Assembly: GCA_902784615.1 (NCBI GenBank) | Contig: CACZVN010000012.1 | Coordinates: forward strand, 26,867-90,866 | Length of the DNA: 64,000 nt | Source: an uncultured Prevotellaceae bacterium | GTDB lineage: Bacteria; Bacteroidota; Bacteroidia; Bacteroidales; Bacteroidaceae | Direction of reading: 5' to 3' | Shown: positions 1-64,000 of the stretch, in pieces | Position numbering within the stretch: position 1 is the first letter of the stretch | How the letters are laid out: every line of letters starts with the position of its first letter | The notes under the pieces: model-generated | What the model saw: the letters and a program-made list of their open reading frames with translations, nothing else | The model's database searches: none | Told to the model about the DNA's origin: nothing | Program-made: the position numbers and the translations under genes

Positions 1-1171
1 CAGTGGGCACCATAGGTGAGGTGACGCTGTTGAAGACGATCACACCATCACCAGCGAGGACAGTCAGCACCTTCGCCATGATCTCTTTCAATTTTCCGCC
101 ATGTCCACCAATAAAAACGGCATCAGGACGGGGGAGGGTAGAGAGGTCTGTTTCGAGGAAATCGCCAATATGGATGTTGATGCCAGGGGCACCAAAGCGA
201 CGGGCGTTCTCATGGAAGATCGCCTCGCACTCAGGTCGGATCTCGAAGGCTTCGATATCCAAATGGGGGAACTGCAGACGGGCCTCGATAGAGACGCTGC
301 CTGTACAGAAACCTATGTCCCAGAAGATGTGCCTTTGAGGCAGTTCGAGTGCCTGAAGCGTCAGCAGACGGATGGGCATCTTAGTGATCATCTTCTCGCG
401 ACCGTCAAGTAGAGAGAATTCTGCGTCGGGGATGCCGAAGGGGACTCGCAGGGGACGGTTCTTCTGAGTTTGACCCCTTGAGGCGGAATTGTCAAACTCA
501 GAAGAACCGTCCCCAGTGAGTCCCAGCAGCACGCAATTGGGCATTGAGAATGTTGCCTGGGTGGCTTCTTCGAGAGTAAGCGTTGTGACCTTTTCGAGCG
601 CAGGATTCCCCAAGTGCTCGCCCACGGACATCTGATAATCTGTATAGCCATAGTCCAGCATCCGTTGGGCAATAGCGGCAGGAGTATGTTCACGATCTGT
701 CAGGATGCCGATCTTCCCTATCTTTTCGATGAGTGCTTTGTCGAACTCAGGCCATGGACGACCCGTGAGAGAGACGATCCGCATATCATGATAAGGCTTC
801 AGCAGTCGATGGGCCAACATCTGGAGGGAGTTAAAGGCGGGGTAAACCACCAACTTGGCCCCAGGCATCTTACGTTGAATGGTATTGGCAAAGCCAAAAA
901 ATAGCGGATCGCCAGAAGCAAAGACAACGATAGACTGACTGGCATCCTGATACTTAGATAAATGCTTGAAACACAAGTCGTATTGGTCAAAGACATCATC
1001 CAGAGGAACCGTGATATTGATCCAATCTGCTCCTTCTGGCAGGAACGGTGCCATGATCTCATGATGGCGCTTACCGCCAGAAAAGACTTTCCCCTGGCGG
1101 ATGACATCCAACACTTCTGGAGGGAAGAATGGCTGCGGATGGTCTGTGATGCCTATAACGATAAACTTCAT
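1..1171 (-). CDS. cbiET: CbiE-CbiT fusion, precorrin-6Y methyltransferase/decarboxylase (partial at left edge)
   Basis: Methylates C5 and C15 and decarboxylates C12 of the corrin ring, cytoplasmic B12 synthesis. I translated the minus strand from the ATG at 1171; the frame stays open to the window edge, so the C-terminus is missing. The CbiE half begins MKFIVIGITDHPQPFFPPEV and carries GDPLFFG near residue 100. The CbiT half has the SAM-binding motif DIGFCTGSVSIEA and the GGHGG motif near the edge. Its ATG overlaps the stop of the upstream cobJ-cobH gene in an ATGA arrangement, so the two are translationally coupled. Oddly, about 28 residues of the linker between the two halves are encoded by a 24-bp-arm palindrome (see 451-514). 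Fusion of CbiE with CbiT (CobL-like) is a known arrangement. Confidence 0.93.
   Translation of the reverse strand, partial: MKFIVIGITDHPQPFFPPEVLDVIRQGKVFSGGKRHHEIMAPFLPEGADWINITVPLDDVFDQYDLCFKHLSKYQDASQSIVVFASGDPLFFGFANTIQRKMPGAKLVVYPAFNSLQMLAHRLLKPYHDMRIVSLTGRPWPEFDKALIEKIGKIGILTDREHTPAAIAQRMLDYGYTDYQMSVGEHLGNPALEKVTTLTLEEATQATFSMPNCVLLGLTGDGSSEFDNSASRGQTQKNRPLRVPFGIPDAEFSLLDGREKMITKMPIRLLTLQALELPQRHIFWDIGFCTGSVSIEARLQFPHLDIEAFEIRPECEAIFHENARRFGAPGINIHIGDFLETDLSTLPRPDAVFIGGHGGKLKEIMAKVLTVLAGDGVIVFNSVTSPMVPT
451..514. repeat. Perfect 24-bp-arm palindrome inside cbiET
   Basis: Left arm 451-474 begins GGGGACGGTTCTTC; right arm 491-514 is its exact reverse complement; the loop is 16 nt. Shorter outer arms (GGGACTC at 441-447 and GAGTCCC at 518-524) extend the symmetry. 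The element is in frame, has no stop and falls in the interdomain linker of the fusion protein, where extra residues can be tolerated. It looks like a REP-type or ORF-invading palindromic element; no transposase gene is visible in this window. Confidence 0.85.
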
Positions 1172-2625
1172 AAGTCTCTCCCTGGTTTGAGTTGTGCAGC
1201 ATCGTCGAAGGTCAGGATTGCGTTACAGAGTGTGGCGGCGATATTGCTTCCGCCCTTGCGACCCTCCACGATGATCTTGGGAATATCACGGAAAGGCTTT
1301 ACCATGTGCTTCGACTCACGGACGTGGACGAAACCCACTGGGGCAGCAATGATACCAGCAGGACGAGCCTTTCCTTTACGGATCAGGTCACAGAGTTCCA
1401 TCAAAGCCGTGGGGGCGTTGCCAAAGGCGAAGAGGGCATCAGGATGTTCCTCGACAGCCAGACGGATACCTGCCTGCGTACGGGTAATCTCCTGCGAAGA
1501 GGCCATTTCTGCCACACGGGGATTAGAGAGATAGCATTTCGCCTCGATACCTAAGCGTTGGAGGGCACCCTTACGGATACCACTCACCACCATTGTCACG
1601 TCTGTCACGATCGTCTTCAGACTACCCTCACGTACTTTATTATATAATGTCTCCACAGCCCCCTCGTCCGTGTAGAGGATCTGTTCCATATTGAAGTCGG
1701 CAGTGGTATGGATGGCATGTAGCAGGGCCCATTTGTGATCCAAGGGATAGTCCTTCTTCTTCAGAAGATCCTCGATGGTATGGAAAGAGTCCATCATAAT
1801 CTGCTGGCCAGGTTTTTCCGCAACCTCCTGATCCTCACGATAGTAGCCGCGCGGTGTAATCATCTTGCCATCCACGACATACGACTGTGAATTACCAATC
1901 AGGATGACGGTAAACATATCCACCTGTTCAGGATCGAAGGCACCCAGAGTGGTGATAACCACCTCCTGATCCTCACGTCCTGCCTGACGGACATAGCCCA
2001 CTGGCGTCTCTTTCGAACGCTTCTGCAAGAAGAGTTCCTGCAGACGGTAGAGCTGCCAATACCGGCCATGTGACTTGGGGTTATAGATTGCCGTCACGAA
2101 GTCACCTTCAGCAGCCGCTGTGATCCTCCGCTCGATGACCTCCCAGGGCGTCATCAGGTCACTCAGCGAAATGATACACAGATCATGTCCGATGGGTGCG
2201 CCCAACAGCGATGCAGCCTTCTGGAAAGCAGAGATACCTGGCAAGACTTCGATTGTCACAACGGGGTCAGGAACCTTTGTGTCATCGGGATGACACAAAG
2301 GTTCCTGACCCCGTTGTGACAACTGACCCCGTTGTGACATCTCATAGATCAGCGGTGCCATGCCATAGATACCGGCATCACCAGAGGAGATCACCACAAC
2401 GGTCTTCCCCTGCTCTGCCAACTCAAAGGCCTGTTCTGCCCGTTCGCGTTCCCGTTTCATCCCTGTGTCGATACACTCGCATCCCTCAGAGACGTATGGC
2501 TCGATAAACTGGAAGTAATACTTATACCCCACGATGACATCCGCCTCGCGCACAGCCTCGAGTACGGCGGGGGTGATATCTTCCTTGCTACCAGGTCCGA
2601 TGCCTGCTACGATGATCTTTCCCAT
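1168..2625 (-). CDS. cobJH: CobJ-CobH fusion: precorrin-3B C17-methyltransferase and precorrin-8X methylmutase
   Basis: Two cobalamin enzymes in one 485-residue chain. Residues 1 to about 275 are the CobJ/CbiH SAM methyltransferase: GIGPGS at the start, GDAGIYGMAPLIYEM near residue 85, then IEVLPGISAFQKAASLLGAP and a typical CobJ end (TPRGYYR). Residues about 285-485 are a CobH/CbiC methylmutase, with IVTDVTMVVSGIRKG, FAFGNAPTALMEL and APVGFVHVRESK. Ring contraction and methyl migration are thus combined. The gene follows the TonB receptor by 2 bp and overlaps cbiET by 4 bp, so it belongs to the riboswitch operon. About 28 residues after IYEM are encoded by an inserted palindrome (2253-2339) that keeps the frame open. 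Confidence 0.93.
   Translation of the reverse strand: MGKIIVAGIGPGSKEDITPAVLEAVREADVIVGYKYYFQFIEPYVSEGCECIDTGMKRERERAEQAFELAEQGKTVVVISSGDAGIYGMAPLIYEMSQRGQLSQRGQEPLCHPDDTKVPDPVVTIEVLPGISAFQKAASLLGAPIGHDLCIISLSDLMTPWEVIERRITAAAEGDFVTAIYNPKSHGRYWQLYRLQELFLQKRSKETPVGYVRQAGREDQEVVITTLGAFDPEQVDMFTVILIGNSQSYVVDGKMITPRGYYREDQEVAEKPGQQIMMDSFHTIEDLLKKKDYPLDHKWALLHAIHTTADFNMEQILYTDEGAVETLYNKVREGSLKTIVTDVTMVVSGIRKGALQRLGIEAKCYLSNPRVAEMASSQEITRTQAGIRLAVEEHPDALFAFGNAPTALMELCDLIRKGKARPAGIIAAPVGFVHVRESKHMVKPFRDIPKIIVEGRKGGSNIAATLCNAILTFDDAAQLKPGRDL
2253..2339. repeat. Perfect 34-bp-arm palindrome plus partial third copy inside cobJ-cobH
   Basis: Left arm 2253-2286 begins TTGTCACAACGGGGTCAGG; right arm 2289-2322 is its exact reverse complement with only 2 nt between. 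A further partial copy, CTGACCCCGTTGTGACA, follows at 2323-2339. On the coding strand it reads without stop as residues SQRGQLSQRGQEPLC and on to PVVT, between the conserved IYEM and IEVLPG segments, where family members have only a few residues. This is an in-frame insertion of a hairpin element. Confidence 0.88.
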
Positions 2626-2627
2626 GA

Positions 2628-4703
2628 TTACTGCTTAAATTTCACTTTCAAACTGACAACGAGCATGCGGCCCGGTGAATAGAGTGCGTACTTACGAGTA
2701 GAGGAGTCGATGCGACGATCCACCTTGTCAAAGATGTTATCCACACCAATGCCTGGTTCGAGGAAGGCCCATTTCGCCACATCGAAACTATGCGTGGTAT
2801 GTAGGTTCCAGATGCCAAAGCCTGGCGCATCCTCGTAAGTCCCTGTGTAATAGGTTTTGGACTGGAGGCGCCCATTCAGATTGATGTTTAGTCCGTATTT
2901 GCCCCAAGTATGATGATAATTGGCGGCGATAGTGGCGGTATGGCGGATGCTGCGCTCCAGCACGCTCCACTCGTCTCCGCTCTTGGTGCGGGCGTAGGTA
3001 TAGGCATAATTGGCAGAGAGGTTGAAGCCTCGGAAGATATTGGCAGAGACATTCACCTGCACACCTTTCACATCGCCCTTATCGCTATTCTGGTAAAGGG
3101 CATAGCTTACCATCTTGTCGGCCTGTTCCTGCGTCATCTCAGGGAATTCCTGCATGAGCATCGTCCTACTGGCATCATCGACGGGTACGTTTTGTTTGAC
3201 TACCATATCATTGATGCGATTCAGATAGCCCGTCACACTCAATGCGATTACATCGTTTCGATACTCTGCATTCAGCGAGAAGTAGTTACTTTTCTCTGGC
3301 TTTAGATCCTGGTTACCAAAACTGATCTGGGCCTTACCACGATTCACAGAGAAGTAATGGTAATAGAGCTCATCGAGACCAGGTGCACGGAAACCTGCCG
3401 AATAGGTGGCACGGAAACGGAAGTTACCTGGGGCATACATCAACGTAGCCTTTGGCGTCAGGTGATTATTGAATGTCTCGTGATGCGTAAAGCGTAATCC
3501 GAGGGTAGCAGTGATATCCTTTAGCAGTCTCATCTCGTGCTGGGCATAGGCAGCAAGGGTATAGACGTGTTGGTCGATATCGCCAGAGGTGGCATTGAGG
3601 TAATCCTTACGCCAATCGGCTCCGAAGATGGTGGTGGATTTGGAAGTGAGTCCGAGAATAGCCTTCACCTCGCCGTCCATCATACGTTGTTTCTTCGACT
3701 GTACATAGTCGCCCACGGCATTACTCTTCGTTGCCACATCGTATTCCTTACCATAACGGAAACGATCGACGGTAAAAGTGGCCTGAAGGGAGTTCTTGGC
3801 CGTAAACTTGTAGATACCACCGAGATTCCAGCGGAAGCCCTTGTAACGCATCTCGTAGTCGAGACCACCTGTGACATCCTCTCTGGTTTCAGGACGGTCT
3901 GTGATCTTATATGAATAGTCTAAGCCCGCATTCAATGCCAATTGACGATTGGGGGCATAGGTGAATTTCTGTCCTATGATGTTCGAGCGATAGCCTGTAA
4001 ACAACGGGGCGATGCTCTTTTGGGTCTCAGTATCTGAGCCCTTCACGTATTCAAAGTCGTTGTTTCGATAGCTATCGGCCTGATCGTGGGTAAACGAGGT
4101 GTATGAGCCAAAGCCTTTGGTATAGATATCAAGATTGACACTTTCTGTCAGGACACCACGACCTGACACGCGAGTGTCGCTCATAACACTGACGAGCTGC
4201 TGTGTGGGCTGGTCGGTGATGATGTTGATGACGCCGGCAATGGCGTCAGAGCCATAGAGTGACGAGGCGGCTCCGTCGAGCACCTCAATACGCTTCACGC
4301 GACTCATATTGATACGGTTCAGATCGACATTGTTCGAGATGTCACCGTTAAGCTTCTGACCATTGATGAGGATGAGGATATATTTGTTACCTAAGCCGTT
4401 GAGGCGCAGGAAGGTTCCCATCGAACTGGGTGCCATCGAGACCTGCGGTATCATACGGGTCAGCGCACCGTCGAAGGTGCTGATCCCCTGTTCGCGGATC
4501 TCCTGACTGGAGAGCACATGGACGGGCGTGGCTGTGCTCTTCAGACGCTGGTGGTGACCTGATCCCGTCACCACCACGGGGTTCAGATTAAAGGAACGAT
4601 CCACCACAGAAGAGTCTTTCCGCTCCATCTTGTGGATCTGGGAAAAAGCGGCACTCCCCGAGAGGAGTGCCACAGCTAAGATCATTAGCGCTTTATAATT
4701 CAT
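2628..4703 (-). CDS. TonB-dependent receptor, BtuB-like (corrinoid uptake)
   Basis: Outer-membrane gated channel of 691 residues. It has a signal peptide (MNYKALMILAVALLSGSAAFS), a TonB box-like NPVVVTGSG near residue 45, a plug domain with LNGLGNKYILILINGQ and VLDGAASSLYGSDAIAGVIN, and a beta-barrel ending in an aromatic-rich strand. There is no N-terminal carboxypeptidase-like domain, unlike SusC proteins. It sits between the cobaltochelatase gene and cobJ-cobH in a B12-riboswitch operon, so the substrate is probably cobalamin, a corrinoid precursor or cobalt. The substrate is inferred from context. Confidence 0.88.
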   Translation of the reverse strand: MNYKALMILAVALLSGSAAFSQIHKMERKDSSVVDRSFNLNPVVVTGSGHHQRLKSTATPVHVLSSQEIREQGISTFDGALTRMIPQVSMAPSSMGTFLRLNGLGNKYILILINGQKLNGDISNNVDLNRINMSRVKRIEVLDGAASSLYGSDAIAGVINIITDQPTQQLVSVMSDTRVSGRGVLTESVNLDIYTKGFGSYTSFTHDQADSYRNNDFEYVKGSDTETQKSIAPLFTGYRSNIIGQKFTYAPNRQLALNAGLDYSYKITDRPETREDVTGGLDYEMRYKGFRWNLGGIYKFTAKNSLQATFTVDRFRYGKEYDVATKSNAVGDYVQSKKQRMMDGEVKAILGLTSKSTTIFGADWRKDYLNATSGDIDQHVYTLAAYAQHEMRLLKDITATLGLRFTHHETFNNHLTPKATLMYAPGNFRFRATYSAGFRAPGLDELYYHYFSVNRGKAQISFGNQDLKPEKSNYFSLNAEYRNDVIALSVTGYLNRINDMVVKQNVPVDDASRTMLMQEFPEMTQEQADKMVSYALYQNSDKGDVKGVQVNVSANIFRGFNLSANYAYTYARTKSGDEWSVLERSIRHTATIAANYHHTWGKYGLNINLNGRLQSKTYYTGTYEDAPGFGIWNLHTTHSFDVAKWAFLEPGIGVDNIFDKVDRRIDSSTRKYALYSPGRMLVVSLKVKFKQ

Positions 4704-4712
4704 GAGAGAGAA

Positions 4713-5903
4713 TTATTCTTCAGGATTCTTTGAGTGGTAGTAGTCCAAAGGATCACCGTCAATGGCAGCCTGAGTATGATTCATCCATACCTGGCGGATG
4801 GTAGGCAGTTCGAGCAGACCGAGATTAATCATCGTATCGTCATTGCACTCATAACCCAGGTGCTGGAAGTACATCTTCCAAGAGGTGTCCTCAACCTCAC
4901 CCTCCTCATTCGGAGTGAAGCCTACACCATCTTCCCAGTTATCGTCATCGTCACCAGCCATGTCATTGTGTCCATGGTCACCGTCGATAGACATCAGGGG
5001 ATGGCAATAGACCTTACCACTGGTGATGCCAGCAGCAGTCATACGGGCCCAGACATTCGTCTTGAAGTTACCCATCATATCTACGGTACCTACGAAATAG
5101 TTCTTGCTGTAGGTCTGGAGAGCCTCCTCAAGATCGGTATAACGCACGTTGGCCTTGTAGGTGTCGTAAGAGTCGGGGTTACCATGACCCATGAAGGCCA
5201 CCACACCCTCAGCAGCCTTGTCACTATAAAGAGCATTGAGTTCCTTGGCCACAGCGGGGACATCATTCTCCTTGCTCTGCAGCAGAGGCACACCGAGTTT
5301 CAGCACCACCTGAGAGAGATACTCGTCGTCGAGGTCACCATTGGCATTGTTGGCGAAGTCCTTGATGTAGTTGATCACACGGGTATATTCCTCACCAGGA
5401 ATCACCTGCAGCGACTGAACGACGATCTCCTCATACATCACCTCCTTGTCGGCAAAAGCATTGAGCCAGAAAGGAGGAGCATAGTAGTTACGGGTCACAC
5501 CGTTCTCACCGGCTGCAGCACGGTTGATACAAATAGCAGACGAATAACTCAGGAAGATGTCATAATCGGGGAAAGCAGTCTTATAAGCCTCAATCGTAGT
5601 ATCGAAAGAGTCGAAAGCCTGCTCCCATGTAGAGCCGAAAGCCACGAGCAGAATCACCTTATCGTTCTTCTTGTTGGCTTTCACATCGTCAGTAACGAGT
5701 TTCTGGTACTTCGCCCAATTGCTTTCGTCGATCACAGTTACAGTGTCTTTCTCAACCACCGTCACCGTATCGGTCTTGATGACCTCTACGGGTTTCTCGA
5801 CTTCCTTAATCACTTCTTTCTCCTTTTCACAGGAGGCAATACCTACGGTGAAGCAAACAGCTGCGAATGCCATCACCAAATACTTAATCTGTTTCATTGT
5901 CAT
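4713..5903 (-). CDS. cbiK: CbiK-type sirohydrochlorin cobaltochelatase, lipoprotein form
   Basis: Predicted to insert Co2+ into sirohydrochlorin. The 396-residue protein has a lipoprotein signal (VGIASC, Cys25), then a charged linker of EVEKPVEV and TDTVTVVEKD type, then the chelatase fold from about residue 80 (VILLVAFGSTWEQAF). The two metal-site histidines of the family fit H240 in MGHGNPDSY and H310 in GDHGHNDMAGD. The lipid anchor places it outside the cytoplasm; periplasmic CbiK forms are known from Desulfovibrio. It is flanked by two BtuB-like receptors. Starts at 5903 or 5897 are possible; both overlap the end of the upstream receptor gene. A general exported metal- or tetrapyrrole-binding role is an alternative. 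Confidence 0.85.
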   Translation of the reverse strand: MTMKQIKYLVMAFAAVCFTVGIASCEKEKEVIKEVEKPVEVIKTDTVTVVEKDTVTVIDESNWAKYQKLVTDDVKANKKNDKVILLVAFGSTWEQAFDSFDTTIEAYKTAFPDYDIFLSYSSAICINRAAAGENGVTRNYYAPPFWLNAFADKEVMYEEIVVQSLQVIPGEEYTRVINYIKDFANNANGDLDDEYLSQVVLKLGVPLLQSKENDVPAVAKELNALYSDKAAEGVVAFMGHGNPDSYDTYKANVRYTDLEEALQTYSKNYFVGTVDMMGNFKTNVWARMTAAGITSGKVYCHPLMSIDGDHGHNDMAGDDDDNWEDGVGFTPNEEGEVEDTSWKMYFQHLGYECNDDTMINLGLLELPTIRQVWMNHTQAAIDGDPLDYYHSKNPEE

Positions 5904-8043
5904 TTGTTTTAAAGTTAGACTTATTGTTAGTGAATCTCAATTTCTTACCTTGACTGAAGCGGATGGTCAGTGTACCGTAGATGGTACGACCAGGATTGGT
6001 GGTACCCAGATGCAGACCATGTGGTGTATCATCGACATAGTTGAATATGTTGTCAACACCTGCCTCTACACGGAACAGCCATTTCTTGCTGACGGGGAAC
6101 TCGTGGTTGGTAGCGATACGCCAGAGCTGATAGCCCTTGCCGTCACCGTCAATCTGGTAGTAGCGCTTGCTCGACATCCTACCGTATAGTCCGACGCCCA
6201 GACGATATTTCTTTGAAACATCATGATTCCACGTGGCAAACCAACTGCCCTTATGGTGGGCCGTTCCGTCGATGATGACATCTTTTAGTTTGTCATGGGT
6301 TGAGTCGTATTGCTTGGCATCGGTGTCCAGATAGCTGTAACTGCCACCGAGCATCCACTCGCTATTGATACGATAGCGAATGCTGACATCGACGCCCTTG
6401 GTCTCTGCCGTCTCAAGATTCTGGTACTGACGCGTCTTCACCGGGTCGTATTTGATGATATACTCCGCTGGAGCCTGACTGTTGGGAATGGTCACCAGCG
6501 TGATCATATTATCTACATTATTGATATAACCCGTCACCGTCACGTTTAGTCCCTGCCAGTTGTACTCACCACTGACGGCATAGTAGTTAGAGGTCTGAGG
6601 CGTCAGATCCTCGTTACCCAGATAGAGATAGGTGCCGTTCATGTATTTCACGTAACGATAGCTCTGCTCCTTCGGGGTAGGTGACTTGAAACCCTGGCTC
6701 CAAGTAGCGCGCAGACGGACGTTTTCACCCAAGGAGAGCATGCCAGAAATCTTCGGTGTGAGTCGGAAACCAAACTGTACATTCTGGTTCAGGCGCAGTC
6801 CTCCCGTGATATTCATAGCAATCTTCGGACTGAACGCATAGCGCCACTCATCCTGCATATAGACTGCTTCGGTATTATCTCTCGCCACACCACCATCCAC
6901 GCGCATCGGTGCCTCCAGATAGTCATAACGCCACTCCACACCGCCACTCAGACGATTCTCATAGGGTAATGAGAAGATGCCCTTCAGGTGGGCCATGATA
7001 CGACGCTGGTCGCTCTGCAACTCCTCATCGTCGGGGAAATAGGGATAATATGGTGTGAAGTTACCATGGGGATCATAGCCATCGGTCAGTGTGATGTCCG
7101 TATAATAATAATAGTACGCGTGACGGTCCCAGTTCAGGTCGAGTGTGATGGCATCAGTCTTGCTGCCTGTCAGCCCATGCAGCCAACGGCCACCTGCCGC
7201 CAGACTCTGGTTACGGTATTCCAAATCGTAGGTCTTCACATCAACGGCAGCATATTTACCACATGGACGGTAGATACGCTTCCAGTAAGTACTGCCCTCG
7301 GCATAGAGTTCCAGATTTCTCACGGGCTCATAGGTAAGACGCTCCGACACCTGCCAGTTGGTATAACGATTCACGGTCATGTTGCGCGAATCGGTAATCA
7401 GGAACTCCGTCTTACTGGGGTCTTCCGTCGCTGTGTTCTGCCAACCGTCGGAGTGCTGCAGTTGGAAGTTCGTGTAACTCTTGAACTTACCGATGGCGAT
7501 GCCCAGACCATTATGCTGGCGCAGATCACCATAACTGCCGCCACGCGTGGTATTCTCCACGAGCAATCCTTCGTTGCGCTTCTTCGTGATAACGTTAATC
7601 ACGCCAGCAATCGCATCCGAACCATAGAGCGCACTCGATGCACCTTTCACAATCTCAATCTTCTCGATGTTCTGCGGATCGATGAGCGAGAGGTCATTCT
7701 GTCCACCCACATCCCCATGGATACGCTTGCCGTCAATGAGCACGAGGATGTAGTCATTCCCCAGACCATTAAGTTGCATCTGTGAGCCCATATCATCATC
7801 ACTGAAAGCAAACGAGGCTGTGAGTCCTGCAAGGATGTCTTGCAGACTCTGACCACCATAGTTACGAAGCATCTTACTGGTGATAACCTCTGTCTGTACA
7901 GGTGCATTCTTTAATAGGTGCTGGGTGCCGGTTCCCGTCACCACCACTTCCTGCAACGAGTCAGTGCGCCATATATGATCCTGTGCCGTCAAACTGACAG
8001 CACACAGCCAAAGGCCAATAGCCAATTTCTGTCTTAACATCAT
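5884..8043 (-). CDS. btuB: TonB-dependent receptor, BtuB-like, first gene after the B12 riboswitch
   Basis: A 719-residue outer-membrane receptor: signal peptide MMLRQKLAIGLWLCAVSLTAQ, TonB-box-like LQEVVVTGTGT, plug motifs LNGLGNDYILVLIDGKRIHG and KGASSALYGSDAIAGVINV, then a long barrel rich in aromatic residues. It is the first gene downstream of the minus-strand cobalamin riboswitch, which strongly supports a cobalamin or corrinoid ligand. It overlaps the start of the cbiK gene by 14-20 bp. It resembles the receptor at 2628-4703 in plug layout but is clearly diverged, so the operon has two receptors with perhaps different corrinoid preferences. Confidence 0.9.
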   Translation of the reverse strand: MMLRQKLAIGLWLCAVSLTAQDHIWRTDSLQEVVVTGTGTQHLLKNAPVQTEVITSKMLRNYGGQSLQDILAGLTASFAFSDDDMGSQMQLNGLGNDYILVLIDGKRIHGDVGGQNDLSLIDPQNIEKIEIVKGASSALYGSDAIAGVINVITKKRNEGLLVENTTRGGSYGDLRQHNGLGIAIGKFKSYTNFQLQHSDGWQNTATEDPSKTEFLITDSRNMTVNRYTNWQVSERLTYEPVRNLELYAEGSTYWKRIYRPCGKYAAVDVKTYDLEYRNQSLAAGGRWLHGLTGSKTDAITLDLNWDRHAYYYYYTDITLTDGYDPHGNFTPYYPYFPDDEELQSDQRRIMAHLKGIFSLPYENRLSGGVEWRYDYLEAPMRVDGGVARDNTEAVYMQDEWRYAFSPKIAMNITGGLRLNQNVQFGFRLTPKISGMLSLGENVRLRATWSQGFKSPTPKEQSYRYVKYMNGTYLYLGNEDLTPQTSNYYAVSGEYNWQGLNVTVTGYINNVDNMITLVTIPNSQAPAEYIIKYDPVKTRQYQNLETAETKGVDVSIRYRINSEWMLGGSYSYLDTDAKQYDSTHDKLKDVIIDGTAHHKGSWFATWNHDVSKKYRLGVGLYGRMSSKRYYQIDGDGKGYQLWRIATNHEFPVSKKWLFRVEAGVDNIFNYVDDTPHGLHLGTTNPGRTIYGTLTIRFSQGKKLRFTNNKSNFKTNDNETD

Positions 8044-8164
8044 AAAAAACTACTTTTCGTTTCCGCATATCCCTGTGCGGCCGTACTTATGTTTTCTGGC
8101 AGGCTTGACCTTCGGTCGAGCCCTGCCCTCGCTCGGCATAACTGGAGCAAGCTCCGTTCTGCTC

Positions 8165-8335
8165 TCGCTTCTGGCAGGTCTTCTGACTTTCCCCAGTCTG
8201 CTTTACCTTCCCGACTTTTGTCAGTGGCGTTATACAAGCAAACCCTTTTGACGGGGATTACAGCTGCAGGTACAGTTCCGGACTCTCACCGGATTCCCTT
8301 ACATCAGGCGGCATCAGCCACCAAATTGCCATATC
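8165..8335 (-). promoter_or_regulatory. Cobalamin riboswitch (AdoCbl type) for the minus-strand cobalamin operon
   Basis: Read on the minus strand it contains GGGAATCCGGTGAGAGTCCGG, the core CTGCAGCTGTAATCCCC and the B12 box GTCAGAAGACCTGCC (plus coordinates 8173-8187), in the order of the Rfam cobalamin family. The expression platform (about 8060-8160) holds several hairpins, such as GGAGC-TT-GCTCC and GGCTCGACC-GAA-GGTCAAGCC, before the receptor ATG at 8043. It should switch off receptor, cbiK and corrin gene expression when B12 is abundant. Confidence 0.93.
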
Positions 8336-8342
8336 TTGGCGA

Positions 8343-8350
8343 CAAAGATA
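8343..8350 (-). promoter_or_regulatory. Bacteroidetes -7 promoter element (TATCTTTG) for the riboswitch operon
   Basis: The minus strand reads GTTGTATCTTTGTCGCC, a match to the Bacteroidales TAnnTTTG element, a few bases upstream of the riboswitch aptamer. Confidence 0.7.
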
Positions 8351-8466
8351 CAACTTTTTATTATAACTGATGCAAAAAAAGAGTATTTTTTTAATTTTGA
8401 GCTTCGCTCGAAGTTACTCATGCTCGGAAAATCTCAAATTAATTTGGATTTTCACTCGCTTATTCG

Positions 8467-8474
8467 TAACTTTG
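8467..8474 (+). promoter_or_regulatory. Bacteroidetes -7 promoter element (TAACTTTG) for the cbiA-cobS operon
   Basis: TAACTTTGCAC lies 19 bp upstream of the chosen cbiA start, with a TTTG (-33) element near 8441. No riboswitch is visible on this strand, so the late genes may not be directly B12-regulated. The sequence between 8351 and 8460 otherwise holds only AT-rich and GCTTCGCTC-type dispersed-repeat sequence. Confidence 0.65.
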
Positions 8475-8492
8475 CACCAAATTCATGTAACG

Positions 8493-9152
8493 ATGATACC
8501 TAAAACGGCATTCATGATAGCAGCACCAACCAGTGGCTCTGGCAAGACGACAATTGCCCGAGGGCTGATGGCGCTGTTCACGAAGAAGGGCTACAAGGTG
8601 CAGCCCTTTAAGTGCGGACCGGATTACATCGATACGAAGTTCCATGAAGCCGTATGTGGCAGGCCCAGTATCAACCTCGATACGTTCATGGCCTCAAAGG
8701 AACATGTGCGAGAGTTGTTTGTCCGCTATGGTGCCGATGCAGATATCGGCATCGTGGAAGGTATGATGGGTCTTTTTGACGGCTATGACCGTGACGAGGG
8801 CTCGTCGGCAGAGATTGCCGCTACACTGGGGATACAAGTGGTGCTGGTGGTCGATGCGAAATCGGCCGCTTATTCGATGGCACCGCTGTTACAGGGGTTT
8901 ATAAGTTTCAGAAAAGATGTACGTATCTGTGGCGTTATCTTTAATAAGGTGGGATCGGAAAAGCACTTCCGTATGCTTCAGCAGGTGTGCGAAGACCTAC
9001 ATATTGAGTGCTTTGGCTATTTGCCTAAGTCACCCGCTCTCGAACAAGGTTCACGATACTTAGGACTTGACTTCTCGGAGAGGGCAGAGAATAAAGAACT
9101 CATAGAATTGTTAGAAAATAACGTAAGATGGCAGCGGCTCATAGAACTTTAA
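8493..9152 (+). CDS. cbiA: Cobyrinic acid a,c-diamide synthase, N-terminal part (frameshifted cbiA)
   Basis: The ATP-dependent amidotransferase that amidates the a and c side chains. This 219-residue part has the P-loop-like APTSGSGKTTIARGLMALF and EGMMGLFDGYDRDEG, the synthetase half. An in-frame ATG exists at 8370, but the promoter at 8467 and homology to the family start (IPKTAFMIAAPTSGSGKTT) favour 8493. The reading frame stops at 9152, and the glutaminase half continues in the -1 frame from 9128. Intact CbiA is normally one chain of about 430-460 residues. One extra T in the CTTTAA around 9148-9152 would restore a continuous frame. This may be a real mutation, a split gene or a sequence error. 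Confidence 0.85.
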   Translation: MIPKTAFMIAAPTSGSGKTTIARGLMALFTKKGYKVQPFKCGPDYIDTKFHEAVCGRPSINLDTFMASKEHVRELFVRYGADADIGIVEGMMGLFDGYDRDEGSSAEIAATLGIQVVLVVDAKSAAYSMAPLLQGFISFRKDVRICGVIFNKVGSEKHFRMLQQVCEDLHIECFGYLPKSPALEQGSRYLGLDFSERAENKELIELLENNVRWQRLIEL

Positions 9153-9685
9153 TCGCCAGGAATACGGAGTCGTTCTCCTTTATCTATCAGGAGACGATAG
9201 ACCGTTTTGAGAATGTCCGATTCTTCGACCCTGAAACGGAAGTACCTACATTGGAGGATATCGATCTGCTCTATCTTCCTGGTGGCTATCCGGAAAAGCA
9301 TCTGGTGGCGCTGGTGAAGAATGAGGTTTGTCGCAAGGCCATCAAGGCGTATGCAGAGCGAGGAGGAAGGATTGTCGCCGAATGTGGCGGTATGATGTAT
9401 CTCTGCGAGAAGATTGTGACGGACGACGGTGAGTATCCGATGTGCGGTGTGCTGCCATACACTATCACGGCGCGCAAGGCAGACCGTAAACTCTCCCTCG
9501 GCTATCGTAAGTTTGAACTTGAGGGGAAGGAATATCGTGGTCACGAGTTCCACTATACGCAATTTATTGGAGAGAAACCACAGTCAGTCACTCAGGTTTA
9601 TAATGCCAAGGGCGAGCCGGTTGATACACCCGTCTTTAAATACAAGAATGTGCTGGCGAGCTATACGCATCTTTATCAGATATGA
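9128..9685 (+). CDS. cbiA: Cobyrinic acid a,c-diamide synthase, C-terminal glutamine amidotransferase part
   Basis: Continuation of CbiA in a shifted frame. The family signature FSFIYQETIDRFENVRFF is followed by LPGGYPEKHL, the class I glutaminase cysteine in AECGGMMYL and the HEFHYTQF segment with the catalytic His. Translation from the ATG at 9128, inside the end of the upstream part, would produce a separate glutaminase subunit; whether the two halves reassemble is unknown. The stop overlaps the cobQ start (ATGA at 9682), showing tight operon coupling. Confidence 0.85.
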   Translation: MAAAHRTLIARNTESFSFIYQETIDRFENVRFFDPETEVPTLEDIDLLYLPGGYPEKHLVALVKNEVCRKAIKAYAERGGRIVAECGGMMYLCEKIVTDDGEYPMCGVLPYTITARKADRKLSLGYRKFELEGKEYRGHEFHYTQFIGEKPQSVTQVYNAKGEPVDTPVFKYKNVLASYTHLYQI

Positions 9686-11109
9686 AACGACTGAGACCTA
9701 TCATGTTGGCGGGAACAGGCAGTGACGTTGGAAAAAGCGTAATTGCAACGGCCCTGTGCCGTATCTTCAAGCAGGATGGCTATAACCCCGCTCCTTTCAA
9801 AGCTCAGAACATGGCACTCAACAGCTATGCCACACCAGAAGGCTTGGAGATTGGTCGTGCTCAGGCCGTACAGGCTGAGGCCGCTGGCATCCCTTGTCAT
9901 ACGGACATGAATCCCCTGCTGCTGAAACCACAGAGCGACCACACCTCACAGGTGGTGCTGAATGGCAAACCTATTGGCAATAAGAATGCCTACGACTATT
10001 GGCGAAGGGGGAAGTCTGATATTGACTTCCGTGCAGAGGTCTGCAAGGCCTTCGACCGATTGGCTGCCCGCTATAATCCCATCGTGATGGAGGGTGCAGG
10101 AAGCATCTCCGAGATGAACCTGCGCGATACGGACTTGGTGAATCTGCCGATGGCACGTCATGCAAAGGCAGACGTGATTCTGGTGGGTGACATCGACCGT
10201 GGAGGGGTTTTTGCATCTGTCTATGGCAGCATCATGTTACAGACGCCAGAGGACCGACAACTAATCAAAGGTATCATCATCAACAAGTTCCGTGGGGATA
10301 TGCGGCTCTTTGATGAGGGTCGCAAGATGCTGGAAGATATCTGCGGTGTACCCGTCTTGGGTGTCGTACCTTATTATAAGGACATCTATATTGAAGAAGA
10401 GGATTCCGTGAGTCTTGCAAAGAAACAGCGCGAGTTGGCTGAAGGTAAGGTAAATGTGGCCGTTGTGTTATTGCATCATATCAGTAACTTCACGGACTTT
10501 GACATGCTGGAACGAGATCCTCGCGTCAACCTCTTCTATACGAATAATGTGTCTGACATCAGTCGTGCCGACATCATTATCCTACCTGGCACGAAGGCTA
10601 CCTTAGATGATCTGTTGGAACTGCGCCGAAACGGTTGTGCACAGGCCATCATTCGTGCTCATCGTGATGGAAAGACGGTTATTGGTATTTGTGGCGGCTA
10701 TCAGATGCTGGGACAGGCGGTCAGCGATCCCAATGGCATTGAGGGTACCATTGCCAACCTCCCAGGTCTTGGATTGTTGCCTATCCATACTACCATGACC
10801 CCTGAGAAGACTACGCAACAGGTTACTTTCCAGTTTGAAGGGCAAGAATGTCAGGGCTATGAGATTCATCAGGGCGTTAGTGATACTGACCAGCCCATCC
10901 TGCAGACCGATCACTGTATTGGCACCTACATCCATGGTTTTCTCGACAATCCACCAGTCATCGAGTATCTGCTCAAAGATAAAGTCTCTGTGAGTGCGCC
11001 TACGCAAAGCTATTCAGCCTTCAAAGATGAACAATACGACAAACTCGCTGAGCATGTGCGCAAGTATGTAGATATCCCACAACTCTATCAAATCCTGCAA
11101 GATGATTAA
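9682..11109 (+). CDS. cobQ: Cobyric acid synthase
   Basis: Amidates the b, d, e and g side chains of adenosylcobyrinic a,c-diamide in the cytoplasm. The 475-residue length is normal. The N-terminal synthetase half has GTGSDVGKSVIATALCRIF, FKAQNMALNSY and EGAGSISEMNLRD. The C-terminal glutaminase half has GICGGYQMLG (nucleophile Cys) and GYEIHQG with TYIHGFLDN. It overlaps cbiA by 4 bp and cbiB by 8 bp. Confidence 0.96.
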   Translation: MKRLRPIMLAGTGSDVGKSVIATALCRIFKQDGYNPAPFKAQNMALNSYATPEGLEIGRAQAVQAEAAGIPCHTDMNPLLLKPQSDHTSQVVLNGKPIGNKNAYDYWRRGKSDIDFRAEVCKAFDRLAARYNPIVMEGAGSISEMNLRDTDLVNLPMARHAKADVILVGDIDRGGVFASVYGSIMLQTPEDRQLIKGIIINKFRGDMRLFDEGRKMLEDICGVPVLGVVPYYKDIYIEEEDSVSLAKKQRELAEGKVNVAVVLLHHISNFTDFDMLERDPRVNLFYTNNVSDISRADIIILPGTKATLDDLLELRRNGCAQAIIRAHRDGKTVIGICGGYQMLGQAVSDPNGIEGTIANLPGLGLLPIHTTMTPEKTTQQVTFQFEGQECQGYEIHQGVSDTDQPILQTDHCIGTYIHGFLDNPPVIEYLLKDKVSVSAPTQSYSAFKDEQYDKLAEHVRKYVDIPQLYQILQDD

Positions 11110-12019
11110 AGCTATATCACTCCTTATCGGTTGGTTGCTTGATCTTTTGTTGGGCGACCCTTCATGCTTGCCGCATCCCGTCGTGGGCTTTGGCAAGATG
11201 ATTGCCTTTGGCGAGCGGCACCTCAATAAGGGGAACCATCGGATGCTGAAGGGAGCCATAATGAGTTTTTTCCTTATTGTCCTCGTCTTTGCGATTATCT
11301 GGTTTATTGAAAACCAATTATCCATTATACATTATACATTATCCATTGCCTTTGAGTCCCTCCTAATCTTCTATTGTCTGGCAGGTACGACGTTAATCCG
11401 TGAAGTTCGTAAGGTGTTTCGTGCTGTTGACCGTTCACTAGACGAAGGAAGGAAACAAGTTGCCCGTATCGTTGGGCGCGATACCGCGCAACTCTCAGCC
11501 CAGGAGATTCGCACGGCAGCCTTGGAAACGTTGGCAGAGAATCTGAGCGACGGGGTGATCGCTCCACTGTTCTGGTTGGCGATAGGGGGCGTACCTGCAA
11601 TGGTTGCTTATAAGATGGTGAATACGCTTGACTCGATGATTGGCTATCGTACAGAGCGTTATAAAGATTTCGGCTGTTGGGCTGCCCACATTGATGATGT
11701 AGCGAATTATATCCCCGCCCGCATCACGGCTCTGTTGATGGTGATTGCTGCTGGCAAACCGCAACTCTTAGGTTTTGTATGGCGTAATGGTCGCAACCAT
11801 GCCTCGCCCAATAGCGGCTATCCTGAGGCTGCTCTCGCAGGAATCCTTGATTGCCGTTTTGGAGGACCTCACTACTATTTCGGAGAATTATTTGATAAAC
11901 CCTATATTGGCGAGAACGCCCGTGAGTTGACCACTGCTGACATGCAGAAAGCAGTACGCATCAACCGTATAGCAGAAGTGCTCGCCATCATTATCATAAC
12001 CATTGTTTACTGCCTATGA
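11102..12019 (+). CDS. cbiB: Adenosylcobinamide-phosphate synthase
   Basis: Membrane enzyme that joins aminopropanol (phosphate) to adenosylcobyric acid. 305 residues with about five hydrophobic segments. Family motifs: WLLDLLLGDP near the start, HPVVGFGKMI, DGVIAPLFWLAIGGVPAM, YKMVNTLDSMIGYRTERY and ARITALLM. It overlaps cobQ and shares an ATGA junction with cobU. Residues about 74-84 (NQLSIIHYTLS) are encoded by a dispersed TATACATT-type repeat at 11315-11348 that seems to have been accepted within a membrane stretch. Confidence 0.94.
   Translation: MIKAISLLIGWLLDLLLGDPSCLPHPVVGFGKMIAFGERHLNKGNHRMLKGAIMSFFLIVLVFAIIWFIENQLSIIHYTLSIAFESLLIFYCLAGTTLIREVRKVFRAVDRSLDEGRKQVARIVGRDTAQLSAQEIRTAALETLAENLSDGVIAPLFWLAIGGVPAMVAYKMVNTLDSMIGYRTERYKDFGCWAAHIDDVANYIPARITALLMVIAAGKPQLLGFVWRNGRNHASPNSGYPEAALAGILDCRFGGPHYYFGELFDKPYIGENARELTTADMQKAVRINRIAEVLAIIIITIVYCL
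11315..11348. repeat. Dispersed TATACATTATACATTA-type repeat inside cbiB
   Basis: Short tandem TATCCATTATACATTATACA sequence like the AT-rich repeats seen between genes in this window (for example around 54095). It lies in frame inside cbiB, encoding a hydrophobic stretch. Confidence 0.6.
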
Positions 12020-12525
12020 AGAAAGTGATATTGATAACAGGAGGCGCCCGCTCTGGCAAGAGCCGATATGCGGAGGAACTGGCCTTGTCACTGAGCAAGA
12101 CTCCCGTCTATGTGGCTACGGCTCATGTGTGGGATGAAGAGTTCCGCGAACGGGTCAAGAAGCATCAGGAGCGCCGTGGCCCTGAGTGGACGAATATCGA
12201 GGAGGAAAAGGAACTGAGCCGTCATGACCTGACGGGACGTGTAGCCGTTATCGATTGCATCACACTCTGGTGTACTAATTACTTCTTCGAACTACAAAAG
12301 GTGGATACGGCTCTCGAAGCCCTCAAAGCAGAGTTCGACAAGTTTACGGCTCATGATGCGACCTATATTTTCGTGACCAACGAGATTGGTATGGGTGGCG
12401 TAAGTGATAATGCCGTGCAACGGAAGTTCACAGATCTTCAAGGCTGGATGAACCAATATGTGGCAAGCCAGGCGGATGAAGTAATACTGATGGTGAGTGG
12501 AATTGCAGTAAAGGTAAAAGGGTAA
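12016..12525 (+). CDS. cobU: Adenosylcobinamide kinase/adenosylcobinamide-phosphate guanylyltransferase
   Basis: Phosphorylates adenosylcobinamide and transfers GMP to give AdoCbi-GDP in nucleotide loop assembly. 169 residues with the P-loop GGARSGKSRYAE at the N-terminus, VATAHVWDEEFRERVKKHQ with the guanylyl-accepting His region, and NEIGMGGVSDNAVQRKF. The last residues (AVKVKG) run into a GGTAAAAGGGTAAAAT dispersed repeat, so the native C-terminus may have been slightly altered. It lies between cbiB (4-bp overlap) and cobT (4-bp gap). Confidence 0.95.
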   Translation: MKKVILITGGARSGKSRYAEELALSLSKTPVYVATAHVWDEEFRERVKKHQERRGPEWTNIEEEKELSRHDLTGRVAVIDCITLWCTNYFFELQKVDTALEALKAEFDKFTAHDATYIFVTNEIGMGGVSDNAVQRKFTDLQGWMNQYVASQADEVILMVSGIAVKVKG

Positions 12526-12529
12526 AATA

Positions 12530-13567
12530 ATGAGGGAGTTTAAGATTGAAAGACCTGATGAGGCGATGCGATCTGCCATTCAGGACAAGATAGACAACCT
12601 AAACAAGCCCAAGGGCTCATTGGGCATGTTGGAGGAACTGGCAATGCAGGTGTGTCTGATTCAGCAGACGCTCACACCTTCATTGACTCATCCCTGTCAT
12701 CTGCTTTTGGGTGGCGATCATGGTATCGAGCGCGAAGGCGTGAGTGTATCACCTCGCGAAGTGACTTGGCAGCAGATGATCAACTTCACCCGTGGTGGTG
12801 GCGGCGTAAACATGTTCTGTCGTCAGCATGGTTTCAAGTTGCGCATCGTCGATGTGGGCGTGGATTACGACCTATCAAACATCCCTGGTATTATCGACCG
12901 TAAGATAGCCTATGGTACGAAAAACTTTCTTTACGAGCCCGCTATGTCGGAAGAACAGTTTGAGAAGGCTATTGAGACGGGAGCAGCCTTGGTAGATGAC
13001 TGTGTAGCAGATGGTTGTCGTGTGCTCTGCATTGGCGAGATGGGTATTGCCAATACCTCGCCATCGAGTATCTGGATGAGCCTCTTCTGCGGTATTCCTC
13101 TCGACGAATGTATTGGTGCTGGTGCCGGACTCGACTCCCCTGGCGTCCGCCATAAGCGCGAAGTGCTCCGTCAGGCGGTAGAAAGATTCACCTCACAGGG
13201 GGACCCCTGTGAGGTGCTCCGCTACTTTGGCGGCTTCGAGATGATTGCGGCCATCGGAGCCATGCTGCGGGCTGCCGAGCAGCACCTTGTAATATTGGTT
13301 GACGGCTTCATCATGACAGCCTGTGCTCTTGCTGCCTGCCGCCTCTATCCCGTAGCACAGCGCTATATGGTCTTCGGCCATTGTGGTGACGAGAGCGGAC
13401 ATCGTCGGATGCTTGATGCGATGGGTGCCAAGCCGTTACTCTCATTAGGATTGAGATTAGGCGAGGGTACTGGTGCCCTCTGTGCTTTCCCCATTCTCGA
13501 CTCAGCTGTACGTATGATGAACGAAATGAACAACTTCGACAATGGAAATATCACTAAATACTTCTAA
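12530..13567 (+). CDS. cobT: Nicotinate-nucleotide-dimethylbenzimidazole phosphoribosyltransferase
   Basis: Activates the lower ligand base to its alpha-ribazole phosphate. 345 residues with LNKPKGSLGMLEELA, LLGGDHGIEREGVS, CIGEMGIANT, GAGAGLDSPGVRHKREVL, YFGGFEMIAAIGAML and FGHCGDESGHRRML, all expected in order. The C-terminal region, which normally holds the catalytic Glu, reads LRLGEGTGA. A 13-bp-arm palindrome lies at 13189-13216 within the coding region. The gene overlaps cobS by 26 bp. Confidence 0.95.
   Translation: MREFKIERPDEAMRSAIQDKIDNLNKPKGSLGMLEELAMQVCLIQQTLTPSLTHPCHLLLGGDHGIEREGVSVSPREVTWQQMINFTRGGGGVNMFCRQHGFKLRIVDVGVDYDLSNIPGIIDRKIAYGTKNFLYEPAMSEEQFEKAIETGAALVDDCVADGCRVLCIGEMGIANTSPSSIWMSLFCGIPLDECIGAGAGLDSPGVRHKREVLRQAVERFTSQGDPCEVLRYFGGFEMIAAIGAMLRAAEQHLVILVDGFIMTACALAACRLYPVAQRYMVFGHCGDESGHRRMLDAMGAKPLLSLGLRLGEGTGALCAFPILDSAVRMMNEMNNFDNGNITKYF
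13189..13216. repeat. 13-bp-arm palindrome inside cobT
   Basis: CACCTCACAGGGG and CCCCTGTGAGGTG are perfect reverse complements separated by GA. It encodes TSQGDPCEVL just before the conserved YFGGFE. Length compared with the family is about normal, so this may be replacement or chance rather than insertion. Confidence 0.7.
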
Positions 13568-14336
13568 ATGGTACGACCGCTTATGGGCGGCACTTATCTT
13601 CTTCACCCGTCTGCCTTTCTGGCGTATCTACCAGCCACCCAAGGTGGCTTATCAGGGTGTCGTAGAATTCTGGCCGTTGGCAGGTTGGCTCACGGCAGGT
13701 GTCATGGCTGGTGTGCTCTATGGTGCTTCGATGGTTTTCTCATACGAAATAGCCGTTGTGCTGGCCATCGTCAGTCGATTACTATTGACGGGAGCATTGC
13801 ATGAAGACGGGTTAGCCGACTTCTTCGATGGCTTTGGAGGCGGTGGACGAGACCGTCAGCGCATCCTCGCTATCATGAAGGATTCGCACATCGGCACCTA
13901 CGGTGTGCTGGCACTCATCGTCTATTTTGCATTGCTTTTCTTTGCCCTCCATTCCCTGGCACCTGCTGACGCCGCACTTGCTATCCTCGCCGTTGACCCA
14001 TACGCCAAGATGGTGAGTGCCCAAGTGATACAGATGATGCCGTATGCCCGCACGGAAGAGACGGCCAAGAACAAAACCGTCTATCGTAAGTTCTCTGCTG
14101 CTGCAGGTATAGGTCTTGCCGTACAAGGTCTGCTACCCATCGGCCTCTACCTCTGGTGGATGCAGGGGCGAATAGAATGGGGTACGCTTATTTTCCTGCC
14201 TTGCCTGACAATGTATTTCCTCTACCTTTTTATATGGAGAAGGCTACGCGGCTACACGGGCGACTGTTGTGGCGCCCTTTTCCTGCTCACAGAGTTGACA
14301 GCCTATCTTATTATTGCTATTCCAGCAGTTCCTTAA
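13542..14336 (+). CDS. cobS: Adenosylcobinamide-GDP ribazoletransferase (cobalamin synthase)
   Basis: Integral membrane enzyme that joins AdoCbi-GDP and alpha-ribazole (phosphate), the last assembly step. 264 residues, several hydrophobic helices. Motifs: FFTRLPFW near residue 22, FWPLAGWLTAGVMAG and the metal-binding EDGLADFFDGFGGG near residue 87. It overlaps cobT by 26 bp. Its stop overlaps the 3' end of the convergent LytTR gene by about 20 bp. No cobC phosphatase follows. Confidence 0.94.
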   Translation: MEISLNTSKWYDRLWAALIFFTRLPFWRIYQPPKVAYQGVVEFWPLAGWLTAGVMAGVLYGASMVFSYEIAVVLAIVSRLLLTGALHEDGLADFFDGFGGGGRDRQRILAIMKDSHIGTYGVLALIVYFALLFFALHSLAPADAALAILAVDPYAKMVSAQVIQMMPYARTEETAKNKTVYRKFSAAAGIGLAVQGLLPIGLYLWWMQGRIEWGTLIFLPCLTMYFLYLFIWRRLRGYTGDCCGALFLLTELTAYLIIAIPAVP

Positions 14337-15243
14337 GTTTACTGATATTGCTGCGCGAAACAGGGATGGCATCGTGGCTGTGACGCATCACGAGTTGCAT
14401 GGCGCGAGAATTGGAGGAGATTTGTTCCACCTGAGCGAGATTGACCATAAAGGCACGATGGCAACGCACAATCATGGGATAGGCCTGTAGTTCGTCTTCC
14501 ATCTGTTTCATCGTGGCACGAAGCATATGGGTATGAACCTCATTGTTCTCTTGCAAGGCAAGCGCTCGGCTTTGCCGCTTTGCTTTGCAAAGAACCTTGA
14601 CATAGTTGCCTACGGCTTCTATATATAATAGGTGAGATATCTCGAGGGTCACATGTTCATTGGTGGTTCCCTCGAGTGTTATCTGTGAATCCTGATAGGT
14701 ACTCCCTGATAGAAGGCCGTCAGTCGCTTGTTGTGGGACTCCTGTGGTAGAACTCTGCAATTTCTTCAGCTGCTCGTTAAGTAGTCTGGTTTCCTCCAGT
14801 TCAGCAGCCAGATAACGGCTACGGTACTTGAATCGCCAGTAGAGTCCGATGGCGAAGGAGAGGAAAGCGATAATCACCAGCGTCTCCAGATAGTTTGTCA
14901 ACGACAGTTTATTACCCTCTACCAGATCGCTCATCGCGAAGTGACGATAGAGGCAGATGAGCAGCGATACCAACGGCGTGTTGATGCATTGGAAACGGAG
15001 ATTACGGCTGATGATATAGCTGACGCCACGATCGTAGGAACGGGGCATGCGGACAATGTATCGCAGAATGAGTTCCGTCAGGAAACAACTGAACAGTCCC
15101 AATGCAAATATCGCCAGCAGATGAACATAGGCCTGCCACTGCCATACTTCGAGTCCGAAGGGCTTGAAAATGGCTATCGCCAGCACCATGAAGGTGGTGC
15201 TGATGAAACGCGTGTTGATGGTTTCTTTGTGACCTTTGTTCAT
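14317..15243 (-). CDS. Membrane-anchored LytTR-family transcriptional regulator
   Basis: About 308 residues. The N-terminal half has four hydrophobic segments (for example FISTTFMVLAIAIFKPFG, LLAIFALGLFSCFLTELIL and TLVIIAFLSFAIGLYWRF). A coiled stretch of EETRLLNEQLKKLQ type leads to a C-terminal LytTR DNA-binding domain (ISHLLYIEAVGNYVKV, THMLRATMKQMEDEL, IVRCHRAFMVNL). There is no receiver domain, so the signal probably comes through the membrane part. I chose the ATG at 15243 over 15315 because the longer start overlaps the upstream operator region. About 12 residues (CKAKRQSRALAL) after YVKVL derive from a dispersed GCGGCAAAGCCGAGCG repeat (14563-14580). Divergent from the LiaF-like gene, with ~20-bp-periodic repeats between them. 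Confidence 0.88.
   Translation of the reverse strand: MNKGHKETINTRFISTTFMVLAIAIFKPFGLEVWQWQAYVHLLAIFALGLFSCFLTELILRYIVRMPRSYDRGVSYIISRNLRFQCINTPLVSLLICLYRHFAMSDLVEGNKLSLTNYLETLVIIAFLSFAIGLYWRFKYRSRYLAAELEETRLLNEQLKKLQSSTTGVPQQATDGLLSGSTYQDSQITLEGTTNEHVTLEISHLLYIEAVGNYVKVLCKAKRQSRALALQENNEVHTHMLRATMKQMEDELQAYPMIVRCHRAFMVNLAQVEQISSNSRAMQLVMRHSHDAIPVSRSNISKLKELLE
14563..14580. repeat. Dispersed repeat AAGCGGCAAAGCCGAGCG, copy inside the LytTR gene
   Basis: The reverse complement at 14563-14580 matches 18 of 18 bases with 36299-36316, which is intergenic upstream of the HU-like gene. Here it is in frame and lengthens a loop of the LytTR domain. Confidence 0.7.
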
Positions 15244-15305
15244 ACAGTTGGCAAAGGTAAGAAATATAATTAAGAATGAAGGATTAAGAATGAAGAAAAT
15301 GCTTC

Positions 15306-15385
15306 CGCTCGTCACTTTTCGCCCAATTCATCCCACATTTCAGCCCGTTTATCACTAAACTACGCAGAATATCCCAGAAATTTGG
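15306..15385. promoter_or_regulatory. Four ~20-bp-spaced TTCRTCMC repeats upstream of the LiaF-like gene (putative LytTR operator)
   Basis: CTCGTCAC (15308-15315), TTCATCCC (15327-15334), TTATCAC (15349-15355) and ATATCCC (15369-15375) are spaced 19-21 bp, about two helical turns. They lead into an AATTTGG (-33-like) sequence at 15379-15385. The block lies between the divergent LytTR and LiaF-like genes. Related elements occur at 18475, 56212, 61252 and 63650. Confidence 0.6.
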
Positions 15386-15404
15386 AGGGATAGTTGATAC
15401 GTCA

Positions 15405-15412
15405 TAACTTTG
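15405..15412 (+). promoter_or_regulatory. -7 promoter element TAACTTTG for the LiaF-like gene
   Basis: TAACTTTGCACC sits about 20 bp after the AATTTGG at 15379-15385 and 53 bp before the ATG at 15465, a standard Bacteroidales promoter geometry. Confidence 0.7.
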
Positions 15413-15464
15413 CACCGTCAAACAGTAAAACAGTAAAAAAGGAAATAATTTAAAAGGTAAAGTT

Positions 15465-16025
15465 ATGAAACTAAGAACGATTATTGGAATAGTTTTCATT
15501 GTAGCCAGTTTAACAAAGTTGGCAACAATCTGGGGAATCATCCAGTGGAGTTGGTTTACAAATGTATCTCAGGAGCCGTGGGTAACCTATTTCTGCATCT
15601 GTCTGCTGATATATGTAGGCGTGAGCCTTATTATCGACAGTTATCGCCGCGACCCTGACCAGTGGTTGCAGCGTCCGCTGCCCATTGGTGAAGATGGTAA
15701 GCGCATCTGCTGCAGTGCTCACTATGGCGGTGATGAGTATATCTATCGTGGGGAGGTTTTTCACGGAGCCCGTCTCGATGCTTTCTGTGGAGGTATCCGA
15801 ATGGACTTGCGTGATGCCACCATCACGGAAGATGAGGAGATTGAAATCCATACCTTCTGTGGTGGTATAGAACTCATGGTGCCTCAGACGGTGAATGTCG
15901 TTGTCAAGAGCCGTAGTTTCATTGGTGGTGTAGGCAACCATGCAACGCGAATCATAGGAAAGGATGCCCCCTGCCTCCACATCGTTGCCAACAATTTCTT
16001 GGGTGGTGTGGATATAAAAAGCTAA
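15465..16025 (+). CDS. LiaF-like membrane protein
   Basis: 186 residues with two N-terminal membrane helices (about 5-25 and 40-58), followed by a soluble beta-rich domain with repeated glycine turns (AFCGGIRMDL, TFCGGIELMV, SFIGGVG, NFLGGVDI). This fits the C-terminal domain of LiaF/cell-wall-active-antibiotic-response proteins. In Bacteroidales such proteins are often next to LytTR regulators, as here; the partner lies divergently. A role in sensing envelope stress is an inference from the family. The outer-membrane protein gene follows 73 bp downstream, probably co-transcribed. Confidence 0.75.
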   Translation: MKLRTIIGIVFIVASLTKLATIWGIIQWSWFTNVSQEPWVTYFCICLLIYVGVSLIIDSYRRDPDQWLQRPLPIGEDGKRICCSAHYGGDEYIYRGEVFHGARLDAFCGGIRMDLRDATITEDEEIEIHTFCGGIELMVPQTVNVVVKSRSFIGGVGNHATRIIGKDAPCLHIVANNFLGGVDIKS

Positions 16026-16098
16026 AATTTCTGCAACTATCTGTAATTTTCCGACGTCCAATACGACAAATAGGGTAAAAAAGTAAATTAGTAAATAG

Positions 16099-18471
16099 AT
16101 GAAAAAGATTGTTTTTAGGTTAACAGCCCTGATGGCTTTTATGATGATGACACTAACAAGTTCCGCTAAGACACAAGACTGGGGTGGACGAGTCATCGAT
16201 GAGAAGGGTGAACCAATGCCCTTTGTAAATGTTGTTTTGCTGTCGCTGCCAGATTCTACCTTCGTGCAGGGTGGCATGACTGATGAGCAGGGTATGTTTA
16301 AGATTGTAACGGATGTCAATGATGGTCTCTTCAAGGTGACCAGTGTGGGTTATCAGACCTTATATATAAAGGCCGGACAGGACCTGACCATCCAGATGAA
16401 GGAAGACACCCAACTGTTGCAGGAGGTCGTGGTGAAAGGTCAGCTGCCTAAGACGCATGTCAAGGGCGATGCCATGCGTACCACCGTTGCTGGAACCATT
16501 CTGGAAAAGGCTGGTACCATCAGCGACGCACTCTCAAAGATCCCCTCGCTCGAGGCTGAGGGCGAAGGTGGCATTAAGGTGCTGGGCCGTGGCGAGGCAG
16601 AGATCTACATCAATGGTCGCAAACTGCAGGACGTCAGCGAGTTGGGACGTATCAACTCCGATCAGATCCTGCATGTAGATGTAGTTCAGAATCCGGGTGC
16701 CCGCTATGCTGCATCGACCAAAGCCGTGGTTCGCATTACACTGAAAAAGGCACAGGGTGAGGGCATCAGTTTCCAGGACAAGGCTCAGGGCATGTATCAG
16801 TATGGCTGGTCGGCAAACAACCTCCTCGACGTGAATTATCGTACGGGTGGACTCGACCTCACAGCAACCTTCTGGGCCGGCACTTATGGTCACGGCAAGA
16901 GTCTGCAGGAAGATGATATGTACTATTTCGTAGGCAATGACGAAATCTTTGGTCATTCCGAGCAGGAGACCAGGCATAAGTGGAAGGGCCTGATGCCGCA
17001 GCTGCAGATTAACTACATGATTAACGAGAATCACAGCTTGGGTGCATTCTACAAGTACGACTATCATCCCAAGGGCGAAATTACCAGCCAGTTTAATACC
17101 GATGAGTATGGGAACAGCATCTTCACAGAGCGTTCCGAGAGCGAGGTATGGCAGGACGAGAAGTTCAAGAAGCACATCTTCAATGCCTATTATAATGGTA
17201 AGGTGGGCAATCTGGGCATCGACCTGAACATCGACGGACTCTTCGATGATACCGAGACGCCAGGAAACACTCGGGAACTGGCTTGGGCCGACGGTGCGAA
17301 GACTGGTGATTACACTGTACGTAACATCGAGAGCAATACCAAGAGTGCCAACAACTTCTGGGCCTCAAAGCTCATCTTCAGCTATCCGCTGTTGAAGGGT
17401 AACCTCTCAGTGGGAGGCGAATATTCGTACAACCATCGTACCGATGCCTACTCTTTCGAGGCTTCCGAGGCAGTACCTGTGACCACTACCGACACCGAGA
17501 TCAACGAGAAGTCGGCAGCCGGATTCGTGGAGTACGGACGCCAGTTTGGAAAAGTATTTGTTCAGGCTGGTCTGCGCTATGAGCACCTGAAGAACGACTA
17601 CTATAACTTCGGCGTGCGCGATGACGAGGTGTGTCGCGACTATGGCGACTGGTTCCCAACCGCAACCATCTCTGCTCCAATTGGTAAGGTACAGCTGTCG
17701 CTCTCGTATCGCCAGGACATCCAGCGCCCTGCATACGGCAATCTGACGAGTTCTACGATCTATTTGAATCGTTATGCTTATCAGAGTGGTAACCCTTACC
17801 TGAAGCCGATGTACACCAACAGTGTCGTACTGAACGCAGCCTACAAGTGGATGGGTATCAGCATCGATTACAGCCTGGTGAAGGATGCAACGACGATGTC
17901 GTCAGAGCCATATCCCGGTGCCGACGATCCGCTGATCTGTCTGGTGCGCCCCATCAACACGAAGGATAATTATAACCAGATGAGCTTCAATCCATACGCC
18001 AGTCCTACTATTGGCTGCTGGCACCCCACATGGTTTGTCTATCTGCTCTTCCAGAACTACAAGGCACCTACAGCTGCTGGTACCACCATCACACTCGATC
18101 GCCCTTACCTGCACTTGGGTTGGGATAACACCATCGAGTTGCTAAAGGGCTGGCGTATCAACGCTGGTGCACGTTTCAGTCCTAAGGGCGATGTCGGCAA
18201 CTTCCGTCTGCTGAAGGCTCAGGGACGCCTCGATCTGGGTATTCAACGCGACATCGACCTGCGCCGTATGGGTTCACTCACTCTCGACCTGCGTTGCAAC
18301 GATGTATTCAACAGCGACGAGACCAAGGCTACCCTGTATGGTCCACGCGAGTTGACCGTGTTTAATCCTACGCGTCGCACCTTTATTCTCAACCTCACCT
18401 GGAAGTTCAATGAGGCTCGCTCGAAGTACCGTGGCTCTGGTGCCGGTGAGAAGCAGAAAGCCCGTATGTAG
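16099..18471 (+). CDS. Outer-membrane beta-barrel protein with carboxypeptidase-regulatory-like domain
   Basis: 790 residues. Signal peptide (MKKIVFRLTALMAFMMMTLTSSA), CarboxypepD_reg-like domain (GRVIDEKGEPMPFVNVVLLS) at about 28-110, a plug-like segment (TISDALSKIPSLEAEGEGGI, LGRGEAEIYINGRK), then a long barrel of the OMP_b-brl_3 type. The TonB box is not obvious and the plug is shorter than in SusC. It follows the LiaF-like gene. A partial paralogue begins at 63743 with a very similar N-terminus. The transported substrate cannot be told; these proteins are sometimes induced with LytTR systems. Confidence 0.85.
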   Translation: MKKIVFRLTALMAFMMMTLTSSAKTQDWGGRVIDEKGEPMPFVNVVLLSLPDSTFVQGGMTDEQGMFKIVTDVNDGLFKVTSVGYQTLYIKAGQDLTIQMKEDTQLLQEVVVKGQLPKTHVKGDAMRTTVAGTILEKAGTISDALSKIPSLEAEGEGGIKVLGRGEAEIYINGRKLQDVSELGRINSDQILHVDVVQNPGARYAASTKAVVRITLKKAQGEGISFQDKAQGMYQYGWSANNLLDVNYRTGGLDLTATFWAGTYGHGKSLQEDDMYYFVGNDEIFGHSEQETRHKWKGLMPQLQINYMINENHSLGAFYKYDYHPKGEITSQFNTDEYGNSIFTERSESEVWQDEKFKKHIFNAYYNGKVGNLGIDLNIDGLFDDTETPGNTRELAWADGAKTGDYTVRNIESNTKSANNFWASKLIFSYPLLKGNLSVGGEYSYNHRTDAYSFEASEAVPVTTTDTEINEKSAAGFVEYGRQFGKVFVQAGLRYEHLKNDYYNFGVRDDEVCRDYGDWFPTATISAPIGKVQLSLSYRQDIQRPAYGNLTSSTIYLNRYAYQSGNPYLKPMYTNSVVLNAAYKWMGISIDYSLVKDATTMSSEPYPGADDPLICLVRPINTKDNYNQMSFNPYASPTIGCWHPTWFVYLLFQNYKAPTAAGTTITLDRPYLHLGWDNTIELLKGWRINAGARFSPKGDVGNFRLLKAQGRLDLGIQRDIDLRRMGSLTLDLRCNDVFNSDETKATLYGPRELTVFNPTRRTFILNLTWKFNEARSKYRGSGAGEKQKARM

Positions 18472-18474
18472 TGT

Positions 18475-18543
18475 CATTCGTCACAGAATAGTACATAATA
18501 AATCCCGTAAATTTGTGTAAATGAAAGAGAAATCGTATATTTG
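18475..18543 (+). promoter_or_regulatory. CATTCGTCACAGAAT element and promoter of the DUF418 gene
   Basis: CATTCGTCACAGAAT at 18475-18489 is followed by ATCCC at 18502, an AATTTGTG near 18510 (-33-like) and TATATTTG (-7) at 18536-18543. Same arrangement as at 56212 and 61252. Confidence 0.65.
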
Positions 18544-18563
18544 CAGACGAAAACTAGCAAAAT

Positions 18564-19691
18564 ATGTACAAGACCCGTTCTCTCCCCAACACACGCATTG
18601 ACGTGGCCGATGCCCTGCGAGGAATCGCTGTAGCAGGTATCATCTTGTATCACTCCGTGGAGCACTTCAACATCTTCACGCAAGAGACCATCATCCACGC
18701 ATTGCCTTCTGACCAGACAGTAGCCGACGTCCTCGCCTGGCTACTGTCTGGCAAGATGTATGGTATCTTCGCCATGCTCTTCGGACTGAGTTTCTTTATT
18801 ATGAACGATAACCAGCAGCAGAAGGGCAAATGCTTCTCTGGTCGCTTCGCTTGGCGCATGTGTCTGCTCTTTATGTTTGGTATCATCAATGTGGCCTTCT
18901 ACGATGGCGATATCCTGATGCTCTATGCCTGCTATGGCCTGCTGCTCATCCCCATCAGTTATCTGCCGTCGAAGGCGGTCTGGTGTATCATCGGCCTGCT
19001 GGCCATCCAGCCCGTAGAGCTGTTCTGCCTATTGACAGACTATGAGATCGACCATACCCGTTTCTACGAACTCTCAGGGATTATCAACAGCGCACACGAG
19101 CATGGTACGTTCTGGGAGAATACCCTCACCAATCTGCGCTACGGATTTGAGGTGAACTTCCGTTTCAACGTCTTTAGCGGACGTCTGACACAGTTGCTCT
19201 GCCTCTTTATCCTTGGCATGCAGTTAGGACGGCAGCGAATGTTCTATAATGAGGGGCGAAACCTGCAGTACTGGCATAGCATACTCGTCACTTCGGTCCC
19301 CAGCATCATTTTGCTGAGTTTTGCAGATTTCGGCGAGTTGGAAGGCTGGCTCAGGCCTATCTGCAACCTCATCATCCTCCTGATGATTGTCTCGGCTGTG
19401 GTCTCGGCGTGGTATGCCTTCGAGGGTGTGCGCCGCGTGCTCCATCATCTGTGCATCTTTGGCCGCATGAGCCTTACCAACTATCTGTTGCAGTCCGTCA
19501 TCGGCTGTGCCATCTTCTGTGGCTACGGTCTGGCCTGCTATTACAAACTGGGCATCACCTACGCCGTGATGGTAGGCGTAGGCATGGTTATTGCCCAATA
19601 TTGCTTCGCCCGTTTCTGGTTTGCCAGCCATCAGCGTGGTCCGCTGGAAGGCTTATGGCGAAAACTCACTTGGATCGGATCGCATAATTGA
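18564..19691 (+). CDS. DUF418/YeiB-family membrane protein
   Basis: 375 residues with about eight membrane segments. It opens with IDVADALRGIAVAGIILYHSVEHF, the acyltransferase-3/YeiB-like start, and ends with the DUF418 pattern (FGRMSLTNYLLQSVIGCAIF, GPLEGLWRKLTW). Its function is not established for the family; a membrane transport or acyl-transfer role has been guessed. It stands alone, with its own promoter carrying the CATTCGTCAC element. Confidence 0.85.
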   Translation: MYKTRSLPNTRIDVADALRGIAVAGIILYHSVEHFNIFTQETIIHALPSDQTVADVLAWLLSGKMYGIFAMLFGLSFFIMNDNQQQKGKCFSGRFAWRMCLLFMFGIINVAFYDGDILMLYACYGLLLIPISYLPSKAVWCIIGLLAIQPVELFCLLTDYEIDHTRFYELSGIINSAHEHGTFWENTLTNLRYGFEVNFRFNVFSGRLTQLLCLFILGMQLGRQRMFYNEGRNLQYWHSILVTSVPSIILLSFADFGELEGWLRPICNLIILLMIVSAVVSAWYAFEGVRRVLHHLCIFGRMSLTNYLLQSVIGCAIFCGYGLACYYKLGITYAVMVGVGMVIAQYCFARFWFASHQRGPLEGLWRKLTWIGSHN

Positions 19692-19743
19692 ATGATAGAA
19701 GGAAATATGAAAAGAACTGTATCCTATTTATAAAAGCGATAAT

Positions 19744-20229
19744 ATGATTAGAAAAGTCCAAAAAGAGGATATTAAGCGTATCATTAAGTTGTTGCATCAG
19801 GTAAATATGGTGCATCATGTATTGCGTCCGGACTTGTTCAAACCCTATACGACAAAGTATAACGAGCAGGAACTTGCATCACTGCTCAATGATGAGAACA
19901 AGCCCATTTTTGTCTACGTTGACGAGACGGTGTTAGGATACGCTTTCTGTCAGGTTTCCGAGATAAAGGACCACCATCTGTTAGAAGATATTAAGACGTT
20001 GTATATCGATGATATATGTGTAGACGAAAAAGCTCGTGGTAAACACATAGGAAAGGCTTTATACGAACATGTACTCGACTATGCTAAATCCATCGGCTGC
20101 AATAACATAACCCTGAATGTATGGGATGGAAACGACCCCGCATGGCATTTCTATAAGGACATGGGCATGCAAGTGCAGAAAACAACGATGGAGGTTGTTC
20201 TTATCCCATCAAATACTAAAACTGAATAG
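19744..20229 (+). CDS. GNAT-family N-acetyltransferase
   Basis: 161 residues. GNAT fold with the acetyl-CoA loop IDDICVDEKARGKHIGKALYEHVLDYAKS followed by LNVWDGNDPAWHFYKDMGM, a typical C-terminal motif. The substrate is unknown. It sits upstream of the short-chain dehydrogenase, 13 bp apart, so they may be co-transcribed. Confidence 0.88.
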   Translation: MIRKVQKEDIKRIIKLLHQVNMVHHVLRPDLFKPYTTKYNEQELASLLNDENKPIFVYVDETVLGYAFCQVSEIKDHHLLEDIKTLYIDDICVDEKARGKHIGKALYEHVLDYAKSIGCNNITLNVWDGNDPAWHFYKDMGMQVQKTTMEVVLIPSNTKTE

Positions 20230-20242
20230 TGAAAAAAGGAAT

Positions 20243-21019
20243 ATGAAAGAGATCAATCGCAAAGTCAATAAGGTTGTATTGATAACAGGCGCAACGAGCG
20301 GGATAGGTCTGGCTTGTGCAAGGAAATTCGCAGAGAATGGTGACAGAGTGATTCTTACAGGAAGAAACGAAAGTCGTCTGTCTGACATTGAAAAGGACTT
20401 GGAAGGAAAAGGTTCTAAGGTGTTAACTTTGGCCTTCGACGTGAGAGATCGTGAGAAGGCGGCTGAATACATCGAAAAGTTGCCTGCAGAATGGCAGGAG
20501 ATAGACGTGTTGGTTAACAATGCAGGACTGGCTCTTGGTCTTGAACCTGAGTTTGAAGGTGATCTCGACGATTGGGAGACCATGATTGATACCAACATCA
20601 AAGGTCTGTTGACGATGACGCGCCTCGTCGTGCCAGGTATGGTGCAGCGCAATCGCGGACACATCATCAATGTGGGTTCAGTTGCCGGCGATGCTGCCTA
20701 TGCAGGAGGTAATGTGTATTGTGCCACGAAGGCTGCAGTAAAGGCCCTTTCCGATGGATTGCGTATCGATGTGGCCAACACCGCCATCCGTGTAACCAAT
20801 CTGAAGCCAGGTCTTGTGGAGACCAACTTCAGCAATATCCGTTTCCGTGGTGACAACGATCGTGCTGCCAATGTCTATAAAGGTATCAAGCCTCTTACTG
20901 GCGACGATATAGCTGATGTCGCCGTATATGCCGCCAATGCGCCAGAGCATGTGCAGATAGCAGAGGTGCTCATACTGGCCACCCACCAGGCTAGCGGTAG
21001 TGTGATTGTCAGGAAGTAA
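20243..21019 (+). CDS. Short-chain dehydrogenase/reductase (NADP-type SDR)
   Basis: 258 residues. The cofactor motif is TGATSGIGLACA (about 15-26), followed by NNAGLA, the catalytic NVGSVAG Ser and YCATKAAVK (Tyr and Lys). The pattern resembles YdfG-like serine or 3-hydroxy acid dehydrogenases. I chose ATG 20243 (MKEINRKVNKVVLITG) over the much earlier in-frame ATG at 20117, which lies within the acetyltransferase gene. The substrate is not certain. Confidence 0.9.
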   Translation: MKEINRKVNKVVLITGATSGIGLACARKFAENGDRVILTGRNESRLSDIEKDLEGKGSKVLTLAFDVRDREKAAEYIEKLPAEWQEIDVLVNNAGLALGLEPEFEGDLDDWETMIDTNIKGLLTMTRLVVPGMVQRNRGHIINVGSVAGDAAYAGGNVYCATKAAVKALSDGLRIDVANTAIRVTNLKPGLVETNFSNIRFRGDNDRAANVYKGIKPLTGDDIADVAVYAANAPEHVQIAEVLILATHQASGSVIVRK

Positions 21020-21044
21020 AGTGCTATAATGAAACACGAGATAT

Positions 21045-21782
21045 TCAGTTGTTCTTCTTGTAACTCTTGACTGCCCAGATACCCATGAGAGAAGATATAC
21101 ACAACAGAGCCAATACCTGATGGGCGATGCTCTGGAAGTTACCACCACGTATGAAGACCGTGCGGATGGCATCAATGAAGTAGTGCATGGGGTTGACATA
21201 GGTGGTTAGGTAGGCGAGGTCTGGCATGGAGCGCGTGGGCGTGAAGAGACCACTGAGCAGGAGCATACAGACCACGAAGAACCACATGACGAAGATGGCC
21301 TGTTGCATCGTGTCGCTATAGTTGGAGATAATGAGGCCCAGACTGCTGAAGAACAGGGCAAGGAGCATCGCCAAAAGATAAACTAACAGAAGATGACCCT
21401 GGCAGGTGATGCCATAAATCAGCCACGAGAGCAACAGGCAGATAGTAATCAGGAAGAGGGCGATAAGCCAGTAGGGAATCAGTTTAGCGAGGATGAACGA
21501 CCACTTCGAGACGGGGGTGACGTTGATCTGTTCGATGGTACCTTTCTCTTTCTCGCCCACAATATTCAGTGCAGGCAGGAAGCCCGTCATCAGCATCAGC
21601 AGGATGGCGAAGAGAGCAGGAATCATATAGACCTTGTAATTGAGGTGCTTGTTATATAGGAATAAGGTATCTACTTTCGACTGGATGGTTGCGGCCGTGG
21701 GTGTTACAATCTGTGAGAGATACGCCGAGCCAATGGAGCCCTTGGTGCCATTCACGGCATTGGCAGCGATGAGAACCTGCGG
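21045..21782 (-). pseudogene. ABC-2 type transporter permease, N-terminally truncated
   Basis: The surviving part (about 245 residues, from QVLIAANAVNGTKGS) has the ABC-2 permease layout: five to six hydrophobic segments, the loop FLPALNIVGEKEKGTIEQINVTP, and the C-terminal LAYLTTYVNPMHYFIDAIRT. Intact YhhJ/YbhR-type permeases are about 370-400 residues; here the N-terminus is lost at the junction with an AraC fragment near 21782. The only start is a GTG at 21755. Probably non-functional as an efflux permease. A flavodoxin gene under a B12 riboswitch lies upstream on the same strand. Confidence 0.8.
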
Positions 21783-21877
21783 CCGACGAACTGCACTTTC
21801 CCAATCCCTCGTTCTTCAGCAAATATTTCAAACGTATCACCAACCTGACGCCGTTGGAATATAAGCAGACGAGTTGA
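21783..21877 (+). pseudogene. AraC-family regulator, C-terminal remnant
   Basis: The plus strand reads DELHFPNPSFFSKYFKRITN then LTPLEYKQTS and a stop at 21877. This is the last helix-turn-helix of an AraC-type domain. Nothing of the rest remains; it joins directly to the truncated permease, so one deletion removed both 5' parts. Confidence 0.8.
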
Positions 21878-21879
21878 CT

Positions 21880-21969
21880 CTACGCCTTGTGGTTGTAGTG
21901 CCTGATGAGCAGGCCGACACCGATGAAGGCAAATAGGAACTCAAGGGCTACGATGACAATGTATATCAT
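21880..21969 (-). CDS. Possible 29-residue single-helix membrane peptide
   Basis: ATG at 21969 gives MIYIVIVALEFLFAFIGVGL plus a short basic tail (IRHYNHKA) before TAG. It is 20 bp downstream of the flavodoxin and in the riboswitch transcript. It may be a genuine small protein or the start of a lost larger membrane protein. Confidence 0.35.
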   Translation of the reverse strand: MIYIVIVALEFLFAFIGVGLLIRHYNHKA

Positions 21970-21989
21970 AATGGCAAGGTTTTGAAGGG

Positions 21990-22391
21990 TTAGAGATTCG
22001 GTGATATGGCGCACACCCAATTGTCGAGGTTCCATTCGGGGGTGCCTGTGTATTGTAGTTCGCCAACGATGTGAGCCCCGTTCTCTTTGAGTTTGTTGCA
22101 GAACTCTTTGGCTACATGATCGTCATCATGTTTGTTTCCCAAAGTTACGAATACGGCGATTCTTTTCCCTTTGAGACTGACTGCGTGAAGGTTCAGAAAT
22201 GCGTACAGCCAATGGGGAGTCAGCTGACCCGCAGATTGAAACTCGACGGCAAGGACGAAACTCTGAGAGTTTTCAAGCTGCCTGTTGTTCATACTTTGGA
22301 CGCTGACGGTCTCAGCACCTAACTTGTCGGCTATATCCTCTGCTATAGCCTGACAACTGTCGTACACGACGACGATTGATTCATGTTTCAT
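21990..22391 (-). CDS. Flavodoxin-like protein under B12 riboswitch control
   Basis: 133 residues. Flavodoxin-like fold: SIVVVYDSCQAIAEDIADKL takes the place of the FMN phosphate loop (TxTGxT-like is degenerate), with GKRIAVFVTLGNKHDDDHVAKEF and a closing strand. I chose the ATG at 22391 (MKHESIVV). A cobalamin riboswitch precedes it directly. A flavodoxin could reduce cob(II)alamin for adenosylation or feed B12-dependent enzymes; this is an inference. The P-loop is weak, so FMN binding is uncertain. Confidence 0.72.
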   Translation of the reverse strand: MKHESIVVVYDSCQAIAEDIADKLGAETVSVQSMNNRQLENSQSFVLAVEFQSAGQLTPHWLYAFLNLHAVSLKGKRIAVFVTLGNKHDDDHVAKEFCNKLKENGAHIVGELQYTGTPEWNLDNWVCAISPNL

Positions 22392-22454
22392 AACCCACAA
22401 AAATTTTAATTGCGCCTACCGACACCATACATCGTGGTGTAGCGGCTTTTAAAC

Positions 22455-22615
22455 CGAAAAAGGCTGGTCTTCAGACTTTCCTCCACTCCCAAGCGCCTTC
22501 TCATCCAAACGGACAATGGCGTTTATGCTTAGGAGCCATAATGGAGTTCACTGCTGCGGGACAGTCGGAGATTCTCACTCACATTCCCAATTAAGCACAG
22601 CTAAGTGCACCTTTA
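22455..22615 (-). promoter_or_regulatory. Second cobalamin riboswitch, upstream of the flavodoxin
   Basis: On the minus strand the order is TTGGGAATGTGAGTGAGAAT, CTGTCCCGCAGCAGTGA, and the B12 box GTCTGAAGACCAGCC (plus coordinates 22462-22476). These are the conserved parts of the cobalamin aptamer. The expression platform follows at 22400-22455 with a hairpin-forming ACACCACGATGTATGGTGT. Confidence 0.9.
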
Positions 22616-22627
22616 CGGGAATCCTTT

Positions 22628-23227
22628 TCAGAATTCGTTTGCAAAGATACACATTTTCTTAGATTTAACAAGCTTTTTAATCAAAAAACTTGCAAAGAAA
22701 AAGGCAAAAAACAAAAGGTATATGCCTATAATGACAGAGGGCGACGGACGAAGGGGGAGTTTTTGGCCACCGAACTGGCACTGGTACTGAATCATACGGT
22801 CGATGTAGGCATCGACCGTTTTCCAATCGCCAGATTGTACTTCTGCAATGAGACGGGGAAATACCTCGCTAATGTATTTCTGGTGCTCTGAATCGATGGA
22901 GGCAGGTAGTTCGTCGGTGGCACTATACCAGGATATCATTCCGTCCTCCTGATAAGGGAACAGACGCATCGTTTGCCAGCCATCAGCCAACAGGACATAG
23001 CCTGCAAATATCTGTTCTACGCTGAGACTGTCGTCAGGTGGCATCATTTGGTGGGCACGAAGTGCCAAGGTGGAGACAGAGGGACCTTCGGAAACCAACA
23101 ACTGACAGAAATGCGCAGCCTGCTTTTGTGGAATAACGAGGGGAGATGCAGACAAAGATGCTGACCCTGCAATGAATAGCAGGGCCAGCACTATCTTATA
23201 TCGACTCGATAAACTTAACGATGGCAT
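22628..23227 (-). CDS. Unknown exported protein with C-terminal membrane helix (CcsBA-like segment?)
   Basis: 199 residues from the ATG at 23227 (MPSLSLSSRYKIVLALLFIA), which overlaps the end of the di-haem gene by 32 bp. It has a signal peptide, a periplasmic region with RLFPYQEDGMISWYSATDE and SGDWKTVDAYIDRMIQYQ, then a membrane helix (SVIIGIYLLFFAFFFASFLI). The periplasmic part reminds me of the segment preceding the CcsA helices in Bacteroidetes cytochrome c assembly (CcsBA) proteins, but the WWD haem motif is absent. If so it is a small or truncated relative serving the neighbouring c-type cytochrome. Function not certain. Confidence 0.6.
   Translation of the reverse strand: MPSLSLSSRYKIVLALLFIAGSASLSASPLVIPQKQAAHFCQLLVSEGPSVSTLALRAHQMMPPDDSLSVEQIFAGYVLLADGWQTMRLFPYQEDGMISWYSATDELPASIDSEHQKYISEVFPRLIAEVQSGDWKTVDAYIDRMIQYQCQFGGQKLPLRPSPSVIIGIYLLFFAFFFASFLIKKLVKSKKMCIFANEF
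22642..22649 (-). promoter_or_regulatory. -7 promoter element TATCTTTG for the second riboswitch
   Basis: Minus strand GTGTATCTTTGC. It lies within the last codons of the gene at 22628-23227, so the promoter overlaps upstream coding sequence. Confidence 0.65.
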
Positions 23228-24953
23228 CTCGATCGGCTTTTGGCAGATTGTAGAATTTCTCGGTGGCTCGATAGCCATCCGACTGCTTGGAGTAGCCGTG
23301 CCACATGATGGCCTCGATGACGGTACGGGCACGGCAGTCGTGCAGACGATCATCTGCACCTGTGAGACGGCGACTCAAGCCACGACCCCACAATGGCGTG
23401 GTGCGGCACCAGCCTGTGCGGATGTCGTTGACCATGAACAAGCGGTGCTGAACCAAGTCAGTGTATGGCCAGATGGTCTGGTGGGCGTACTTCGGAAGCA
23501 TACTGTTAGCGCTTTTGCCTATCTGCTGCGCATAAGCCTTCGTGCTGGCATCCACCCACATATCATCGGAGCCAGTGGTCCACGACGGACGGTGACAGTT
23601 AGCACAGCCAATCTCGTTGAACAACTGCTTACCACGCTGCACATCGGCATCGCTGAGGTTGCGGGCAGCAGGTACAGCCAAGCCACGGTGCCACACCATA
23701 AACTGGTAGTACTGCTTGTCGCTCATCTCCTCAACACCATTATAGGGAGCACCGTTCAGCAGATATTTCTCGAAGGTCTCCTTATAAGCCACCGATGGGG
23801 TATTGAGCACCTCGTAAACACGGGCCGAGATGCCCTCTTCGGTACCGTCGGCATAGTAAGGATAAAGGATGCTGGTGGGCGACGATCCGTGCTGCTTGAT
23901 GTAACTGATTACCTCAGGATCTTCGCTCTGAGCCTTGGCCCACGCTGTAGTGGTGTAGAGCCAGTGGCGGTCGCTGCGGGTGACGTTGGTGATGTTCCAA
24001 ATAGCATTAGCACCAGCACCGTCCTGCAGCGAGCCACGTGTCATGGCGTAAGTGAAACGTTTCAGCGGACCGTGCGAACCGCGATGTGTACCCGTGTCGT
24101 TGTAAGGTGCCGAGTAGTAGGCGCTGGCCTTGAAGGTATTCGCCTCCTTGTCCCACATGGCGGGGTTCAGCTCCACATACTTGCCCTCGGCAGCCCACTG
24201 TTTCTCAATCTCCTCATCATCGATAGCATCGAGCAGCGCCGTACCATAGACACCAATGGTGGACTCGAGACGTACATCATAGTCGGTAGGCTTCGGATCG
24301 GTGTTAAAGGCCGACTGCGGAATGCGCACCTCGGGATAGATGAGCGAGTAACTCTCACCATCGGGGAAGGTCATCGCGAGTCCGCTCTCCATAGCCGTCA
24401 CGGTCTTCCAGTCTATCTGTATCTGCGTCTCGTCGATAGGTGCTTTGAAGGGCGTCATGGCCTGCGTCTGCGGCATACCTGTCACCTCAGAGATATAGGC
24501 ATTGGTGCCGGGGTGATAGATCACGAGCAGATAGCCGTTGCCGATGGTGTTGGCACGATATTCCGTCTGTCGCTTGCCGTGGCCGTAACTCGGGTGACAG
24601 GCAATACAACTGTTGCGCACCCACGCTGGGCCCAAGCCTCGACGGGGAGCCTGCTCAAAGGTGTAGAGATGCTCGAAGAAGTCTTCGCCGGTATTGAAGT
24701 CTTCCTCCATACCCGCTATATTCTGAACGGCAGGTGTCGGAGCCGAATAACTGGCCTTCTCGGTAGTACCCAGTTCTCCACCAGGGAACCACTCCTCAGC
24801 CGTAAAGTTACCTGTGGCTTTGCCGAAGGTCTGTTCCTCATTTTCCAACTGACCCAGTTCGGTCAGATCATTGCTGTCCGAACAAGCGGTAAAGGCAGGC
24901 GCCACTATGAGCCCTGCCATTACCATTTTCAAAATATTACGATAGCTTATCAT
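23196..24953 (-). CDS. Di-haem oxidoreductase-like lipoprotein (DUF1111, 'thiol oxidoreductase')
   Basis: 585 residues, lipoprotein signal ending TACSDSND. Two c-type haem motifs are visible: NSCIACHPSYGHG near residue 120 and IGCANCHRPSW near residue 445. The C-terminus has LWGRGLSRRLTGADDRLHDC and HDCRARTVIEAIMWHG, as in the DUF1111 family. It lies in a four-gene operon with an imelysin and a porin-like protein, a set often tied to iron uptake in Bacteroidetes. The electron partner is unknown. Confidence 0.88.
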   Translation of the reverse strand: MISYRNILKMVMAGLIVAPAFTACSDSNDLTELGQLENEEQTFGKATGNFTAEEWFPGGELGTTEKASYSAPTPAVQNIAGMEEDFNTGEDFFEHLYTFEQAPRRGLGPAWVRNSCIACHPSYGHGKRQTEYRANTIGNGYLLVIYHPGTNAYISEVTGMPQTQAMTPFKAPIDETQIQIDWKTVTAMESGLAMTFPDGESYSLIYPEVRIPQSAFNTDPKPTDYDVRLESTIGVYGTALLDAIDDEEIEKQWAAEGKYVELNPAMWDKEANTFKASAYYSAPYNDTGTHRGSHGPLKRFTYAMTRGSLQDGAGANAIWNITNVTRSDRHWLYTTTAWAKAQSEDPEVISYIKQHGSSPTSILYPYYADGTEEGISARVYEVLNTPSVAYKETFEKYLLNGAPYNGVEEMSDKQYYQFMVWHRGLAVPAARNLSDADVQRGKQLFNEIGCANCHRPSWTTGSDDMWVDASTKAYAQQIGKSANSMLPKYAHQTIWPYTDLVQHRLFMVNDIRTGWCRTTPLWGRGLSRRLTGADDRLHDCRARTVIEAIMWHGYSKQSDGYRATEKFYNLPKADRDAIVKFIESI

Positions 24954-24956
24954 ATA

Positions 24957-26279
24957 TTACTCTTCTATTTCCCAGTTCTCGTCGTCCTCAAAGTTTATAT
25001 TCCAGATAGTACAGCAGTACTTCACGAAGGGCGACGGCATATTGCTGATGCCCTCGATGGCGCTGACGTAGGCACCCTCCACCTTATTATTAACGGCATC
25101 CTGCTTCACACTGGCAAAGAAGGTATGGAAACTGTACTTGTTGGCCTTCTTGTCGGTAGAGCCGAGCCATATATTGCGGATGGAACGGATGTTGTCGCGG
25201 AAGTCAGCGATAGAGTTGTAACTGTAAGGCGACTCCACATACGACACATCGCCGGCAGAGAACGGGTTGGCAATCTTTGCAGTGCCCACCTCGTTGGCGA
25301 TGGCCAGACAACTACCCTCATCGTCGGAGAGAACCTGGGCAATGGCGTCCTTCAGCGTTGGGAAACTGCTGTTGGAACCAGCAACGCCAGCGTTAATGAG
25401 GTTGTCGCCGAAAGAGAGGCCCTTCTCGGTCTGATAATCGAGACCAGCCTCCTTCACCACAGTCATACGACTGGCATCCTTACCGCCATCCCATGCACAC
25501 TGCAACTGAAAGGTGCGCTGCTTGAGCAGGGTGCAGATGGTCTGGGCGTAAGCCAACTCCTGTTCGCCAGAGACATTCTCGAAATTCTTGTAGGTATCAT
25601 TGCCCTTCAACTCGGCAACCTTACGTGGCTGACCATCGCGGAAGAGGATGAACTCGAGCGCGTGGAAACCGAGGATGGTAGCATCGTCGAGCATCTCGTC
25701 GTTCATACCATTATTAAAATAATTGAGCAACAGCGAGCGGTTCAAAGGCCATGAGTCGATGGTAGGATCGACATCGAAATCAGAGGCGGCACCACCAAGG
25801 AATGCTTCACTCTGTTCCCAATACATACGGGCAGCCTTGAAGTCACGGCAAGCCTCGTCGATCTGGGCCTGAGTGATCGTACTGGTGGTCAGACCGTGCA
25901 ACGTCTTCTCAAGCGCCTCGGTGTTATCAGCCAACTTGGTGTAAGTGGGAACAATCACATTGTTGACCAGATTTTTCAGCACCTCGCGGAGATAAGTCTC
26001 CTGAGTCTCAGAAAGTTTGGCATTGCCGATGATGGCGTTAGCAGCCTCGAGTTGGCTGACGATTTCAGCGCAACCGTCAATAGCCACCTCGCCAAACGAC
26101 TTCACCGAATAATTGGCTGCGGTGGTATTCAGGTCGTAGTTGTCCTCATCGACAATGGGTGTCGTTTCGGTTACACTGAACGCTGTCTCATCGTTGTTCT
26201 TGTCGTCATCACTACTGCATGCTGTGAATGTCATTGCACCCATTATGAGTGCCATTGACAGAATAAATTTCTTTTTCAT
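24957..26279 (-). CDS. Imelysin-family (M75-like) lipoprotein
   Basis: 440 residues with lipobox FTACSSDDD. The imelysin signature GFHALEFILFRDGQPRKV (GxHxxE) is near residue 200. Imelysin proteins are exported, helical and iron-regulated; whether they bind iron or act as peptidases is unsettled. Followed 3 bp later by the di-haem gene and preceded by the porin gene. Confidence 0.9.
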   Translation of the reverse strand: MKKKFILSMALIMGAMTFTACSSDDDKNNDETAFSVTETTPIVDEDNYDLNTTAANYSVKSFGEVAIDGCAEIVSQLEAANAIIGNAKLSETQETYLREVLKNLVNNVIVPTYTKLADNTEALEKTLHGLTTSTITQAQIDEACRDFKAARMYWEQSEAFLGGAASDFDVDPTIDSWPLNRSLLLNYFNNGMNDEMLDDATILGFHALEFILFRDGQPRKVAELKGNDTYKNFENVSGEQELAYAQTICTLLKQRTFQLQCAWDGGKDASRMTVVKEAGLDYQTEKGLSFGDNLINAGVAGSNSSFPTLKDAIAQVLSDDEGSCLAIANEVGTAKIANPFSAGDVSYVESPYSYNSIADFRDNIRSIRNIWLGSTDKKANKYSFHTFFASVKQDAVNNKVEGAYVSAIEGISNMPSPFVKYCCTIWNINFEDDENWEIEE

Positions 26280-26312
26280 CTTTACGTTATATTTTAATGT
26301 TTAATCTTTAAT

Positions 26313-27614
26313 CTACAAGAAGAATCCCTCGTATGTCACACCGATGCTGACAGAAGGCTCGTTGTTGTACTGGCTCTTCAGTAGGCGGTTAGAATACTCG
26401 GCCTTGATAGCAATCTCGGGCACGGGATAGTAGTTCACGCCAAAGGCCATACGCTTTACCTCGGTATAGTCGTAAGCAGTATTCTTGGTATTGCTGGCGT
26501 AGGGGTTGTACTGTTCGTAACGCCCGAAGACGTAGAACTTCTGATCCTGGTTTCGCAAACTGCTTATCTGCGAGAAAGCATCGTAACCAGCCTCGATGCC
26601 CACGGCGTATGCATTCTTGCTGACAAAGGCAGAATGGTGGTAGGGCGACTTCTTGTTAGTACGATTATAAACATACTTCAACTGTTCCGCATCGCCCAGA
26701 TAGCCATAATCGGCTTGTCCACGGATGATCCAGTTGTGTGCATTGTAGGTAAAGTCGAAGGCACCAACAATCACCTGCCCTTTATACTCCGCGTCCACGC
26801 CGTTGGCATTTCTGGGATAGCTATTGCCGATGCTCTCGCCGTAATAGCCACTCAGACCCAGACGAAGACCAGGTATCGAATAGTTATCTAGGCGAAGGGC
26901 TACACCATATTTATTTGCCACCTCGAACTCCAGCGGACTGGCCGTTCCCTTCTTAATCCAGTTTGTGTTGGTAAAGTTGTCGGCATTAAGGCCTGCCAGC
27001 AACTGCGCCTCGTAACGGAACTTCTTATAGCGGCCGAAGAACGATATACCCGTCTGGTGCCATGTACTGGGCAGGATGGTGTTCTCGCCCTCAGGACGAT
27101 AGACAGTAAAGAAGTTCAGCGGTTCGTGGTGAGCATTATTCAAGCCCACTGGCACCACGATATGACCAAATCGGACATTAGCCGCCCGCGAAAAGGTCTT
27201 CTGAATCCAGAACTGCTCCAGTTCTACCTCTCCGCCCTTCTCGGTCTCCTGTTCCCACTCACCGCCTTCCTCATCTTCTTTCTCATAGGCAAGACCAGCG
27301 CCACCGTGTTCGAACTCAATTTCTGTACCCAGCGACCAGCCCTTGCCGAAGTCGTAACCCAGATAGATGACGGCGTGAGGGATGTCGAAACGCCCGTGAC
27401 TGGGGTCATCCTTATGCTCCTCGGGCTGACTGTATCGGCTCACATGATCACTATAAAAATTGCGTGAGTAAGCCACTTCTCCGTAGCCACCCACGCTCAA
27501 CCTATGACCTTTTACATGCTGCATCACGCTATCGGCAGCATTAACCTGCGCCTTTGCATTGGGTGCACAAACAATAGCCCAACAACAAATTACCAACTTA
27601 ACAATCCTACTCAT
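26313..27614 (-). CDS. Outer-membrane porin-like protein, first gene of the imelysin operon
   Basis: 433 residues; signal peptide (IVKLVICCWAIVCAPNAKA), then a barrel beginning HRLSVGGYGEVAYSRNFY and ending EAGFFL-type with an aromatic tail (YEGFFL). Features such as YRPEGENTILPSTWHQTG resemble phosphate-selective porin O/P-type proteins. An acidic loop (EKEDEEGGEWEQETEKGGEV) could bind cations. In this operon it may pass iron or another metal; that is inferred from context. Confidence 0.82.
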   Translation of the reverse strand: MSRIVKLVICCWAIVCAPNAKAQVNAADSVMQHVKGHRLSVGGYGEVAYSRNFYSDHVSRYSQPEEHKDDPSHGRFDIPHAVIYLGYDFGKGWSLGTEIEFEHGGAGLAYEKEDEEGGEWEQETEKGGEVELEQFWIQKTFSRAANVRFGHIVVPVGLNNAHHEPLNFFTVYRPEGENTILPSTWHQTGISFFGRYKKFRYEAQLLAGLNADNFTNTNWIKKGTASPLEFEVANKYGVALRLDNYSIPGLRLGLSGYYGESIGNSYPRNANGVDAEYKGQVIVGAFDFTYNAHNWIIRGQADYGYLGDAEQLKYVYNRTNKKSPYHHSAFVSKNAYAVGIEAGYDAFSQISSLRNQDQKFYVFGRYEQYNPYASNTKNTAYDYTEVKRMAFGVNYYPVPEIAIKAEYSNRLLKSQYNNEPSVSIGVTYEGFFL

Positions 27615-27642
27615 TACTAACTCTTTTTTTCAAATTCGAATG

Positions 27643-27804
27643 CAAAGGTACGGGGATTATGGCGGATAACAAATACCTAAAAATGATGATATAACCCATT
27701 TCAGGCCATTCCAGACGTTCTGATGTTCGAAAATACCTACTAATGATTATTGCACAGGTCGGAAAATATGCCTACCTTTGCACCCGATAATCATTTGTAG
27801 GTAT
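27643..27804. promoter_or_regulatory. Divergent promoter with three copies of ATACCTAnnAATGATnAT
   Basis: Minus-strand -7 TACCTTTG at 27643-27650 and plus-strand -7 TACCTTTG at 27773-27780. The element AATACCTAAAAATGATGAT lies at 27671-27690, AATACCTACTAATGATTAT at 27731-27750 (exactly 60 bp later), and an inverted copy at 27787-27804 that includes the ATG of the hemerythrin regulator. The first two cover the expected -33 regions of the two promoters; the third covers the start codon. This suggests control of both directions by one protein, perhaps the hemerythrin-LuxR protein. Confidence 0.7.
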
Positions 27805-28765
27805 GAAGAATCAGAAGATGTATGAGGCGGACGACAAAATGATCTCGCTCATCCGTGATAATTACGACCTGTTGCAGTCGTTGGGCAGTTTCGGCATCAG
27901 CCTAGGATTTGGCGACAAGACTGTACAGGAGACCTGTGAAGACAACGATGTTGATACCTATACGTTCCTCGCGGTGGTGAATTTTGCCATTAACGGATAT
28001 GGAGAGTTTGAGGCCGATGAACAACTCGACGTCCCCACGCTGCTCCACTATCTCGAAGCAAGTCATGCCTATTTCCTCGACTTCCAGTTGCCCTATATCC
28101 GCAGGGAACTATCGGAATCGCTCAACGAAGACGACTCTTTGGCACGTCTCATTCTCCGCTTCTACGACGAATATGCACACGAGATACGTCGTCACATGAA
28201 GTATGAGCAGAAGACGCTATTCCCTTATGTACAGTCGCTGTTGGAAGGCCGTCCAGCCAACGACTACAATGTAGATACTTTTTCGAAACATCATGGTGCT
28301 ACCGACAAGAAACTGCGTGAACTGAAGTTGTTGATTATCAAATACCTGCCTCAGGACGGCCTACACAACAACCAGTTGACCGCCACTCTTCACGACATCT
28401 ACGAGAACGAGGTATGGTTGCGCCAGCACGCCGAGGTGGAGGATCATATCTTTGTGCCCGCTATCCGCCGATTGGAGCAGACCGTCAAGCAAAGCGATGT
28501 CACAAAAAATATATCGGATATGGTCTTCAAAAGCGGCATCGGCCAGAACCCCGAAGCCCTCTCCGACCGCGAGAAGGATGTCATCATCTCCCTCGTTCAG
28601 GGTATGTCAAACAAGGAAATCGCTGATCACCTCTGTATCTCCACTAATACCGTCATCACCCACCGACGCAACATCGCCCGCAAACTGCAGATCCATAGTC
28701 CGGCAGGCCTTACCATCTACGCTATCGTCAACGGACTGGTGGACATCTCTACTGTCAAGATTTGA
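27803..28765 (+). CDS. Hemerythrin-domain LuxR-type transcriptional regulator
   Basis: 320 residues. The first two thirds are a helical hemerythrin-like domain with metal-ligand type residues: LHYLEASHAYFLDF, YDEYAHEIRRHMKYEQKTLFPY, FSKHHGATDKKL and WLRQHAEVEDHIFVPAI. The C-terminal 65 residues are a LuxR helix-turn-helix (LSDREKDVIISLVQGMSNKEIADHL, STNTVITHRRNIARKL). A di-iron or oxygen/NO/iron-sensing regulator is likely. It is divergent from the imelysin operon and shares operator-like repeats with it. Confidence 0.88.
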   Translation: MKNQKMYEADDKMISLIRDNYDLLQSLGSFGISLGFGDKTVQETCEDNDVDTYTFLAVVNFAINGYGEFEADEQLDVPTLLHYLEASHAYFLDFQLPYIRRELSESLNEDDSLARLILRFYDEYAHEIRRHMKYEQKTLFPYVQSLLEGRPANDYNVDTFSKHHGATDKKLRELKLLIIKYLPQDGLHNNQLTATLHDIYENEVWLRQHAEVEDHIFVPAIRRLEQTVKQSDVTKNISDMVFKSGIGQNPEALSDREKDVIISLVQGMSNKEIADHLCISTNTVITHRRNIARKLQIHSPAGLTIYAIVNGLVDISTVKI

Positions 28766-28767
28766 CA

Positions 28768-29408
<641 letters not shown>

Positions 29409-29436
29409 TCAACTATTGTTAATTTTGGTGCAAATA

Positions 29437-29483
29437 TAGCGATAATTCCGTAATTATCACTATCTTTGCCGTTAGTTTTAAGT
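29437..29483 (+). promoter_or_regulatory. Promoter (TATCTTTG at 29461-29468), duplicated at 31102-31149
   Basis: The stretch TAGCGATAATTCCGTAATTA then TCACTATCTTTGCCG recurs at 31102-31149 with only a few changes (-7 at 31126-31133). Here it serves the MBL-fold gene 43 bp downstream. Confidence 0.65.
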
Positions 29484-29510
29484 GTATTTAGGTATTACGC
29501 ATATTTGTAT

Positions 29511-30356
29511 ATGAAACATATCGCCTTTTCGGTATTAGCAGATAATCGCACTCAGAATCCAGCGCTCCAGACGGAGCATGGATTGTCCATCCTGTTAGAA
29601 ACAGATAAGCATCGCATTCTGCTTGACACAGGAGCCAGCGATGTGTTTATCCGCAATGCAGAGGTGATGGGTATCGACCTCAGTACGGTGGATTACGTGT
29701 TTATCTCTCACGGACACAGCGACCATGCAGGAGGGTTAAAGCACTTTATAAATATTAATGAACGTGCTAAGATTATTGTATCACCTGATGCCGTCAGGGG
29801 CAATTTCTTTTCTAAACGGCGATATCAGCATAGCATCACGACGGAGTGGCCAGAGGATATACAAGAGAGGATAATACTTGTTGATGACACTCAGGAAATC
29901 GCCGATGGTCTTCACATCATTGCACACATCTCACACACGCATCCAATGCCTCAAGGCAACCAACATCTGTTTGTGGAAAATGCGAATGGCGAATATATAA
30001 ACGATGATTTCCGTCATGAGCTGGCATTATATACAGACGGATTACTCTTTACGGGTTGCGCTCATAGCGGTTTGGAAAATATACTTGCGGCATGTTCTTT
30101 CCCTGTGAATACTGTTGTCGGAGGTTTCCATCTGCTTGATGACCATGAGACAGAAGAGGAACTTACAGCTTTGGCTCAAAGGCTAAAAGTCAAATATCCC
30201 AATACTCAGTTCTTCACCAGCCATTGCACAGGAGACAAAGTCTTCGCAATTCTGAAGGATGTTATGGGCGACCAGATCCAGCCTTTCTCATGTGGCACGA
30301 ATATAATACTAACAAATAATGCAGATGGCCTATCTGGGCAGCGTGTCAGGACGTGA
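29511..30356 (+). CDS. MBL-fold metallohydrolase
   Basis: 281 residues from ATG 29511. The metallo-beta-lactamase motif FISHGHSDHAGGL (HxHxDH) is near residue 70, with HISHTHPMP, GCAHSGLENIL and VGGFHLLDDHE following. This is the layout of the RibF-P synthase-like/7,8-dihydropterin-linked subgroup. The expected end is at about FSCGTNI; the last 16 residues (ILTNNADGLSGQRVRT) run into flavin-reductase sequence, another junction. It probably still folds. Confidence 0.85.
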   Translation: MKHIAFSVLADNRTQNPALQTEHGLSILLETDKHRILLDTGASDVFIRNAEVMGIDLSTVDYVFISHGHSDHAGGLKHFININERAKIIVSPDAVRGNFFSKRRYQHSITTEWPEDIQERIILVDDTQEIADGLHIIAHISHTHPMPQGNQHLFVENANGEYINDDFRHELALYTDGLLFTGCAHSGLENILAACSFPVNTVVGGFHLLDDHETEEELTALAQRLKVKYPNTQFFTSHCTGDKVFAILKDVMGDQIQPFSCGTNIILTNNADGLSGQRVRT

Positions 30357-30591
30357 CGAGGATAAGATTGCCAAGACTGGCCTCACGCCCGTATATGCAG
30401 ACAACTCCGTATATTTCCAAGAAGCCAAGCTGGTGCTGGTCTGCAAGAAGCTGTATGCTTCAGAGCTTCAGGAAAGCGGCTTCCTCTATCAGGACACCAT
30501 CGATGAGAGTTATCCACAGCGTGACTTCCATACCATGTACGTCGGAAAGATCGAGAAGGTCTTGGTACGCGATGATGAATACTTGGGTTAA
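30319..30591 (+). pseudogene. Flavin reductase (flavoredoxin) C-terminal fragment
   Basis: 90 residues: MQMAYLGSVSGRDEDKIAKT, LVLVCKKLYASELQESGFL and DFHTMYVGKIEKVLVRDD, the C-terminal half of flavoredoxin-like FMN reductases (about 190 residues). The N-terminal FMN-binding half is missing. It overlaps the end of the MBL gene. The 100 bp that follow (30592-30698) contain a further short frame, SIIGGHKQFGEDITLGVERL, of unknown origin. Confidence 0.72.
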
Positions 30592-30698
30592 AGGAGTTTA
30601 AGGAATTGTCAGCATCATTGGTGGCCACAAGCAGTTTGGAGAGGACATCACTCTGGGCGTCGAAAGATTAGAAGATATGCTATAAAGTAGAAATTGAT

Positions 30699-31055
30699 AT
30701 GAACATCGAACAAGTAAGAGAATACACGTTGTCACTCTATGGAGTAACTGAAGATCAGCCATTTGGCGATGACATCATTACCTTCCGTCTGGAAGGCAAG
30801 ATATTCGTCTGCCTTTGGCTTGGCGATGATAAGGATTCTGAGCCCAGACTCGCCCTGAAGTTATCCCCAGAAAGGAATGAGGAACTTCGGGCGCAATTTC
30901 CTGTCGTAACACCAGCCTATCATTGGAACAAAAAGCACTGGAGCGACGTATATTACGACCAGTTGGAAGATACGCAGGTCAAGGATTGGATCAGAGAGTC
31001 CTATCAACTTGTAGCATCCAAGCTCCCAAAGGCTATTCGTCAAAAGTATATTTAA
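30699..31055 (+). CDS. MmcQ/YjbR-family protein
   Basis: 118 residues. Typical YjbR pattern: MNIEQVREYTLSLYGVTEDQ, PFGDDIITFRLEGKIFVCLW, LKLSPERNEELRAQFP and PAYHWNKKHWSDVYYDQ, ending with DWIRESYQLVASKLPK. Function is unproven; a DNA-binding-like fold is known. No operon partner is clear. Confidence 0.9.
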   Translation: MNIEQVREYTLSLYGVTEDQPFGDDIITFRLEGKIFVCLWLGDDKDSEPRLALKLSPERNEELRAQFPVVTPAYHWNKKHWSDVYYDQLEDTQVKDWIRESYQLVASKLPKAIRQKYI

Positions 31056-31101
31056 GAAAACACCCCATCAGTAATTTGTATACACCTTTCGGTAATTTGT
31101 T

Positions 31102-31221
31102 TAGCGAAAATTCCGTGATTATCACTATCTTTGCCGATAGTTTTATTAGTTTTAAATGAATTTGTGAAAAATGAATAAGACAAGACTATGGGTGCTGGCC
31201 GACATCGACATGCCTTCGTAG
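31102..31221 (+). other. Duplicated promoter followed by a 16-codon truncated reading frame
   Basis: Second copy of the 29437 promoter (TATCTTTG at 31126-31133), then ATG 31171 giving MNKTRLWVLADIDMPS and a stop at 31221. The rest to 31325 holds only short frames, such as SLHEKYGLVYAY and a stop. This looks like the 5' end of a deleted gene. Confidence 0.5.
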
Positions 31222-31325
31222 TTTACATGAGAAGTACGGATTGGTATATGCTTATTAAGAACAGAATATGGATAGTTTTACAGCACAACAGGGCCTGACC
31301 CTTCTGTGCTCGCGAAACAAAACAA

Positions 31326-32897
31326 CTACTTGTATTCGTAGAGCTGAATATGCAGGATCTTCCAGTCACCTACGCTGATGCGGGCATGGCGGCCTTGATG
31401 GCTCTGGTCGCCATTGTGACGGCGGAGGTATTGCATCTGCCCTTGATGGTCGATAGTCACTTCATCGACGGAAAGGAGACCGAGACGTTTCCCATTGAAC
31501 ATTGAAGATTGAATATTGAACATTTCGCTGCCGGCTTCTGCAAAACCGTCTTCACCTAATTTCTTCTGTTGTTCCTGCTGCTTCTCTGTACGCGTCTTGA
31601 AGTCAACCACCACACCGCTGCCAGCCAGCAGATAGTCGTATTTGCCCAGTCGGATTAACATAGCTCCACCCTCTGGCCATGTTGAACCGTCAGTAGCACG
31701 AGCATCCCAAGGGAGTGTGAAATAATGGCGGCACGTCATAACCACACCTTCATCATCGATGACGCGCTCTTTATCGTCCTGGTCGAAAAGTAAGCCCCAT
31801 GTATTCTGCGGTTTTACATTGAATACCTGAGACAAGAGTTTATATGCCTGTGTTACCGACTCCGTCTCTTTCGGTGAGGCTTGGTCGATGGCGAAAGGCG
31901 AGAAGCCGAGTGCTTGATGTTCACCGAAGGCATAGAGGGCACGCACTCCACTATTCTCGCAGCAGCGGCTCTCAGGAATAAAGAGGCGGTTCTTCACCTT
32001 TCCTCCGTCTTGTGGTCGTAAAGGCATCGCATATTGCGAAGCCCATGACTTAAAGCCCGTATCATAGATGTCTGGTGCGAGGATATCGATGCTGGGAGCA
32101 CCAGCCTTCCAGATGTCTGCGAGATGTGCCAACGGACCTGCCGACGGGTATTCACCAGGCTTGCGGCCTCGACTGTTCATCGCAGCATTCACATAGAGCG
32201 GCATATCATGGATACGCCTTGCCGCCTTTGCCAGATGTTCCACATATTGGGCATAGTGTAAGGCCATGAACTTCTCGTCGGCATAGTCATCAGTGCCATA
32301 ACGCTCGGCCCACCGTTCTTCCTTATAGGCTTTCTCTGCCAATGGCGAATGGTCGCGGGCCGACTCCAGCATACCTATCTCGTTCTCTATCTGCATCATG
32401 ATGACCACCTCACGCTGCGGATCTTTCTCGGCAATGTGTTGCATCAGCGCAGAGAAGGCCTTCAAGTCGGCCTGCAATACGTTATCGCTGAAACATGAGG
32501 CAATTTCTAACGGTTTCCCCTCTGCCGTCACAGCCCTTGGGAACCGCTTCACGTCACGCTTGAACCACGCAGGCGCATAGCACGACATCGAGTTCTTCCA
32601 TGCACCGAACCACAGCGGAACAATCTTCAGTCCCTGCTGACGGGCCACATCGATGGTGCGATCTACCAGCGTGAAGTCCATCTGACCTTCAGTTGGCTCC
32701 ATTAATTCCCAATAGACAGGCACTAGCACCGTGTTCAATCCCAATGCCTTCATACGGGGCAGAACCTCGTCAATATCACTCACCGATGTAGCTGCCGAGT
32801 TGCTCAACTCGCCACCAAGAATCACGAAGTCGTTTGTCTGCGCATTCACACTGAATGTCACAAACAGACTCATCAGGATGGTTATAACTCTTTTCAT
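31326..32897 (-). CDS. Glycoside hydrolase (GH35/GH42-like, DUF5597-type beta-galactosidase)
   Basis: 523 residues from MKRVITILMSLFVTFSVNAQ (signal peptide). TIM-barrel features: LPRMKALGLNTVLVPVYWEL, QGLKIVPLWFGAWKNSM and MMQIENEIGML with the acid/base Glu (NE), then IDILAPDIYDTGF and RLFIPESRCCENS with the likely nucleophile Glu. The C-terminal domain fits DUF5597. Exported to the periplasm. Residues FNIQSSMFNGK near the C-terminus come from a GAACATTGAAGATTGAAT dispersed repeat (31497-31524). Confidence 0.82.
   Translation of the reverse strand: MKRVITILMSLFVTFSVNAQTNDFVILGGELSNSAATSVSDIDEVLPRMKALGLNTVLVPVYWELMEPTEGQMDFTLVDRTIDVARQQGLKIVPLWFGAWKNSMSCYAPAWFKRDVKRFPRAVTAEGKPLEIASCFSDNVLQADLKAFSALMQHIAEKDPQREVVIMMQIENEIGMLESARDHSPLAEKAYKEERWAERYGTDDYADEKFMALHYAQYVEHLAKAARRIHDMPLYVNAAMNSRGRKPGEYPSAGPLAHLADIWKAGAPSIDILAPDIYDTGFKSWASQYAMPLRPQDGGKVKNRLFIPESRCCENSGVRALYAFGEHQALGFSPFAIDQASPKETESVTQAYKLLSQVFNVKPQNTWGLLFDQDDKERVIDDEGVVMTCRHYFTLPWDARATDGSTWPEGGAMLIRLGKYDYLLAGSGVVVDFKTRTEKQQEQQKKLGEDGFAEAGSEMFNIQSSMFNGKRLGLLSVDEVTIDHQGQMQYLRRHNGDQSHQGRHARISVGDWKILHIQLYEYK
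31495..31525. repeat. Dispersed ATTGAACATTGAAGATTGAA-type repeat inside the glycosidase gene
   Basis: Tandem 9-10-mer of the ATTGAACATT / ATTGAATATT kind, common between Bacteroidales genes, here in frame and encoding FNIQSSMFNG. Confidence 0.6.
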
Positions 32898-32898
32898 T

Positions 32899-33075
32899 TT
32901 AATGATTTGCATGATCGTATTTCCTCTTAAACTGTTTCTGAATTTGTTTCATCCGATAATAAGGAACCATGTGCAGCACATTGAATGTAAGTCTTTTATG
33001 CATCTTCCACTCACTAAGAGCAGTGAACGTGTTGCCACTCTCACGTGGACTTCCGTTTATCAATAGAACCTTCAT
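32899..33075 (-). pseudogene. NADPH-dependent FMN reductase, internally deleted
   Basis: ATG 33075 gives MKVLLINGSPRESGNTFTAL SE, the FMN phosphate-binding start of flavodoxin-like reductases. It then goes straight into WKMHKRLTFNVLHMVPYYRM and KQIQKQFKRKYDHANH. Only 58 residues remain instead of about 180-200, so the middle is gone. A TATATTTG promoter (minus, near 33113-33120) is still present. It overlaps nothing but ends 2 bp before the glycosidase start. Confidence 0.68.
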
Positions 33076-33178
33076 ATAGTCTTCTATTTCTTTAATTTGT
33101 TAAATATGGCTGCAAATATACGAAAAAACGGGGAATTATGTGTACCTTAGGAAATAAAAATGTATGCCTCATATTTGT

Positions 33179-33270
33179 ATCGCGCACGATTTATTGTTAA
33201 ACATGCTTAAAGTTTTGAATAAATCGCTTGCGATATAAAATATTGTTCTTACCTTTGCATCGTGAACGAT
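33179..33270. promoter_or_regulatory. Three ATCGYnnRCGAT dyads and promoter of the gpx-ohrR-like operon
   Basis: ATCGCGCACGAT (33179-33190), ATCGCTTGCGAT (33223-33234) and ATCGTGAACGAT (33259-33270) share inverted arms. The -7 element TACCTTTG is at 33250-33257, so the third dyad covers the transcription start and the second lies near -33. This is a good candidate operator for the MarR/OhrR-type protein encoded two genes down. Confidence 0.65.
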
Positions 33271-33286
33271 ATAAACAAATAAAGAT

Positions 33287-33832
33287 ATGGGTAAGATTTA
33301 TGATTTCAAGGCTCTCACGAGCAAAGGTAAGGAGATAGATTTCTCTCAGTTCGAAGGTAAGGTATTGCTGATTGTGAACACAGCCAGCAAGTGTGGTTTT
33401 ACTCCCCAGTTCGCAGGACTGGAGGAAATGAACCAGAAGTATAAGGACAAGGGACTGGTGATCATCGGTTTCCCCTGCAACCAGTTCAAGGAGCAGGACC
33501 CAGGTTCTGACGGACAGATTGAGGAGTTCTGCCAGCTGAACTACGGCGTAACCTTCCAGATCATGAAGAAGACCGACGTGAATGGCCCTGCCGCAGAACC
33601 CATCTTCGAGTACCTCAAGACACAGGCTCCCACAGAAGAGTATAACGGTCTGAAGGCCAAGGCTGCAAAGACGCTCTTCAAGGCTATCAGTAAGAGCGTG
33701 GAGAAAGACAGCGACATTAAGTGGAACTTCACCAAGTTCCTCATCTCTAAGGACGGTGAGACCATCAAGCGCTATGCTCCCACCACAGAGCCCAAGGATT
33801 TTGAGAAAGACGTAGAGGCAATGCTGGCTTAG
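33287..33832 (+). CDS. Glutathione peroxidase-family (thiol peroxidase) protein
   Basis: 181 residues. Peroxidatic Cys36 in NTASKCGFTPQF (Cys, not Sec), FPCNQFKEQDPGS, and the WNFTKFLISKDG segment with the conserved Trp and Asn. Bacterial members usually use thioredoxin as reductant. It reduces organic hydroperoxides in the cytoplasm. First gene of an operon with a MarR-type regulator 16 bp downstream. Confidence 0.94.
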   Translation: MGKIYDFKALTSKGKEIDFSQFEGKVLLIVNTASKCGFTPQFAGLEEMNQKYKDKGLVIIGFPCNQFKEQDPGSDGQIEEFCQLNYGVTFQIMKKTDVNGPAAEPIFEYLKTQAPTEEYNGLKAKAAKTLFKAISKSVEKDSDIKWNFTKFLISKDGETIKRYAPTTEPKDFEKDVEAMLA

Positions 33833-33847
33833 TTTAGAGTTTAGAGT

Positions 33848-34288
33848 ATGCACGCAGAATTACAACTCGACAATCAGATTTGCTTCCGCCTCTATACGGC
33901 AGCACGACTGGTGACACAGGCCTACACGCCGATGCTGACGGCACTGGGCATCACCTATCCGCAGTACCTCGTGCTGATGGTGCTCTGGGAAAAGGATGAC
34001 CAGCCTGTGAACGACATTGCCCATCGCTTGTTGTTAGAGACAAACACCGTTACCCCCCTGCTCCAGCGCATGGAGAAACTCGGTATTGTCAGCCGCAAAA
34101 AGGGAGAACTGGACAAGCGCCAGCAAATTGTAAGCCTGACGAAAAAAGGCAAGGCACTGGAGGAAGAGGCATTTGCTACGATTCCCTCAGGCTGGGACCA
34201 GCAGTTATCAGCCTGTCCGCTGAAGCAGGAAGACTATCCGCGTCTGGAACAAGAACTGGATTCTATTATTAACACATTAAAAAAATAA
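33848..34288 (+). CDS. MarR-family regulator, OhrR-like
   Basis: 146 residues. It begins LQLDNQICFRLYTAARLVTQ; Cys12 is in the position of the redox-sensing Cys of OhrR. The winged helix follows: DIAHRLLLETNTVTPLLQRMEKLG and SRKKGELDKRQQIVSLTKKG. With the peroxidase upstream and ATCGYnnRCGAT dyads at the promoter, it is likely an organic-peroxide repressor that controls its own operon. Confidence 0.9.
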   Translation: MHAELQLDNQICFRLYTAARLVTQAYTPMLTALGITYPQYLVLMVLWEKDDQPVNDIAHRLLLETNTVTPLLQRMEKLGIVSRKKGELDKRQQIVSLTKKGKALEEEAFATIPSGWDQQLSACPLKQEDYPRLEQELDSIINTLKK

Positions 34289-34291
34289 GGT

Positions 34292-34477
34292 ATGGCACAT
34301 CTATGTGAAAATTGCAAATTGCGAGCTAATTACGACAAGAACCCTAAGTCGATCATGGGACGTTTCTGGCGTTGGCACATCAACTTCTGTCCGGGCTGGA
34401 AAGCCTACTTCACCTCTCTCCCTGCTGATCAGCAGCAGGCACTACGCGAAAAATATCAGTTTACAAAATATCAATAA
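34292..34477 (+). CDS. Small Cys-containing protein of unknown function
   Basis: 61 residues starting MAHLCENCKLRANYDKNPKS and continuing GRFWRWHINFCPGWKAYF. CxxC plus a third Cys, basic and aromatic. Such short proteins occur in Bacteroidales; I know no function. It follows the regulator by 3 bp, so it is in the peroxide operon. The stretch 34478-34635 has no clear gene, only a 9-codon frame and a possible protein remnant (WGAKEFYHDEDCVCYKL) in frame with the patatin gene. Confidence 0.7.
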   Translation: MAHLCENCKLRANYDKNPKSIMGRFWRWHINFCPGWKAYFTSLPADQQQALREKYQFTKYQ

Positions 34478-34635
34478 CCCTTTAAAACAATACAATTATG
34501 GATATCGTACCCGTAGAAGAATAATGCCTTTCCATCCTTTGACGTTGTTCGACCGCGGGGCGATGCAGACAACGCTGGGGTGCAAAAGAGTTTTACCACG
34601 ATGAGGATTGTGTGTGTTACAAACTGGATATTAAA

Positions 34636-35487
34636 ATGACAAAGGACGTTGCATTAGTATTGTCGAGCGGTGGTGCGAGAGGTCTTGCCCATATCGGTGC
34701 CATTGAGGAACTGGAGGCGCATGGCTTTCGCATCACCTCTATTGCAGGTTGTTCGATGGGCGCACTTATCGGAGGCGTCTTTGCGGCAGGGAAACTGAAA
34801 GAATTCCGCGAGTGGATGAAGACCGTTGACCGTAGGAAGATGCTAGAGTTGACGGACTTCTCATTGAGTATTAATCATATCGCTAAAGGGTCGCGCATCC
34901 TCGAGGCCATCATGGAGTTTGTGCCTGATATGCCTATTGAAGACCTGCCGATACCCTATTGCGCTGTAGCTACCGACCTGAAAGCCGGGCGTGAGGTCGT
35001 GTTCAACAAGGGCAGCCTCTTCGATGCCATCCGAGCCAGCATCTCTCTTCCGTCGTTCTATGAGCCTGTGCATCGTGACGGTATGATACTCATTGACGGT
35101 GGCGTGACAAACCCCATACCGCTGAACCGTGTGGCACGGCATGAGGGTGATATCCTGGTTGGTGTTGATGTGAGTGGACATGACTACCAAAAACAGTCAG
35201 AAATTCATCAAGAACTGGCAGAAAAGCGCAAGCGCAGCACTTCCTTGTCGCAGCAGATACTCAATAAACTGATACCCGACAACATCGAGTTCAATTACTA
35301 CACCATGCTCTCGCGAGTCAGTTCGCTGATGATTCGCCAGAACTCCATCCTCATGGCCCAACTGATGAAACCTGACGTCCTTGTTGACATCCAAATGAGT
35401 CGGTACGGCGGCTTTGACTACGACAAATCAGAAAAGCTCATCGCTATTGGTCGCCAAAAGACATTACAGGCTCTCAGTAAATTATAA
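34636..35487 (+). CDS. Patatin-like phospholipase (RssA-type)
   Basis: 283 residues. The oxyanion-type GGARG is in LSSGGARGLAHIG, the nucleophile in GCSMGALIGG (GxSxG), and the catalytic Asp in LIDGGVTNPIPL (DGG). Cytoplasmic serine esterase/phospholipase A of the RssA/YchK group. I chose the ATG at 34636 (MTKDVALVL) because upstream in-frame codons look unrelated. ZIP transporter follows 9 bp later. Confidence 0.92.
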   Translation: MTKDVALVLSSGGARGLAHIGAIEELEAHGFRITSIAGCSMGALIGGVFAAGKLKEFREWMKTVDRRKMLELTDFSLSINHIAKGSRILEAIMEFVPDMPIEDLPIPYCAVATDLKAGREVVFNKGSLFDAIRASISLPSFYEPVHRDGMILIDGGVTNPIPLNRVARHEGDILVGVDVSGHDYQKQSEIHQELAEKRKRSTSLSQQILNKLIPDNIEFNYYTMLSRVSSLMIRQNSILMAQLMKPDVLVDIQMSRYGGFDYDKSEKLIAIGRQKTLQALSKL

Positions 35488-35496
35488 TTTCGCAGT

Positions 35497-36276
35497 ATGA
35501 TAACATTAATCACAGGACTATTGATTCCTCTACTGGGCACGATGCTTGGCTCTGCCTTCGTGTTCTTTATGAAGGACGAGATGTCTATGCGTTTGCAAAA
35601 AACATTGCTTGGCTTTGCATCAGGCGTGATGGTAGCGGCATCGGTATGGTCGCTGCTGATTCCATCGATGGAGATGGTATCAGATAACGGGCGGTGGGCT
35701 GTTTTTCCTGCTGTCGTGGGGTTCCTATTGGGTATGGGTTTCCTGCTGATGATTGACGAGCTGACACCTCACCTGCATATCGGAACCGACAAGCCCGAGG
35801 GTCCTCGTTCCCGTTTGTCGCGAACTGCTATGCTGGCATTGGCTGTCACCATCCACAACCTGCCTGAGGGTATGGCTGTGGGTGTAGTCTTTGCTGGAGC
35901 AGAGAACGGTGCTGCAGGACTGTCGCTGGCCAGCGCCCTGGCTGTCAGTATTGGTATCGCCATTCAGAATGTGCCTGAGGGAGCCATTATCTCCATGCCC
36001 ATGCGGGCGGCAGGCAATTCCAAGTGGAAGTCATTTGTCATTGGCTCATTGAGCGGAGCCGTGGAACCCCTCGGCGCGTTGGCAGTAGTGCTGTTGGCCT
36101 CGTTCATGACACCCGTTCTGCCCTACATGCTGGCCTTTGCTGCAGGTGCCATGTTCTACGTCGTTGTCGAGGAACTGATACCAGAAGCCAACGAGGGCGA
36201 ACACTCCAATCTCAGCACCATCGGTTTTGCCATCGGCTTCGTTCTCATGATGGTGCTTGATGTAATATTAGGTTAG
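35497..36276 (+). CDS. ZIP-family divalent metal transporter
   Basis: 259 residues, eight membrane helices. The metal-binding helix motifs TIHNLPEGMAVGVVFAG (helix IV) and QNVPEGAIISMPM (helix V), plus FYVVVEELIPEANEG, are diagnostic of ZupT-like GufA-type transporters. Imports Zn2+ or similar metals. Confidence 0.94.
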   Translation: MITLITGLLIPLLGTMLGSAFVFFMKDEMSMRLQKTLLGFASGVMVAASVWSLLIPSMEMVSDNGRWAVFPAVVGFLLGMGFLLMIDELTPHLHIGTDKPEGPRSRLSRTAMLALAVTIHNLPEGMAVGVVFAGAENGAAGLSLASALAVSIGIAIQNVPEGAIISMPMRAAGNSKWKSFVIGSLSGAVEPLGALAVVLLASFMTPVLPYMLAFAAGAMFYVVVEELIPEANEGEHSNLSTIGFAIGFVLMMVLDVILG

Positions 36277-36298
36277 TTTCAAGGTGAATTGGCAAGCC

Positions 36299-36316
36299 AA
36301 GCGGCAAAGCCGAGCG
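36299..36316. repeat. Dispersed repeat AAGCGGCAAAGCCGAGCG, intergenic copy
   Basis: Exact reverse-complement match to 14563-14580 inside the LytTR gene. Lies directly before the duplicated HU-pepD module. Confidence 0.7.
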
Positions 36317-36334
36317 AAAGATTAAACATTAAGA

Positions 36335-36667
36335 ATGAAATACCAACTGAAGAAAGAGACCAAGCCGATGCTCTCCACGTTTGGCAAGTACAAGGCCGTA
36401 ACGCGTCATCAACAGACCGTCGAGACGGAGCAATTGATTGAAGAGGTATGCGCGAACGAACCTTATAGTAAGGGCACCGTCGAGGCTGTGGCGTGGAAGC
36501 TCGCCAAGGTGCTGATGAAACTGGAGATTGAGAGCGACAAGGTGGACGCTCCCGAGGACTTCAAGCCCAGCAAGCATATCAAGGGTGTCCGTCTCCACTT
36601 CCTCCCCGAGAGTGCCAAGGGCAGCCCCGAGCTCTACAAAAAGATCAAGTTCGAGAAAGAGGTGTAA
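36335..36667 (+). CDS. HU-like DNA-binding protein, copy 1
   Basis: 110 residues: MKYQLKKETKP, the helix TVETEQLIEEVCANEPYSKG, then VEAVAWKLAKVLMKL and PSKHIKGVRLHFLPES. This is the Bacteroidales variant of the HU fold. The middle (after KLAKV) seems shorter than usual; family members carry a G-F-turn beta-arm between these parts, so the arm may be lost. Nearly identical to the copy at 54118-54438. No signal peptide; acts on DNA if functional. Confidence 0.72.
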   Translation: MKYQLKKETKPMLSTFGKYKAVTRHQQTVETEQLIEEVCANEPYSKGTVEAVAWKLAKVLMKLEIESDKVDAPEDFKPSKHIKGVRLHFLPESAKGSPELYKKIKFEKEV

Positions 36668-36707
36668 TCTCCTAATTTATCGCAACAAATTCAAAATAAA
36701 AACAAAT

Positions 36708-37226
36708 ATGAAAGAACAGATGATAACTACAGAGCGAGTCTTCGGTATCTTCAGTGAACTGAACAAGATACCGCGTCCATCACATCACGAAGAGAGGGTA
36801 GCAGACTATCTGTGCCATTTCGCAGAACGCCTGAATCTGGCGTATGAGCGCGACAAGGAGAACTGCGTGGTGATCCGTAAGCCAGCCAGCAAGGGGTATG
36901 AAGGACACGAGCCCATTGTGCTGCTTAACCACATGGATATGGTGTGTGTGGGCATGAGTGACCCACTCAACGATCCTATTGAGGCCTACGTTGAGGACGG
37001 GTGGATGAAGGCTCGTGGCACATCGCTCGGAGCCGATAACGGCATAGGGTTGTCGATGGCACTGGCGGTACTCGAAGCAGGATTCTTTGTGCAGCATTAT
37101 CCTGGCATTCAGATTGCCAGTATCGGCCCTCGTATCGTTGAACCTCACTCAACAAGTGAACGTGTCGATCTTTCAACCATAGAAGATATCTGGAAAGTTC
37201 TTATAGAGTTATTAAAGCGATTATAA
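36708..37226 (+). pseudogene. pepD: Aminoacyl-histidine dipeptidase (PepD), internally deleted copy 1
   Basis: 172 residues versus about 480 in intact PepD. The N-terminal part is good (RPSHHEERVADYLCHFAERL, IVLLNHMDMVC with a Zn ligand His, GADNGIGLSMALAVLEAG). It then jumps to the C-terminal end (FFVQHYPGIQIASIGPRIVE, HSTSERVDLSTIEDIW). The lid and half the Zn site are missing, so it cannot be active. A second, shorter remnant lies at 54479. It converges with the fructokinase gene (11-bp gap). Confidence 0.82.
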
Positions 37227-37237
37227 AATCTTCCAGT

Positions 37238-38119
37238 TTACTTTTTCAGGTTCTCTGGTACGACGGGCATTGCGCCATTCTGGGTGCAGACGAAGGCACT
37301 TACCTGAACAGCCGTTTTATGGGCTTCCTGTACGGGTTTGCCGTTGATGATACAAGCGCAGAAAGAACCAGTAAAAGAGTCGCCCGCTCCAACGGTATCA
37401 GCCACCTCCACCTTCGGGGTGTCCTGGAAGGAGGTCAGACCGTCGTCAGTGAAAACATACGAGCCATTTGTGCCACAGGTCAGCACAAGCATCTTCAGGT
37501 GATAGTCCTGCACGATCTTCTCACAGGTCTGGCGCATGTCCAGTCCGTCGTAGCCAAACATACGATTCACCACCACCAGTTCCTCATCGTTAATCTTCAG
37601 GATGTTGCAGATGCAGAAAGAGTCTTCGAGAATCTCCTTCGAATAGAACTGCTGGCGCAGGTTGATGTCGCAGATGCGCAGACAGTCCTTGGGGGTGGCA
37701 TCCAAGAACTTACGGATACTCTCACGCGAGACGACATTGCGCTGTGCCAATGAGCCGAAGCAGACGGCACGGGCGTTCTTGGCGATCTCCTCCATCTCTG
37801 CGTTGAAGGGGATGTTATCCCATGCCACATTCTCTTTGATGTCATACGTCGGGATACCGTCACCCGTCAGGGTCACCTGTACCGTACCCGTTGGATAAGG
37901 CACGCGTGGCATCAGGTAGTTCAGGTTATGCTCCTTCAATGCCTCAATGGTCTCCTCGGCCAGAGCGTCCTCACCCAGTGCACTGATGGCGATGGTATTG
38001 TCACTGCCTAAGAATTGTCCGGCGTGATAAGCGAAGTTGGCAGGAGCACCACCTAATTTCTTTCCTTCGGGAAGTACATCCCACAATGCCTCTCCGAGGC
38101 CTACGATATATCTTTTCAT
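37238..38119 (-). CDS. PfkB-family fructokinase
   Basis: 293 residues. LGEALWDVLPEGKKLGGAPANFAYHAGQFLG at the start, GDGIPTYDI, NLRQQFY, and the PfkB signature VADTVGAGDSFTGSFCA with the catalytic Asp near the C-terminus. Phosphorylates fructose released by the GH32 enzymes. In an operon with the MFS transporter and GH32. Confidence 0.93.
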   Translation of the reverse strand: MKRYIVGLGEALWDVLPEGKKLGGAPANFAYHAGQFLGSDNTIAISALGEDALAEETIEALKEHNLNYLMPRVPYPTGTVQVTLTGDGIPTYDIKENVAWDNIPFNAEMEEIAKNARAVCFGSLAQRNVVSRESIRKFLDATPKDCLRICDINLRQQFYSKEILEDSFCICNILKINDEELVVVNRMFGYDGLDMRQTCEKIVQDYHLKMLVLTCGTNGSYVFTDDGLTSFQDTPKVEVADTVGAGDSFTGSFCACIINGKPVQEAHKTAVQVSAFVCTQNGAMPVVPENLKK

Positions 38120-38130
38120 ATTGCTTTTAG

Positions 38131-39285
38131 TTATTTGACGTTTTTAATGTAAGTGAACAAGTAGAGGACGCCGACGGCCATGACGATGACGGCACCAGCC
38201 TGTCCGATGGCATCACTGGCGAAGCCCATGAGCAACGGGAAGATGGTTCCGCCGAAAAGACCCATGATCATCAGACCGCTCACTTCGTTCTGTTTCTCGG
38301 GCATCGAGGTAAGGGCTTGGGCAAAACAGATGGAGAAGATGTTCGAGTTACCGTAGCCCACGAGGGCGATAGCGGTGTAGAGCATCCATTTCTCCGTGCC
38401 GATGAAGAGTCCGCACATCGAGAGGGCCATCATCACAACGCTGATGATGAAGAATGTACGATTAGGCAGCACGCGGAGGAAGAACGACCCCGTCAGACAG
38501 CCGATGGTACGGAAGATGAAGTAGAGACTTGTAGCGAAAGCTGCATCATTCAGTGTCATCCCCAAGCGCTCCATCAGGATCTTCGGCGCCGTGGTGTTGG
38601 TACCCACGTCAATGCCCACATGACACATGATACCGAAGAACGACAGCAACACGATCGGCGTGCCTAGAAGTTTCAGGCACTCGGTGAAAGTAGAGACCTT
38701 ACCCTCTATCCGCTCTTCCTCAATCGGTGTGACAGCCAACAGAGCTGCGGCGAGGATGCCCACCACGAAGTAGATGGCAAAGAGTACGCGCCAGTCGTAG
38801 CCGAATGAGGGAATCACCTGTGTGGCGCCCCACATGGCGAGGTACGGTGCCAGGAATGAGGCAATAGCCTTGATGAACTGTCCGAAGGTCAGTGTGGAGG
38901 CGAGGTTTCCACCACCCATCACCGTCGATACCAACGGGTTGAGCGAGGTTTGCATCAGGGCGTTACCAATACCCAACAGCGAGAAGGCACAGAGCATGAT
39001 GCCGAAGTTCTCGCCGAAGAGAGGCAGCAGCAGCGACACGATGGTCACCACGAGCGAGAGGAGTACGGTGTTCTTACGTCCGATCTTGTTCATCAGCATA
39101 CCCGTAGGCACACTGAAGATCAGAAACCAGAAGAACACGAGCGAGGGGAAGATGTTGGCTGTCGAATCGTTCAGCGCGAGGTCTTCTTTCACGTAGTTGG
39201 ATGCAATGCCCACCAGATCCACGAAGCCCATGCAGAAGAAGCAGAGCATCACAGGAATGAGGGCGAGTTTGTTGACTTTACTCAT
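38131..39285 (-). CDS. MFS sugar transporter (fructose/FucP-type)
   Basis: 384 residues, twelve membrane segments, with the MFS signature GMLMNKIGRKNTVLLSL between helices 2 and 3. It begins MSKVNKLALIPVMLCFFCMG. The position between GH32 and fructokinase makes fructose the probable substrate, imported across the inner membrane. Overlaps neither neighbour; gaps are about 11 and 19 bp. Confidence 0.9.
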   Translation of the reverse strand: MSKVNKLALIPVMLCFFCMGFVDLVGIASNYVKEDLALNDSTANIFPSLVFFWFLIFSVPTGMLMNKIGRKNTVLLSLVVTIVSLLLPLFGENFGIMLCAFSLLGIGNALMQTSLNPLVSTVMGGGNLASTLTFGQFIKAIASFLAPYLAMWGATQVIPSFGYDWRVLFAIYFVVGILAAALLAVTPIEEERIEGKVSTFTECLKLLGTPIVLLSFFGIMCHVGIDVGTNTTAPKILMERLGMTLNDAAFATSLYFIFRTIGCLTGSFFLRVLPNRTFFIISVVMMALSMCGLFIGTEKWMLYTAIALVGYGNSNIFSICFAQALTSMPEKQNEVSGLMIMGLFGGTIFPLLMGFASDAIGQAGAVIVMAVGVLYLFTYIKNVK

Positions 39286-39304
39286 AGTTTTATTTGACTA
39301 TTTA

Positions 39305-41032
39305 CTATTTGACTATTTCATAGATCGTGGCTTTACCGCCTTTGATTTTCAGTGAGCTGTAGGGCTCACTGGGGAATACCAGATTCGTCATGGCCATCTT
39401 GCCATCGCTATCGAAAGCCTCGATGCTGCTGTGGTCGATGAAGATACGGAGCTGTTTGATCTCTCCATAGGTAGGAGCTGTCGTCTCAATGGGGAATGCC
39501 TCGCTGAAGCTGGCATAGCTACGGGTGCGGTCCATGCTGAAGGTCTGTTTGGCGGCATCGTACTTCATGACGATCTGCTCTCCCAGAGAGTTTGCGAGCA
39601 CGATCTCCGTAGAGCCTTTCACATCGACCACGATCTCACAGGTCTTGGGCAGTTTGTTCGTCACCTTCCCTCGCAGTGCCATCAACTCCTTCGAGGGCGT
39701 CACACCACAATAGGTCTGTCCGTTGTGCTCGAAAAGATCCAGGTCACGGGGAACGCTGTTGGCAGAGCGGAACTGCTTGGTGGGTACCTGGTTGGCATAT
39801 TGCCAGTTCGACATCCATGCCAGGGCGATCTTACGGCCTTCTGGTGCATTGTCGAAGGTGACGGTGGCATAGTGGTCCTTGCCATAGTCCATCCAACGGG
39901 TATCCCTGTGTTCACAGGTAAACTTATGACCATCGAACTCTCCGATGAAATACTGTGTGGCACTGCCGCCAAAGGGTCCGCCAGGGTTGATGTTGCAGAT
40001 GAGCATCCACTTCTGCTTGTCGGTACCACGAACAGGCAGTTTCATCAGATCGGGACACTCCCACACACCATCATGACAACCGTATTCATCGACGTTCTGA
40101 GAGATCACTTCCACTGAGCGACCAAAACTGCTCTCATACGTCCAGTCCTTCAGATTGTCAGAAGAGTAGATGCGCATCTCCTGTCCGACGGCCAGGATGA
40201 GGTTCCACTTCTGGATGTCCGGATTCCAGAAAGCCTTGGGATCACGGAAGTCTTCCTCTGTGCTCACCAAAACGGGGTTACCAGTGTATTTCTCGAAGGT
40301 CATGCCATTATCCTTTGAGATAGCCATTGACTGCGTCTGACACTTGCCTGCTGAGGTGTAGAAGGCCACCACCTGATCATTTTTCTGATCCACGACGCAC
40401 GAACCACTGAAGATGGTGCCCAAGGCATCGGCTTCGATGGCAGCAGGATGATGCTCCCAATGGATCAGGTCTTTCGAGGTGCTGTGTCCCCACGTCATGT
40501 TCTCCCACATCGAGCCATAAGGGTTCCATTGGTAATAGAGATGATAGACACCATCCTTATAGAACATGCCGTTGGGATCGTTCATCCAGCCATAGGCAGG
40601 GGTGTGATGGTATTGGGGACGGAACTTCTCGCAATTCGTTGTATCAAACTCATCGCTTTGTTTCATATCCTTCCAACAGATAAAGTCCTTCATGGCACCC
40701 GTAAATCTGCGGTCGCCATAGAAGGTGATGTCCAGCAACAGTTCCTTAGCGTCGAAACGCTTGATGTCCAGGGGGACATAGTAATCTACCTTATCTACTG
40801 CCAAGCGGACATTCAGCGACTGCACCTCTTTATTATTAGCGAGCACGCGGATGTTGGCATTGTCTTCGCGCTCCTGGACAGGCAGTAACAGATAGTGATT
40901 CTTGACTTCCACACGTTGCATGGCGTGACTCTTTCCCAGCACCTGAGGCTTTTGTTGTGCTGAGGCTCCTGTGATTGTCAGTAGCAGGGCGGCTACCATT
41001 GTTGTCAGTACTTTTTTCATCTTGTTATTCAT
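39305..41032 (-). CDS. GH32 glycosidase (fructanase/invertase), periplasmic
   Basis: From ATG 41032 (MNNKMKKVLTTMVAALLLTI, signal peptide, no lipobox) about 575 residues. GH32 signatures in order: YGWMNDPNGMFYKDGVYHLY (nucleophile Asp), TIFSGSCVVD, FRDPKAFW (RDP) and VWECPDLM (EC, acid/base Glu). A C-terminal beta-sandwich follows (IFIDHSSIEAFDSDG). Releases fructose from oligosaccharides in the periplasm. A minus-strand -7 TATCTTTG lies at 41058-41065. Confidence 0.93.
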   Translation of the reverse strand: MNNKMKKVLTTMVAALLLTITGASAQQKPQVLGKSHAMQRVEVKNHYLLLPVQEREDNANIRVLANNKEVQSLNVRLAVDKVDYYVPLDIKRFDAKELLLDITFYGDRRFTGAMKDFICWKDMKQSDEFDTTNCEKFRPQYHHTPAYGWMNDPNGMFYKDGVYHLYYQWNPYGSMWENMTWGHSTSKDLIHWEHHPAAIEADALGTIFSGSCVVDQKNDQVVAFYTSAGKCQTQSMAISKDNGMTFEKYTGNPVLVSTEEDFRDPKAFWNPDIQKWNLILAVGQEMRIYSSDNLKDWTYESSFGRSVEVISQNVDEYGCHDGVWECPDLMKLPVRGTDKQKWMLICNINPGGPFGGSATQYFIGEFDGHKFTCEHRDTRWMDYGKDHYATVTFDNAPEGRKIALAWMSNWQYANQVPTKQFRSANSVPRDLDLFEHNGQTYCGVTPSKELMALRGKVTNKLPKTCEIVVDVKGSTEIVLANSLGEQIVMKYDAAKQTFSMDRTRSYASFSEAFPIETTAPTYGEIKQLRIFIDHSSIEAFDSDGKMAMTNLVFPSEPYSSLKIKGGKATIYEIVK

Positions 41033-41114
41033 TAATTGCGTGATTAAATCTGCTGCAAAGATACGGCATAAGCCCCACTCCGACAATAATAATTGTTTCA
41101 ATTACTAAAAAAAA

Positions 41115-41149
41115 TCGTTCATTGTAACATTTTTACTATCAATGAACGA
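41115..41149. promoter_or_regulatory. Fructan-locus operator copy 1 (10-bp arms) between GH32 and the hybrid regulator
   Basis: TCGTTCATTG (41115-41124) and CAATGAACGA (41140-41149) are perfect inverted arms with TAACATTTTTACTAT between. Followed by the regulator promoter TATCTTTG at 41168-41175. The same ~32-bp sequence recurs, in part inverted, at 43387 and 51530. Confidence 0.75.
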
Positions 41150-41194
41150 ATATTAAAAACAATTTTGTATCTTTGCACTCAAAACCATATAAGT

Positions 41195-43378
41195 ATGAGA
41201 CCATTTCTAAAAATTAAAGCTATTCTACTAATAGGGCTTGTAGTATTGCTGACAGCTTGTACCGGCTCCCGTCCCAAATATGTTATCGGTGTTTCACAAT
41301 GTTCGGAGGACATCTGGCGCGACAAGTTAAACAACGAGTTAAAGATTGGCACATATTTTTATGATGACGTGGAACTCCGTTTCGCCTCTGCCGATGATAG
41401 TGACGAGAAACAGATTGAACAGATTAATCAGTTTATCACAGATGGCATCAATCTGCTGATTGTGGCTCCCAACCAAGTGGCAACTGTCTCACCGGCTATT
41501 GACAAAGCCTTCGATCAAGGCATCCCTGTGATTGTCTTTGACCGTAAAACCAACTCCCAGAAATTCACTGCCTATATCGGAGCCGACAACTTCGATATGG
41601 GACGACTGATGGGTGAGTATATCGCTACAAAACTCAACGGCAAAGGACGTGTATTGGAGATTATGGGTTTGAAAGGCTCATCTTCTGCCATTGAACGCCA
41701 CAACGGTTTTGAGAGTGCGCTGAAAGCCTATCCAAATATCACTTTGGTTGCTTCTCTTCAAGGCGACTGGACAGAAGAAAGTGCTGTCAAAGCCATCAAG
41801 GACTATCAGGGTGATCTGACTAACATTGACTTCGTATTTGGTCAGAACGACCGTATGGCTATCGGTGCAAGGAAGGCCCTCCTGTCTCTTGACTCCTGTC
41901 TCCTGACTCCTAAATTCTGTGGTATTGACGGTTTGCCTGGCGAAGGAAGCGGCATTGATTGTGTGAGAGATTCCCTCCTCGATGCGTCATACATCTATCC
42001 GACCCATGGCGATGAAGTATTACAACTGGCCATGAATATCCTTGAAGGGAAGCCATATCAGAAGGATAATCCTTTGATGGCAGCCCTTGTAACAAAAGAC
42101 AATGCCAACGTATTGTTGATGCAGAATGAGGAAATGGTGCGTCAAGGAAACTATCTCAACCAATTACATGAGCGTTCAGATGCCTATTTAAAACTACTTG
42201 GCTATCAGCAGATAGTGCTGGTACTGGCCATTGCATTTATCTTCCTGCTGTTGGTATTGATAATTATCATCTATCGTTACCATCTCCAGAAAGCCCGTAT
42301 TGCTGAGGAACGTAACAAGATGGAGCGTGAACAGTTAGACTTCTATACTCAGGTAAGTCACGAACTTCGAACCCCCTTGACACTCATTGAGGGACCATTG
42401 TCACAGTTGGCAGAGACCAAGGATCTTCAGCAGGCAGGAGCCGAGGCATCAGGACTCTTTGCCATCATCCAGCGCAATACCCACCAACTGACACAACTTA
42501 TCAACAAGATGCTAACCGTGCAGGCTACTGGCAGTATCGATGACCTAAATGCAAGCCATCAAGAATCGGCTTTAATAGAGTCTACAACAAAAACTACCGA
42601 GGCTGAGCAATCCCTCACTGATAGTCTGTCAACGGTGCTGATTGTTGACGACAATGCCGATATACGTGCCTATCTCCGTACCATCCTTCAAGACAAATAC
42701 CAAGTCAATGAAGCTGCCAATGGTCAGCAAGGACTTGCTATCGCGAACGAAATTGTGCCAGATCTGATTGTTTCCGATGTGATGATGCCTGTGATGAATG
42801 GTCTGGAGTTCTGCCAGCGTATCAAAAGCGGTACAGCCACCAGCCACATTCCGGTCATCCTGCTTACGGCTCGTGCCCTTAGTCAGCATCAGATAGAAGG
42901 CTATGAGAGCGGAGCCGATGCTTATATCACCAAACCATTCTCTGCCGATTTACTGCTCGCCCGTATCGGTAATCTCCTGAAGAGCCGTTTTGTACTGAAG
43001 ACTCTGTTTGTCCAGGAGCACAATAAAGATCATGAGAAAGCGAGCAATACACCTCAGACAATCATAAAAGAAGACGCTTTCCTTCTTAAGTTCCACGATT
43101 ACATAGAAAAGAACTTATCCGACAGCGACCTCAGTGTCGAGACTGTTGGTGCAGAACTAGGGCTCTCACGTGTACAATTATATAGAAAGATGAAAGCCCT
43201 CACAGGACAGTCGCCAGTGGAATTGCTGCGCACTGCCCGTCTGCAGAAAGGCCGTGAACTACTTCAGTCCACCGACAAGAACGTTTCGGAGATTGCTTAT
43301 GAGGTTGGCTTTACCGCCCCCTCATATTTCACAAAATGCTTTAAGGACGAATTCGGCGTCAGCCCTTCAGATCTTTAA
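41195..43378 (+). CDS. Hybrid two-component regulator of the fructan locus (periplasmic-binding-protein sensor, AraC output)
   Basis: 727 residues from ATG 41195. Lipobox-like signal, then a type-I periplasmic binding domain (YVIGVSQCSEDIWRDKLN, PVIVFDRKTNSQKFTAYIGA, FGQNDRMAIGARKALL) to about residue 330. A membrane helix (VLVLAIAFIFLLLVLIIII) follows. Next are a phosphoacceptor helix (QVSHELRTPLTLIEGPL) and then, after only about 60 linker residues, a receiver domain (TVLIVDDNADIRAYL, VSDVMMPVMNG). An AraC domain (LGLSRVQLYRKMKALTGQSP) closes it. No HATPase domain is visible. A CTCCTGTCTC-type dispersed repeat encodes LLSLDSCLLTPKFCG. Similar in layout to the B. thetaiotaomicron fructose sensor BT1754. 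Confidence 0.9.
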   Translation: MRPFLKIKAILLIGLVVLLTACTGSRPKYVIGVSQCSEDIWRDKLNNELKIGTYFYDDVELRFASADDSDEKQIEQINQFITDGINLLIVAPNQVATVSPAIDKAFDQGIPVIVFDRKTNSQKFTAYIGADNFDMGRLMGEYIATKLNGKGRVLEIMGLKGSSSAIERHNGFESALKAYPNITLVASLQGDWTEESAVKAIKDYQGDLTNIDFVFGQNDRMAIGARKALLSLDSCLLTPKFCGIDGLPGEGSGIDCVRDSLLDASYIYPTHGDEVLQLAMNILEGKPYQKDNPLMAALVTKDNANVLLMQNEEMVRQGNYLNQLHERSDAYLKLLGYQQIVLVLAIAFIFLLLVLIIIIYRYHLQKARIAEERNKMEREQLDFYTQVSHELRTPLTLIEGPLSQLAETKDLQQAGAEASGLFAIIQRNTHQLTQLINKMLTVQATGSIDDLNASHQESALIESTTKTTEAEQSLTDSLSTVLIVDDNADIRAYLRTILQDKYQVNEAANGQQGLAIANEIVPDLIVSDVMMPVMNGLEFCQRIKSGTATSHIPVILLTARALSQHQIEGYESGADAYITKPFSADLLLARIGNLLKSRFVLKTLFVQEHNKDHEKASNTPQTIIKEDAFLLKFHDYIEKNLSDSDLSVETVGAELGLSRVQLYRKMKALTGQSPVELLRTARLQKGRELLQSTDKNVSEIAYEVGFTAPSYFTKCFKDEFGVSPSDL
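41879..41911. repeat. CTCCTGTCTCCTGACTCCT-type repeat inside the hybrid regulator
   Basis: Tandem (CTCCTGTCTC/TTGACTCC) dispersed repeat of the kind found between Bacteroidales genes, in frame in the sensor domain. Confidence 0.55.
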
Positions 43379-43386
43379 GTTTGCAA

Positions 43387-43449
43387 ATATCGTTCATTTC
43401 GTAGCAAAAATGTTACATTGAAACAAATTTTGCACGTGATGAACGATAT
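43387..43449. promoter_or_regulatory. Fructan-locus operator copy 2 upstream of susC
   Basis: ATATCGTTCAT (43387-43397) and ATGAACGATAT (43439-43449) are 11-bp perfect inverted arms. Between them, ATGTTACATTG in inverted orientation repeats the centre of copy 1. The susC promoter TACTTTTG follows at 43477-43484. Confidence 0.75.
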
Positions 43450-43532
43450 TTTTACGCCCCCTTACTATATAAATAGTACTTTTGCGCCAGTTTTTAATTC
43501 ACAAGAGTACTAACCAATTTAATGATTCAACA

Positions 43533-46500
43533 ATGAAAGAAGCAAAAAGACTTTTTCTGAGTTTCTTCGCTCTCCTTGCAAGTACAATAATGTACGCGCA
43601 GACGGAGATCAGTGGTACCGTGATCGACGCCACAGGCGAAACCGTCATCGGAGCCACAGTCATGGAGAAAGGTACCTCGAACGGTACGATTACCGATTTC
43701 GACGGTAACTTCAAAATTAAAGTGAACCCAGGAGCTACCCTCGTGTTCTCCTACATCGGCTACAACACGCAGGAACTTCCTGCACAGGACGGCATGCAGG
43801 TCACCATGAAAGACAATGCCAAGGAGCTTGCAGAGGTTGTGGTGACTGGTTATTCAACTCAGCGTAAGGCTGACTTGACGGGTTCTGTATCGGTCGTTGA
43901 GACAAAGGACCTGAAGACCTCGTCAGACACCGACCCGATGCGCGCCCTGCAAGGTAAGGTGCCCGGTATGACCATTACCAGTAACGGTTCACCTGTAGGT
44001 GCAGGTACCGTTCGTATTCGTGGTATCGGCTCGTTCAACTCATCACAGGATCCTCTGTTCGTTATCGACGGTGTGCCCACAACGACCAACCTGAACACCC
44101 TGAACATGAACGATATCGAGTCGATGCAGGTTTTGAAGGATGCCGCTTCTGCTTCTATCTACGGTAGCCGCGCAGCTAACGGTGTGATCATCATCACCAC
44201 CCGTAGCGGTAAGAAGGGCGACAAGGTAAAGGTTGACTTCTCTGCCAACCTGACCGCTCAGTTCTATACCAAGCAGTCGATGATGGATCTGGCCAACACA
44301 GCCGAGTATGCCACCTCGATGGCTCAGGCTGCCATGAACGACGGTCTGGATCCCGAGCAGTATGCCAACAACTACGGTCTGACACTTCACGCCGCCAACG
44401 GCACTCCCATCAGCGCCTACAACCCCGCAACAGGTCAGATGGAGAACTTCACCGTAAACGGTTTCTACGACGGCTATATCAACTCAAAGCGCACCATGCG
44501 TTTCAGCGATACCGACTGGTTGAAGGAGATCTCCCGCACTGGTTTCTCTCAGAACTACGACCTGTCGATCTCTAATGCCACAGAGAAGACCTCTGCTCTC
44601 TTCTCATTCGGATATAAGAAGAACGAAGGTATCCTGAAATACACCAATTTCGAAAGTTTCTCTGGCCGTATCAACACCAGCTTCAAGGTGAACAAGATGG
44701 TTACCATCGGTGAGAATGCTACTATTTCCTATTCTAATCAGGTTGACTGCCAGCCTCTGGAGAATGCTCTGAAGATGGCCCCCACAGTGCCCGTTTATGA
44801 AGAGGACGGCGAGACCTTCTCTGGTCCTGTAGGTGGCATGAGCGACCGCCAGAACCCTCTGCGCGAGCTCTATCACAACCGTGACAACCGCCTGAAGATG
44901 TGGCGTATCTTCGGTAATGCATTCGTAAACATCGAGCCCATCAAGGGTCTGCTGCTCCGTTCTAACTTCGGTCTCGACCTATGGTCGGAGAACATCCACA
45001 GCGTTACCTACACATGGCATTCTGACGTGGTAAACAACTCAACCCCATCGGCCAATATGGGTGCCAAGACTTCGGTTAAGTGGACCTGGTCTAACACAGC
45101 CAACTACAACTTCAACATTGGCGTTGACCACTCATTCATCCTGTTGGGCGGTATTGAGCTCCACAGAGACATTGAAGACAGATCAAATGCCTACGCCCAG
45201 ATGTTTGCACTTGAGAACTACGACTATATGTTCCCCGATGCTGCCACTGGTACACAGCGTGCAACCGGTATTCAGGAGGGCTACAACCTGGTATCATTCT
45301 TCGGAAAGGTTGACTATAACTTCAAGGATCTGGTGCTTGCATCATTCACCATCCGTCATGACGGTTCGAGCCGCTTCGGTGAGAACAACCGCTACGGTAC
45401 GTTCCCCGCTTTCACACTCGGTTATCGTATCTCTCAGCACCTGAACCAGAGCTGGATCGACGATCTGAAGATTCGTGCTTCTTGGGGACAGACTGGTAAC
45501 CAGGCTATCTCTAATTACGCTCGCTACGGCCTCTATGCAGCTACCTATGGTGGTGGTCGCAACGAATCGACAGCATACGACCTTGCTTTGCAAGGCAGCG
45601 GTATCTTCCCCTCTGGCTTCCGTGCTACCCAGGCTCAGAACAACGATCTGAAGTGGGAGACCACAGAGCAGTGGAACGCCGGTCTCGACTTCCGTTTCCT
45701 CGGCAGTTCTATCTACGGTACCTTCGATACTTATATTAAAAAGGTGAAGGACATGCTGATTAATCCTGCTTATCTTGGTTCTATGGGTGAAGGTGGTGCC
45801 AGCTGGCTGAATGGTCCTAGCCTCCAGAACTGGGGTATGGAACTCTCACTCGGTTATCGCCACACGACAGAATATGGTCTGAAGTATGACATCAACGGTA
45901 ACGTCGATTTCTACCGCTCAAAGGTAACCTATCTGCCTGAGACCACAACAGGTTCGTATGTTCACACCGCCAAGGAGAATCTCGTAGAGTCGGGCCGTCC
46001 TTATGGTTCAATCGTAGGTTATGTGGTAGATGGCCTGTTCCAGAACCGCGAAGAGGTTTTGGCCAGCGGTCAGGAGAATGCCCGCGTAGGTGGTCTGAAG
46101 TATGCCGACCTTGATGGTAACGGTATCATCAACGAGCAGGACCAGACTTGGATCTTCAGTCCTGTGCCCAACTTCTCTTGGGGTCTGAATGTGGATCTCG
46201 CCTATAAGGATTTCGATTTCAACATGTTCTGGCAGGGCGTAGCCGGTCAGGATGTCTATAACGACCAGAAGTTCCAGACTGACTTCTACAGCATCACCGA
46301 TGCCGGCTCTAACAAGGGTAACCGTATGCTCGGTGCCTGGACAACCGCCAACACAGGCTCTGACATCCCTGCTCTGACTACCAACAACACTGGTAACGAA
46401 AACCGTACCTCTACTTATTTCGTAGAGAATGGCTCTTACGCTAAGCTCCGTCAGGTACAGATTGGCTACAACTTGCCGAAGAGCCTTATCAGCAAGCTGA

Positions 46501-46646
46501 GCATGACAAGTGCACGCGTCTATATCGCTGGTCACAACCTGCTTACCATCAAGAGCAGCTCACTGACCTGCTCTGACCCTGAGAACCCACGTTGGATGTA
46601 TCCTAACAGCACCAGTCTGTCATTTGGAATCCAGACTTCGTTCTAA
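43533..46646 (+). CDS. susC: SusC-type TonB-dependent outer-membrane transporter (fructan)
   Basis: 1037 residues from ATG 43533 (MKEAKRLFLSFFALLASTIM). CarboxypepD_reg-like domain (GTVIDATGETVIGATVM), TonB-box-like ELAEVVVTGYST, plug (ALQGKVPGMTITSNGSPVGA, VIDGVPTT, VLKDAASASIYGSRAANGVI), then a full barrel ending in an aromatic residue (GIQTSF). Imports fructo-oligosaccharides with SusD. It begins the four-gene unit susC, susD, DUF4960, GH32. Confidence 0.95.
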   Translation: MKEAKRLFLSFFALLASTIMYAQTEISGTVIDATGETVIGATVMEKGTSNGTITDFDGNFKIKVNPGATLVFSYIGYNTQELPAQDGMQVTMKDNAKELAEVVVTGYSTQRKADLTGSVSVVETKDLKTSSDTDPMRALQGKVPGMTITSNGSPVGAGTVRIRGIGSFNSSQDPLFVIDGVPTTTNLNTLNMNDIESMQVLKDAASASIYGSRAANGVIIITTRSGKKGDKVKVDFSANLTAQFYTKQSMMDLANTAEYATSMAQAAMNDGLDPEQYANNYGLTLHAANGTPISAYNPATGQMENFTVNGFYDGYINSKRTMRFSDTDWLKEISRTGFSQNYDLSISNATEKTSALFSFGYKKNEGILKYTNFESFSGRINTSFKVNKMVTIGENATISYSNQVDCQPLENALKMAPTVPVYEEDGETFSGPVGGMSDRQNPLRELYHNRDNRLKMWRIFGNAFVNIEPIKGLLLRSNFGLDLWSENIHSVTYTWHSDVVNNSTPSANMGAKTSVKWTWSNTANYNFNIGVDHSFILLGGIELHRDIEDRSNAYAQMFALENYDYMFPDAATGTQRATGIQEGYNLVSFFGKVDYNFKDLVLASFTIRHDGSSRFGENNRYGTFPAFTLGYRISQHLNQSWIDDLKIRASWGQTGNQAISNYARYGLYAATYGGGRNESTAYDLALQGSGIFPSGFRATQAQNNDLKWETTEQWNAGLDFRFLGSSIYGTFDTYIKKVKDMLINPAYLGSMGEGGASWLNGPSLQNWGMELSLGYRHTTEYGLKYDINGNVDFYRSKVTYLPETTTGSYVHTAKENLVESGRPYGSIVGYVVDGLFQNREEVLASGQENARVGGLKYADLDGNGIINEQDQTWIFSPVPNFSWGLNVDLAYKDFDFNMFWQGVAGQDVYNDQKFQTDFYSITDAGSNKGNRMLGAWTTANTGSDIPALTTNNTGNENRTSTYFVENGSYAKLRQVQIGYNLPKSLISKLSMTSARVYIAGHNLLTIKSSSLTCSDPENPRWMYPNSTSLSFGIQTSF

Positions 46647-46692
46647 AGGAAAAAAGGGTAAAATAGTAAAACGGTAAAATAGTAAAACAAGA

Positions 46693-48435
46693 ATGATTAT
46701 GAAGACAATATATCAAGCAATCTGCGCAGGTCTGATCGTTTGCGGTACGCTTACTTCTTGCAACGATTTCATAGACGTTACACCTAAAGGTGTCATCAGC
46801 GAGGACCTGGCTATGAGCCAGCCTGAAGAGATGGTGACAGCAGCCTACGCCAAACTCGGTGACGACTGGTACACCTATCCGTTTAATCTCTGGCCATATG
46901 GTGATGTCTCTTCCGACGATGCCATGAAGGGCGGTTCGGGAACAACCGATACCAACTACCACCCGGTAGAGGTTTGGTCCACTCTGACAGCTTCTACTCC
47001 CGACCATATGGACGAGCTCTGGTATCATCTCTACTGCTCAGTTAGCCGCTGCAACCGTGCATTGGTATCTCTGGCAAATGATGATACAATGGACGCATCG
47101 GTAAAGGCCATCCGCGAAGGTGAGGTTCGTTTCCTCCGTGCCCACTTCTACTTCAAGCTCGTCCAGCTTTGGAATCAGGTTCCCTGGATCGACGAAGAGG
47201 TTTATAAAGTACACTCTGAGGAGCAGACCCGTAACGATGAGTTCACCCACGAGCAGCTGATGGAGAAGATCGTTGCCGACTTCAAGGCTGCATACGATGT
47301 GCTGCCTGCACATCAGGCCGATGGCGGTCGCGCCAATAAGATCGCTGCCGCAGCCTATCTGGCTAAGTGCTATCTGACCATGGCCTGGGGCAATGGTTAC
47401 GAGGATAACACTGGTGTGAGCCACATCAATCAGGACTACATGAAGAAGGTCATTGAATATACCGAGGTAGTAAAGAACTCTGATTATGGCTACTTAGAGG
47501 ACTATGGTGACATCTTCCTGCCTGAGTACAAGAACTCCAAGGAGAGCGTATTTGCTGTACAGCATAGTGACTATCAGGATGACAACACCCTCTACGGTCG
47601 CGCCAACTGGAGCAACATGCTGAATGGTTGCTGGCAGATGTGGTCGTGCGGATGGGACTTCCACAAGCCCACCCAGAACCTGGTAAATGCTTTCAAGACC
47701 AAAGACGGTCTGCCCATGTTCGACGACTTCAACAAGGAGATTGCCTATCCTGTCAATGGTATGCCAACATCTCAGAAATGGGATCCGCGTCTCTTCCACA
47801 CAGTAGGTATGCCTACCTTCCCATACAAATATGAGCAGGAGTACACGATGACCACTGACAACTCTCGTACTCCGAACACCTACGGTTACTATGCTTCTCT
47901 GAAGGAAGTGCCACAGCGCTCAAAGGGTGAGACATTCGACAACCCCTGGCAGGCCTTCGCCATGAATGACTATGTGTTCCGCTATACCGACGTGATGCTG
48001 ATGCGTGCCGAGGCTCTGATTGAGACAGGTAGTCTGACTGAGGCCCAAGAGATTATCAACGCTGTTCGCCAGCGTGCCAAGAACTCTGTTGACAAGCATA
48101 TCAGCTACGCAGCCGACCAGTGCGAGATTGCACTTTATCCTGATTCTTACTTCAAGGATAAGGAGACTGCCCGTAAGTGCCTGCAGTGGGAGCGCCGTCT
48201 GGAACTCGCCATGGAGAACAGCCGTTACTTCGACCTTCGCCGTTGGGGTATCGCTTCACAGACACTGAACAAGTTCTTCGAGTCAGAGCAGAACAGTGTC
48301 TATGAGGGACAGACCTATGCACGGTACTATAAGGATGCCCACTATACACCGGGCAAGAACGAGTACTTCCCTCTGCCCTATATCCAGCTCTACTACGTAC
48401 CTGGTCTCTACACTCAGAACAAGGGATATAATTAA
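46693..48435 (+). CDS. susD: SusD-like surface glycan-binding lipoprotein
   Basis: 580 residues; lipobox LTSCND, SusD N-terminal TPR region with VTPKGVISEDLAMSQPEEM and EVRFLRAHFYFKLVQLWNQV, and the C-terminal WERRLELAMENSRYFDLRRWG signature. Caps the SusC pore. A GTAAAATAGTAAAAC repeat separates it from susC. Confidence 0.95.
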   Translation: MIMKTIYQAICAGLIVCGTLTSCNDFIDVTPKGVISEDLAMSQPEEMVTAAYAKLGDDWYTYPFNLWPYGDVSSDDAMKGGSGTTDTNYHPVEVWSTLTASTPDHMDELWYHLYCSVSRCNRALVSLANDDTMDASVKAIREGEVRFLRAHFYFKLVQLWNQVPWIDEEVYKVHSEEQTRNDEFTHEQLMEKIVADFKAAYDVLPAHQADGGRANKIAAAAYLAKCYLTMAWGNGYEDNTGVSHINQDYMKKVIEYTEVVKNSDYGYLEDYGDIFLPEYKNSKESVFAVQHSDYQDDNTLYGRANWSNMLNGCWQMWSCGWDFHKPTQNLVNAFKTKDGLPMFDDFNKEIAYPVNGMPTSQKWDPRLFHTVGMPTFPYKYEQEYTMTTDNSRTPNTYGYYASLKEVPQRSKGETFDNPWQAFAMNDYVFRYTDVMLMRAEALIETGSLTEAQEIINAVRQRAKNSVDKHISYAADQCEIALYPDSYFKDKETARKCLQWERRLELAMENSRYFDLRRWGIASQTLNKFFESEQNSVYEGQTYARYYKDAHYTPGKNEYFPLPYIQLYYVPGLYTQNKGYN

Positions 48436-48472
48436 ATTGAAATGGATAATTGACAATTGAAAATTAAGAGTT

Positions 48473-49969
48473 ATGAAAAAGATATCATTCATTATATTAG
48501 CGATGTTCGCACTTGTCCTGACCGCCTGTCAGGACAAGGACATCGACCGCGAGGCTATGAAGCTCAGCGCTCCCGATGCCACTCAGATCAATGGTTCGCT
48601 CTCTGGCGACGACTATACCTGGACATGGCCTCAACAGGATGCACAGATGCAGGTAACGATCTATCGCAACGGTACACTTTCAGCCAGCGAGACGGTCAGT
48701 GGCAACAGCTTTACCCATAAGACCGTTCCCACGAATGTACCTTTCGAATATGTATTCAAGAAGTCAGATGGCACAAATATCTCTACTGGTGTTGTAAAGA
48801 GCTATACCCGTGAGGGTGCTACGAGCATCACCGGCGTACAGATGAGCCAGGTAGATAAAGAGGGCGGCTATGATGCGCTCGTAGAGTGGAATGCCGCTCC
48901 AGATGCTACCAGTATTCAGTTCACGGCTACCAACGGCGTTCGCACTATCAGCGAGACACTTCCCGGTTCTGCCACCAGCTATTCTATTAAGGACGTGGAG
49001 ACAGGCGATACTTGGGAGGTTACACTGGTAGCCCAAAACGACAAGGGTACCTCGCTTTCTACATCAGCATCACTCCGTATCGGTAAGACCGCTATCGGAT
49101 TCCTGAGCATCTATGCTACACCTGAGGAACTGGTTGAGAAGGGTGACGACGACGAGGCTTCAGCTTGGCTGTGGCTGCACGAGACCTATCCCACTGCCCA
49201 GTTCGTACCGTTCACAAGCATCACATCTGGTGACGTCATCGAGCCTTATCGCGTACTCTTCTGGCTGCGCGACCTGGAAGGTGTGGAAGAAAGCGACGTT
49301 TGGAATATCCCCGCTGACGTAGAGGCTGCAACACCTATCATCCGTGAGTGGTACAAGGAAGGCGGAAGCATGCTGCTCTGGAGCCACGCTACAGTATATG
49401 CCGGACATCTGGGCCGTATCAGTCTCGACGAGATGAAGAGCAACGACCACGCATTCGGTTTCGGTGAAGGTGGTATTAACGAGGATACCTGGAAGATGGC
49501 TGTAGAGCTGAATCCCGACCACAAGTTCAGAAAGGATCATTCTACTCATCCTATCTACAAGGGACTGGAGGTAGAGACCAATGCCGATACCAAGCTGATT
49601 GCCTTCAAGGGTCCGGGTTGGACAGAAGACCACAACTGTCTGTACTTCAACCTGCCATCACTTTGGACTGGCATCGGCAATCAGGAAGAGTCATGCTACA
49701 TTCAGTGTACCCAGATCTACGGTGTCTATCCGCTCGGTACATGGGATAGCCAGATATGGTGGGTAAGCCAGATGAATGTTTGGGAGGCCCAGCAGGGTAA
49801 CACTGAGTTCCAAGGCACACTCATCTGCATCGGTAATGGTGGTTGCGAGTTCTCGATGAAGAATCGTGATGGTTCGCCTGATAAGAGCGCACATCCAAGC
49901 AACAACATCTATCAGGACAACGTGCTGACTCTGGCTAAGAATTCTCTGGAATATCTGAAGACCAGATAA
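48473..49969 (+). CDS. SusE-like lipoprotein with DUF4960 domain (fructan surface binding protein)
   Basis: 498 residues; lipobox VLTACQD. Two fibronectin/Ig-like modules (about 30-115 and 120-205) are followed by a DUF4960 domain (AWLWLHETYP, EWYKEGGSMLLWSHATVYAG, CIGNGGCEFSMKNRDGSPDK). This is the arrangement of BT1761 of the B. thetaiotaomicron fructan locus. Likely binds fructan at the cell surface. Confidence 0.88.
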   Translation: MKKISFIILAMFALVLTACQDKDIDREAMKLSAPDATQINGSLSGDDYTWTWPQQDAQMQVTIYRNGTLSASETVSGNSFTHKTVPTNVPFEYVFKKSDGTNISTGVVKSYTREGATSITGVQMSQVDKEGGYDALVEWNAAPDATSIQFTATNGVRTISETLPGSATSYSIKDVETGDTWEVTLVAQNDKGTSLSTSASLRIGKTAIGFLSIYATPEELVEKGDDDEASAWLWLHETYPTAQFVPFTSITSGDVIEPYRVLFWLRDLEGVEESDVWNIPADVEAATPIIREWYKEGGSMLLWSHATVYAGHLGRISLDEMKSNDHAFGFGEGGINEDTWKMAVELNPDHKFRKDHSTHPIYKGLEVETNADTKLIAFKGPGWTEDHNCLYFNLPSLWTGIGNQEESCYIQCTQIYGVYPLGTWDSQIWWVSQMNVWEAQQGNTEFQGTLICIGNGGCEFSMKNRDGSPDKSAHPSNNIYQDNVLTLAKNSLEYLKTR

Positions 49970-49996
49970 ACAAGAATCCACGAAAGTAGGAAGTCT

Positions 49997-51523
49997 ATGC
50001 GAGTACTTAGACGAATATCCCTCATGATGGTAACCGCTGCTATGGCGGTTACCATCTTTGGCTGCTCGAGTGACGATCCCAAGTCAGATCCTCCCACTCC
50101 TCCAGCACCTACGCCTGAAGAGCCCGTAACGCCTCCGGAACCAACGGCAGATAGTTATAAAGAACAGTATCGCCCACAGATTCACTTCACTCCAGCCAAG
50201 AACTGGATGAACGATCCCAACGGAATGGTTTATGCCGATGGAACATATCACTTGTTCTATCAGTATAATCCGAGAGGCAACGATTGGGGCAATATGTCGT
50301 GGGGCCATGCTACCTCTTCCGACCTGATACATTGGAAGGAACAATCCGTAGCACTCCAACGTGACGAACTTGGAGATATCTTCTCGGGCTCAGCCATCAT
50401 AGACAAGGACAATACTGGTGGCTTTGGTGCAAATGCGATGGTGGCTCTCTATACATCGGCCGATGGCATTCAGCAACAAAGCATTGCCTACTCTACCGAT
50501 GGTGGGCAGACATTTACTCGCTATTCAGGTAACCCTGTTATCAGAAACAACGACGACAACCTGCGCGATCCGAAAGTATTCTGGCATGAAGGTACCAAAC
50601 AGTGGGTGATGGCTCTGGCTAAAGGTTGGCTACGAGGAATTGAATTCTATGGTTCCACCAACCTGAAGAACTGGAACCACCTGAGCACATTCGTTGTTGA
50701 TTTGCCAGGACGTCCCAATCTTCAGTGGGAGTGCCCAGACCTTCTTCAATTTGGCGACAAATGGGTACTGATAGTAAGTGTCAATCCTGGTGGTCGTATC
50801 CTTGGTTCAGGCATGATGTATTTCGTGGGCGACTTTGATGGAAAGGAATTCAAGGCCGATGCCCTCGACTATCCACTTTGGCTCGACTACGGCATGGACA
50901 ACTATGCTGGCGTAACCTGGTCGAACACAGGCGACAGGAAACTGATGATTGGATGGATGAACAACTGGCAGTATGCAGGTAATGTACCCTGTTCGCCTTG
51001 GCGCTCTGCCATGACGTTACCTCGTGAACTGAAGCTTACTGAGTACGACAATAAGCCTTTGCTCTGTTGTCCTGTGGTGAGCGAGATTGACAAGATAGCA
51101 GGCCAGTGGCAGACGGTCAGCACTGAGACCTTACCACTTGATGCCCAGAAATCGGCTTATCAGCTACGTTTCGATGTCAGTCTGGATCAAAACGCCACCA
51201 TCACGCTCAGTAACGGCAACAATGAGAAGTTTGTTATCGATATTTATGCCTCAGAACGTTCATTGGTCGTACATCGTAACGCCAACTCTGGCCGTGCAGA
51301 TTTCAATGGCAGTTTCTCCATCCCCTCGATGAAGGCTCCGTTGAATACTGCAGGTGATAAGGTGACCATCGACCTGTTCGTTGATCAATCGTCTGTTGAA
51401 ATTCTCACCAAGGATGGCACCATGTCGATGACTAACCTTGTCTTCCCCCAATCTATCTACGACAGTCTGTTGCTCTCGGGCAATGTCTCAACGCAAGTCC
51501 GAACACTCAGCCGTATTTGGTAA
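49997..51523 (+). CDS. GH32 endo/exo-fructanase, surface lipoprotein
   Basis: 508 residues; lipobox TIFGCSSDD followed by a Pro/Thr linker (PPTPPAPTPEEPVTPPEP). GH32 motifs: NWMNDPNGMVYADGTYHLFY (nucleophile Asp73), FSGSAIID, LRDPKVFW and WECPDLLQ. C-terminal beta-sandwich (LFVDQSSVEILTKDG). The lipid anchor and place in the sus operon suggest that it cuts fructan at the cell surface, complementing the periplasmic GH32 at 39305. Confidence 0.94.
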   Translation: MRVLRRISLMMVTAAMAVTIFGCSSDDPKSDPPTPPAPTPEEPVTPPEPTADSYKEQYRPQIHFTPAKNWMNDPNGMVYADGTYHLFYQYNPRGNDWGNMSWGHATSSDLIHWKEQSVALQRDELGDIFSGSAIIDKDNTGGFGANAMVALYTSADGIQQQSIAYSTDGGQTFTRYSGNPVIRNNDDNLRDPKVFWHEGTKQWVMALAKGWLRGIEFYGSTNLKNWNHLSTFVVDLPGRPNLQWECPDLLQFGDKWVLIVSVNPGGRILGSGMMYFVGDFDGKEFKADALDYPLWLDYGMDNYAGVTWSNTGDRKLMIGWMNNWQYAGNVPCSPWRSAMTLPRELKLTEYDNKPLLCCPVVSEIDKIAGQWQTVSTETLPLDAQKSAYQLRFDVSLDQNATITLSNGNNEKFVIDIYASERSLVVHRNANSGRADFNGSFSIPSMKAPLNTAGDKVTIDLFVDQSSVEILTKDGTMSMTNLVFPQSIYDSLLLSGNVSTQVRTLSRIW

Positions 51524-51529
51524 CTAAAA

Positions 51530-51566
51530 ATCGTTCATTGCATACATTTTTGTTGCATTGAACGAT
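51530..51566. promoter_or_regulatory. Fructan-locus operator copy 3, downstream of the last GH32
   Basis: ATCGTTCA (51530-51537) and TGAACGAT (51559-51566) flank TTGCATACATTTTTGTTGCAT, closely matching copy 1. It could also act as a terminator hairpin because T-rich sequence follows, but the match to operator copies favours binding-site origin. A -7 element TACCTTTG lies at 51617-51624 downstream. Confidence 0.65.
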
Positions 51567-51616
51567 TTTTGTTAGTCTTTGAAACATATCTTATCAAGTG
51601 CAAGGTGGAATCTTTG

Positions 51617-51709
51617 TACCTTTGCAACAGAAAAAGAAAATCATACACAGGTTTAGTTAGGTTAATTGTTTAGGTAAAGGCGCGGCACGTGATGAGTCGC
51701 GCTTTTTTT
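51617..51709 (+). terminator. Orphan promoter and hairpin terminator after the fructan locus
   Basis: TACCTTTG (51617-51624) is followed by a stem (51680-51709, GCGCGGC...GTCGCGC, loop ACGTGATGA) with a T-run. Any transcript would be about 80 nt, with no gene between. It may be a relict transcription start left after a following fructan gene was lost, or a small RNA. Confidence 0.5.
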
Positions 51710-51716
51710 GCGTTTG

Positions 51717-51801
51717 AGGGTGTCAGGGTGACAGAATGCCGATAAACACTGGATCTGCACCCCAAAAACGAGGGTGACAAGGGTGACAGGAGGGTGACAG
51801 G
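51717..51801. repeat. Left inverted repeat of the VirE-type unit
   Basis: Composed of AGGGTGTC/AGGGTGAC units; inverted match to 54002-54084 over about 85 bp with scattered changes. Confidence 0.75.
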
Positions 51802-51850
51802 TTGGCAGAGGGACAGTTTGGCAGACTTGGTAGGAGCCTTTGGCGTGTTA

Positions 51851-51930
51851 AATTCTCGAGAGAATTGACGCGTAAAGTGCCCCTTTTTGCAGGAAAAGCA
51901 GTGTTAAAGCGTTGAATTCTCTCGAGAATT
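51851..51930. repeat. Pair of mutually inverted near-palindromes upstream of the VirE-type gene
   Basis: AATTCTCGAGAGAATT (51851-51866) and its exact reverse complement AATTCTCTCGAGAATT (51915-51930) are 64 bp apart, each followed or preceded by GACGC/GCGTT. They may be an operator or a replication-initiator binding region. No promoter was recognised between them. Confidence 0.65.
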
Positions 51931-51971
51931 CAGCGGAAAGTGGCATAGTGTTTGCTGGGAAGTAATCGACA

Positions 51972-54005
51972 ATGAATAACACTAAGCTTATGAATGAAAC
52001 AACTAAGGTCTTAATGAATTATCTCTACCGCCATGAGCGGAAGGAGAAGTGTGTAACGCTCGAAAATGTGCTCGACTGGACGCGCGAGGGCAAATACCGT
52101 CACAGGGCAGTAGAAAAACTGCCGAAAGTGATGCCCGCCATCGGCGAAAAGGGCAGTTATACGGGTCTGGTGCTGCTCTCCTTCAGGATAGAGGAGGGTA
52201 TAGAAACACTCGAAAGGCTCCGCAAGGTCGTGAACCTGTGGGAACAGACGCTGATGTCGTTCGTGGGCACCAGCGGACAGTCGCTGAAGGTGCTCATACC
52301 CTATCGTCTCGTGGGTGACGGACTCCCTACGGCGGCCTCGCAAGTGGCTCTGTTCCAGCAATATGCATACAAACGGGCAGCGGAATATGCCCTGGCCTCG
52401 ACAGGTGTCAAGGTGGAAGAGACGATTCATGACGGCACGGAACATTTCCTCATTTCCTACGATCCGAAGGCCTACTACAATCCTGAGGCCAAGGCTATTG
52501 AGATGACACAGCCCACGGAGCCGCTGACGGAAGGGTCGGCACAGGTGATCAGCCAACCGGAAGAGGCGACACTCGATACGGAGATCCTGCCAGGCTATAC
52601 CCGAAGGGAGATGGATGCCACGAAGTACAATTTCATCTGCCGAGAACTGGCCTACGGCAAAGGTATGGACAAGGAGGAGTACCTGATGAGGCTGGCCACC
52701 GAGTGCCGCAAGGCGGGCATTGACCAGGAACTGGCTACGAAACTCACCATCTCTAAAGGGATGTTCTTCCAGAAGGACATCCTCGTGCGCTCCACCTTCA
52801 GCGCGGCCTACGAGAAACACCCGTTGGGAATGGCAAACCCCATCGAACGCTCACTGATGCACCAGCAACTGCTCGAGGAATTCCTGAAGCGCCGTTATAT
52901 GTTCCGTAGGAACAAGGTGACGGGCGACATCGAGTATCAGGAGAAACACCGTTACCAACTCTCGTGGAAGCCGCTGACCCAGGAGGTACAGAACGATATC
53001 AACAACGAGGCTATCCGCGAGGGTATTAAGGTGTGGCCCAAGGACTTAGAGCGCATCCTCGTCTCTGAGCGGATCAATGAGTACGACCCCGTGCGCGAGT
53101 GGCTTTCCGCCCTGCCCAAATGGGACGGCAGGGATCGACTCGGTGAGTTGGCAGATCGTGTGAGGACCCAGACCCCGGGCTGGCGCGAGAACTTCAAGAT
53201 CTGGATGCGCTCGATGGTGAGTCAGTGGCGTGCTGGCAAGGATGCCCTCTATGGCGCACAGATGGTGCTGATGATGGTGGGCGCGCAGGGCACCCGCAAG
53301 TCTTCCTTCATGCGGATGCTGCTGCCACGCGAACTGATGCCGTTCTATATCGACCGCATCGACTTCACCAATAAGAAGGAGGCGCTCAGGGCGCTTTCCC
53401 GTTTCCTGCTCATCAATATCGATGAGTACGACCAGATCTCGAAGTCGCAGACGGCTTTCCTGAAACACCTCATCCAGCGTACGGACGTGAAGGAGCGCAA
53501 GCTGTATTCGACCACTTTCGAGCAGAGTCAGCGCTTTGCCGCCTTCTGTGCCACCACCAACTCACTGGTGCCGTTGAAAGACGACAGTGGTTCGCGCCGT
53601 TATCTCGTGGTCGAGGTGAACGAGGTCATCGATACTGACACGCAGGGCGACAAGGCCATCGACTATCCACAACTCTATGCGCAGATCGTCGATGAGATCG
53701 AGCATGGTGAGGAATATGCCTTCACGGGCGATCGCGAACAAAGGATCATCGAACAGAATGCCGACTACTACGAGGTGCCCAATATGATTGCGCTCTTCGA
53801 GGATCTGTTCCGTCAGCCCCAGGCGGGTGATGAGGTGTTGCTGTTAAGTCCCACGGAGATACTTGAACGTATCCGCAACCAGAAGAAGACGAATGTCGTA
53901 ACCCAGGCAAACGCCACACTCTTAGGTACTTACCTCCATCGGAAGGGTTATGAGAAGGGTAAAGGAGAGAAGCGACGTTGCTATCTGGTGGCCCAGAAAA
54001 TCTGA
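51972..54005 (+). CDS. BT4734/VirE-type protein with VapE-like ATPase and DUF3874 domain
   Basis: 677 residues. The N-terminal BT4734-like domain (about 15-170; YTGLVLLSFRIEEG, FVGTSGQSLKVLIPY) precedes a linker and a VirE/VapE-type P-loop ATPase: NEYDPVREWLSALPKWDG, Walker A in VGAQGTRKSSFMRMLLP and Walker B in LLINIDEYDQ, then ATTNSLVPLKDDSGSRRYLV. The C-terminus (TQANATLLGTYLHRKGYEKG) fits DUF3874. These proteins occur in Bacteroidetes genomic islands, usually next to an HU-like gene, as here. A primase-helicase or phage-satellite origin is possible. Confidence 0.88.
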   Translation: MNNTKLMNETTKVLMNYLYRHERKEKCVTLENVLDWTREGKYRHRAVEKLPKVMPAIGEKGSYTGLVLLSFRIEEGIETLERLRKVVNLWEQTLMSFVGTSGQSLKVLIPYRLVGDGLPTAASQVALFQQYAYKRAAEYALASTGVKVEETIHDGTEHFLISYDPKAYYNPEAKAIEMTQPTEPLTEGSAQVISQPEEATLDTEILPGYTRREMDATKYNFICRELAYGKGMDKEEYLMRLATECRKAGIDQELATKLTISKGMFFQKDILVRSTFSAAYEKHPLGMANPIERSLMHQQLLEEFLKRRYMFRRNKVTGDIEYQEKHRYQLSWKPLTQEVQNDINNEAIREGIKVWPKDLERILVSERINEYDPVREWLSALPKWDGRDRLGELADRVRTQTPGWRENFKIWMRSMVSQWRAGKDALYGAQMVLMMVGAQGTRKSSFMRMLLPRELMPFYIDRIDFTNKKEALRALSRFLLINIDEYDQISKSQTAFLKHLIQRTDVKERKLYSTTFEQSQRFAAFCATTNSLVPLKDDSGSRRYLVVEVNEVIDTDTQGDKAIDYPQLYAQIVDEIEHGEEYAFTGDREQRIIEQNADYYEVPNMIALFEDLFRQPQAGDEVLLLSPTEILERIRNQKKTNVVTQANATLLGTYLHRKGYEKGKGEKRRCYLVAQKI

Positions 54006-54084
54006 CACCCTCCTGTCACCCTTGACACCCTACAAAAAGGGTGCAGATGTCCTGTATATCGGACTTCTGTCACCCTGACACCCT
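54002..54084. repeat. Right inverted repeat of the VirE-type unit
   Basis: CTGACACCCTCCTGTCACCC to CACCCTGACACCCT; includes the stop codon of the VirE-type gene. Confidence 0.75.
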
Positions 54085-54117
54085 AAAACATGAAATATTA
54101 TACATTAAACATTAAGA

Positions 54118-54438
54118 ATGAAATACCAACTGAAGAAAGAGACCAAGCCGACGCTCTCCACGTTTGTCAAGTACAAGGCCGTCGCGAGTCACTACCAGAC
54201 CGTCGAGACGGAGCAATTGATTGAAGAGGTATGCGCGAACGAACCTTATAGTAAGGGCACCGTCGAGGCTGTGGCGTGGAAGCTCGCCAAGGTGGAGATC
54301 GAGAGCGACAAGGTGGATGCCCCCGAGGACTTCAAGCCCAGCAAGCATATCAAGGGCGTCCGTCTCCACTTCCTCCCAGAGAGCACCAAGGGCAGACCCG
54401 AACTCTACAAAAAGATCAAGTTCGAGAAAGAGGTGTAA
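54118..54438 (+). CDS. HU-like DNA-binding protein, copy 2
   Basis: 106 residues, nearly identical to the copy at 36335; it lacks the four residues LMKL (KLAKVEIES instead of KLAKVLMKLEIES). Begins MKYQLKKETKPTLSTFVKYK and ends YKKIKFEKEV. HU-like genes commonly follow BT4734/VirE-type genes, so this copy is in the usual position and may be the parent copy. The beta-arm region seems short here too. Confidence 0.72.
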   Translation: MKYQLKKETKPTLSTFVKYKAVASHYQTVETEQLIEEVCANEPYSKGTVEAVAWKLAKVEIESDKVDAPEDFKPSKHIKGVRLHFLPESTKGRPELYKKIKFEKEV

Positions 54439-54478
54439 TCTCCTAATTTATCGAAACAAATTCAAAATAAAAACAAAT

Positions 54479-54571
54479 ATGAAAGAACAGATGATAACTA
54501 CAGAGCGAGTCTTCGGTATCTTCAGTGAACTGAACTGGAAAGTTCTTATAGAGTTATTAAAGCGATTATAG
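54479..54571 (+). pseudogene. PepD remnant copy 2 (30 codons)
   Basis: MKEQMITTERVFGIFSELN is joined directly to WKVLIELLKRL, that is, the first 19 residues and the last 11 of pepD with everything between lost. The flanking DNA is almost identical to 36661-36763 and 37189-37226. Confidence 0.82.
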
Positions 54572-54865
54572 ATGGCATGGAAACTGAAATATCGCTGTAA
54601 GGCCTGTGGCTATGAGGCTGAGGTGTATGAGGGACGAGGGCTGTTTCGTCAGCAAATTACGCCGATGTCCTGCCCAGACTGTAAGACCATCCAGAACATT
54701 GTGGTGGGTGGTATCATAGCCGACGTGGCACCATCTTATAGAAGCGAGGTGGGACGTCTGTGTCTGCAGTGTGGCAGCGATAACATCCGTATATGGGACA
54801 TGAAGACCTGCCCCAAGTGTCAGGGCGAAATGGAAGATACGGGAGAAAAGGAGTTTTGGACATGA
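54572..54865 (+). CDS. Small zinc-ribbon protein
   Basis: 97 residues with four CxxC pairs: YRCKACGYEAEV, MSCPDCKTIQ, LCLQCGSDN and KTCPKCQGEM, so two zinc ribbons. Starts right after the pepD remnant stop. Function unknown; nucleic-acid or protein binding is possible. Confidence 0.78.
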   Translation: MAWKLKYRCKACGYEAEVYEGRGLFRQQITPMSCPDCKTIQNIVVGGIIADVAPSYRSEVGRLCLQCGSDNIRIWDMKTCPKCQGEMEDTGEKEFWT

Positions 54866-54940
54866 GACCATGCCCAGATGGATGGCATGCAAGCCTGCCG
54901 TTTCCTGAATAACTTGCAGCACGAGATATCCGTTAGATAA
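54866..54940 (+). pseudogene. Chloramphenicol acetyltransferase-like C-terminal remnant
   Basis: The frame reads DHAQMDGMQACRFLNNLQHE and ISVR before TAA, the C-terminal active-site region of CAT-like enzymes (HHxxxDG). Compare HHVQMDGGQAAKFLQRLQDE in the intact gene at 61368. The rest of the gene is gone. Confidence 0.65.
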
Positions 54941-55010
54941 TAAATATTTGGATTATCTGTAATTATTTCACTTTTTCTGCGACTAATAGGTCAAACGAAA
55001 GAGTTAAACA

Positions 55011-55502
55011 ATGGAAACAAAAGAATTAGAGAAAGAATTCCTGAGCATGATCGAGGAGCAGAAACGTACCATCTACAAGGTGTGTTACATGTATGCCAAT
55101 GATCAAGACGACCTGAACGACCTGTTTCAGGAAACGGTGCTAAACCTCTGGAAGAGTTTTCCTCGCTATCGTGGCGACAGTTCTCTCAACACTTGGGTAT
55201 ATCGCATTGCCATGAACACCTGTATCTCGTTCTTGCGTCACTCTAACACTCGCCCGCAGACCGTTCCTATGACGGCTCAGATAGCAGGCAGCCTGGAGAC
55301 CGACGAGGAGACAGAAGTAAGGCTCAAGTATCTCTACAACCTCATCAACCAACTGGGGAAATTGGAACGCGCGCTGATCCTCCTTTGGCTTGAAGAGCGT
55401 AGCTATCAGGAAATGGCCGATATACTCGGCATCTCTAAGGCCAATGTAGCCGTTAAACTCAATCGTATTCGAGAGAAATTAAAGCAAATGTCTAACAGTT
55501 AA
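55011..55502 (+). CDS. ECF-type RNA polymerase sigma factor
   Basis: 163 residues. Region 2 (DQDDLNDLFQETVLNLWKSFPRYRG) and region 4 (ERALILLWLEERSYQEMADILG, SKANVAVKLNRIREKLKQ) are clear. It is followed 11 bp later by a membrane protein likely to be its partner. No classical anti-sigma zinc motif is present in that partner. Confidence 0.93.
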   Translation: METKELEKEFLSMIEEQKRTIYKVCYMYANDQDDLNDLFQETVLNLWKSFPRYRGDSSLNTWVYRIAMNTCISFLRHSNTRPQTVPMTAQIAGSLETDEETEVRLKYLYNLINQLGKLERALILLWLEERSYQEMADILGISKANVAVKLNRIREKLKQMSNS

Positions 55503-55513
55503 ATTGTAAGATT

Positions 55514-56122
55514 ATGGAACTTGACGATTTGAAGACCAGTTGGAACGCTCTTGATAAGCGTCTGGCAGAAACAGAAATAGTGAATATGCGTATGGTTAAG
55601 GAGATGGTGTCTCAGAAGACCAAGTCGGCTTTTAACGGCATCGTGGGGCACAACCTCTACAACTTCGTAGTAAGCCTTGTTATCATAGGTTTTGTTTTCC
55701 CATACGTCTGGATACATACCCCCATCTCTACCACATCGTTTGTGATTGTTGAGGCTATTATGCTCATTGGATTGATTCCAGTTGTAAGAAAACTCTTGCT
55801 GTTGTCTAAGTTCGATGTCGATGGTAAAAACGTAAGCGAACTCAACCGCTTGGTATTGAAATACAAGAAGGCTTGTCACGACGATCCTTATTGGACTATC
55901 ACAGGTGTAACTCTTGGCTTTGTTGGCTTCTACATCTCTGAGCTTGGTTTCAATACAGCTATCGACTATGGATTCAGCAACCGCGTATGGGTAGTAGTTG
56001 GCCTCACCTTGCTCACCTTCGCTCTAGCTTTTGTTATCGGATTGTGGCAGCGTCGCCGTCACGCCCAGCAGATGCAGGAGATAGAGCGCGGACTGGAAGA
56101 GCTAAAGGAATTTGAAGAATAA
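55514..56122 (+). CDS. Four-helix membrane protein, putative anti-sigma partner
   Basis: 202 residues: N-terminal cytoplasmic helix (MELDDLKTSWNALDKRLAET, typical of Bacteroidetes ECF-adjacent proteins), then four membrane segments, and a C-terminal coiled coil (RRHAQQMQEIERGLEELKEF). The regulatory role is inferred from its place behind the sigma gene. A strong hairpin terminator follows. Confidence 0.7.
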   Translation: MELDDLKTSWNALDKRLAETEIVNMRMVKEMVSQKTKSAFNGIVGHNLYNFVVSLVIIGFVFPYVWIHTPISTTSFVIVEAIMLIGLIPVVRKLLLLSKFDVDGKNVSELNRLVLKYKKACHDDPYWTITGVTLGFVGFYISELGFNTAIDYGFSNRVWVVVGLTLLTFALAFVIGLWQRRRHAQQMQEIERGLEELKEFEE

Positions 56123-56166
56123 GTTTTTATTATAGTTTTGTTAATATCAAGTTAGAATGAAACTAA

Positions 56167-56208
56167 AATGCAGCATTCGTCGCGATGATGCGTGCTGCAT
56201 TGTTTTTT
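56167..56208 (+). terminator. Rho-independent terminator after the sigma factor operon
   Basis: Stem AATGCAGCA (56167-56175) with TGCTGCATT (56193-56201) followed by TTTTTT. Confidence 0.85.
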
Positions 56209-56211
56209 ATT

Positions 56212-56278
56212 CATTCGTCACAGAATCGTGCAGATTATCCCAAAAATTTGGTAGATTGCACAACTAAGTATAATTTTG
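56212..56278 (+). promoter_or_regulatory. CATTCGTCACAGAAT element and promoter of the PNPOx-like gene
   Basis: CATTCGTCACAGAAT at 56212-56226, ATCCC 20 bp on, AATTTGG (-33-like) at 56245-56251 and TAATTTTG (-7) at 56271-56278. Confidence 0.68.
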
Positions 56279-56308
56279 CAACGTCAAACAATAAAACAAA
56301 ACATAAAC

Positions 56309-57043
56309 ATGGATAAAGAAACAAAATTCTGTCAGAGTTGCGGCATGCCGCTGACTGACGAGGTTCTCGGCACCAATGCCGACGGTAGCAAGAACGAAGA
56401 TTATTGCATGTACTGCTACAAGGATGGAAAATTCTTGCAGGATTGCACGATGGAAGAGATGATCGAACATTGTGCCCAATTCGTGGGCGCAGTAAACGAG
56501 GGGTTGGAGAAACCCATCACCAAAGAGGAATATATCGGTATGATGAAAACATATTTCCCCCAGTTGAAGCGTTGGCGCAAAACGTTGAATGTTAGTAACG
56601 ATGAAGTCATGAATGTCAACCCCGCTTTGGCAGGCATTAAAGAACTCATTGCACAGATGGCCGACTCGCTGCCCATTGCCTATATCTCATCCGTTGATCA
56701 AGAAGGTTTTCCTTGGTCCAAAGCTATGTTGAAACCACGCAAGCGTGAGGGTATCAAGACCTTCTACTTTACAACCAATACATTCTCAATACGTGTGGCT
56801 CAATACAAGGCTAATCCCAAGGCCAGCATCTACTTCTGCGATGTAAAAGGGTTTAAAGGTATGATGCTTCGTGGTACAATGGAGGTGCTGACAGATGCCA
56901 AGAGCAAGGAGATGATTTGGCGCGAGGGTGACGAGCAATACTATCCTGAGGGCGTAACCGATCCTAACTATTGCGTCTTGAAGTTCACCGCCACCGACGG
57001 CCGTTTCTATAGCGACTTCTATCCACGTAGTTTTGTGATTTAG
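56309..57043 (+). CDS. Zinc-ribbon + pyridoxamine 5'-phosphate oxidase-family protein
   Basis: 244 residues. The N-terminal 'putative zinc ribbon' domain (FCQSCGMPLTDEVLG, EDYCMYCYKDGKF) is followed by a helical linker. From about residue 120 a FMN-binding split-barrel domain follows (IAYISSVDQEGFPWSKAMLK, TFYFTTNTFSIRVAQYK, IYFCDVKGFKGMMLRGTMEV). I chose ATG 56309 (MDKETKF). Likely a general flavin-dependent oxidoreductase or stress protein; the substrate is unknown. First gene of a four-gene run. Confidence 0.85.
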   Translation: MDKETKFCQSCGMPLTDEVLGTNADGSKNEDYCMYCYKDGKFLQDCTMEEMIEHCAQFVGAVNEGLEKPITKEEYIGMMKTYFPQLKRWRKTLNVSNDEVMNVNPALAGIKELIAQMADSLPIAYISSVDQEGFPWSKAMLKPRKREGIKTFYFTTNTFSIRVAQYKANPKASIYFCDVKGFKGMMLRGTMEVLTDAKSKEMIWREGDEQYYPEGVTDPNYCVLKFTATDGRFYSDFYPRSFVI

Positions 57044-57051
57044 TAAAAGAT

Positions 57052-57546
57052 ATGCAAACAAAAGCATTAGTCATTATTGACATCCAGAACGACATCACCA
57101 AGCACTATCGCGACATCATTGACAACATCAATGCTGCTGTCGAATGGGCTGTATCTGAGGGTATGCACGTTGTCTATATCAAGCATAATAACATCACTGC
57201 AGCTACACGTACCTTCAAGCCTGATACTCGTGGCGAAGAGTTGGCACCAGAACTGAAGGTGGTTTCAGACAATATCTTTGTGAAGACAAAGAGTAACGCA
57301 TTGACGAGTGAGACGTTTGCCACATTCATTGCTGAAAATGGAATCACAGAGTTCTATGTTACTGGTGCTGATGCTACCGGCTGCGTGAAGTCCACATGCT
57401 TCAATATGCGAAAAGCCGGCTACACGGTACACGTCCTCTCTGACTGTGTCACCAGCTACGATCTGAAGAAACTGCCTGAGATGTTTGCATACTACGCCAA
57501 GCAAAGTTGCGAAGTGATTACTTTAAATGAAATAATATATGAATGA
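57052..57546 (+). CDS. Isochorismatase-family cysteine hydrolase
   Basis: 164 residues. Catalytic triad pattern: Asp in LVIIDIQNDI, Lys in FVKTKSNALTSETF, Cys in YVTGADATGCVKSTCFNM. Similar to nicotinamidase-like hydrolases. Substrate unknown. Follows the PNPOx-like gene by 8 bp and overlaps the next gene by 8 bp. Confidence 0.9.
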   Translation: MQTKALVIIDIQNDITKHYRDIIDNINAAVEWAVSEGMHVVYIKHNNITAATRTFKPDTRGEELAPELKVVSDNIFVKTKSNALTSETFATFIAENGITEFYVTGADATGCVKSTCFNMRKAGYTVHVLSDCVTSYDLKKLPEMFAYYAKQSCEVITLNEIIYE

Positions 57547-58183
57547 GACGAATGCAATAATATATATACATGGCAAAGGCGGCAGTGCAATGGAAAGTGA
57601 GCACTATAAGCTACTATTTCCTAATTGCGAAGTGATAGGCTTAGATTATCAGACTTTCTCTGACCTAAAAGGTACAGAGTGTGGCGTTGCAATCACTCCC
57701 TGGGATACAGGTAAAGAGATTTACGATGCCGTAAAAGAACTGAAAAGGAGATTCGAAAACATTATCCTGATTGCCAACAGCATCGGGGCATTTTTCAGTA
57801 TGAATGCAGGCATTGATGAGATGATTCTGAAAGCCTTTTTCATCTCTCCTATCGTGGATATGGAGAAACTGATTACCGACATGATGAAGTGGGCCAATGT
57901 CACTGAGCAGGAGTTGGAATCAAAAGGCATTATTCATACCGACTTTGGTGAAGAACTGTCGTGGGAATACCTGAACTACATCAGAAGCCACCCTATAGAA
58001 TGGCGTGTGCCAACGAAGATTCTGTACGGCAGCAAAGATCATTTGATGTCTATTGAGACCATTACCGACTTTGCCAATAAGCATCAAGCCACTCTAACTG
58101 TCATGGATGGCGGCGAGCACTGGTTTCACACAGAAGAACAGATGGCATTCTTGGATAATTGGATAAAAGGAGTAGAAGTCTGA
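57539..58183 (+). CDS. Alpha/beta hydrolase
   Basis: 214 residues. IIYIHGKGGSAMESEHYKLL (oxyanion HGKGG), nucleophile Ser in ILIANSIGAFFSMNAG, Asp in YGSKDHLMS, and His in MDGGEHWFHTEEQ. Cytoplasmic esterase or hydrolase of unknown substrate. Overlaps the isochorismatase-like gene. Confidence 0.85.
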   Translation: MNETNAIIYIHGKGGSAMESEHYKLLFPNCEVIGLDYQTFSDLKGTECGVAITPWDTGKEIYDAVKELKRRFENIILIANSIGAFFSMNAGIDEMILKAFFISPIVDMEKLITDMMKWANVTEQELESKGIIHTDFGEELSWEYLNYIRSHPIEWRVPTKILYGSKDHLMSIETITDFANKHQATLTVMDGGEHWFHTEEQMAFLDNWIKGVEV

Positions 58184-58229
58184 AAACAATTTTGTATCTT
58201 TGCAGTGTCATTGCAAACATAAAGAGATA

Positions 58230-58757
58230 ATGAAAAAATCGATTATCATATATGGTAGCCAGTATGGCACAACTAAGCGGTATGCCGATCGCTTTTCAGA
58301 AATAACAGGGATAGAAACCGTTAGTTATCAGGAGTCTAAGAATATTGACAGGTATGACCGAATTATCTTCATGGGTGCTCTCTATGCAGGTAGTGTCCTA
58401 GGGTTAAAGAAGACGATCAGCAAGATGTCCCCCAAGCAAGAGCTGGTTATCGTCACGGTTGGCTTGGTTGACCCGATTGATCCAGAGAATATTGACTACA
58501 TTCGACATTCCATCAAAGAGAGGATTCCTGCAGATCTCTACGACGAAACGAGAATATTCCACCTCCGTGGAGCCATTGACTACAGCCAACTTAGCCTGAA
58601 GCATCGGATGATGATGGCGGTTATTCACTCGAAATTATCAAAGATGCCAGAAGAGAAGCTTAACGCCGAGGCAAAGACCATTCTTGCCACATATGGCAAA
58701 AAGGAAGACTTCGTCGATTTCAAATCATTGGAGAAACTTGGAAGTGTGATACAATGA
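58230..58757 (+). CDS. Flavodoxin-domain protein (HemG-like)
   Basis: 175 residues. FMN loop SQYGTTKRYADRF near the N-terminus, then MGALYAGSVLGLKKTISKM and LRGAIDYSQLSLKHRMMMAV, as in flavodoxin-type protoporphyrinogen oxidase-like proteins. I chose ATG 58230 (MKKSIIIYGSQYG). A -7 TATCTTTG lies at 58194-58201, so it may have its own promoter. Confidence 0.85.
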   Translation: MKKSIIIYGSQYGTTKRYADRFSEITGIETVSYQESKNIDRYDRIIFMGALYAGSVLGLKKTISKMSPKQELVIVTVGLVDPIDPENIDYIRHSIKERIPADLYDETRIFHLRGAIDYSQLSLKHRMMMAVIHSKLSKMPEEKLNAEAKTILATYGKKEDFVDFKSLEKLGSVIQ

Positions 58758-58821
58758 ATTGGAATATACGCTTGGATAATATAGGATCAGAAATGAAGAT
58801 GTCAAATGATAATAAAGTAAT

Positions 58822-60642
58822 ATGAAAAGAACGATATTATATTTCTTTTTATTCGCGCTGTTGTTGGTCAACTGTGGCAACCAGCCTCAGACACTCAGTG
58901 AATTGAAATCAGAGTACGTGACTATCGACGATAGTATTCGCGTACATTATAAAATATGGAATAAGTCGGCTGGCACTGATGCCAAGACCATCTGCTTTGT
59001 TCACGGCTTCGGCTGTGATATGAACACTTGGGAGAAGCAGTTCGAGGCATTCCGTGATGAGAAAAATCAGCAACTCGTATTCATCGACCTACCAGGCTGC
59101 GGACAAAGCGACAAGCCCCATGTGGACTACACGCTCGACTTCTTTGCCCATGCCATTGATGAAGTGCTGAATTCAAATGGTATTAAGGATGCCGTCTTCG
59201 TAGGTCATAGTCTGGGAACGCCTGTATGCCGTCAGACGCTGTTGACGACAGCTCACAAAGGCGCTTTGGTCGATGTTGATGGTGTCTATTGTTTCTACGA
59301 TGGCACGGAAACACCTGAATATGTAGAGGCAGTCAACCAGTTCGGCCATGCTTTTGATGGCGAGAACTGTCGCGAGGTTATCACAGGTTTTGTATCCTCG
59401 TTGGCAGGCAAGGATACACCTCAGGAGATCAACGACTATGCCATGTCTGTGATGCCCGAAACGCCACAGTATGTAGCTTCGAACACCATGCAGCATTTGA
59501 TTGAAAAGAAGTGGTGGAACAATCGCCAGATCTCTTTGCCTGTGATGGTTATCTGTACGCAGAACAGTGGTCTTGATCTTGACAACAAGCAGAAGATGGA
59601 GCGTTTGTATCCCAATCTCGACTATACCGAACTGACCACTTGCGGACACTTCATCCACATGGAACTGCCTGATAAGTTCAACGAGAAGCTGAAGGCTTTC
59701 ATTGCTTCGCAAATTCCTAACAAACAAGCAGACGATGCCCATATTTTGTTTGAGATTCGCCCTGAGGTGAACTATGTTACCCATCTCTATACGCTTGCAG
59801 GGCTAGGATTTTCTGATGAGGAATACGTTACGAGATATGGCAATACGCTCCCCAAGGCTGCTGTCGATACCCTCCAGAAATACAAGGATTATCTGACGTT
59901 CGGACAAAGTGAAGGCGGTATGTTGGCAGGTTCATTCTTCTTTATGGTCTCAGCAGATACATTTGCCAATGCTGATAGCCTTCAGGAAGTGATGGACAAA
60001 TACCAGGAGATGGCAAAGAGCTATAACTCACCTGCCGACATCATGAACATAGCCAATGCCATCGCCAAAGTGTATGTCGATAACTACGACAACTATCTCA
60101 AGACTGTCTATCCTCAAGCGAAGAAAGACATGGAGAAGCGCCAAAATCTGCTAAGTCAGCACATGCAGAACCATTCTTTCGTCAAGGATTGGGAGCGCGT
60201 TACTGGTTATCAATGGCATCGTGGTGATTATCATTGGCTATTGTATCGTGCTGGCGCAAAAGGCCCGTCGTACAATAACCTGAACGAGAACACCAATACC
60301 GTCTATTACAATCAGTCACTGGATTATCAGCTCTCGATGTTCAGCCATGAGTTTGGCATTTTCCTGATGCAAGACAGCATTGATCCTATCGTAGAGGAGA
60401 TGAAGGAGTACACTCGTTCTCTAAACTCGAAGAAAGACCTGACATTCGTACCCTGGAGTGCTTTCGAAAGTCTAGCTTGTTGGTATAATTGCAAGATAGC
60501 AGGCAAAGAAACCGAGGATTATCGTAACTTTAGCGAAGCTGACGTGAAGACTTTCTGCCAGATTTATGACCGTCTCTCTGCAACGGGCATCACAGGCCCC
60601 GCAGAGCTGTATCGCAAAGGAATTATGGAATATTTGAAATAA
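58822..60642 (+). CDS. Lipoprotein: alpha/beta hydrolase fused to an unknown C-terminal domain
   Basis: 606 residues. Lipobox LLVNCGN. The N-terminal half is an alpha/beta hydrolase (FVHGFGCDMNTWEKQF, VFVGHSLGTPVCRQ with nucleophile Ser, TTCGHFIHMELPDKF with His). From about residue 305 an unfamiliar region begins: FEIRPEVNYVTHLYTLAGLG, MLAGSFFFMVSADTFANADS and SMFSHEFGIFLMQ, which may be a DUF4932-like, metal-binding domain (HE). The two halves are separated only by a short linker. The role of the second half is unknown. Confidence 0.8.
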   Translation: MKRTILYFFLFALLLVNCGNQPQTLSELKSEYVTIDDSIRVHYKIWNKSAGTDAKTICFVHGFGCDMNTWEKQFEAFRDEKNQQLVFIDLPGCGQSDKPHVDYTLDFFAHAIDEVLNSNGIKDAVFVGHSLGTPVCRQTLLTTAHKGALVDVDGVYCFYDGTETPEYVEAVNQFGHAFDGENCREVITGFVSSLAGKDTPQEINDYAMSVMPETPQYVASNTMQHLIEKKWWNNRQISLPVMVICTQNSGLDLDNKQKMERLYPNLDYTELTTCGHFIHMELPDKFNEKLKAFIASQIPNKQADDAHILFEIRPEVNYVTHLYTLAGLGFSDEEYVTRYGNTLPKAAVDTLQKYKDYLTFGQSEGGMLAGSFFFMVSADTFANADSLQEVMDKYQEMAKSYNSPADIMNIANAIAKVYVDNYDNYLKTVYPQAKKDMEKRQNLLSQHMQNHSFVKDWERVTGYQWHRGDYHWLLYRAGAKGPSYNNLNENTNTVYYNQSLDYQLSMFSHEFGIFLMQDSIDPIVEEMKEYTRSLNSKKDLTFVPWSAFESLACWYNCKIAGKETEDYRNFSEADVKTFCQIYDRLSATGITGPAELYRKGIMEYLK

Positions 60643-60668
60643 TTGGCTTTACCATTATCTGACAAAGA

Positions 60669-61199
60669 ATGAACATACTGATTATATCCGGAAGCCCTCG
60701 TAAGGGTGGCAATACAGAATTGTTGGCTGAAGCTTTTGCCAAAGGAGCTTCAGCGCAGCATCATGTAGAGATTGTCTTTGTACGTGATTATAAGGTAAAT
60801 CCGTGTTTGGGATGTAACGCTTGTTTCAAAACGAACGGCATCTGTGCTCAGAAGGATGACATGGCCCTCATCTATGAGAAGATGAACCAGGCAGATATGC
60901 TCGTCATAGCCTCGCCAGTCTATTTCTATGGCATTAGTGCTCAATTGAAGGCTGTCATCGACAGGTTCCACAATCCCATCCGAGACACCTTTCACATAAA
61001 AAAGATGGCATTGTTACTCGTTGGTGCTGCCACACTGCCAGAATTATTTGATGCCATTCTAGCGGAATACAACCTCTGCTTGAAGTTCTTTGATATAGAG
61101 GACGCTGGTAAAGTGCTCGTTAAAGGAGCCAAAGACAAGGGTGACATCAATAATACTAATGCACTGAATGAGGCATACACATTGGGATTATCAATATAA
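60669..61199 (+). CDS. NADPH-dependent FMN reductase (flavodoxin fold)
   Basis: 176 residues: MNILIISGSPRKGGNTELLA (FMN phosphate loop), CLGCNACFKTNGICAQKDDM (CxxCxxC-like Cys cluster) and VIASPVYFYGISAQLKAVIDR. Of the multimeric flavodoxin/Isf type. Starts 26 bp after the hydrolase. Confidence 0.92.
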   Translation: MNILIISGSPRKGGNTELLAEAFAKGASAQHHVEIVFVRDYKVNPCLGCNACFKTNGICAQKDDMALIYEKMNQADMLVIASPVYFYGISAQLKAVIDRFHNPIRDTFHIKKMALLLVGAATLPELFDAILAEYNLCLKFFDIEDAGKVLVKGAKDKGDINNTNALNEAYTLGLSI

Positions 61200-61251
61200 A
61201 ACATTGGTGAACATACCGAAAAGTGGAGCCTGTGCGTTTCCATTCCTAAGC

Positions 61252-61318
61252 CATTCGTCACAGAATTACGCAGAATATCCCCAAAATTTGGTAGAATCCA
61301 AAACTAAATGTATCTTTG
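61252..61318 (+). promoter_or_regulatory. CATTCGTCACAGAAT element and promoter of the CAT-like gene
   Basis: CATTCGTCACAGAAT at 61252-61266, ATCCC 20 bp on, AATTTGG at 61285-61291 and TATCTTTG (-7) at 61311-61318. Closely matches the promoter at 56212. Confidence 0.72.
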
Positions 61319-61367
61319 CGGTCGAAAAGAGGCGGCCTGTTGGTAAGCAGTCTAATTTGATGAGACG

Positions 61368-61985
61368 ATGAAAAAAGAAATAAACCCTCAAGAGAGTAAC
61401 AGGGCAGAAGCATTCAGTATGTGCATGTCGTCGCCTATGCCAATGGTGACGTTGGTGAAAACATTTGATGTCACCCGCTTGGTAAAGGTCAGCAAGAAGA
61501 GTGGCGTAAAGTTTAACATGTTGATGTGCTGGTGCATAGGCAGGGCGGCCAAGGATATTAAGGAGTTCTACCTACTGCCAATAGATGGCAAACTGTTCCA
61601 ATTTGACAGGCTTGCCATCAATGTCATCGTGGAGAACTGTAAGAATGATATCAGCTCGTGTGATATCCCTTATTCGGATGACTTGCAACAGTTCAATAGT
61701 GATTATCAGAAGCTGACTGCTCAGGCTGCCCGCGAATGTAAGAGCTTTTTCCTTGAAGGCCACATAATTATTGGCACATCCACCCTTGTGCAGACAGAGA
61801 TTGACTGCATTGTAAACCAATATAGCGCCAAATTCAATAATCCGTTCTTGGCATGGGCCAGATATCGTAAGGGATGGTTTAAAACCACCCTGCCAGTATC
61901 GCTCCAGTTCCATCATGTCCAGATGGATGGTGGTCAGGCAGCCAAGTTCCTTCAGCGCTTGCAGGATGAAATCAATGCCTTATGA
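61368..61985 (+). CDS. Chloramphenicol acetyltransferase-like (CatA-type) acyltransferase
   Basis: 205 residues. Catalytic motif HHVQMDGGQAAKFLQRLQDE (HHxxxDG) near the C-terminus; CAT-like trimer fold (KFNMLMCWCIGRAAKD, FQFDRLAINVIVEN). Known CAT family members acylate chloramphenicol or other thiol/hydroxyl substrates; resistance cannot be claimed from sequence alone. Own promoter with the CATTCGTCAC element. Confidence 0.83.
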   Translation: MKKEINPQESNRAEAFSMCMSSPMPMVTLVKTFDVTRLVKVSKKSGVKFNMLMCWCIGRAAKDIKEFYLLPIDGKLFQFDRLAINVIVENCKNDISSCDIPYSDDLQQFNSDYQKLTAQAARECKSFFLEGHIIIGTSTLVQTEIDCIVNQYSAKFNNPFLAWARYRKGWFKTTLPVSLQFHHVQMDGGQAAKFLQRLQDEINAL

Positions 61986-62003
61986 TAAAATGTCAAACAT
62001 ATC

Positions 62004-62570
62004 ATGGAGAAGAATACGATGATACATGAAACGAATAGATTGATCCTCCGACCGTGGAAAGAGAGCGATGCGGAGACCTTATATAAATATGCAAGTCATC
62101 CCGATGTGGGGCCAATTGCGGGATGGGCGGTTCATACAAGTGTAGAGAATAGCCGTGAAATAATCCAGAGTGTTCTATCGGCACCGGAAACCTATGCTGT
62201 AGTATTAAAAGAATCCGGTGAGCCTGTTGGCAGCATCGGACTTATGCTCGGCAAAGCAAGCAATATCGGCATTCCTGATACGGAGGGTGAAATAGGCTAC
62301 TGGATAGGGGTTCCATATTGGGGACAAGGACTGATACCTGAGGCGGTCAGAGAAATCATGCGATATGGCTTTGAAGTATTGAATCTTGAAAGAATCTGGT
62401 GCGGTTATTTTGATGGAAATATAAAGTCAAAGCGCGTTCAGGAAAAGTGCGGATTTCAATACCATCATACTGCCTATAATGTATCTTGTGCCATTGAAGG
62501 GGTAATGCGAACAGAACACGTGACCTGCCTTTCCAGGGAAGAATGGCTGGGCATGTGTGTTGGATTTTAA
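62004..62570 (+). CDS. GNAT acetyltransferase (RimJ/RimL-type)
   Basis: 188 residues: [20 protein letters not shown], the acetyl-CoA loop [19 protein letters not shown] and [27 protein letters not shown]. Probably modifies a protein N-terminus or small amine. Follows the CAT-like gene by 18 bp. Confidence 0.92.
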
Positions 62571-62647
62571 TTGGCTGCAATGTATTTCATCCGTCATTCC
62601 TGCCTTTATAGCGTGGTGCTATTATCCAGATTTAAAGAATTATCGTC

Positions 62648-63079
62648 ATGGAAATATCAAATTGGTTTAAGGGTTTTGAGAAAGGTATAGCACGGCTCTC
62701 TCCAGAGGAGCGGTCTGCATTTTTCTCGGAATGCGGGAAAAACTGTGTAAATGGCGACACACTTTCTGTTTACAAGAAACTCTATGAGGATGCCAAAGGG
62801 AACATGGATGTGTTCTTTCAGATGGCTAATGATTTGCCAGGAGTAAAAGGTGAGGTTATTGAGAAAGGTCATGTTTATCGACTTATCTTCTTAAAATGCA
62901 CCTGTGAGTTGTGTAAAAAGGGATATGTCACTACGCCTTTGCTTTGTGAATGTTCACGCCAAAGTGTGATTTATTCGCTGCACAGTTTATGGAAAGACAA
63001 AAACTTCATCGTAACGCTTTGTCATTCCATCTTGGGTGGTGGGACAGATTGTGAAATGAGAATAGAGGTCGATAGATAA
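62648..63079 (+). CDS. Cysteine-rich protein of unknown function
   Basis: 143 residues: MEISNWFKGFEKGIARLSPE, SECGKNCVNGDTL and then the cluster FLKCTCELCKKGYVTTPLLC ECSRQSV. Eight cysteines suggest metal binding. Resembles small uncharacterised proteins of gut bacteria (possibly DUF6144-like), but I cannot assign it. The next gene begins immediately after its stop. Confidence 0.6.
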   Translation: MEISNWFKGFEKGIARLSPEERSAFFSECGKNCVNGDTLSVYKKLYEDAKGNMDVFFQMANDLPGVKGEVIEKGHVYRLIFLKCTCELCKKGYVTTPLLCECSRQSVIYSLHSLWKDKNFIVTLCHSILGGGTDCEMRIEVDR

Positions 63080-63646
63080 GTGAAGCGAATCCCCAACCGA
63101 TGGAGCAGTGAGAGCAGAGCCGAACTTGTTAGAGCTATGCCGAGTCGCGACAGAGGAATACTAACAGTCAATCTCCTGTCAATGTCGCGGATTGTGTTGT
63201 GTCTGCCTTTGCTTTTAGTGGATGTAATGACTTTGCCTTTTTGGGTACTTTACCTGATAGCAGGTACGACTGACATGCTTGACGGTTTTCTGGCAAGGCG
63301 ATGGGGCGTGGAGAGTAAGTTTGGGGCCAAATTGGATAGTTTGGCTGACTTTGTGTTTGTTTTGGCTGTTGGATATAAGTTGTTTCCGTGGCTGAAGCTA
63401 TCTGATGAGCTGTGGATGATGATAGGGCTTATCGCGCTGGTGAAAACAGTTAATGCTATCAGCTCGTATGTGGTAAAACATAAAATAGAATTCCTGCATA
63501 CCAAAGTCAACAAATTGACAGGCTTCTTGCTCTTTATCGGCATGATGATTGTCGGACAGTCATACTTCATCCCTGTTGCATGGGTGATTGCCTGCATCGC
63601 CCTCTTCGCAGCCATTCAGGAAGGACATATTATTCGCAGCAAATAA
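63080..63646 (+). CDS. CDP-alcohol phosphatidyltransferase
   Basis: 188 residues from GTG 63080 (an internal ATG is possible near 63137). The family signature DGFLARRWGVESKFGAKLDS (DGxxAR...G...D...D) is complete, and four to five hydrophobic segments follow. Makes a phospholipid head-group link, probably PgsA- or PssA-like. GTG start directly abuts the previous stop (TAAGTG). Confidence 0.9.
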   Translation: MKRIPNRWSSESRAELVRAMPSRDRGILTVNLLSMSRIVLCLPLLLVDVMTLPFWVLYLIAGTTDMLDGFLARRWGVESKFGAKLDSLADFVFVLAVGYKLFPWLKLSDELWMMIGLIALVKTVNAISSYVVKHKIEFLHTKVNKLTGFLLFIGMMIVGQSYFIPVAWVIACIALFAAIQEGHIIRSK

Positions 63647-63649
63647 TAC

Positions 63650-63680
63650 CATTCGTCACAGAATCGTACCATTCGTCACA
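63650..63680 (+). promoter_or_regulatory. Two 20-bp-spaced CATTCGTCACA repeats upstream of the second outer-membrane protein
   Basis: CATTCGTCACA (63650-63660) and a second CATTCGTCACA (63670-63680) are exact direct repeats 20 bp apart; the first continues as GAAT, the second as AATT. This is the clearest direct-repeat case of the window. Confidence 0.7.
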
Positions 63681-63742
63681 AATTGGAGCTAAATCGCAAC
63701 TATAGCATATCTCTGAGGCAAATTATTCAAAATTGCAGAGTT

Positions 63743-64000
63743 ATGAAAAAGTTAAGTTTGAAAATGATAGCCCTAATGGCTACAATGATGATGAGCCTGA
63801 CAACTCAGGCCAAGACTCAGGACGTAGGTGGACGAGTAATAGATCAGAATGGTGAGCCACTCGGATTTGTAAGTGTGGCACTGCTTTCGGCAGACTCTAC
63901 CTATATCCAGGGTGCTACGAGCGACGAGAATGGTGCGTTTATGATTCAGACAACAGATGCGTGCTGCATCTTGCGACTTTCGTTTATCGGCTATCGTACG
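63743..64000 (+). CDS. Outer-membrane barrel protein, partial (paralogue of 16099-18471)
   Basis: The last 86 codons of the window: MKKLSLKMIALMATMMMSLT signal, TQDVGGRVIDQNGEPLGFVS CarboxypepD_reg domain and GATSDENGAF. Strong similarity to the start of the 790-residue protein at 16099 (KTQDWGGRVIDEKGEPMPFV). Continues beyond the right edge. Confidence 0.85.
   Translation, partial: MKKLSLKMIALMATMMMSLTTQAKTQDVGGRVIDQNGEPLGFVSVALLSADSTYIQGATSDENGAFMIQTTDACCILRLSFIGYRT

Follow-up and report, generated by a model that had tools for sequence, protein, structure and literature searches.

The LytTR regulator encoded at 14317–15243 very probably acts through operators of two to four boxes on a regulon of several operons—most likely as an activator. 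All coordinates refer to the window, i.e., the whole 64-kb stretch of DNA that was analysed. The element itself, its conservation across species, its placement at promoters and its co-occurrence with this LytTR gene are established by sequence comparison, and together with a match to the box of AlgR they argue for the LytTR regulon that the preliminary description had proposed. The repeated word is real and marks the likely binding sites of this membrane-anchored regulator, whose apparent targets in rumen Prevotella are scattered genes for cell-surface proteins and enzymes.

The repeated box and its promoters

The 15-mer CATTCGTCACAGAAT is present, as described before, in exact copies at 18475, 56212, 61252 and 63650, compared with a calculated expectation of ~1e-4 in 64 kb on both strands. 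A genome-wide motif search, suggested earlier as a check, has been run: these four are the only exact copies in the own genome (2.74 Mb, 84% complete), and all of them lie on the plus strand, upstream of genes and on their coding strand, while the reversed control of the 15-mer has no exact copy in this genome. The shorter word CATTYRTCACA occurs 13 times exactly in the own genome versus 4 times for its control; one copy (42790, minus strand) sits within a long ORF. Looser searches tell less. With up to three mismatches, the window holds 6 matches versus 2.5 expected, a number reached by 3 of 100 shuffles and not striking; one match of this kind lies on the minus strand at 46854. Genome-wide, the same count is uninformative (76 versus 48 for the reversed control), and CMATTYRTCMCW with one mismatch occurs in the window about as often as chance predicts (14 versus 9.3).

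The 15-mer represents the upstream half of a two-box element, in which CCRTTYRTCACA is followed 20–22 bp further by a degenerate second box, GCAGAATATCCCAGA, and then by a -33 TTTG and a -7 TAnnTTTG. Because such a degenerate second box (ATCCC core), overlooked in the preliminary description, stands at 18502, 56237 and 61277, the DUF418, PNPOx and CatA-like promoters are two-box sites (Table 1). The initial claim that every 15-mer precedes a -33 and a TAnnTTTG stands for these three positions, whereas the copy at 63650 matches poorly. The direct repeat with an exact spacing of 20 bp reported for 63650 is present, its partner at 63670 agreeing in 13 of 15 positions, and so are the four weaker repeats 19–21 bp apart in the divergent region of the LytTR gene. 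Direct-repeat pairs about two helical turns apart are thus found near promoters, with a minority of divergent regions stepping 18 and 12 bp, so that the spacing varies. Beyond the window, one more complete site (G000:C1:43347) separates a GntR-like gene from an ABC-transporter operon.

Two other readings of the element were considered. Its fixed distance from the -33/-7, and a sigma-70-family gene with an adjoining hydrophobic protein at 55011–56122, might suggest that the 15-mer belongs to a promoter read by a sigma factor, e.g., the ECF sigma factor at 55011–55502. However, a standard -33 TTTG/-7 TAnnTTTG already stands beside the boxes, which come in two to four copies at roughly helical spacing and match a proven LytTR site (excerpt of PMC4064291); this reading is very unlikely. 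A dispersed repeat or a recently duplicated promoter cassette without regulatory meaning would agree with four copies sharing 15 exact bases within ~45 kb, but is extremely unlikely given that the sequence around and between the boxes differs and that sites of the same form stand in many species before non-homologous genes. Both readings were dropped in favor of LytTR operators.

Table 1 Features of the predicted LytTR regulon in the window
Feature	Position	Strand	Sequence elements	Basis
LytTR regulator, 308 aa	14317..15243	-		Pfam LytTR 7e-16; AlphaFold model; orthologue alignment
Operator-promoter array of LiaF/OMP genes (LytTR/LiaF intergenic)	15306..15412	+	box cores 15311, 15330, 15351, 15371 (steps 19, 21, 20 bp); -33 TTTG 15381-15384; -7 TAACTTTG 15405-15412	sequence; orthologous regions
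LiaF-like (LiaF-like_C) protein	15465..16025	+		Pfam 2e-7; hydropathy; neighbour in relatives
Outer-membrane beta-barrel protein (OMP_b-brl_3, CarboxypepD_reg-like)	16099..18471	+		Pfam 9e-63
Site before DUF418 gene	18475..18543	+	box core 18480; second box 18502 (22 bp); -33 18512; -7 TATATTTG 18536	sequence; R1 E=2e-5
DUF418 membrane protein, candidate target	18564..19691	+		Pfam 5.5e-27; relatives
Site before PNPOx operon	56212..56278	+	box core 56217; second box 56237 (20 bp); -33 56247; -7 TAATTTTG 56271	sequence; R1 E=9e-14
Zinc-ribbon + PNPOx-like protein, candidate target	56309..57043	+		Pfam; first ORF in 13/81 loci
Site before CatA-like gene	61252..61318	+	box core 61257; second box 61277 (20 bp); -33 61287; -7 TATCTTTG 61311	sequence; R1 E=1.4e-12
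CatA-like O-acetyltransferase family 2, candidate target	61368..61985	+		NCBIfam NF040637 1e-100; relatives
GNAT gene, directly after CatA-like gene	62004-62570	+		relatives' GNAT genes (4 loci) behind sites
Two near-identical boxes before second outer-membrane gene	63650..63715	+	boxes 63650, 63670; weak -33 (TTGG 63683); weak -7 (TATCTCTG 63708)	sequence
Second outer-membrane protein, N-terminus, cut by window end, candidate target	63743..64000	+		relative in L164

The regulator, its neighbor and the candidate targets

The regulator consists of an N-terminal membrane domain, a coiled-coil-like linker and a C-terminal LytTR DNA-binding domain, and belongs to the LytTR family by sequence and fold. 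Its AlphaFold model (pLDDT 71, pTM 0.48) displays helices 2–26, 36–63, 74–104 and 115–167 together with a beta domain. At E ≤ 0.001 this model has 13 PDB matches, each of them either a LytTR domain or ComE, itself a LytTR regulator; the membrane half has no convincing match among the 50 PDB matches listed, with E > 0.08 from rank 14 onward. Neither a receiver domain, as in AlgR-type two-component regulators, nor an MHYT domain, as in CoxC, is matched by Pfam, the N-terminus being modelled as helices, and the sole NCBIfam match, to BtsR, is weak, covers the LytTR part and falls far below its cut-off. The gene most likely starts at ATG 15243 and not at GTG 15315, since TACCTTTG lies just upstream and all 36 aligned sequences share this Met. 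An insertion of ~10 residues in the DNA-binding domain is particular to the window protein and absent from 35 aligned orthologues. The own genome bears six LytTR genes including this one, which is also found in Prevotella ruminicola KHT3, Xylanibacter ruminicola Ga6B6 and Prevotella sp. MA2016.

The LiaF-like protein, with two hydrophobic N-terminal segments by hydropathy, is a candidate partner of the regulator. Its Pfam family LiaF-like_C is what we take to be the former DUF2154. LytTR regulatory systems (LRS) pair a LytTR protein with a DUF2154/DUF3021 membrane protein; this pairing is found here, with LiaF near LytTR in most of 30 loci, as are repeats just before the systems' own promoter—here that of the LiaF/OMP genes. 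In place of the single operon led by the regulator that is typical of an LRS, the window has divergent genes, and of 30 loci 24 were delimited as divergent (own included); L058 has a same-strand order with LytTR first. LiaF or OMP lies on the 3' side of LytTR in L050 and L053; L047 and L056 show no partner, and L054 a partial OMP match only.

The OMP gene behind the LiaF-like gene is likely co-transcribed with it. DUF418 orthologues in three relatives (82–87% identical) stand behind strong sites. The PNPOx-like gene, whose probable start is ATG 56309, opens a same-strand run up to 61199 that encodes isochorismatase-like, alpha/beta hydrolase, flavodoxin, hydrolase and FMN-reductase proteins. 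The second OMP and the ORF that follows the site in locus L164 share 81% identity over 86 residues. The label "envelope/redox stress" attached to this set is a guess drawn from gene families.

Sites and regulator across genomes

Of the delimited divergent regions of LytTR loci, 24 of 24 have a second box of the GCAGAATATCCC type with TTTG-like -33 and TAnnTTTG-like -7 elements, and all 23 that reach far enough have box 1; the anchor words for this footprint were picked from those same sequences. Among named genomes, a regular expression found its anchors in 50 of 76 divergent regions, 4 of 80 loci having been omitted as partial. Profile R1 was built on the 23 regions with box 1, without any other target promoter, and in the own genome (150 of 1586 candidates scored) it recovers the PNPOx, CatA-like and DUF418 promoters as well as the ABC-transporter site on contig C1 (7e-13). 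Its other matches up to E = 0.01 rest mostly on the promoter half, since they start at model position 19–36, two at 12. These three promoters of the initially proposed target set were re-found, and similar target genes lie behind sites in other species; the ABC-transporter promoter is new.

Behind the 81 analysed sites that do not adjoin LytTR (80 in relatives, 1 own), the first ORF matches PNPOx in 13, OMP1 in 9, CAT in 5 (one by short match), a window-type GNAT in 4, DUF418 in 3 and LiaF in 2, and is an ABC ATPase in 5 (own included). An ORF of at least 100 aa starts at most 130 bp away for 57 of 78 usable sites versus 185 of 1560 random positions—a promoter bias, as opposed to the random scatter that had been named as the outcome speaking against a regulon.

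The presence of sites follows that of the regulator. Strong sites (E ≤ 1e-9) were found in 44 of 51 genomes with the LytTR gene versus 12 of 99 without it (p 1.5e-19, shared ancestry ignored), and non-adjacent strong sites in 31 of 51 versus 12 of 99 (p 1.3e-9, shared ancestry likewise ignored). In an order-wide sample, 2 of 197 other genomes, G250 and G260, carry a site at E ≤ 1e-6. G250 bears the sole close LytTR orthologue found in this sample (1.1e-140) together with the box array; in G260 no LytTR was found, and an apparent 8-codon LytTR 5' remnant, read by eye, lies beside the site. A distant homologue (5e-26, over the DNA-binding half) is present in G167, which shows no site at 1e-6.

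It is unlikely that the boxes serve another LytTR protein of the genome, which has five besides this one, and that this LytTR is merely linked: sites track this gene, its own divergent region often holds arrays of at least three boxes, and in the order sample the single further genome with a close orthologue is among the two with a site. Such a reading draws on the six LytTR genes of the genome, on G079, whose site at 2.4e-10 goes along with only a 32%-identical LytTR, and on 9 of the 12 genus genomes with a site and no LytTR, in which no LytTR fragment or remnant was detected. Seven of these nine are 61–85% complete. The other two, G049 and G059, have a strong site and are 99% complete by score (G049 with 7% contamination), and the only LytTR genes that they carry align with part of the query at 38% and 26% identity; such sites may therefore be used by another LytTR or be orphans. 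A weak counterpoint comes from three genomes with a site and no gene, in which what look like short 5' remnants lie where the gene would be expected—besides G260, these are G129 (4 codons, read by eye) and G081 (tblastn 1.5e-5, the match lying partly over the promoter).

If the boxes belong to the LytTR at 14317–15243, the 15-mer would be the box farthest from the promoter in an operator of two to four boxes, set immediately before an ordinary Bacteroidota -33/-7 promoter. The regulator, anchored in the membrane, would bind boxes about two helical turns (20 bp) apart and, from there, most likely activate transcription of the divergent LiaF/OMP genes, DUF418, the PNPOx operon, CatA-like/GNAT, the second OMP and the distant ABC-transporter operon. 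By analogy to membrane proteins in LytTR regulatory systems, the LiaF-like protein is probably its membrane partner, which might keep the regulator inactive or relay an envelope signal; envelope stress may be this signal. We lean toward a broader picture, in which a kinase-free, membrane-embedded LytTR with a Toastrack (LiaF-like) partner runs a dispersed envelope/detoxification regulon at unlinked loci, with targets varying by species and a regulator that was repeatedly lost, leaving orphan operators.

For named isolates that carry the gene, the analysis provides a regulator and its candidate partner, together with an exact operator and a list of targets. With such a regulon, LytTR regulatory systems in this phylum would extend beyond self-regulated pairs to sets of several operons, and the question arises how a membrane-bound protein gets to scattered promoters.

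Comparison with known systems

In the literature covered, which leaves out most subscription journals, no operator was found described for a membrane-anchored LytTR of Prevotella; only LRS-like pairs are, in Bacteroides. The matches listed for the 10-mer ATTCGTCACA hold, by their titles, nothing on the subject, those for LytTR, Bacteroidetes and binding motif only unrelated work in the excerpts available, and none concerned a P. ruminicola regulon; the available parts of PMC8895600 and PMC10269533 contain no description of such a regulon. The earlier remark that no description was known hence stands for Prevotella, but has its nearest precedent in the Bacteroides pairs (excerpt of PMC6193735).

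According to that excerpt, the LRS-like operons of Bacteroides thetaiotaomicron and B. ovatus (Zou et al. 2018), for which autoregulation is presumed, likewise encode a multi-transmembrane LytTR regulator with a DUF2154 membrane protein and bear direct repeats right before a promoter with TATCTTTG. They are single operons with the membrane protein (NfeD + DUF2154) first, whereas the genes are divergent here; their repeats are TCCGGTATTCA/ACCGGAAATCA with 11 bp between, in contrast to CCRTTYRTCACA with a period of ~20 bp and up to four copies. A four-helix LytTR, a two-segment LiaF-like protein and a multi-operon regulon further set the present system apart. HdrRM/BrsRM of Streptococcus mutans (same excerpt), with positive autoregulation demonstrated for HdrR, also combine a LytTR protein with a membrane protein—inhibitory there, HdrM having DUF2154—and direct repeats immediately before the -35, but their regulator is soluble, shares an operon with its inhibitor and uses different boxes.

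CoxC of Afipia carboxidovorans (excerpt of PMC11347149) is, similarly, a one-component membrane-bound LytTR protein with three direct repeats 18–21 bp apart; unlike the regulator here, it is a seven-helix MHYT gas sensor, its repeats TTNNNGCN overlap the -35, and it represses the cox genes. For AlgR of Pseudomonas aeruginosa, the available part of PMC4064291 gives the proven LytTR site CCGTTCGTC with the variants CCGTTTGTC and CCGTTCATC, which match the box word found here, whereas AlgR itself is a response regulator paired with AlgZ, and its sites lie at varied, often distant positions.

The two-box element and its promoters

The 15-bp word that the preliminary description had placed at four sites—the promoter-distal box 1 of a two-box element—was recovered by sequence search of the window exactly at 18475, 56212, 61252, and 63650, and the genome to which the window belongs (2,737,969 bases searched, 53 contigs, 84% complete) carries it at these places only, with zero hits for the reversed control. 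The sequence holds more order than that description had given: a degenerate box 2 with an ATCCC core can be read at each of the first three sites, followed 3' by TTTG and, 20 bp on, by TAnnTTTG. This pair corresponds to the −33 and −7 elements of Bacteroidota promoters. At 63650, two near-identical boxes (the partner at 63670 matches 13 of 15 positions) lie 20 bp apart, but the match to a promoter is poor. The weaker repeats reported at the LytTR gene itself correspond to four box cores in the LytTR/LiaF region.

Box cores, spacings, and promoter elements in the window
Feature	Box cores	Spacing (bp)	Promoter elements
Site 18475 (DUF418)	18480 (box 1), 18502 (box 2)	22	
Site 56212 (PNPOx)	56217 (box 1), 56237 (box 2)	20	
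Site 61252 (CAT-like)	61257 (box 1), 61277 (box 2)	20	
LytTR/LiaF region	15311, 15330, 15351, 15371	19, 21, 20	
LytTR/LiaF region promoter			TTTG 15381, TAACTTTG 15405; 3' of the four box cores

The regulator and its neighbors

The LytTR domain was found in the ORF 14317–15315. Since ATG 15243 follows TACCTTTG and its methionine is invariant in 36 of 36 aligned sequences, translation probably begins at this ATG and not at the GTG further upstream. The structure model (36 sequences, pLDDT 71, pTM 0.48) predicts helices at residues 2–26, 36–63, 74–104, and 115–167—three of the four also being picked out by hydropathy—and the beta fold of a LytTR domain after them. Of PDB structures, 13 match at E ≤ 0.001, each of them a LytTR domain or ComE, itself a LytTR regulator. 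A domain search gave neither a receiver nor an MHYT match. At residues of about 219–233, the window LytTR domain bears an insertion of ~10 residues that is absent from 35 of 35 aligned orthologues and may alter binding. The divergent gene encodes a LiaF-like_C protein with two hydrophobic segments, followed by a gene for an outer-membrane barrel. LiaF-like_C is presumably the Pfam name of DUF2154. The latter is part of the Toastrack domain (PMC11237479).

Promoters and sites in related genomes

This LytTR is present at E ≤ 1e-20 in 51 of 150 same-genus genomes (own included). Among 30 LytTR loci examined (own included), 24 are delimited by a divergent LiaF or OMP start and six are not delimitable. 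Box 2, TTTG-like, and TAnnTTTG-like elements occur in 24/24 delimited regions, a count that is descriptive, the anchor words being drawn from the same sequences. Alignment of the 23 regions with enough upstream sequence displays an invariant TCAC in box 1, TCCC in box 2, and several invariant promoter bases. For named genomes (uncultured Prevotella and Prevotellaceae, P. ruminicola KHT3, Xylanibacter ruminicola, and others), a regular expression anchored 50 of 76 upstream regions, and in 31 of these, three box cores precede the anchor; the commonest spacings are 19 (24 times) and 21 (25 times), with minorities at 18 (5) and 12 (6). Several of these loci are identical to or close kin of the 150-genome set, and the sets are hence not independent.

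R1, a sequence-only profile of 23 divergent promoters, was scored on 150 of 1586 candidates of the own genome. Besides the training site, full-length matches are PNPOx (9e-14), C1:43347 outside the window (7e-13), CAT (1.4e-12), and DUF418 (2e-5); the others to E = 0.01 begin at model positions 19–36, two at 12, and so owe their scores mainly to the general promoter half. Among the listed matches of these scored candidates, the 63650 site does not appear. C1:43347 has a GntR-like gene on one side and an ABC ATPase/permease pair on the other; in L072 and L068 (own genome and G074), the site lies between the GntR-like and ATPase genes of a GntR-like and ABC-transporter operon. Exact 15-mers occur at three places in 2 of 149 other genomes, before a GNAT gene, an ABC ATPase, and a PNPOx orthologue.

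From the best-scoring part of the listed R1 matches in relatives, 80 sites not adjoining a LytTR match were taken, some contig-edge or previously examined ones being passed over; the own C1 site brings the set to 81. Their first ORF matches PNPOx at 13 of 81 (10 over at least 90 residues at >80% identity), OMP1 at nine, CAT-like at five (one over only 36 residues), window-type GNAT at four, DUF418 at three (82–87% identical), and LiaF at two, besides ABC ATPase (5), M13 peptidase (4), and the sigma-70 family (2). At one OMP locus, L164, the ORF appears to be orthologous to the second OMP of the window (81% over 86 residues). Among 77 ORFs (≥90 aa) at these sites, a domain scan matched GNAT Acetyltransf_1 in 15 and the zinc ribbon in 12. 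The spacing from box 1 to box 2 is 20 in 73 of the 75 parsable sites of the 81, a value that R1 itself favors. At 57 of 78 usable sites, an ORF of ≥100 aa starts within 130 bp, versus 185 of 1560 random positions.

Several relatives cluster three to six sites within 4–17 kb (G034:C32:30462–47573, G055:C5:76305–90590, G131:C1:4342–8273), suggesting an ancestral regulon island. Sigma-70/ECF-family genes lie behind sites in some relatives (L159, L178, L297), hinting at a regulatory cascade. In the window, 55011–56122, directly before the PNPOx site, encodes a sigma-70-family protein and then a hydrophobic one, a possible anti-sigma factor.

Strong sites (E ≤ 1e-9) are found in 44/51 genomes with LytTR versus 12/99 without (p 1.5e-19, kinship ignored). 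Because R1 was trained beside LytTR, the comparison was repeated with nonadjacent sites (list complete to 2e-10; a few of them LiaF promoters located on another contig or at a greater distance), giving 31/51 versus 12/99 (p 1.3e-9, kinship ignored); restriction to the 68 genomes with ≥90% completeness and ≤5% contamination gives nonadjacent counts of 15/22 versus 2/46 (p 4e-8, kinship ignored). The seven LytTR-bearing genomes lacking a strong site carry distant homologues of 31–34% identity (G015, G048, G080, G130) or partial matches (G040, G056, G109).

Among the 12 site-bearing genomes scored as LytTR-negative, G119 keeps a 44-residue LytTR fragment, 91% identical, and an apparent LytTR 5' end sits at the expected place in G129 (L127; four codons by eye) and G081 (L297; tblastn 1.5e-5, partly covering the promoter). 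Neither fragment nor 5' remnant was found in the other nine, and the site-flanking stretches of five of these (G059, G095, G105, G112, G121) gave no LytTR match. With completeness scores of 99%, G049 and G059 argue against a strict one-to-one pairing of site and LytTR.

Across the order, at least 3 of 198 sampled genomes bear the site at E ≤ 1e-6 (own, G250, G260), a lower bound given the stricter filters. G250 holds the only other close LytTR orthologue of this sample (1.1e-140) and a LiaF-like gene preceded by a clear array; in G260 (L292), which has no close LytTR, four boxes form an array and eight codons look like a LytTR start. In G167, whose homologue matches over the DNA-binding half at 5e-26, these filters gave no site at E ≤ 1e-6. 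In L292, L127, and L297, operator arrays remain while LytTR is seemingly down to a few 5' codons, suggesting by sequence that the regulator was lost and orphan operators were left. In L127, the reading frame of the adjoining OMP also looks broken.

Comparison with known systems

The AlgR site CCGTTCGTC and its variants CCGTTTGTC and CCGTTCATC (PMC4064291) are the same words as the boxes here; the predicted recognition by a LytTR domain is therefore well grounded. Together with the way in which sites track this LytTR across genomes, this makes the proposed LytTR regulon likely, although G049 and G059 have the site and no close LytTR. The boxes stop just 5' of the −33 and cover neither −33 nor −7, which fits activation, and LytTR probably acts as an activator. 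For the repressor CoxC, in contrast, sites overlap the −35 (PMC11347149).

Within the literature searched, mostly open-access, no description was found of the divergent gene order, this box, its arrays, and a regulon of several operons. The kind of system is already known. In LRS pairs (PMC6193735), repeats lie immediately 5' of the −35, autoregulation is positive, a membrane protein inhibits the regulator, and a Bacteroides LRS-like version pairs a TM-LytTR with a DUF2154 protein. On these grounds, we propose that LytTR and the LiaF-like protein form an LRS-like switch, whereby the part of the LiaF-like protein is tentative and envelope damage as the signal is a guess.
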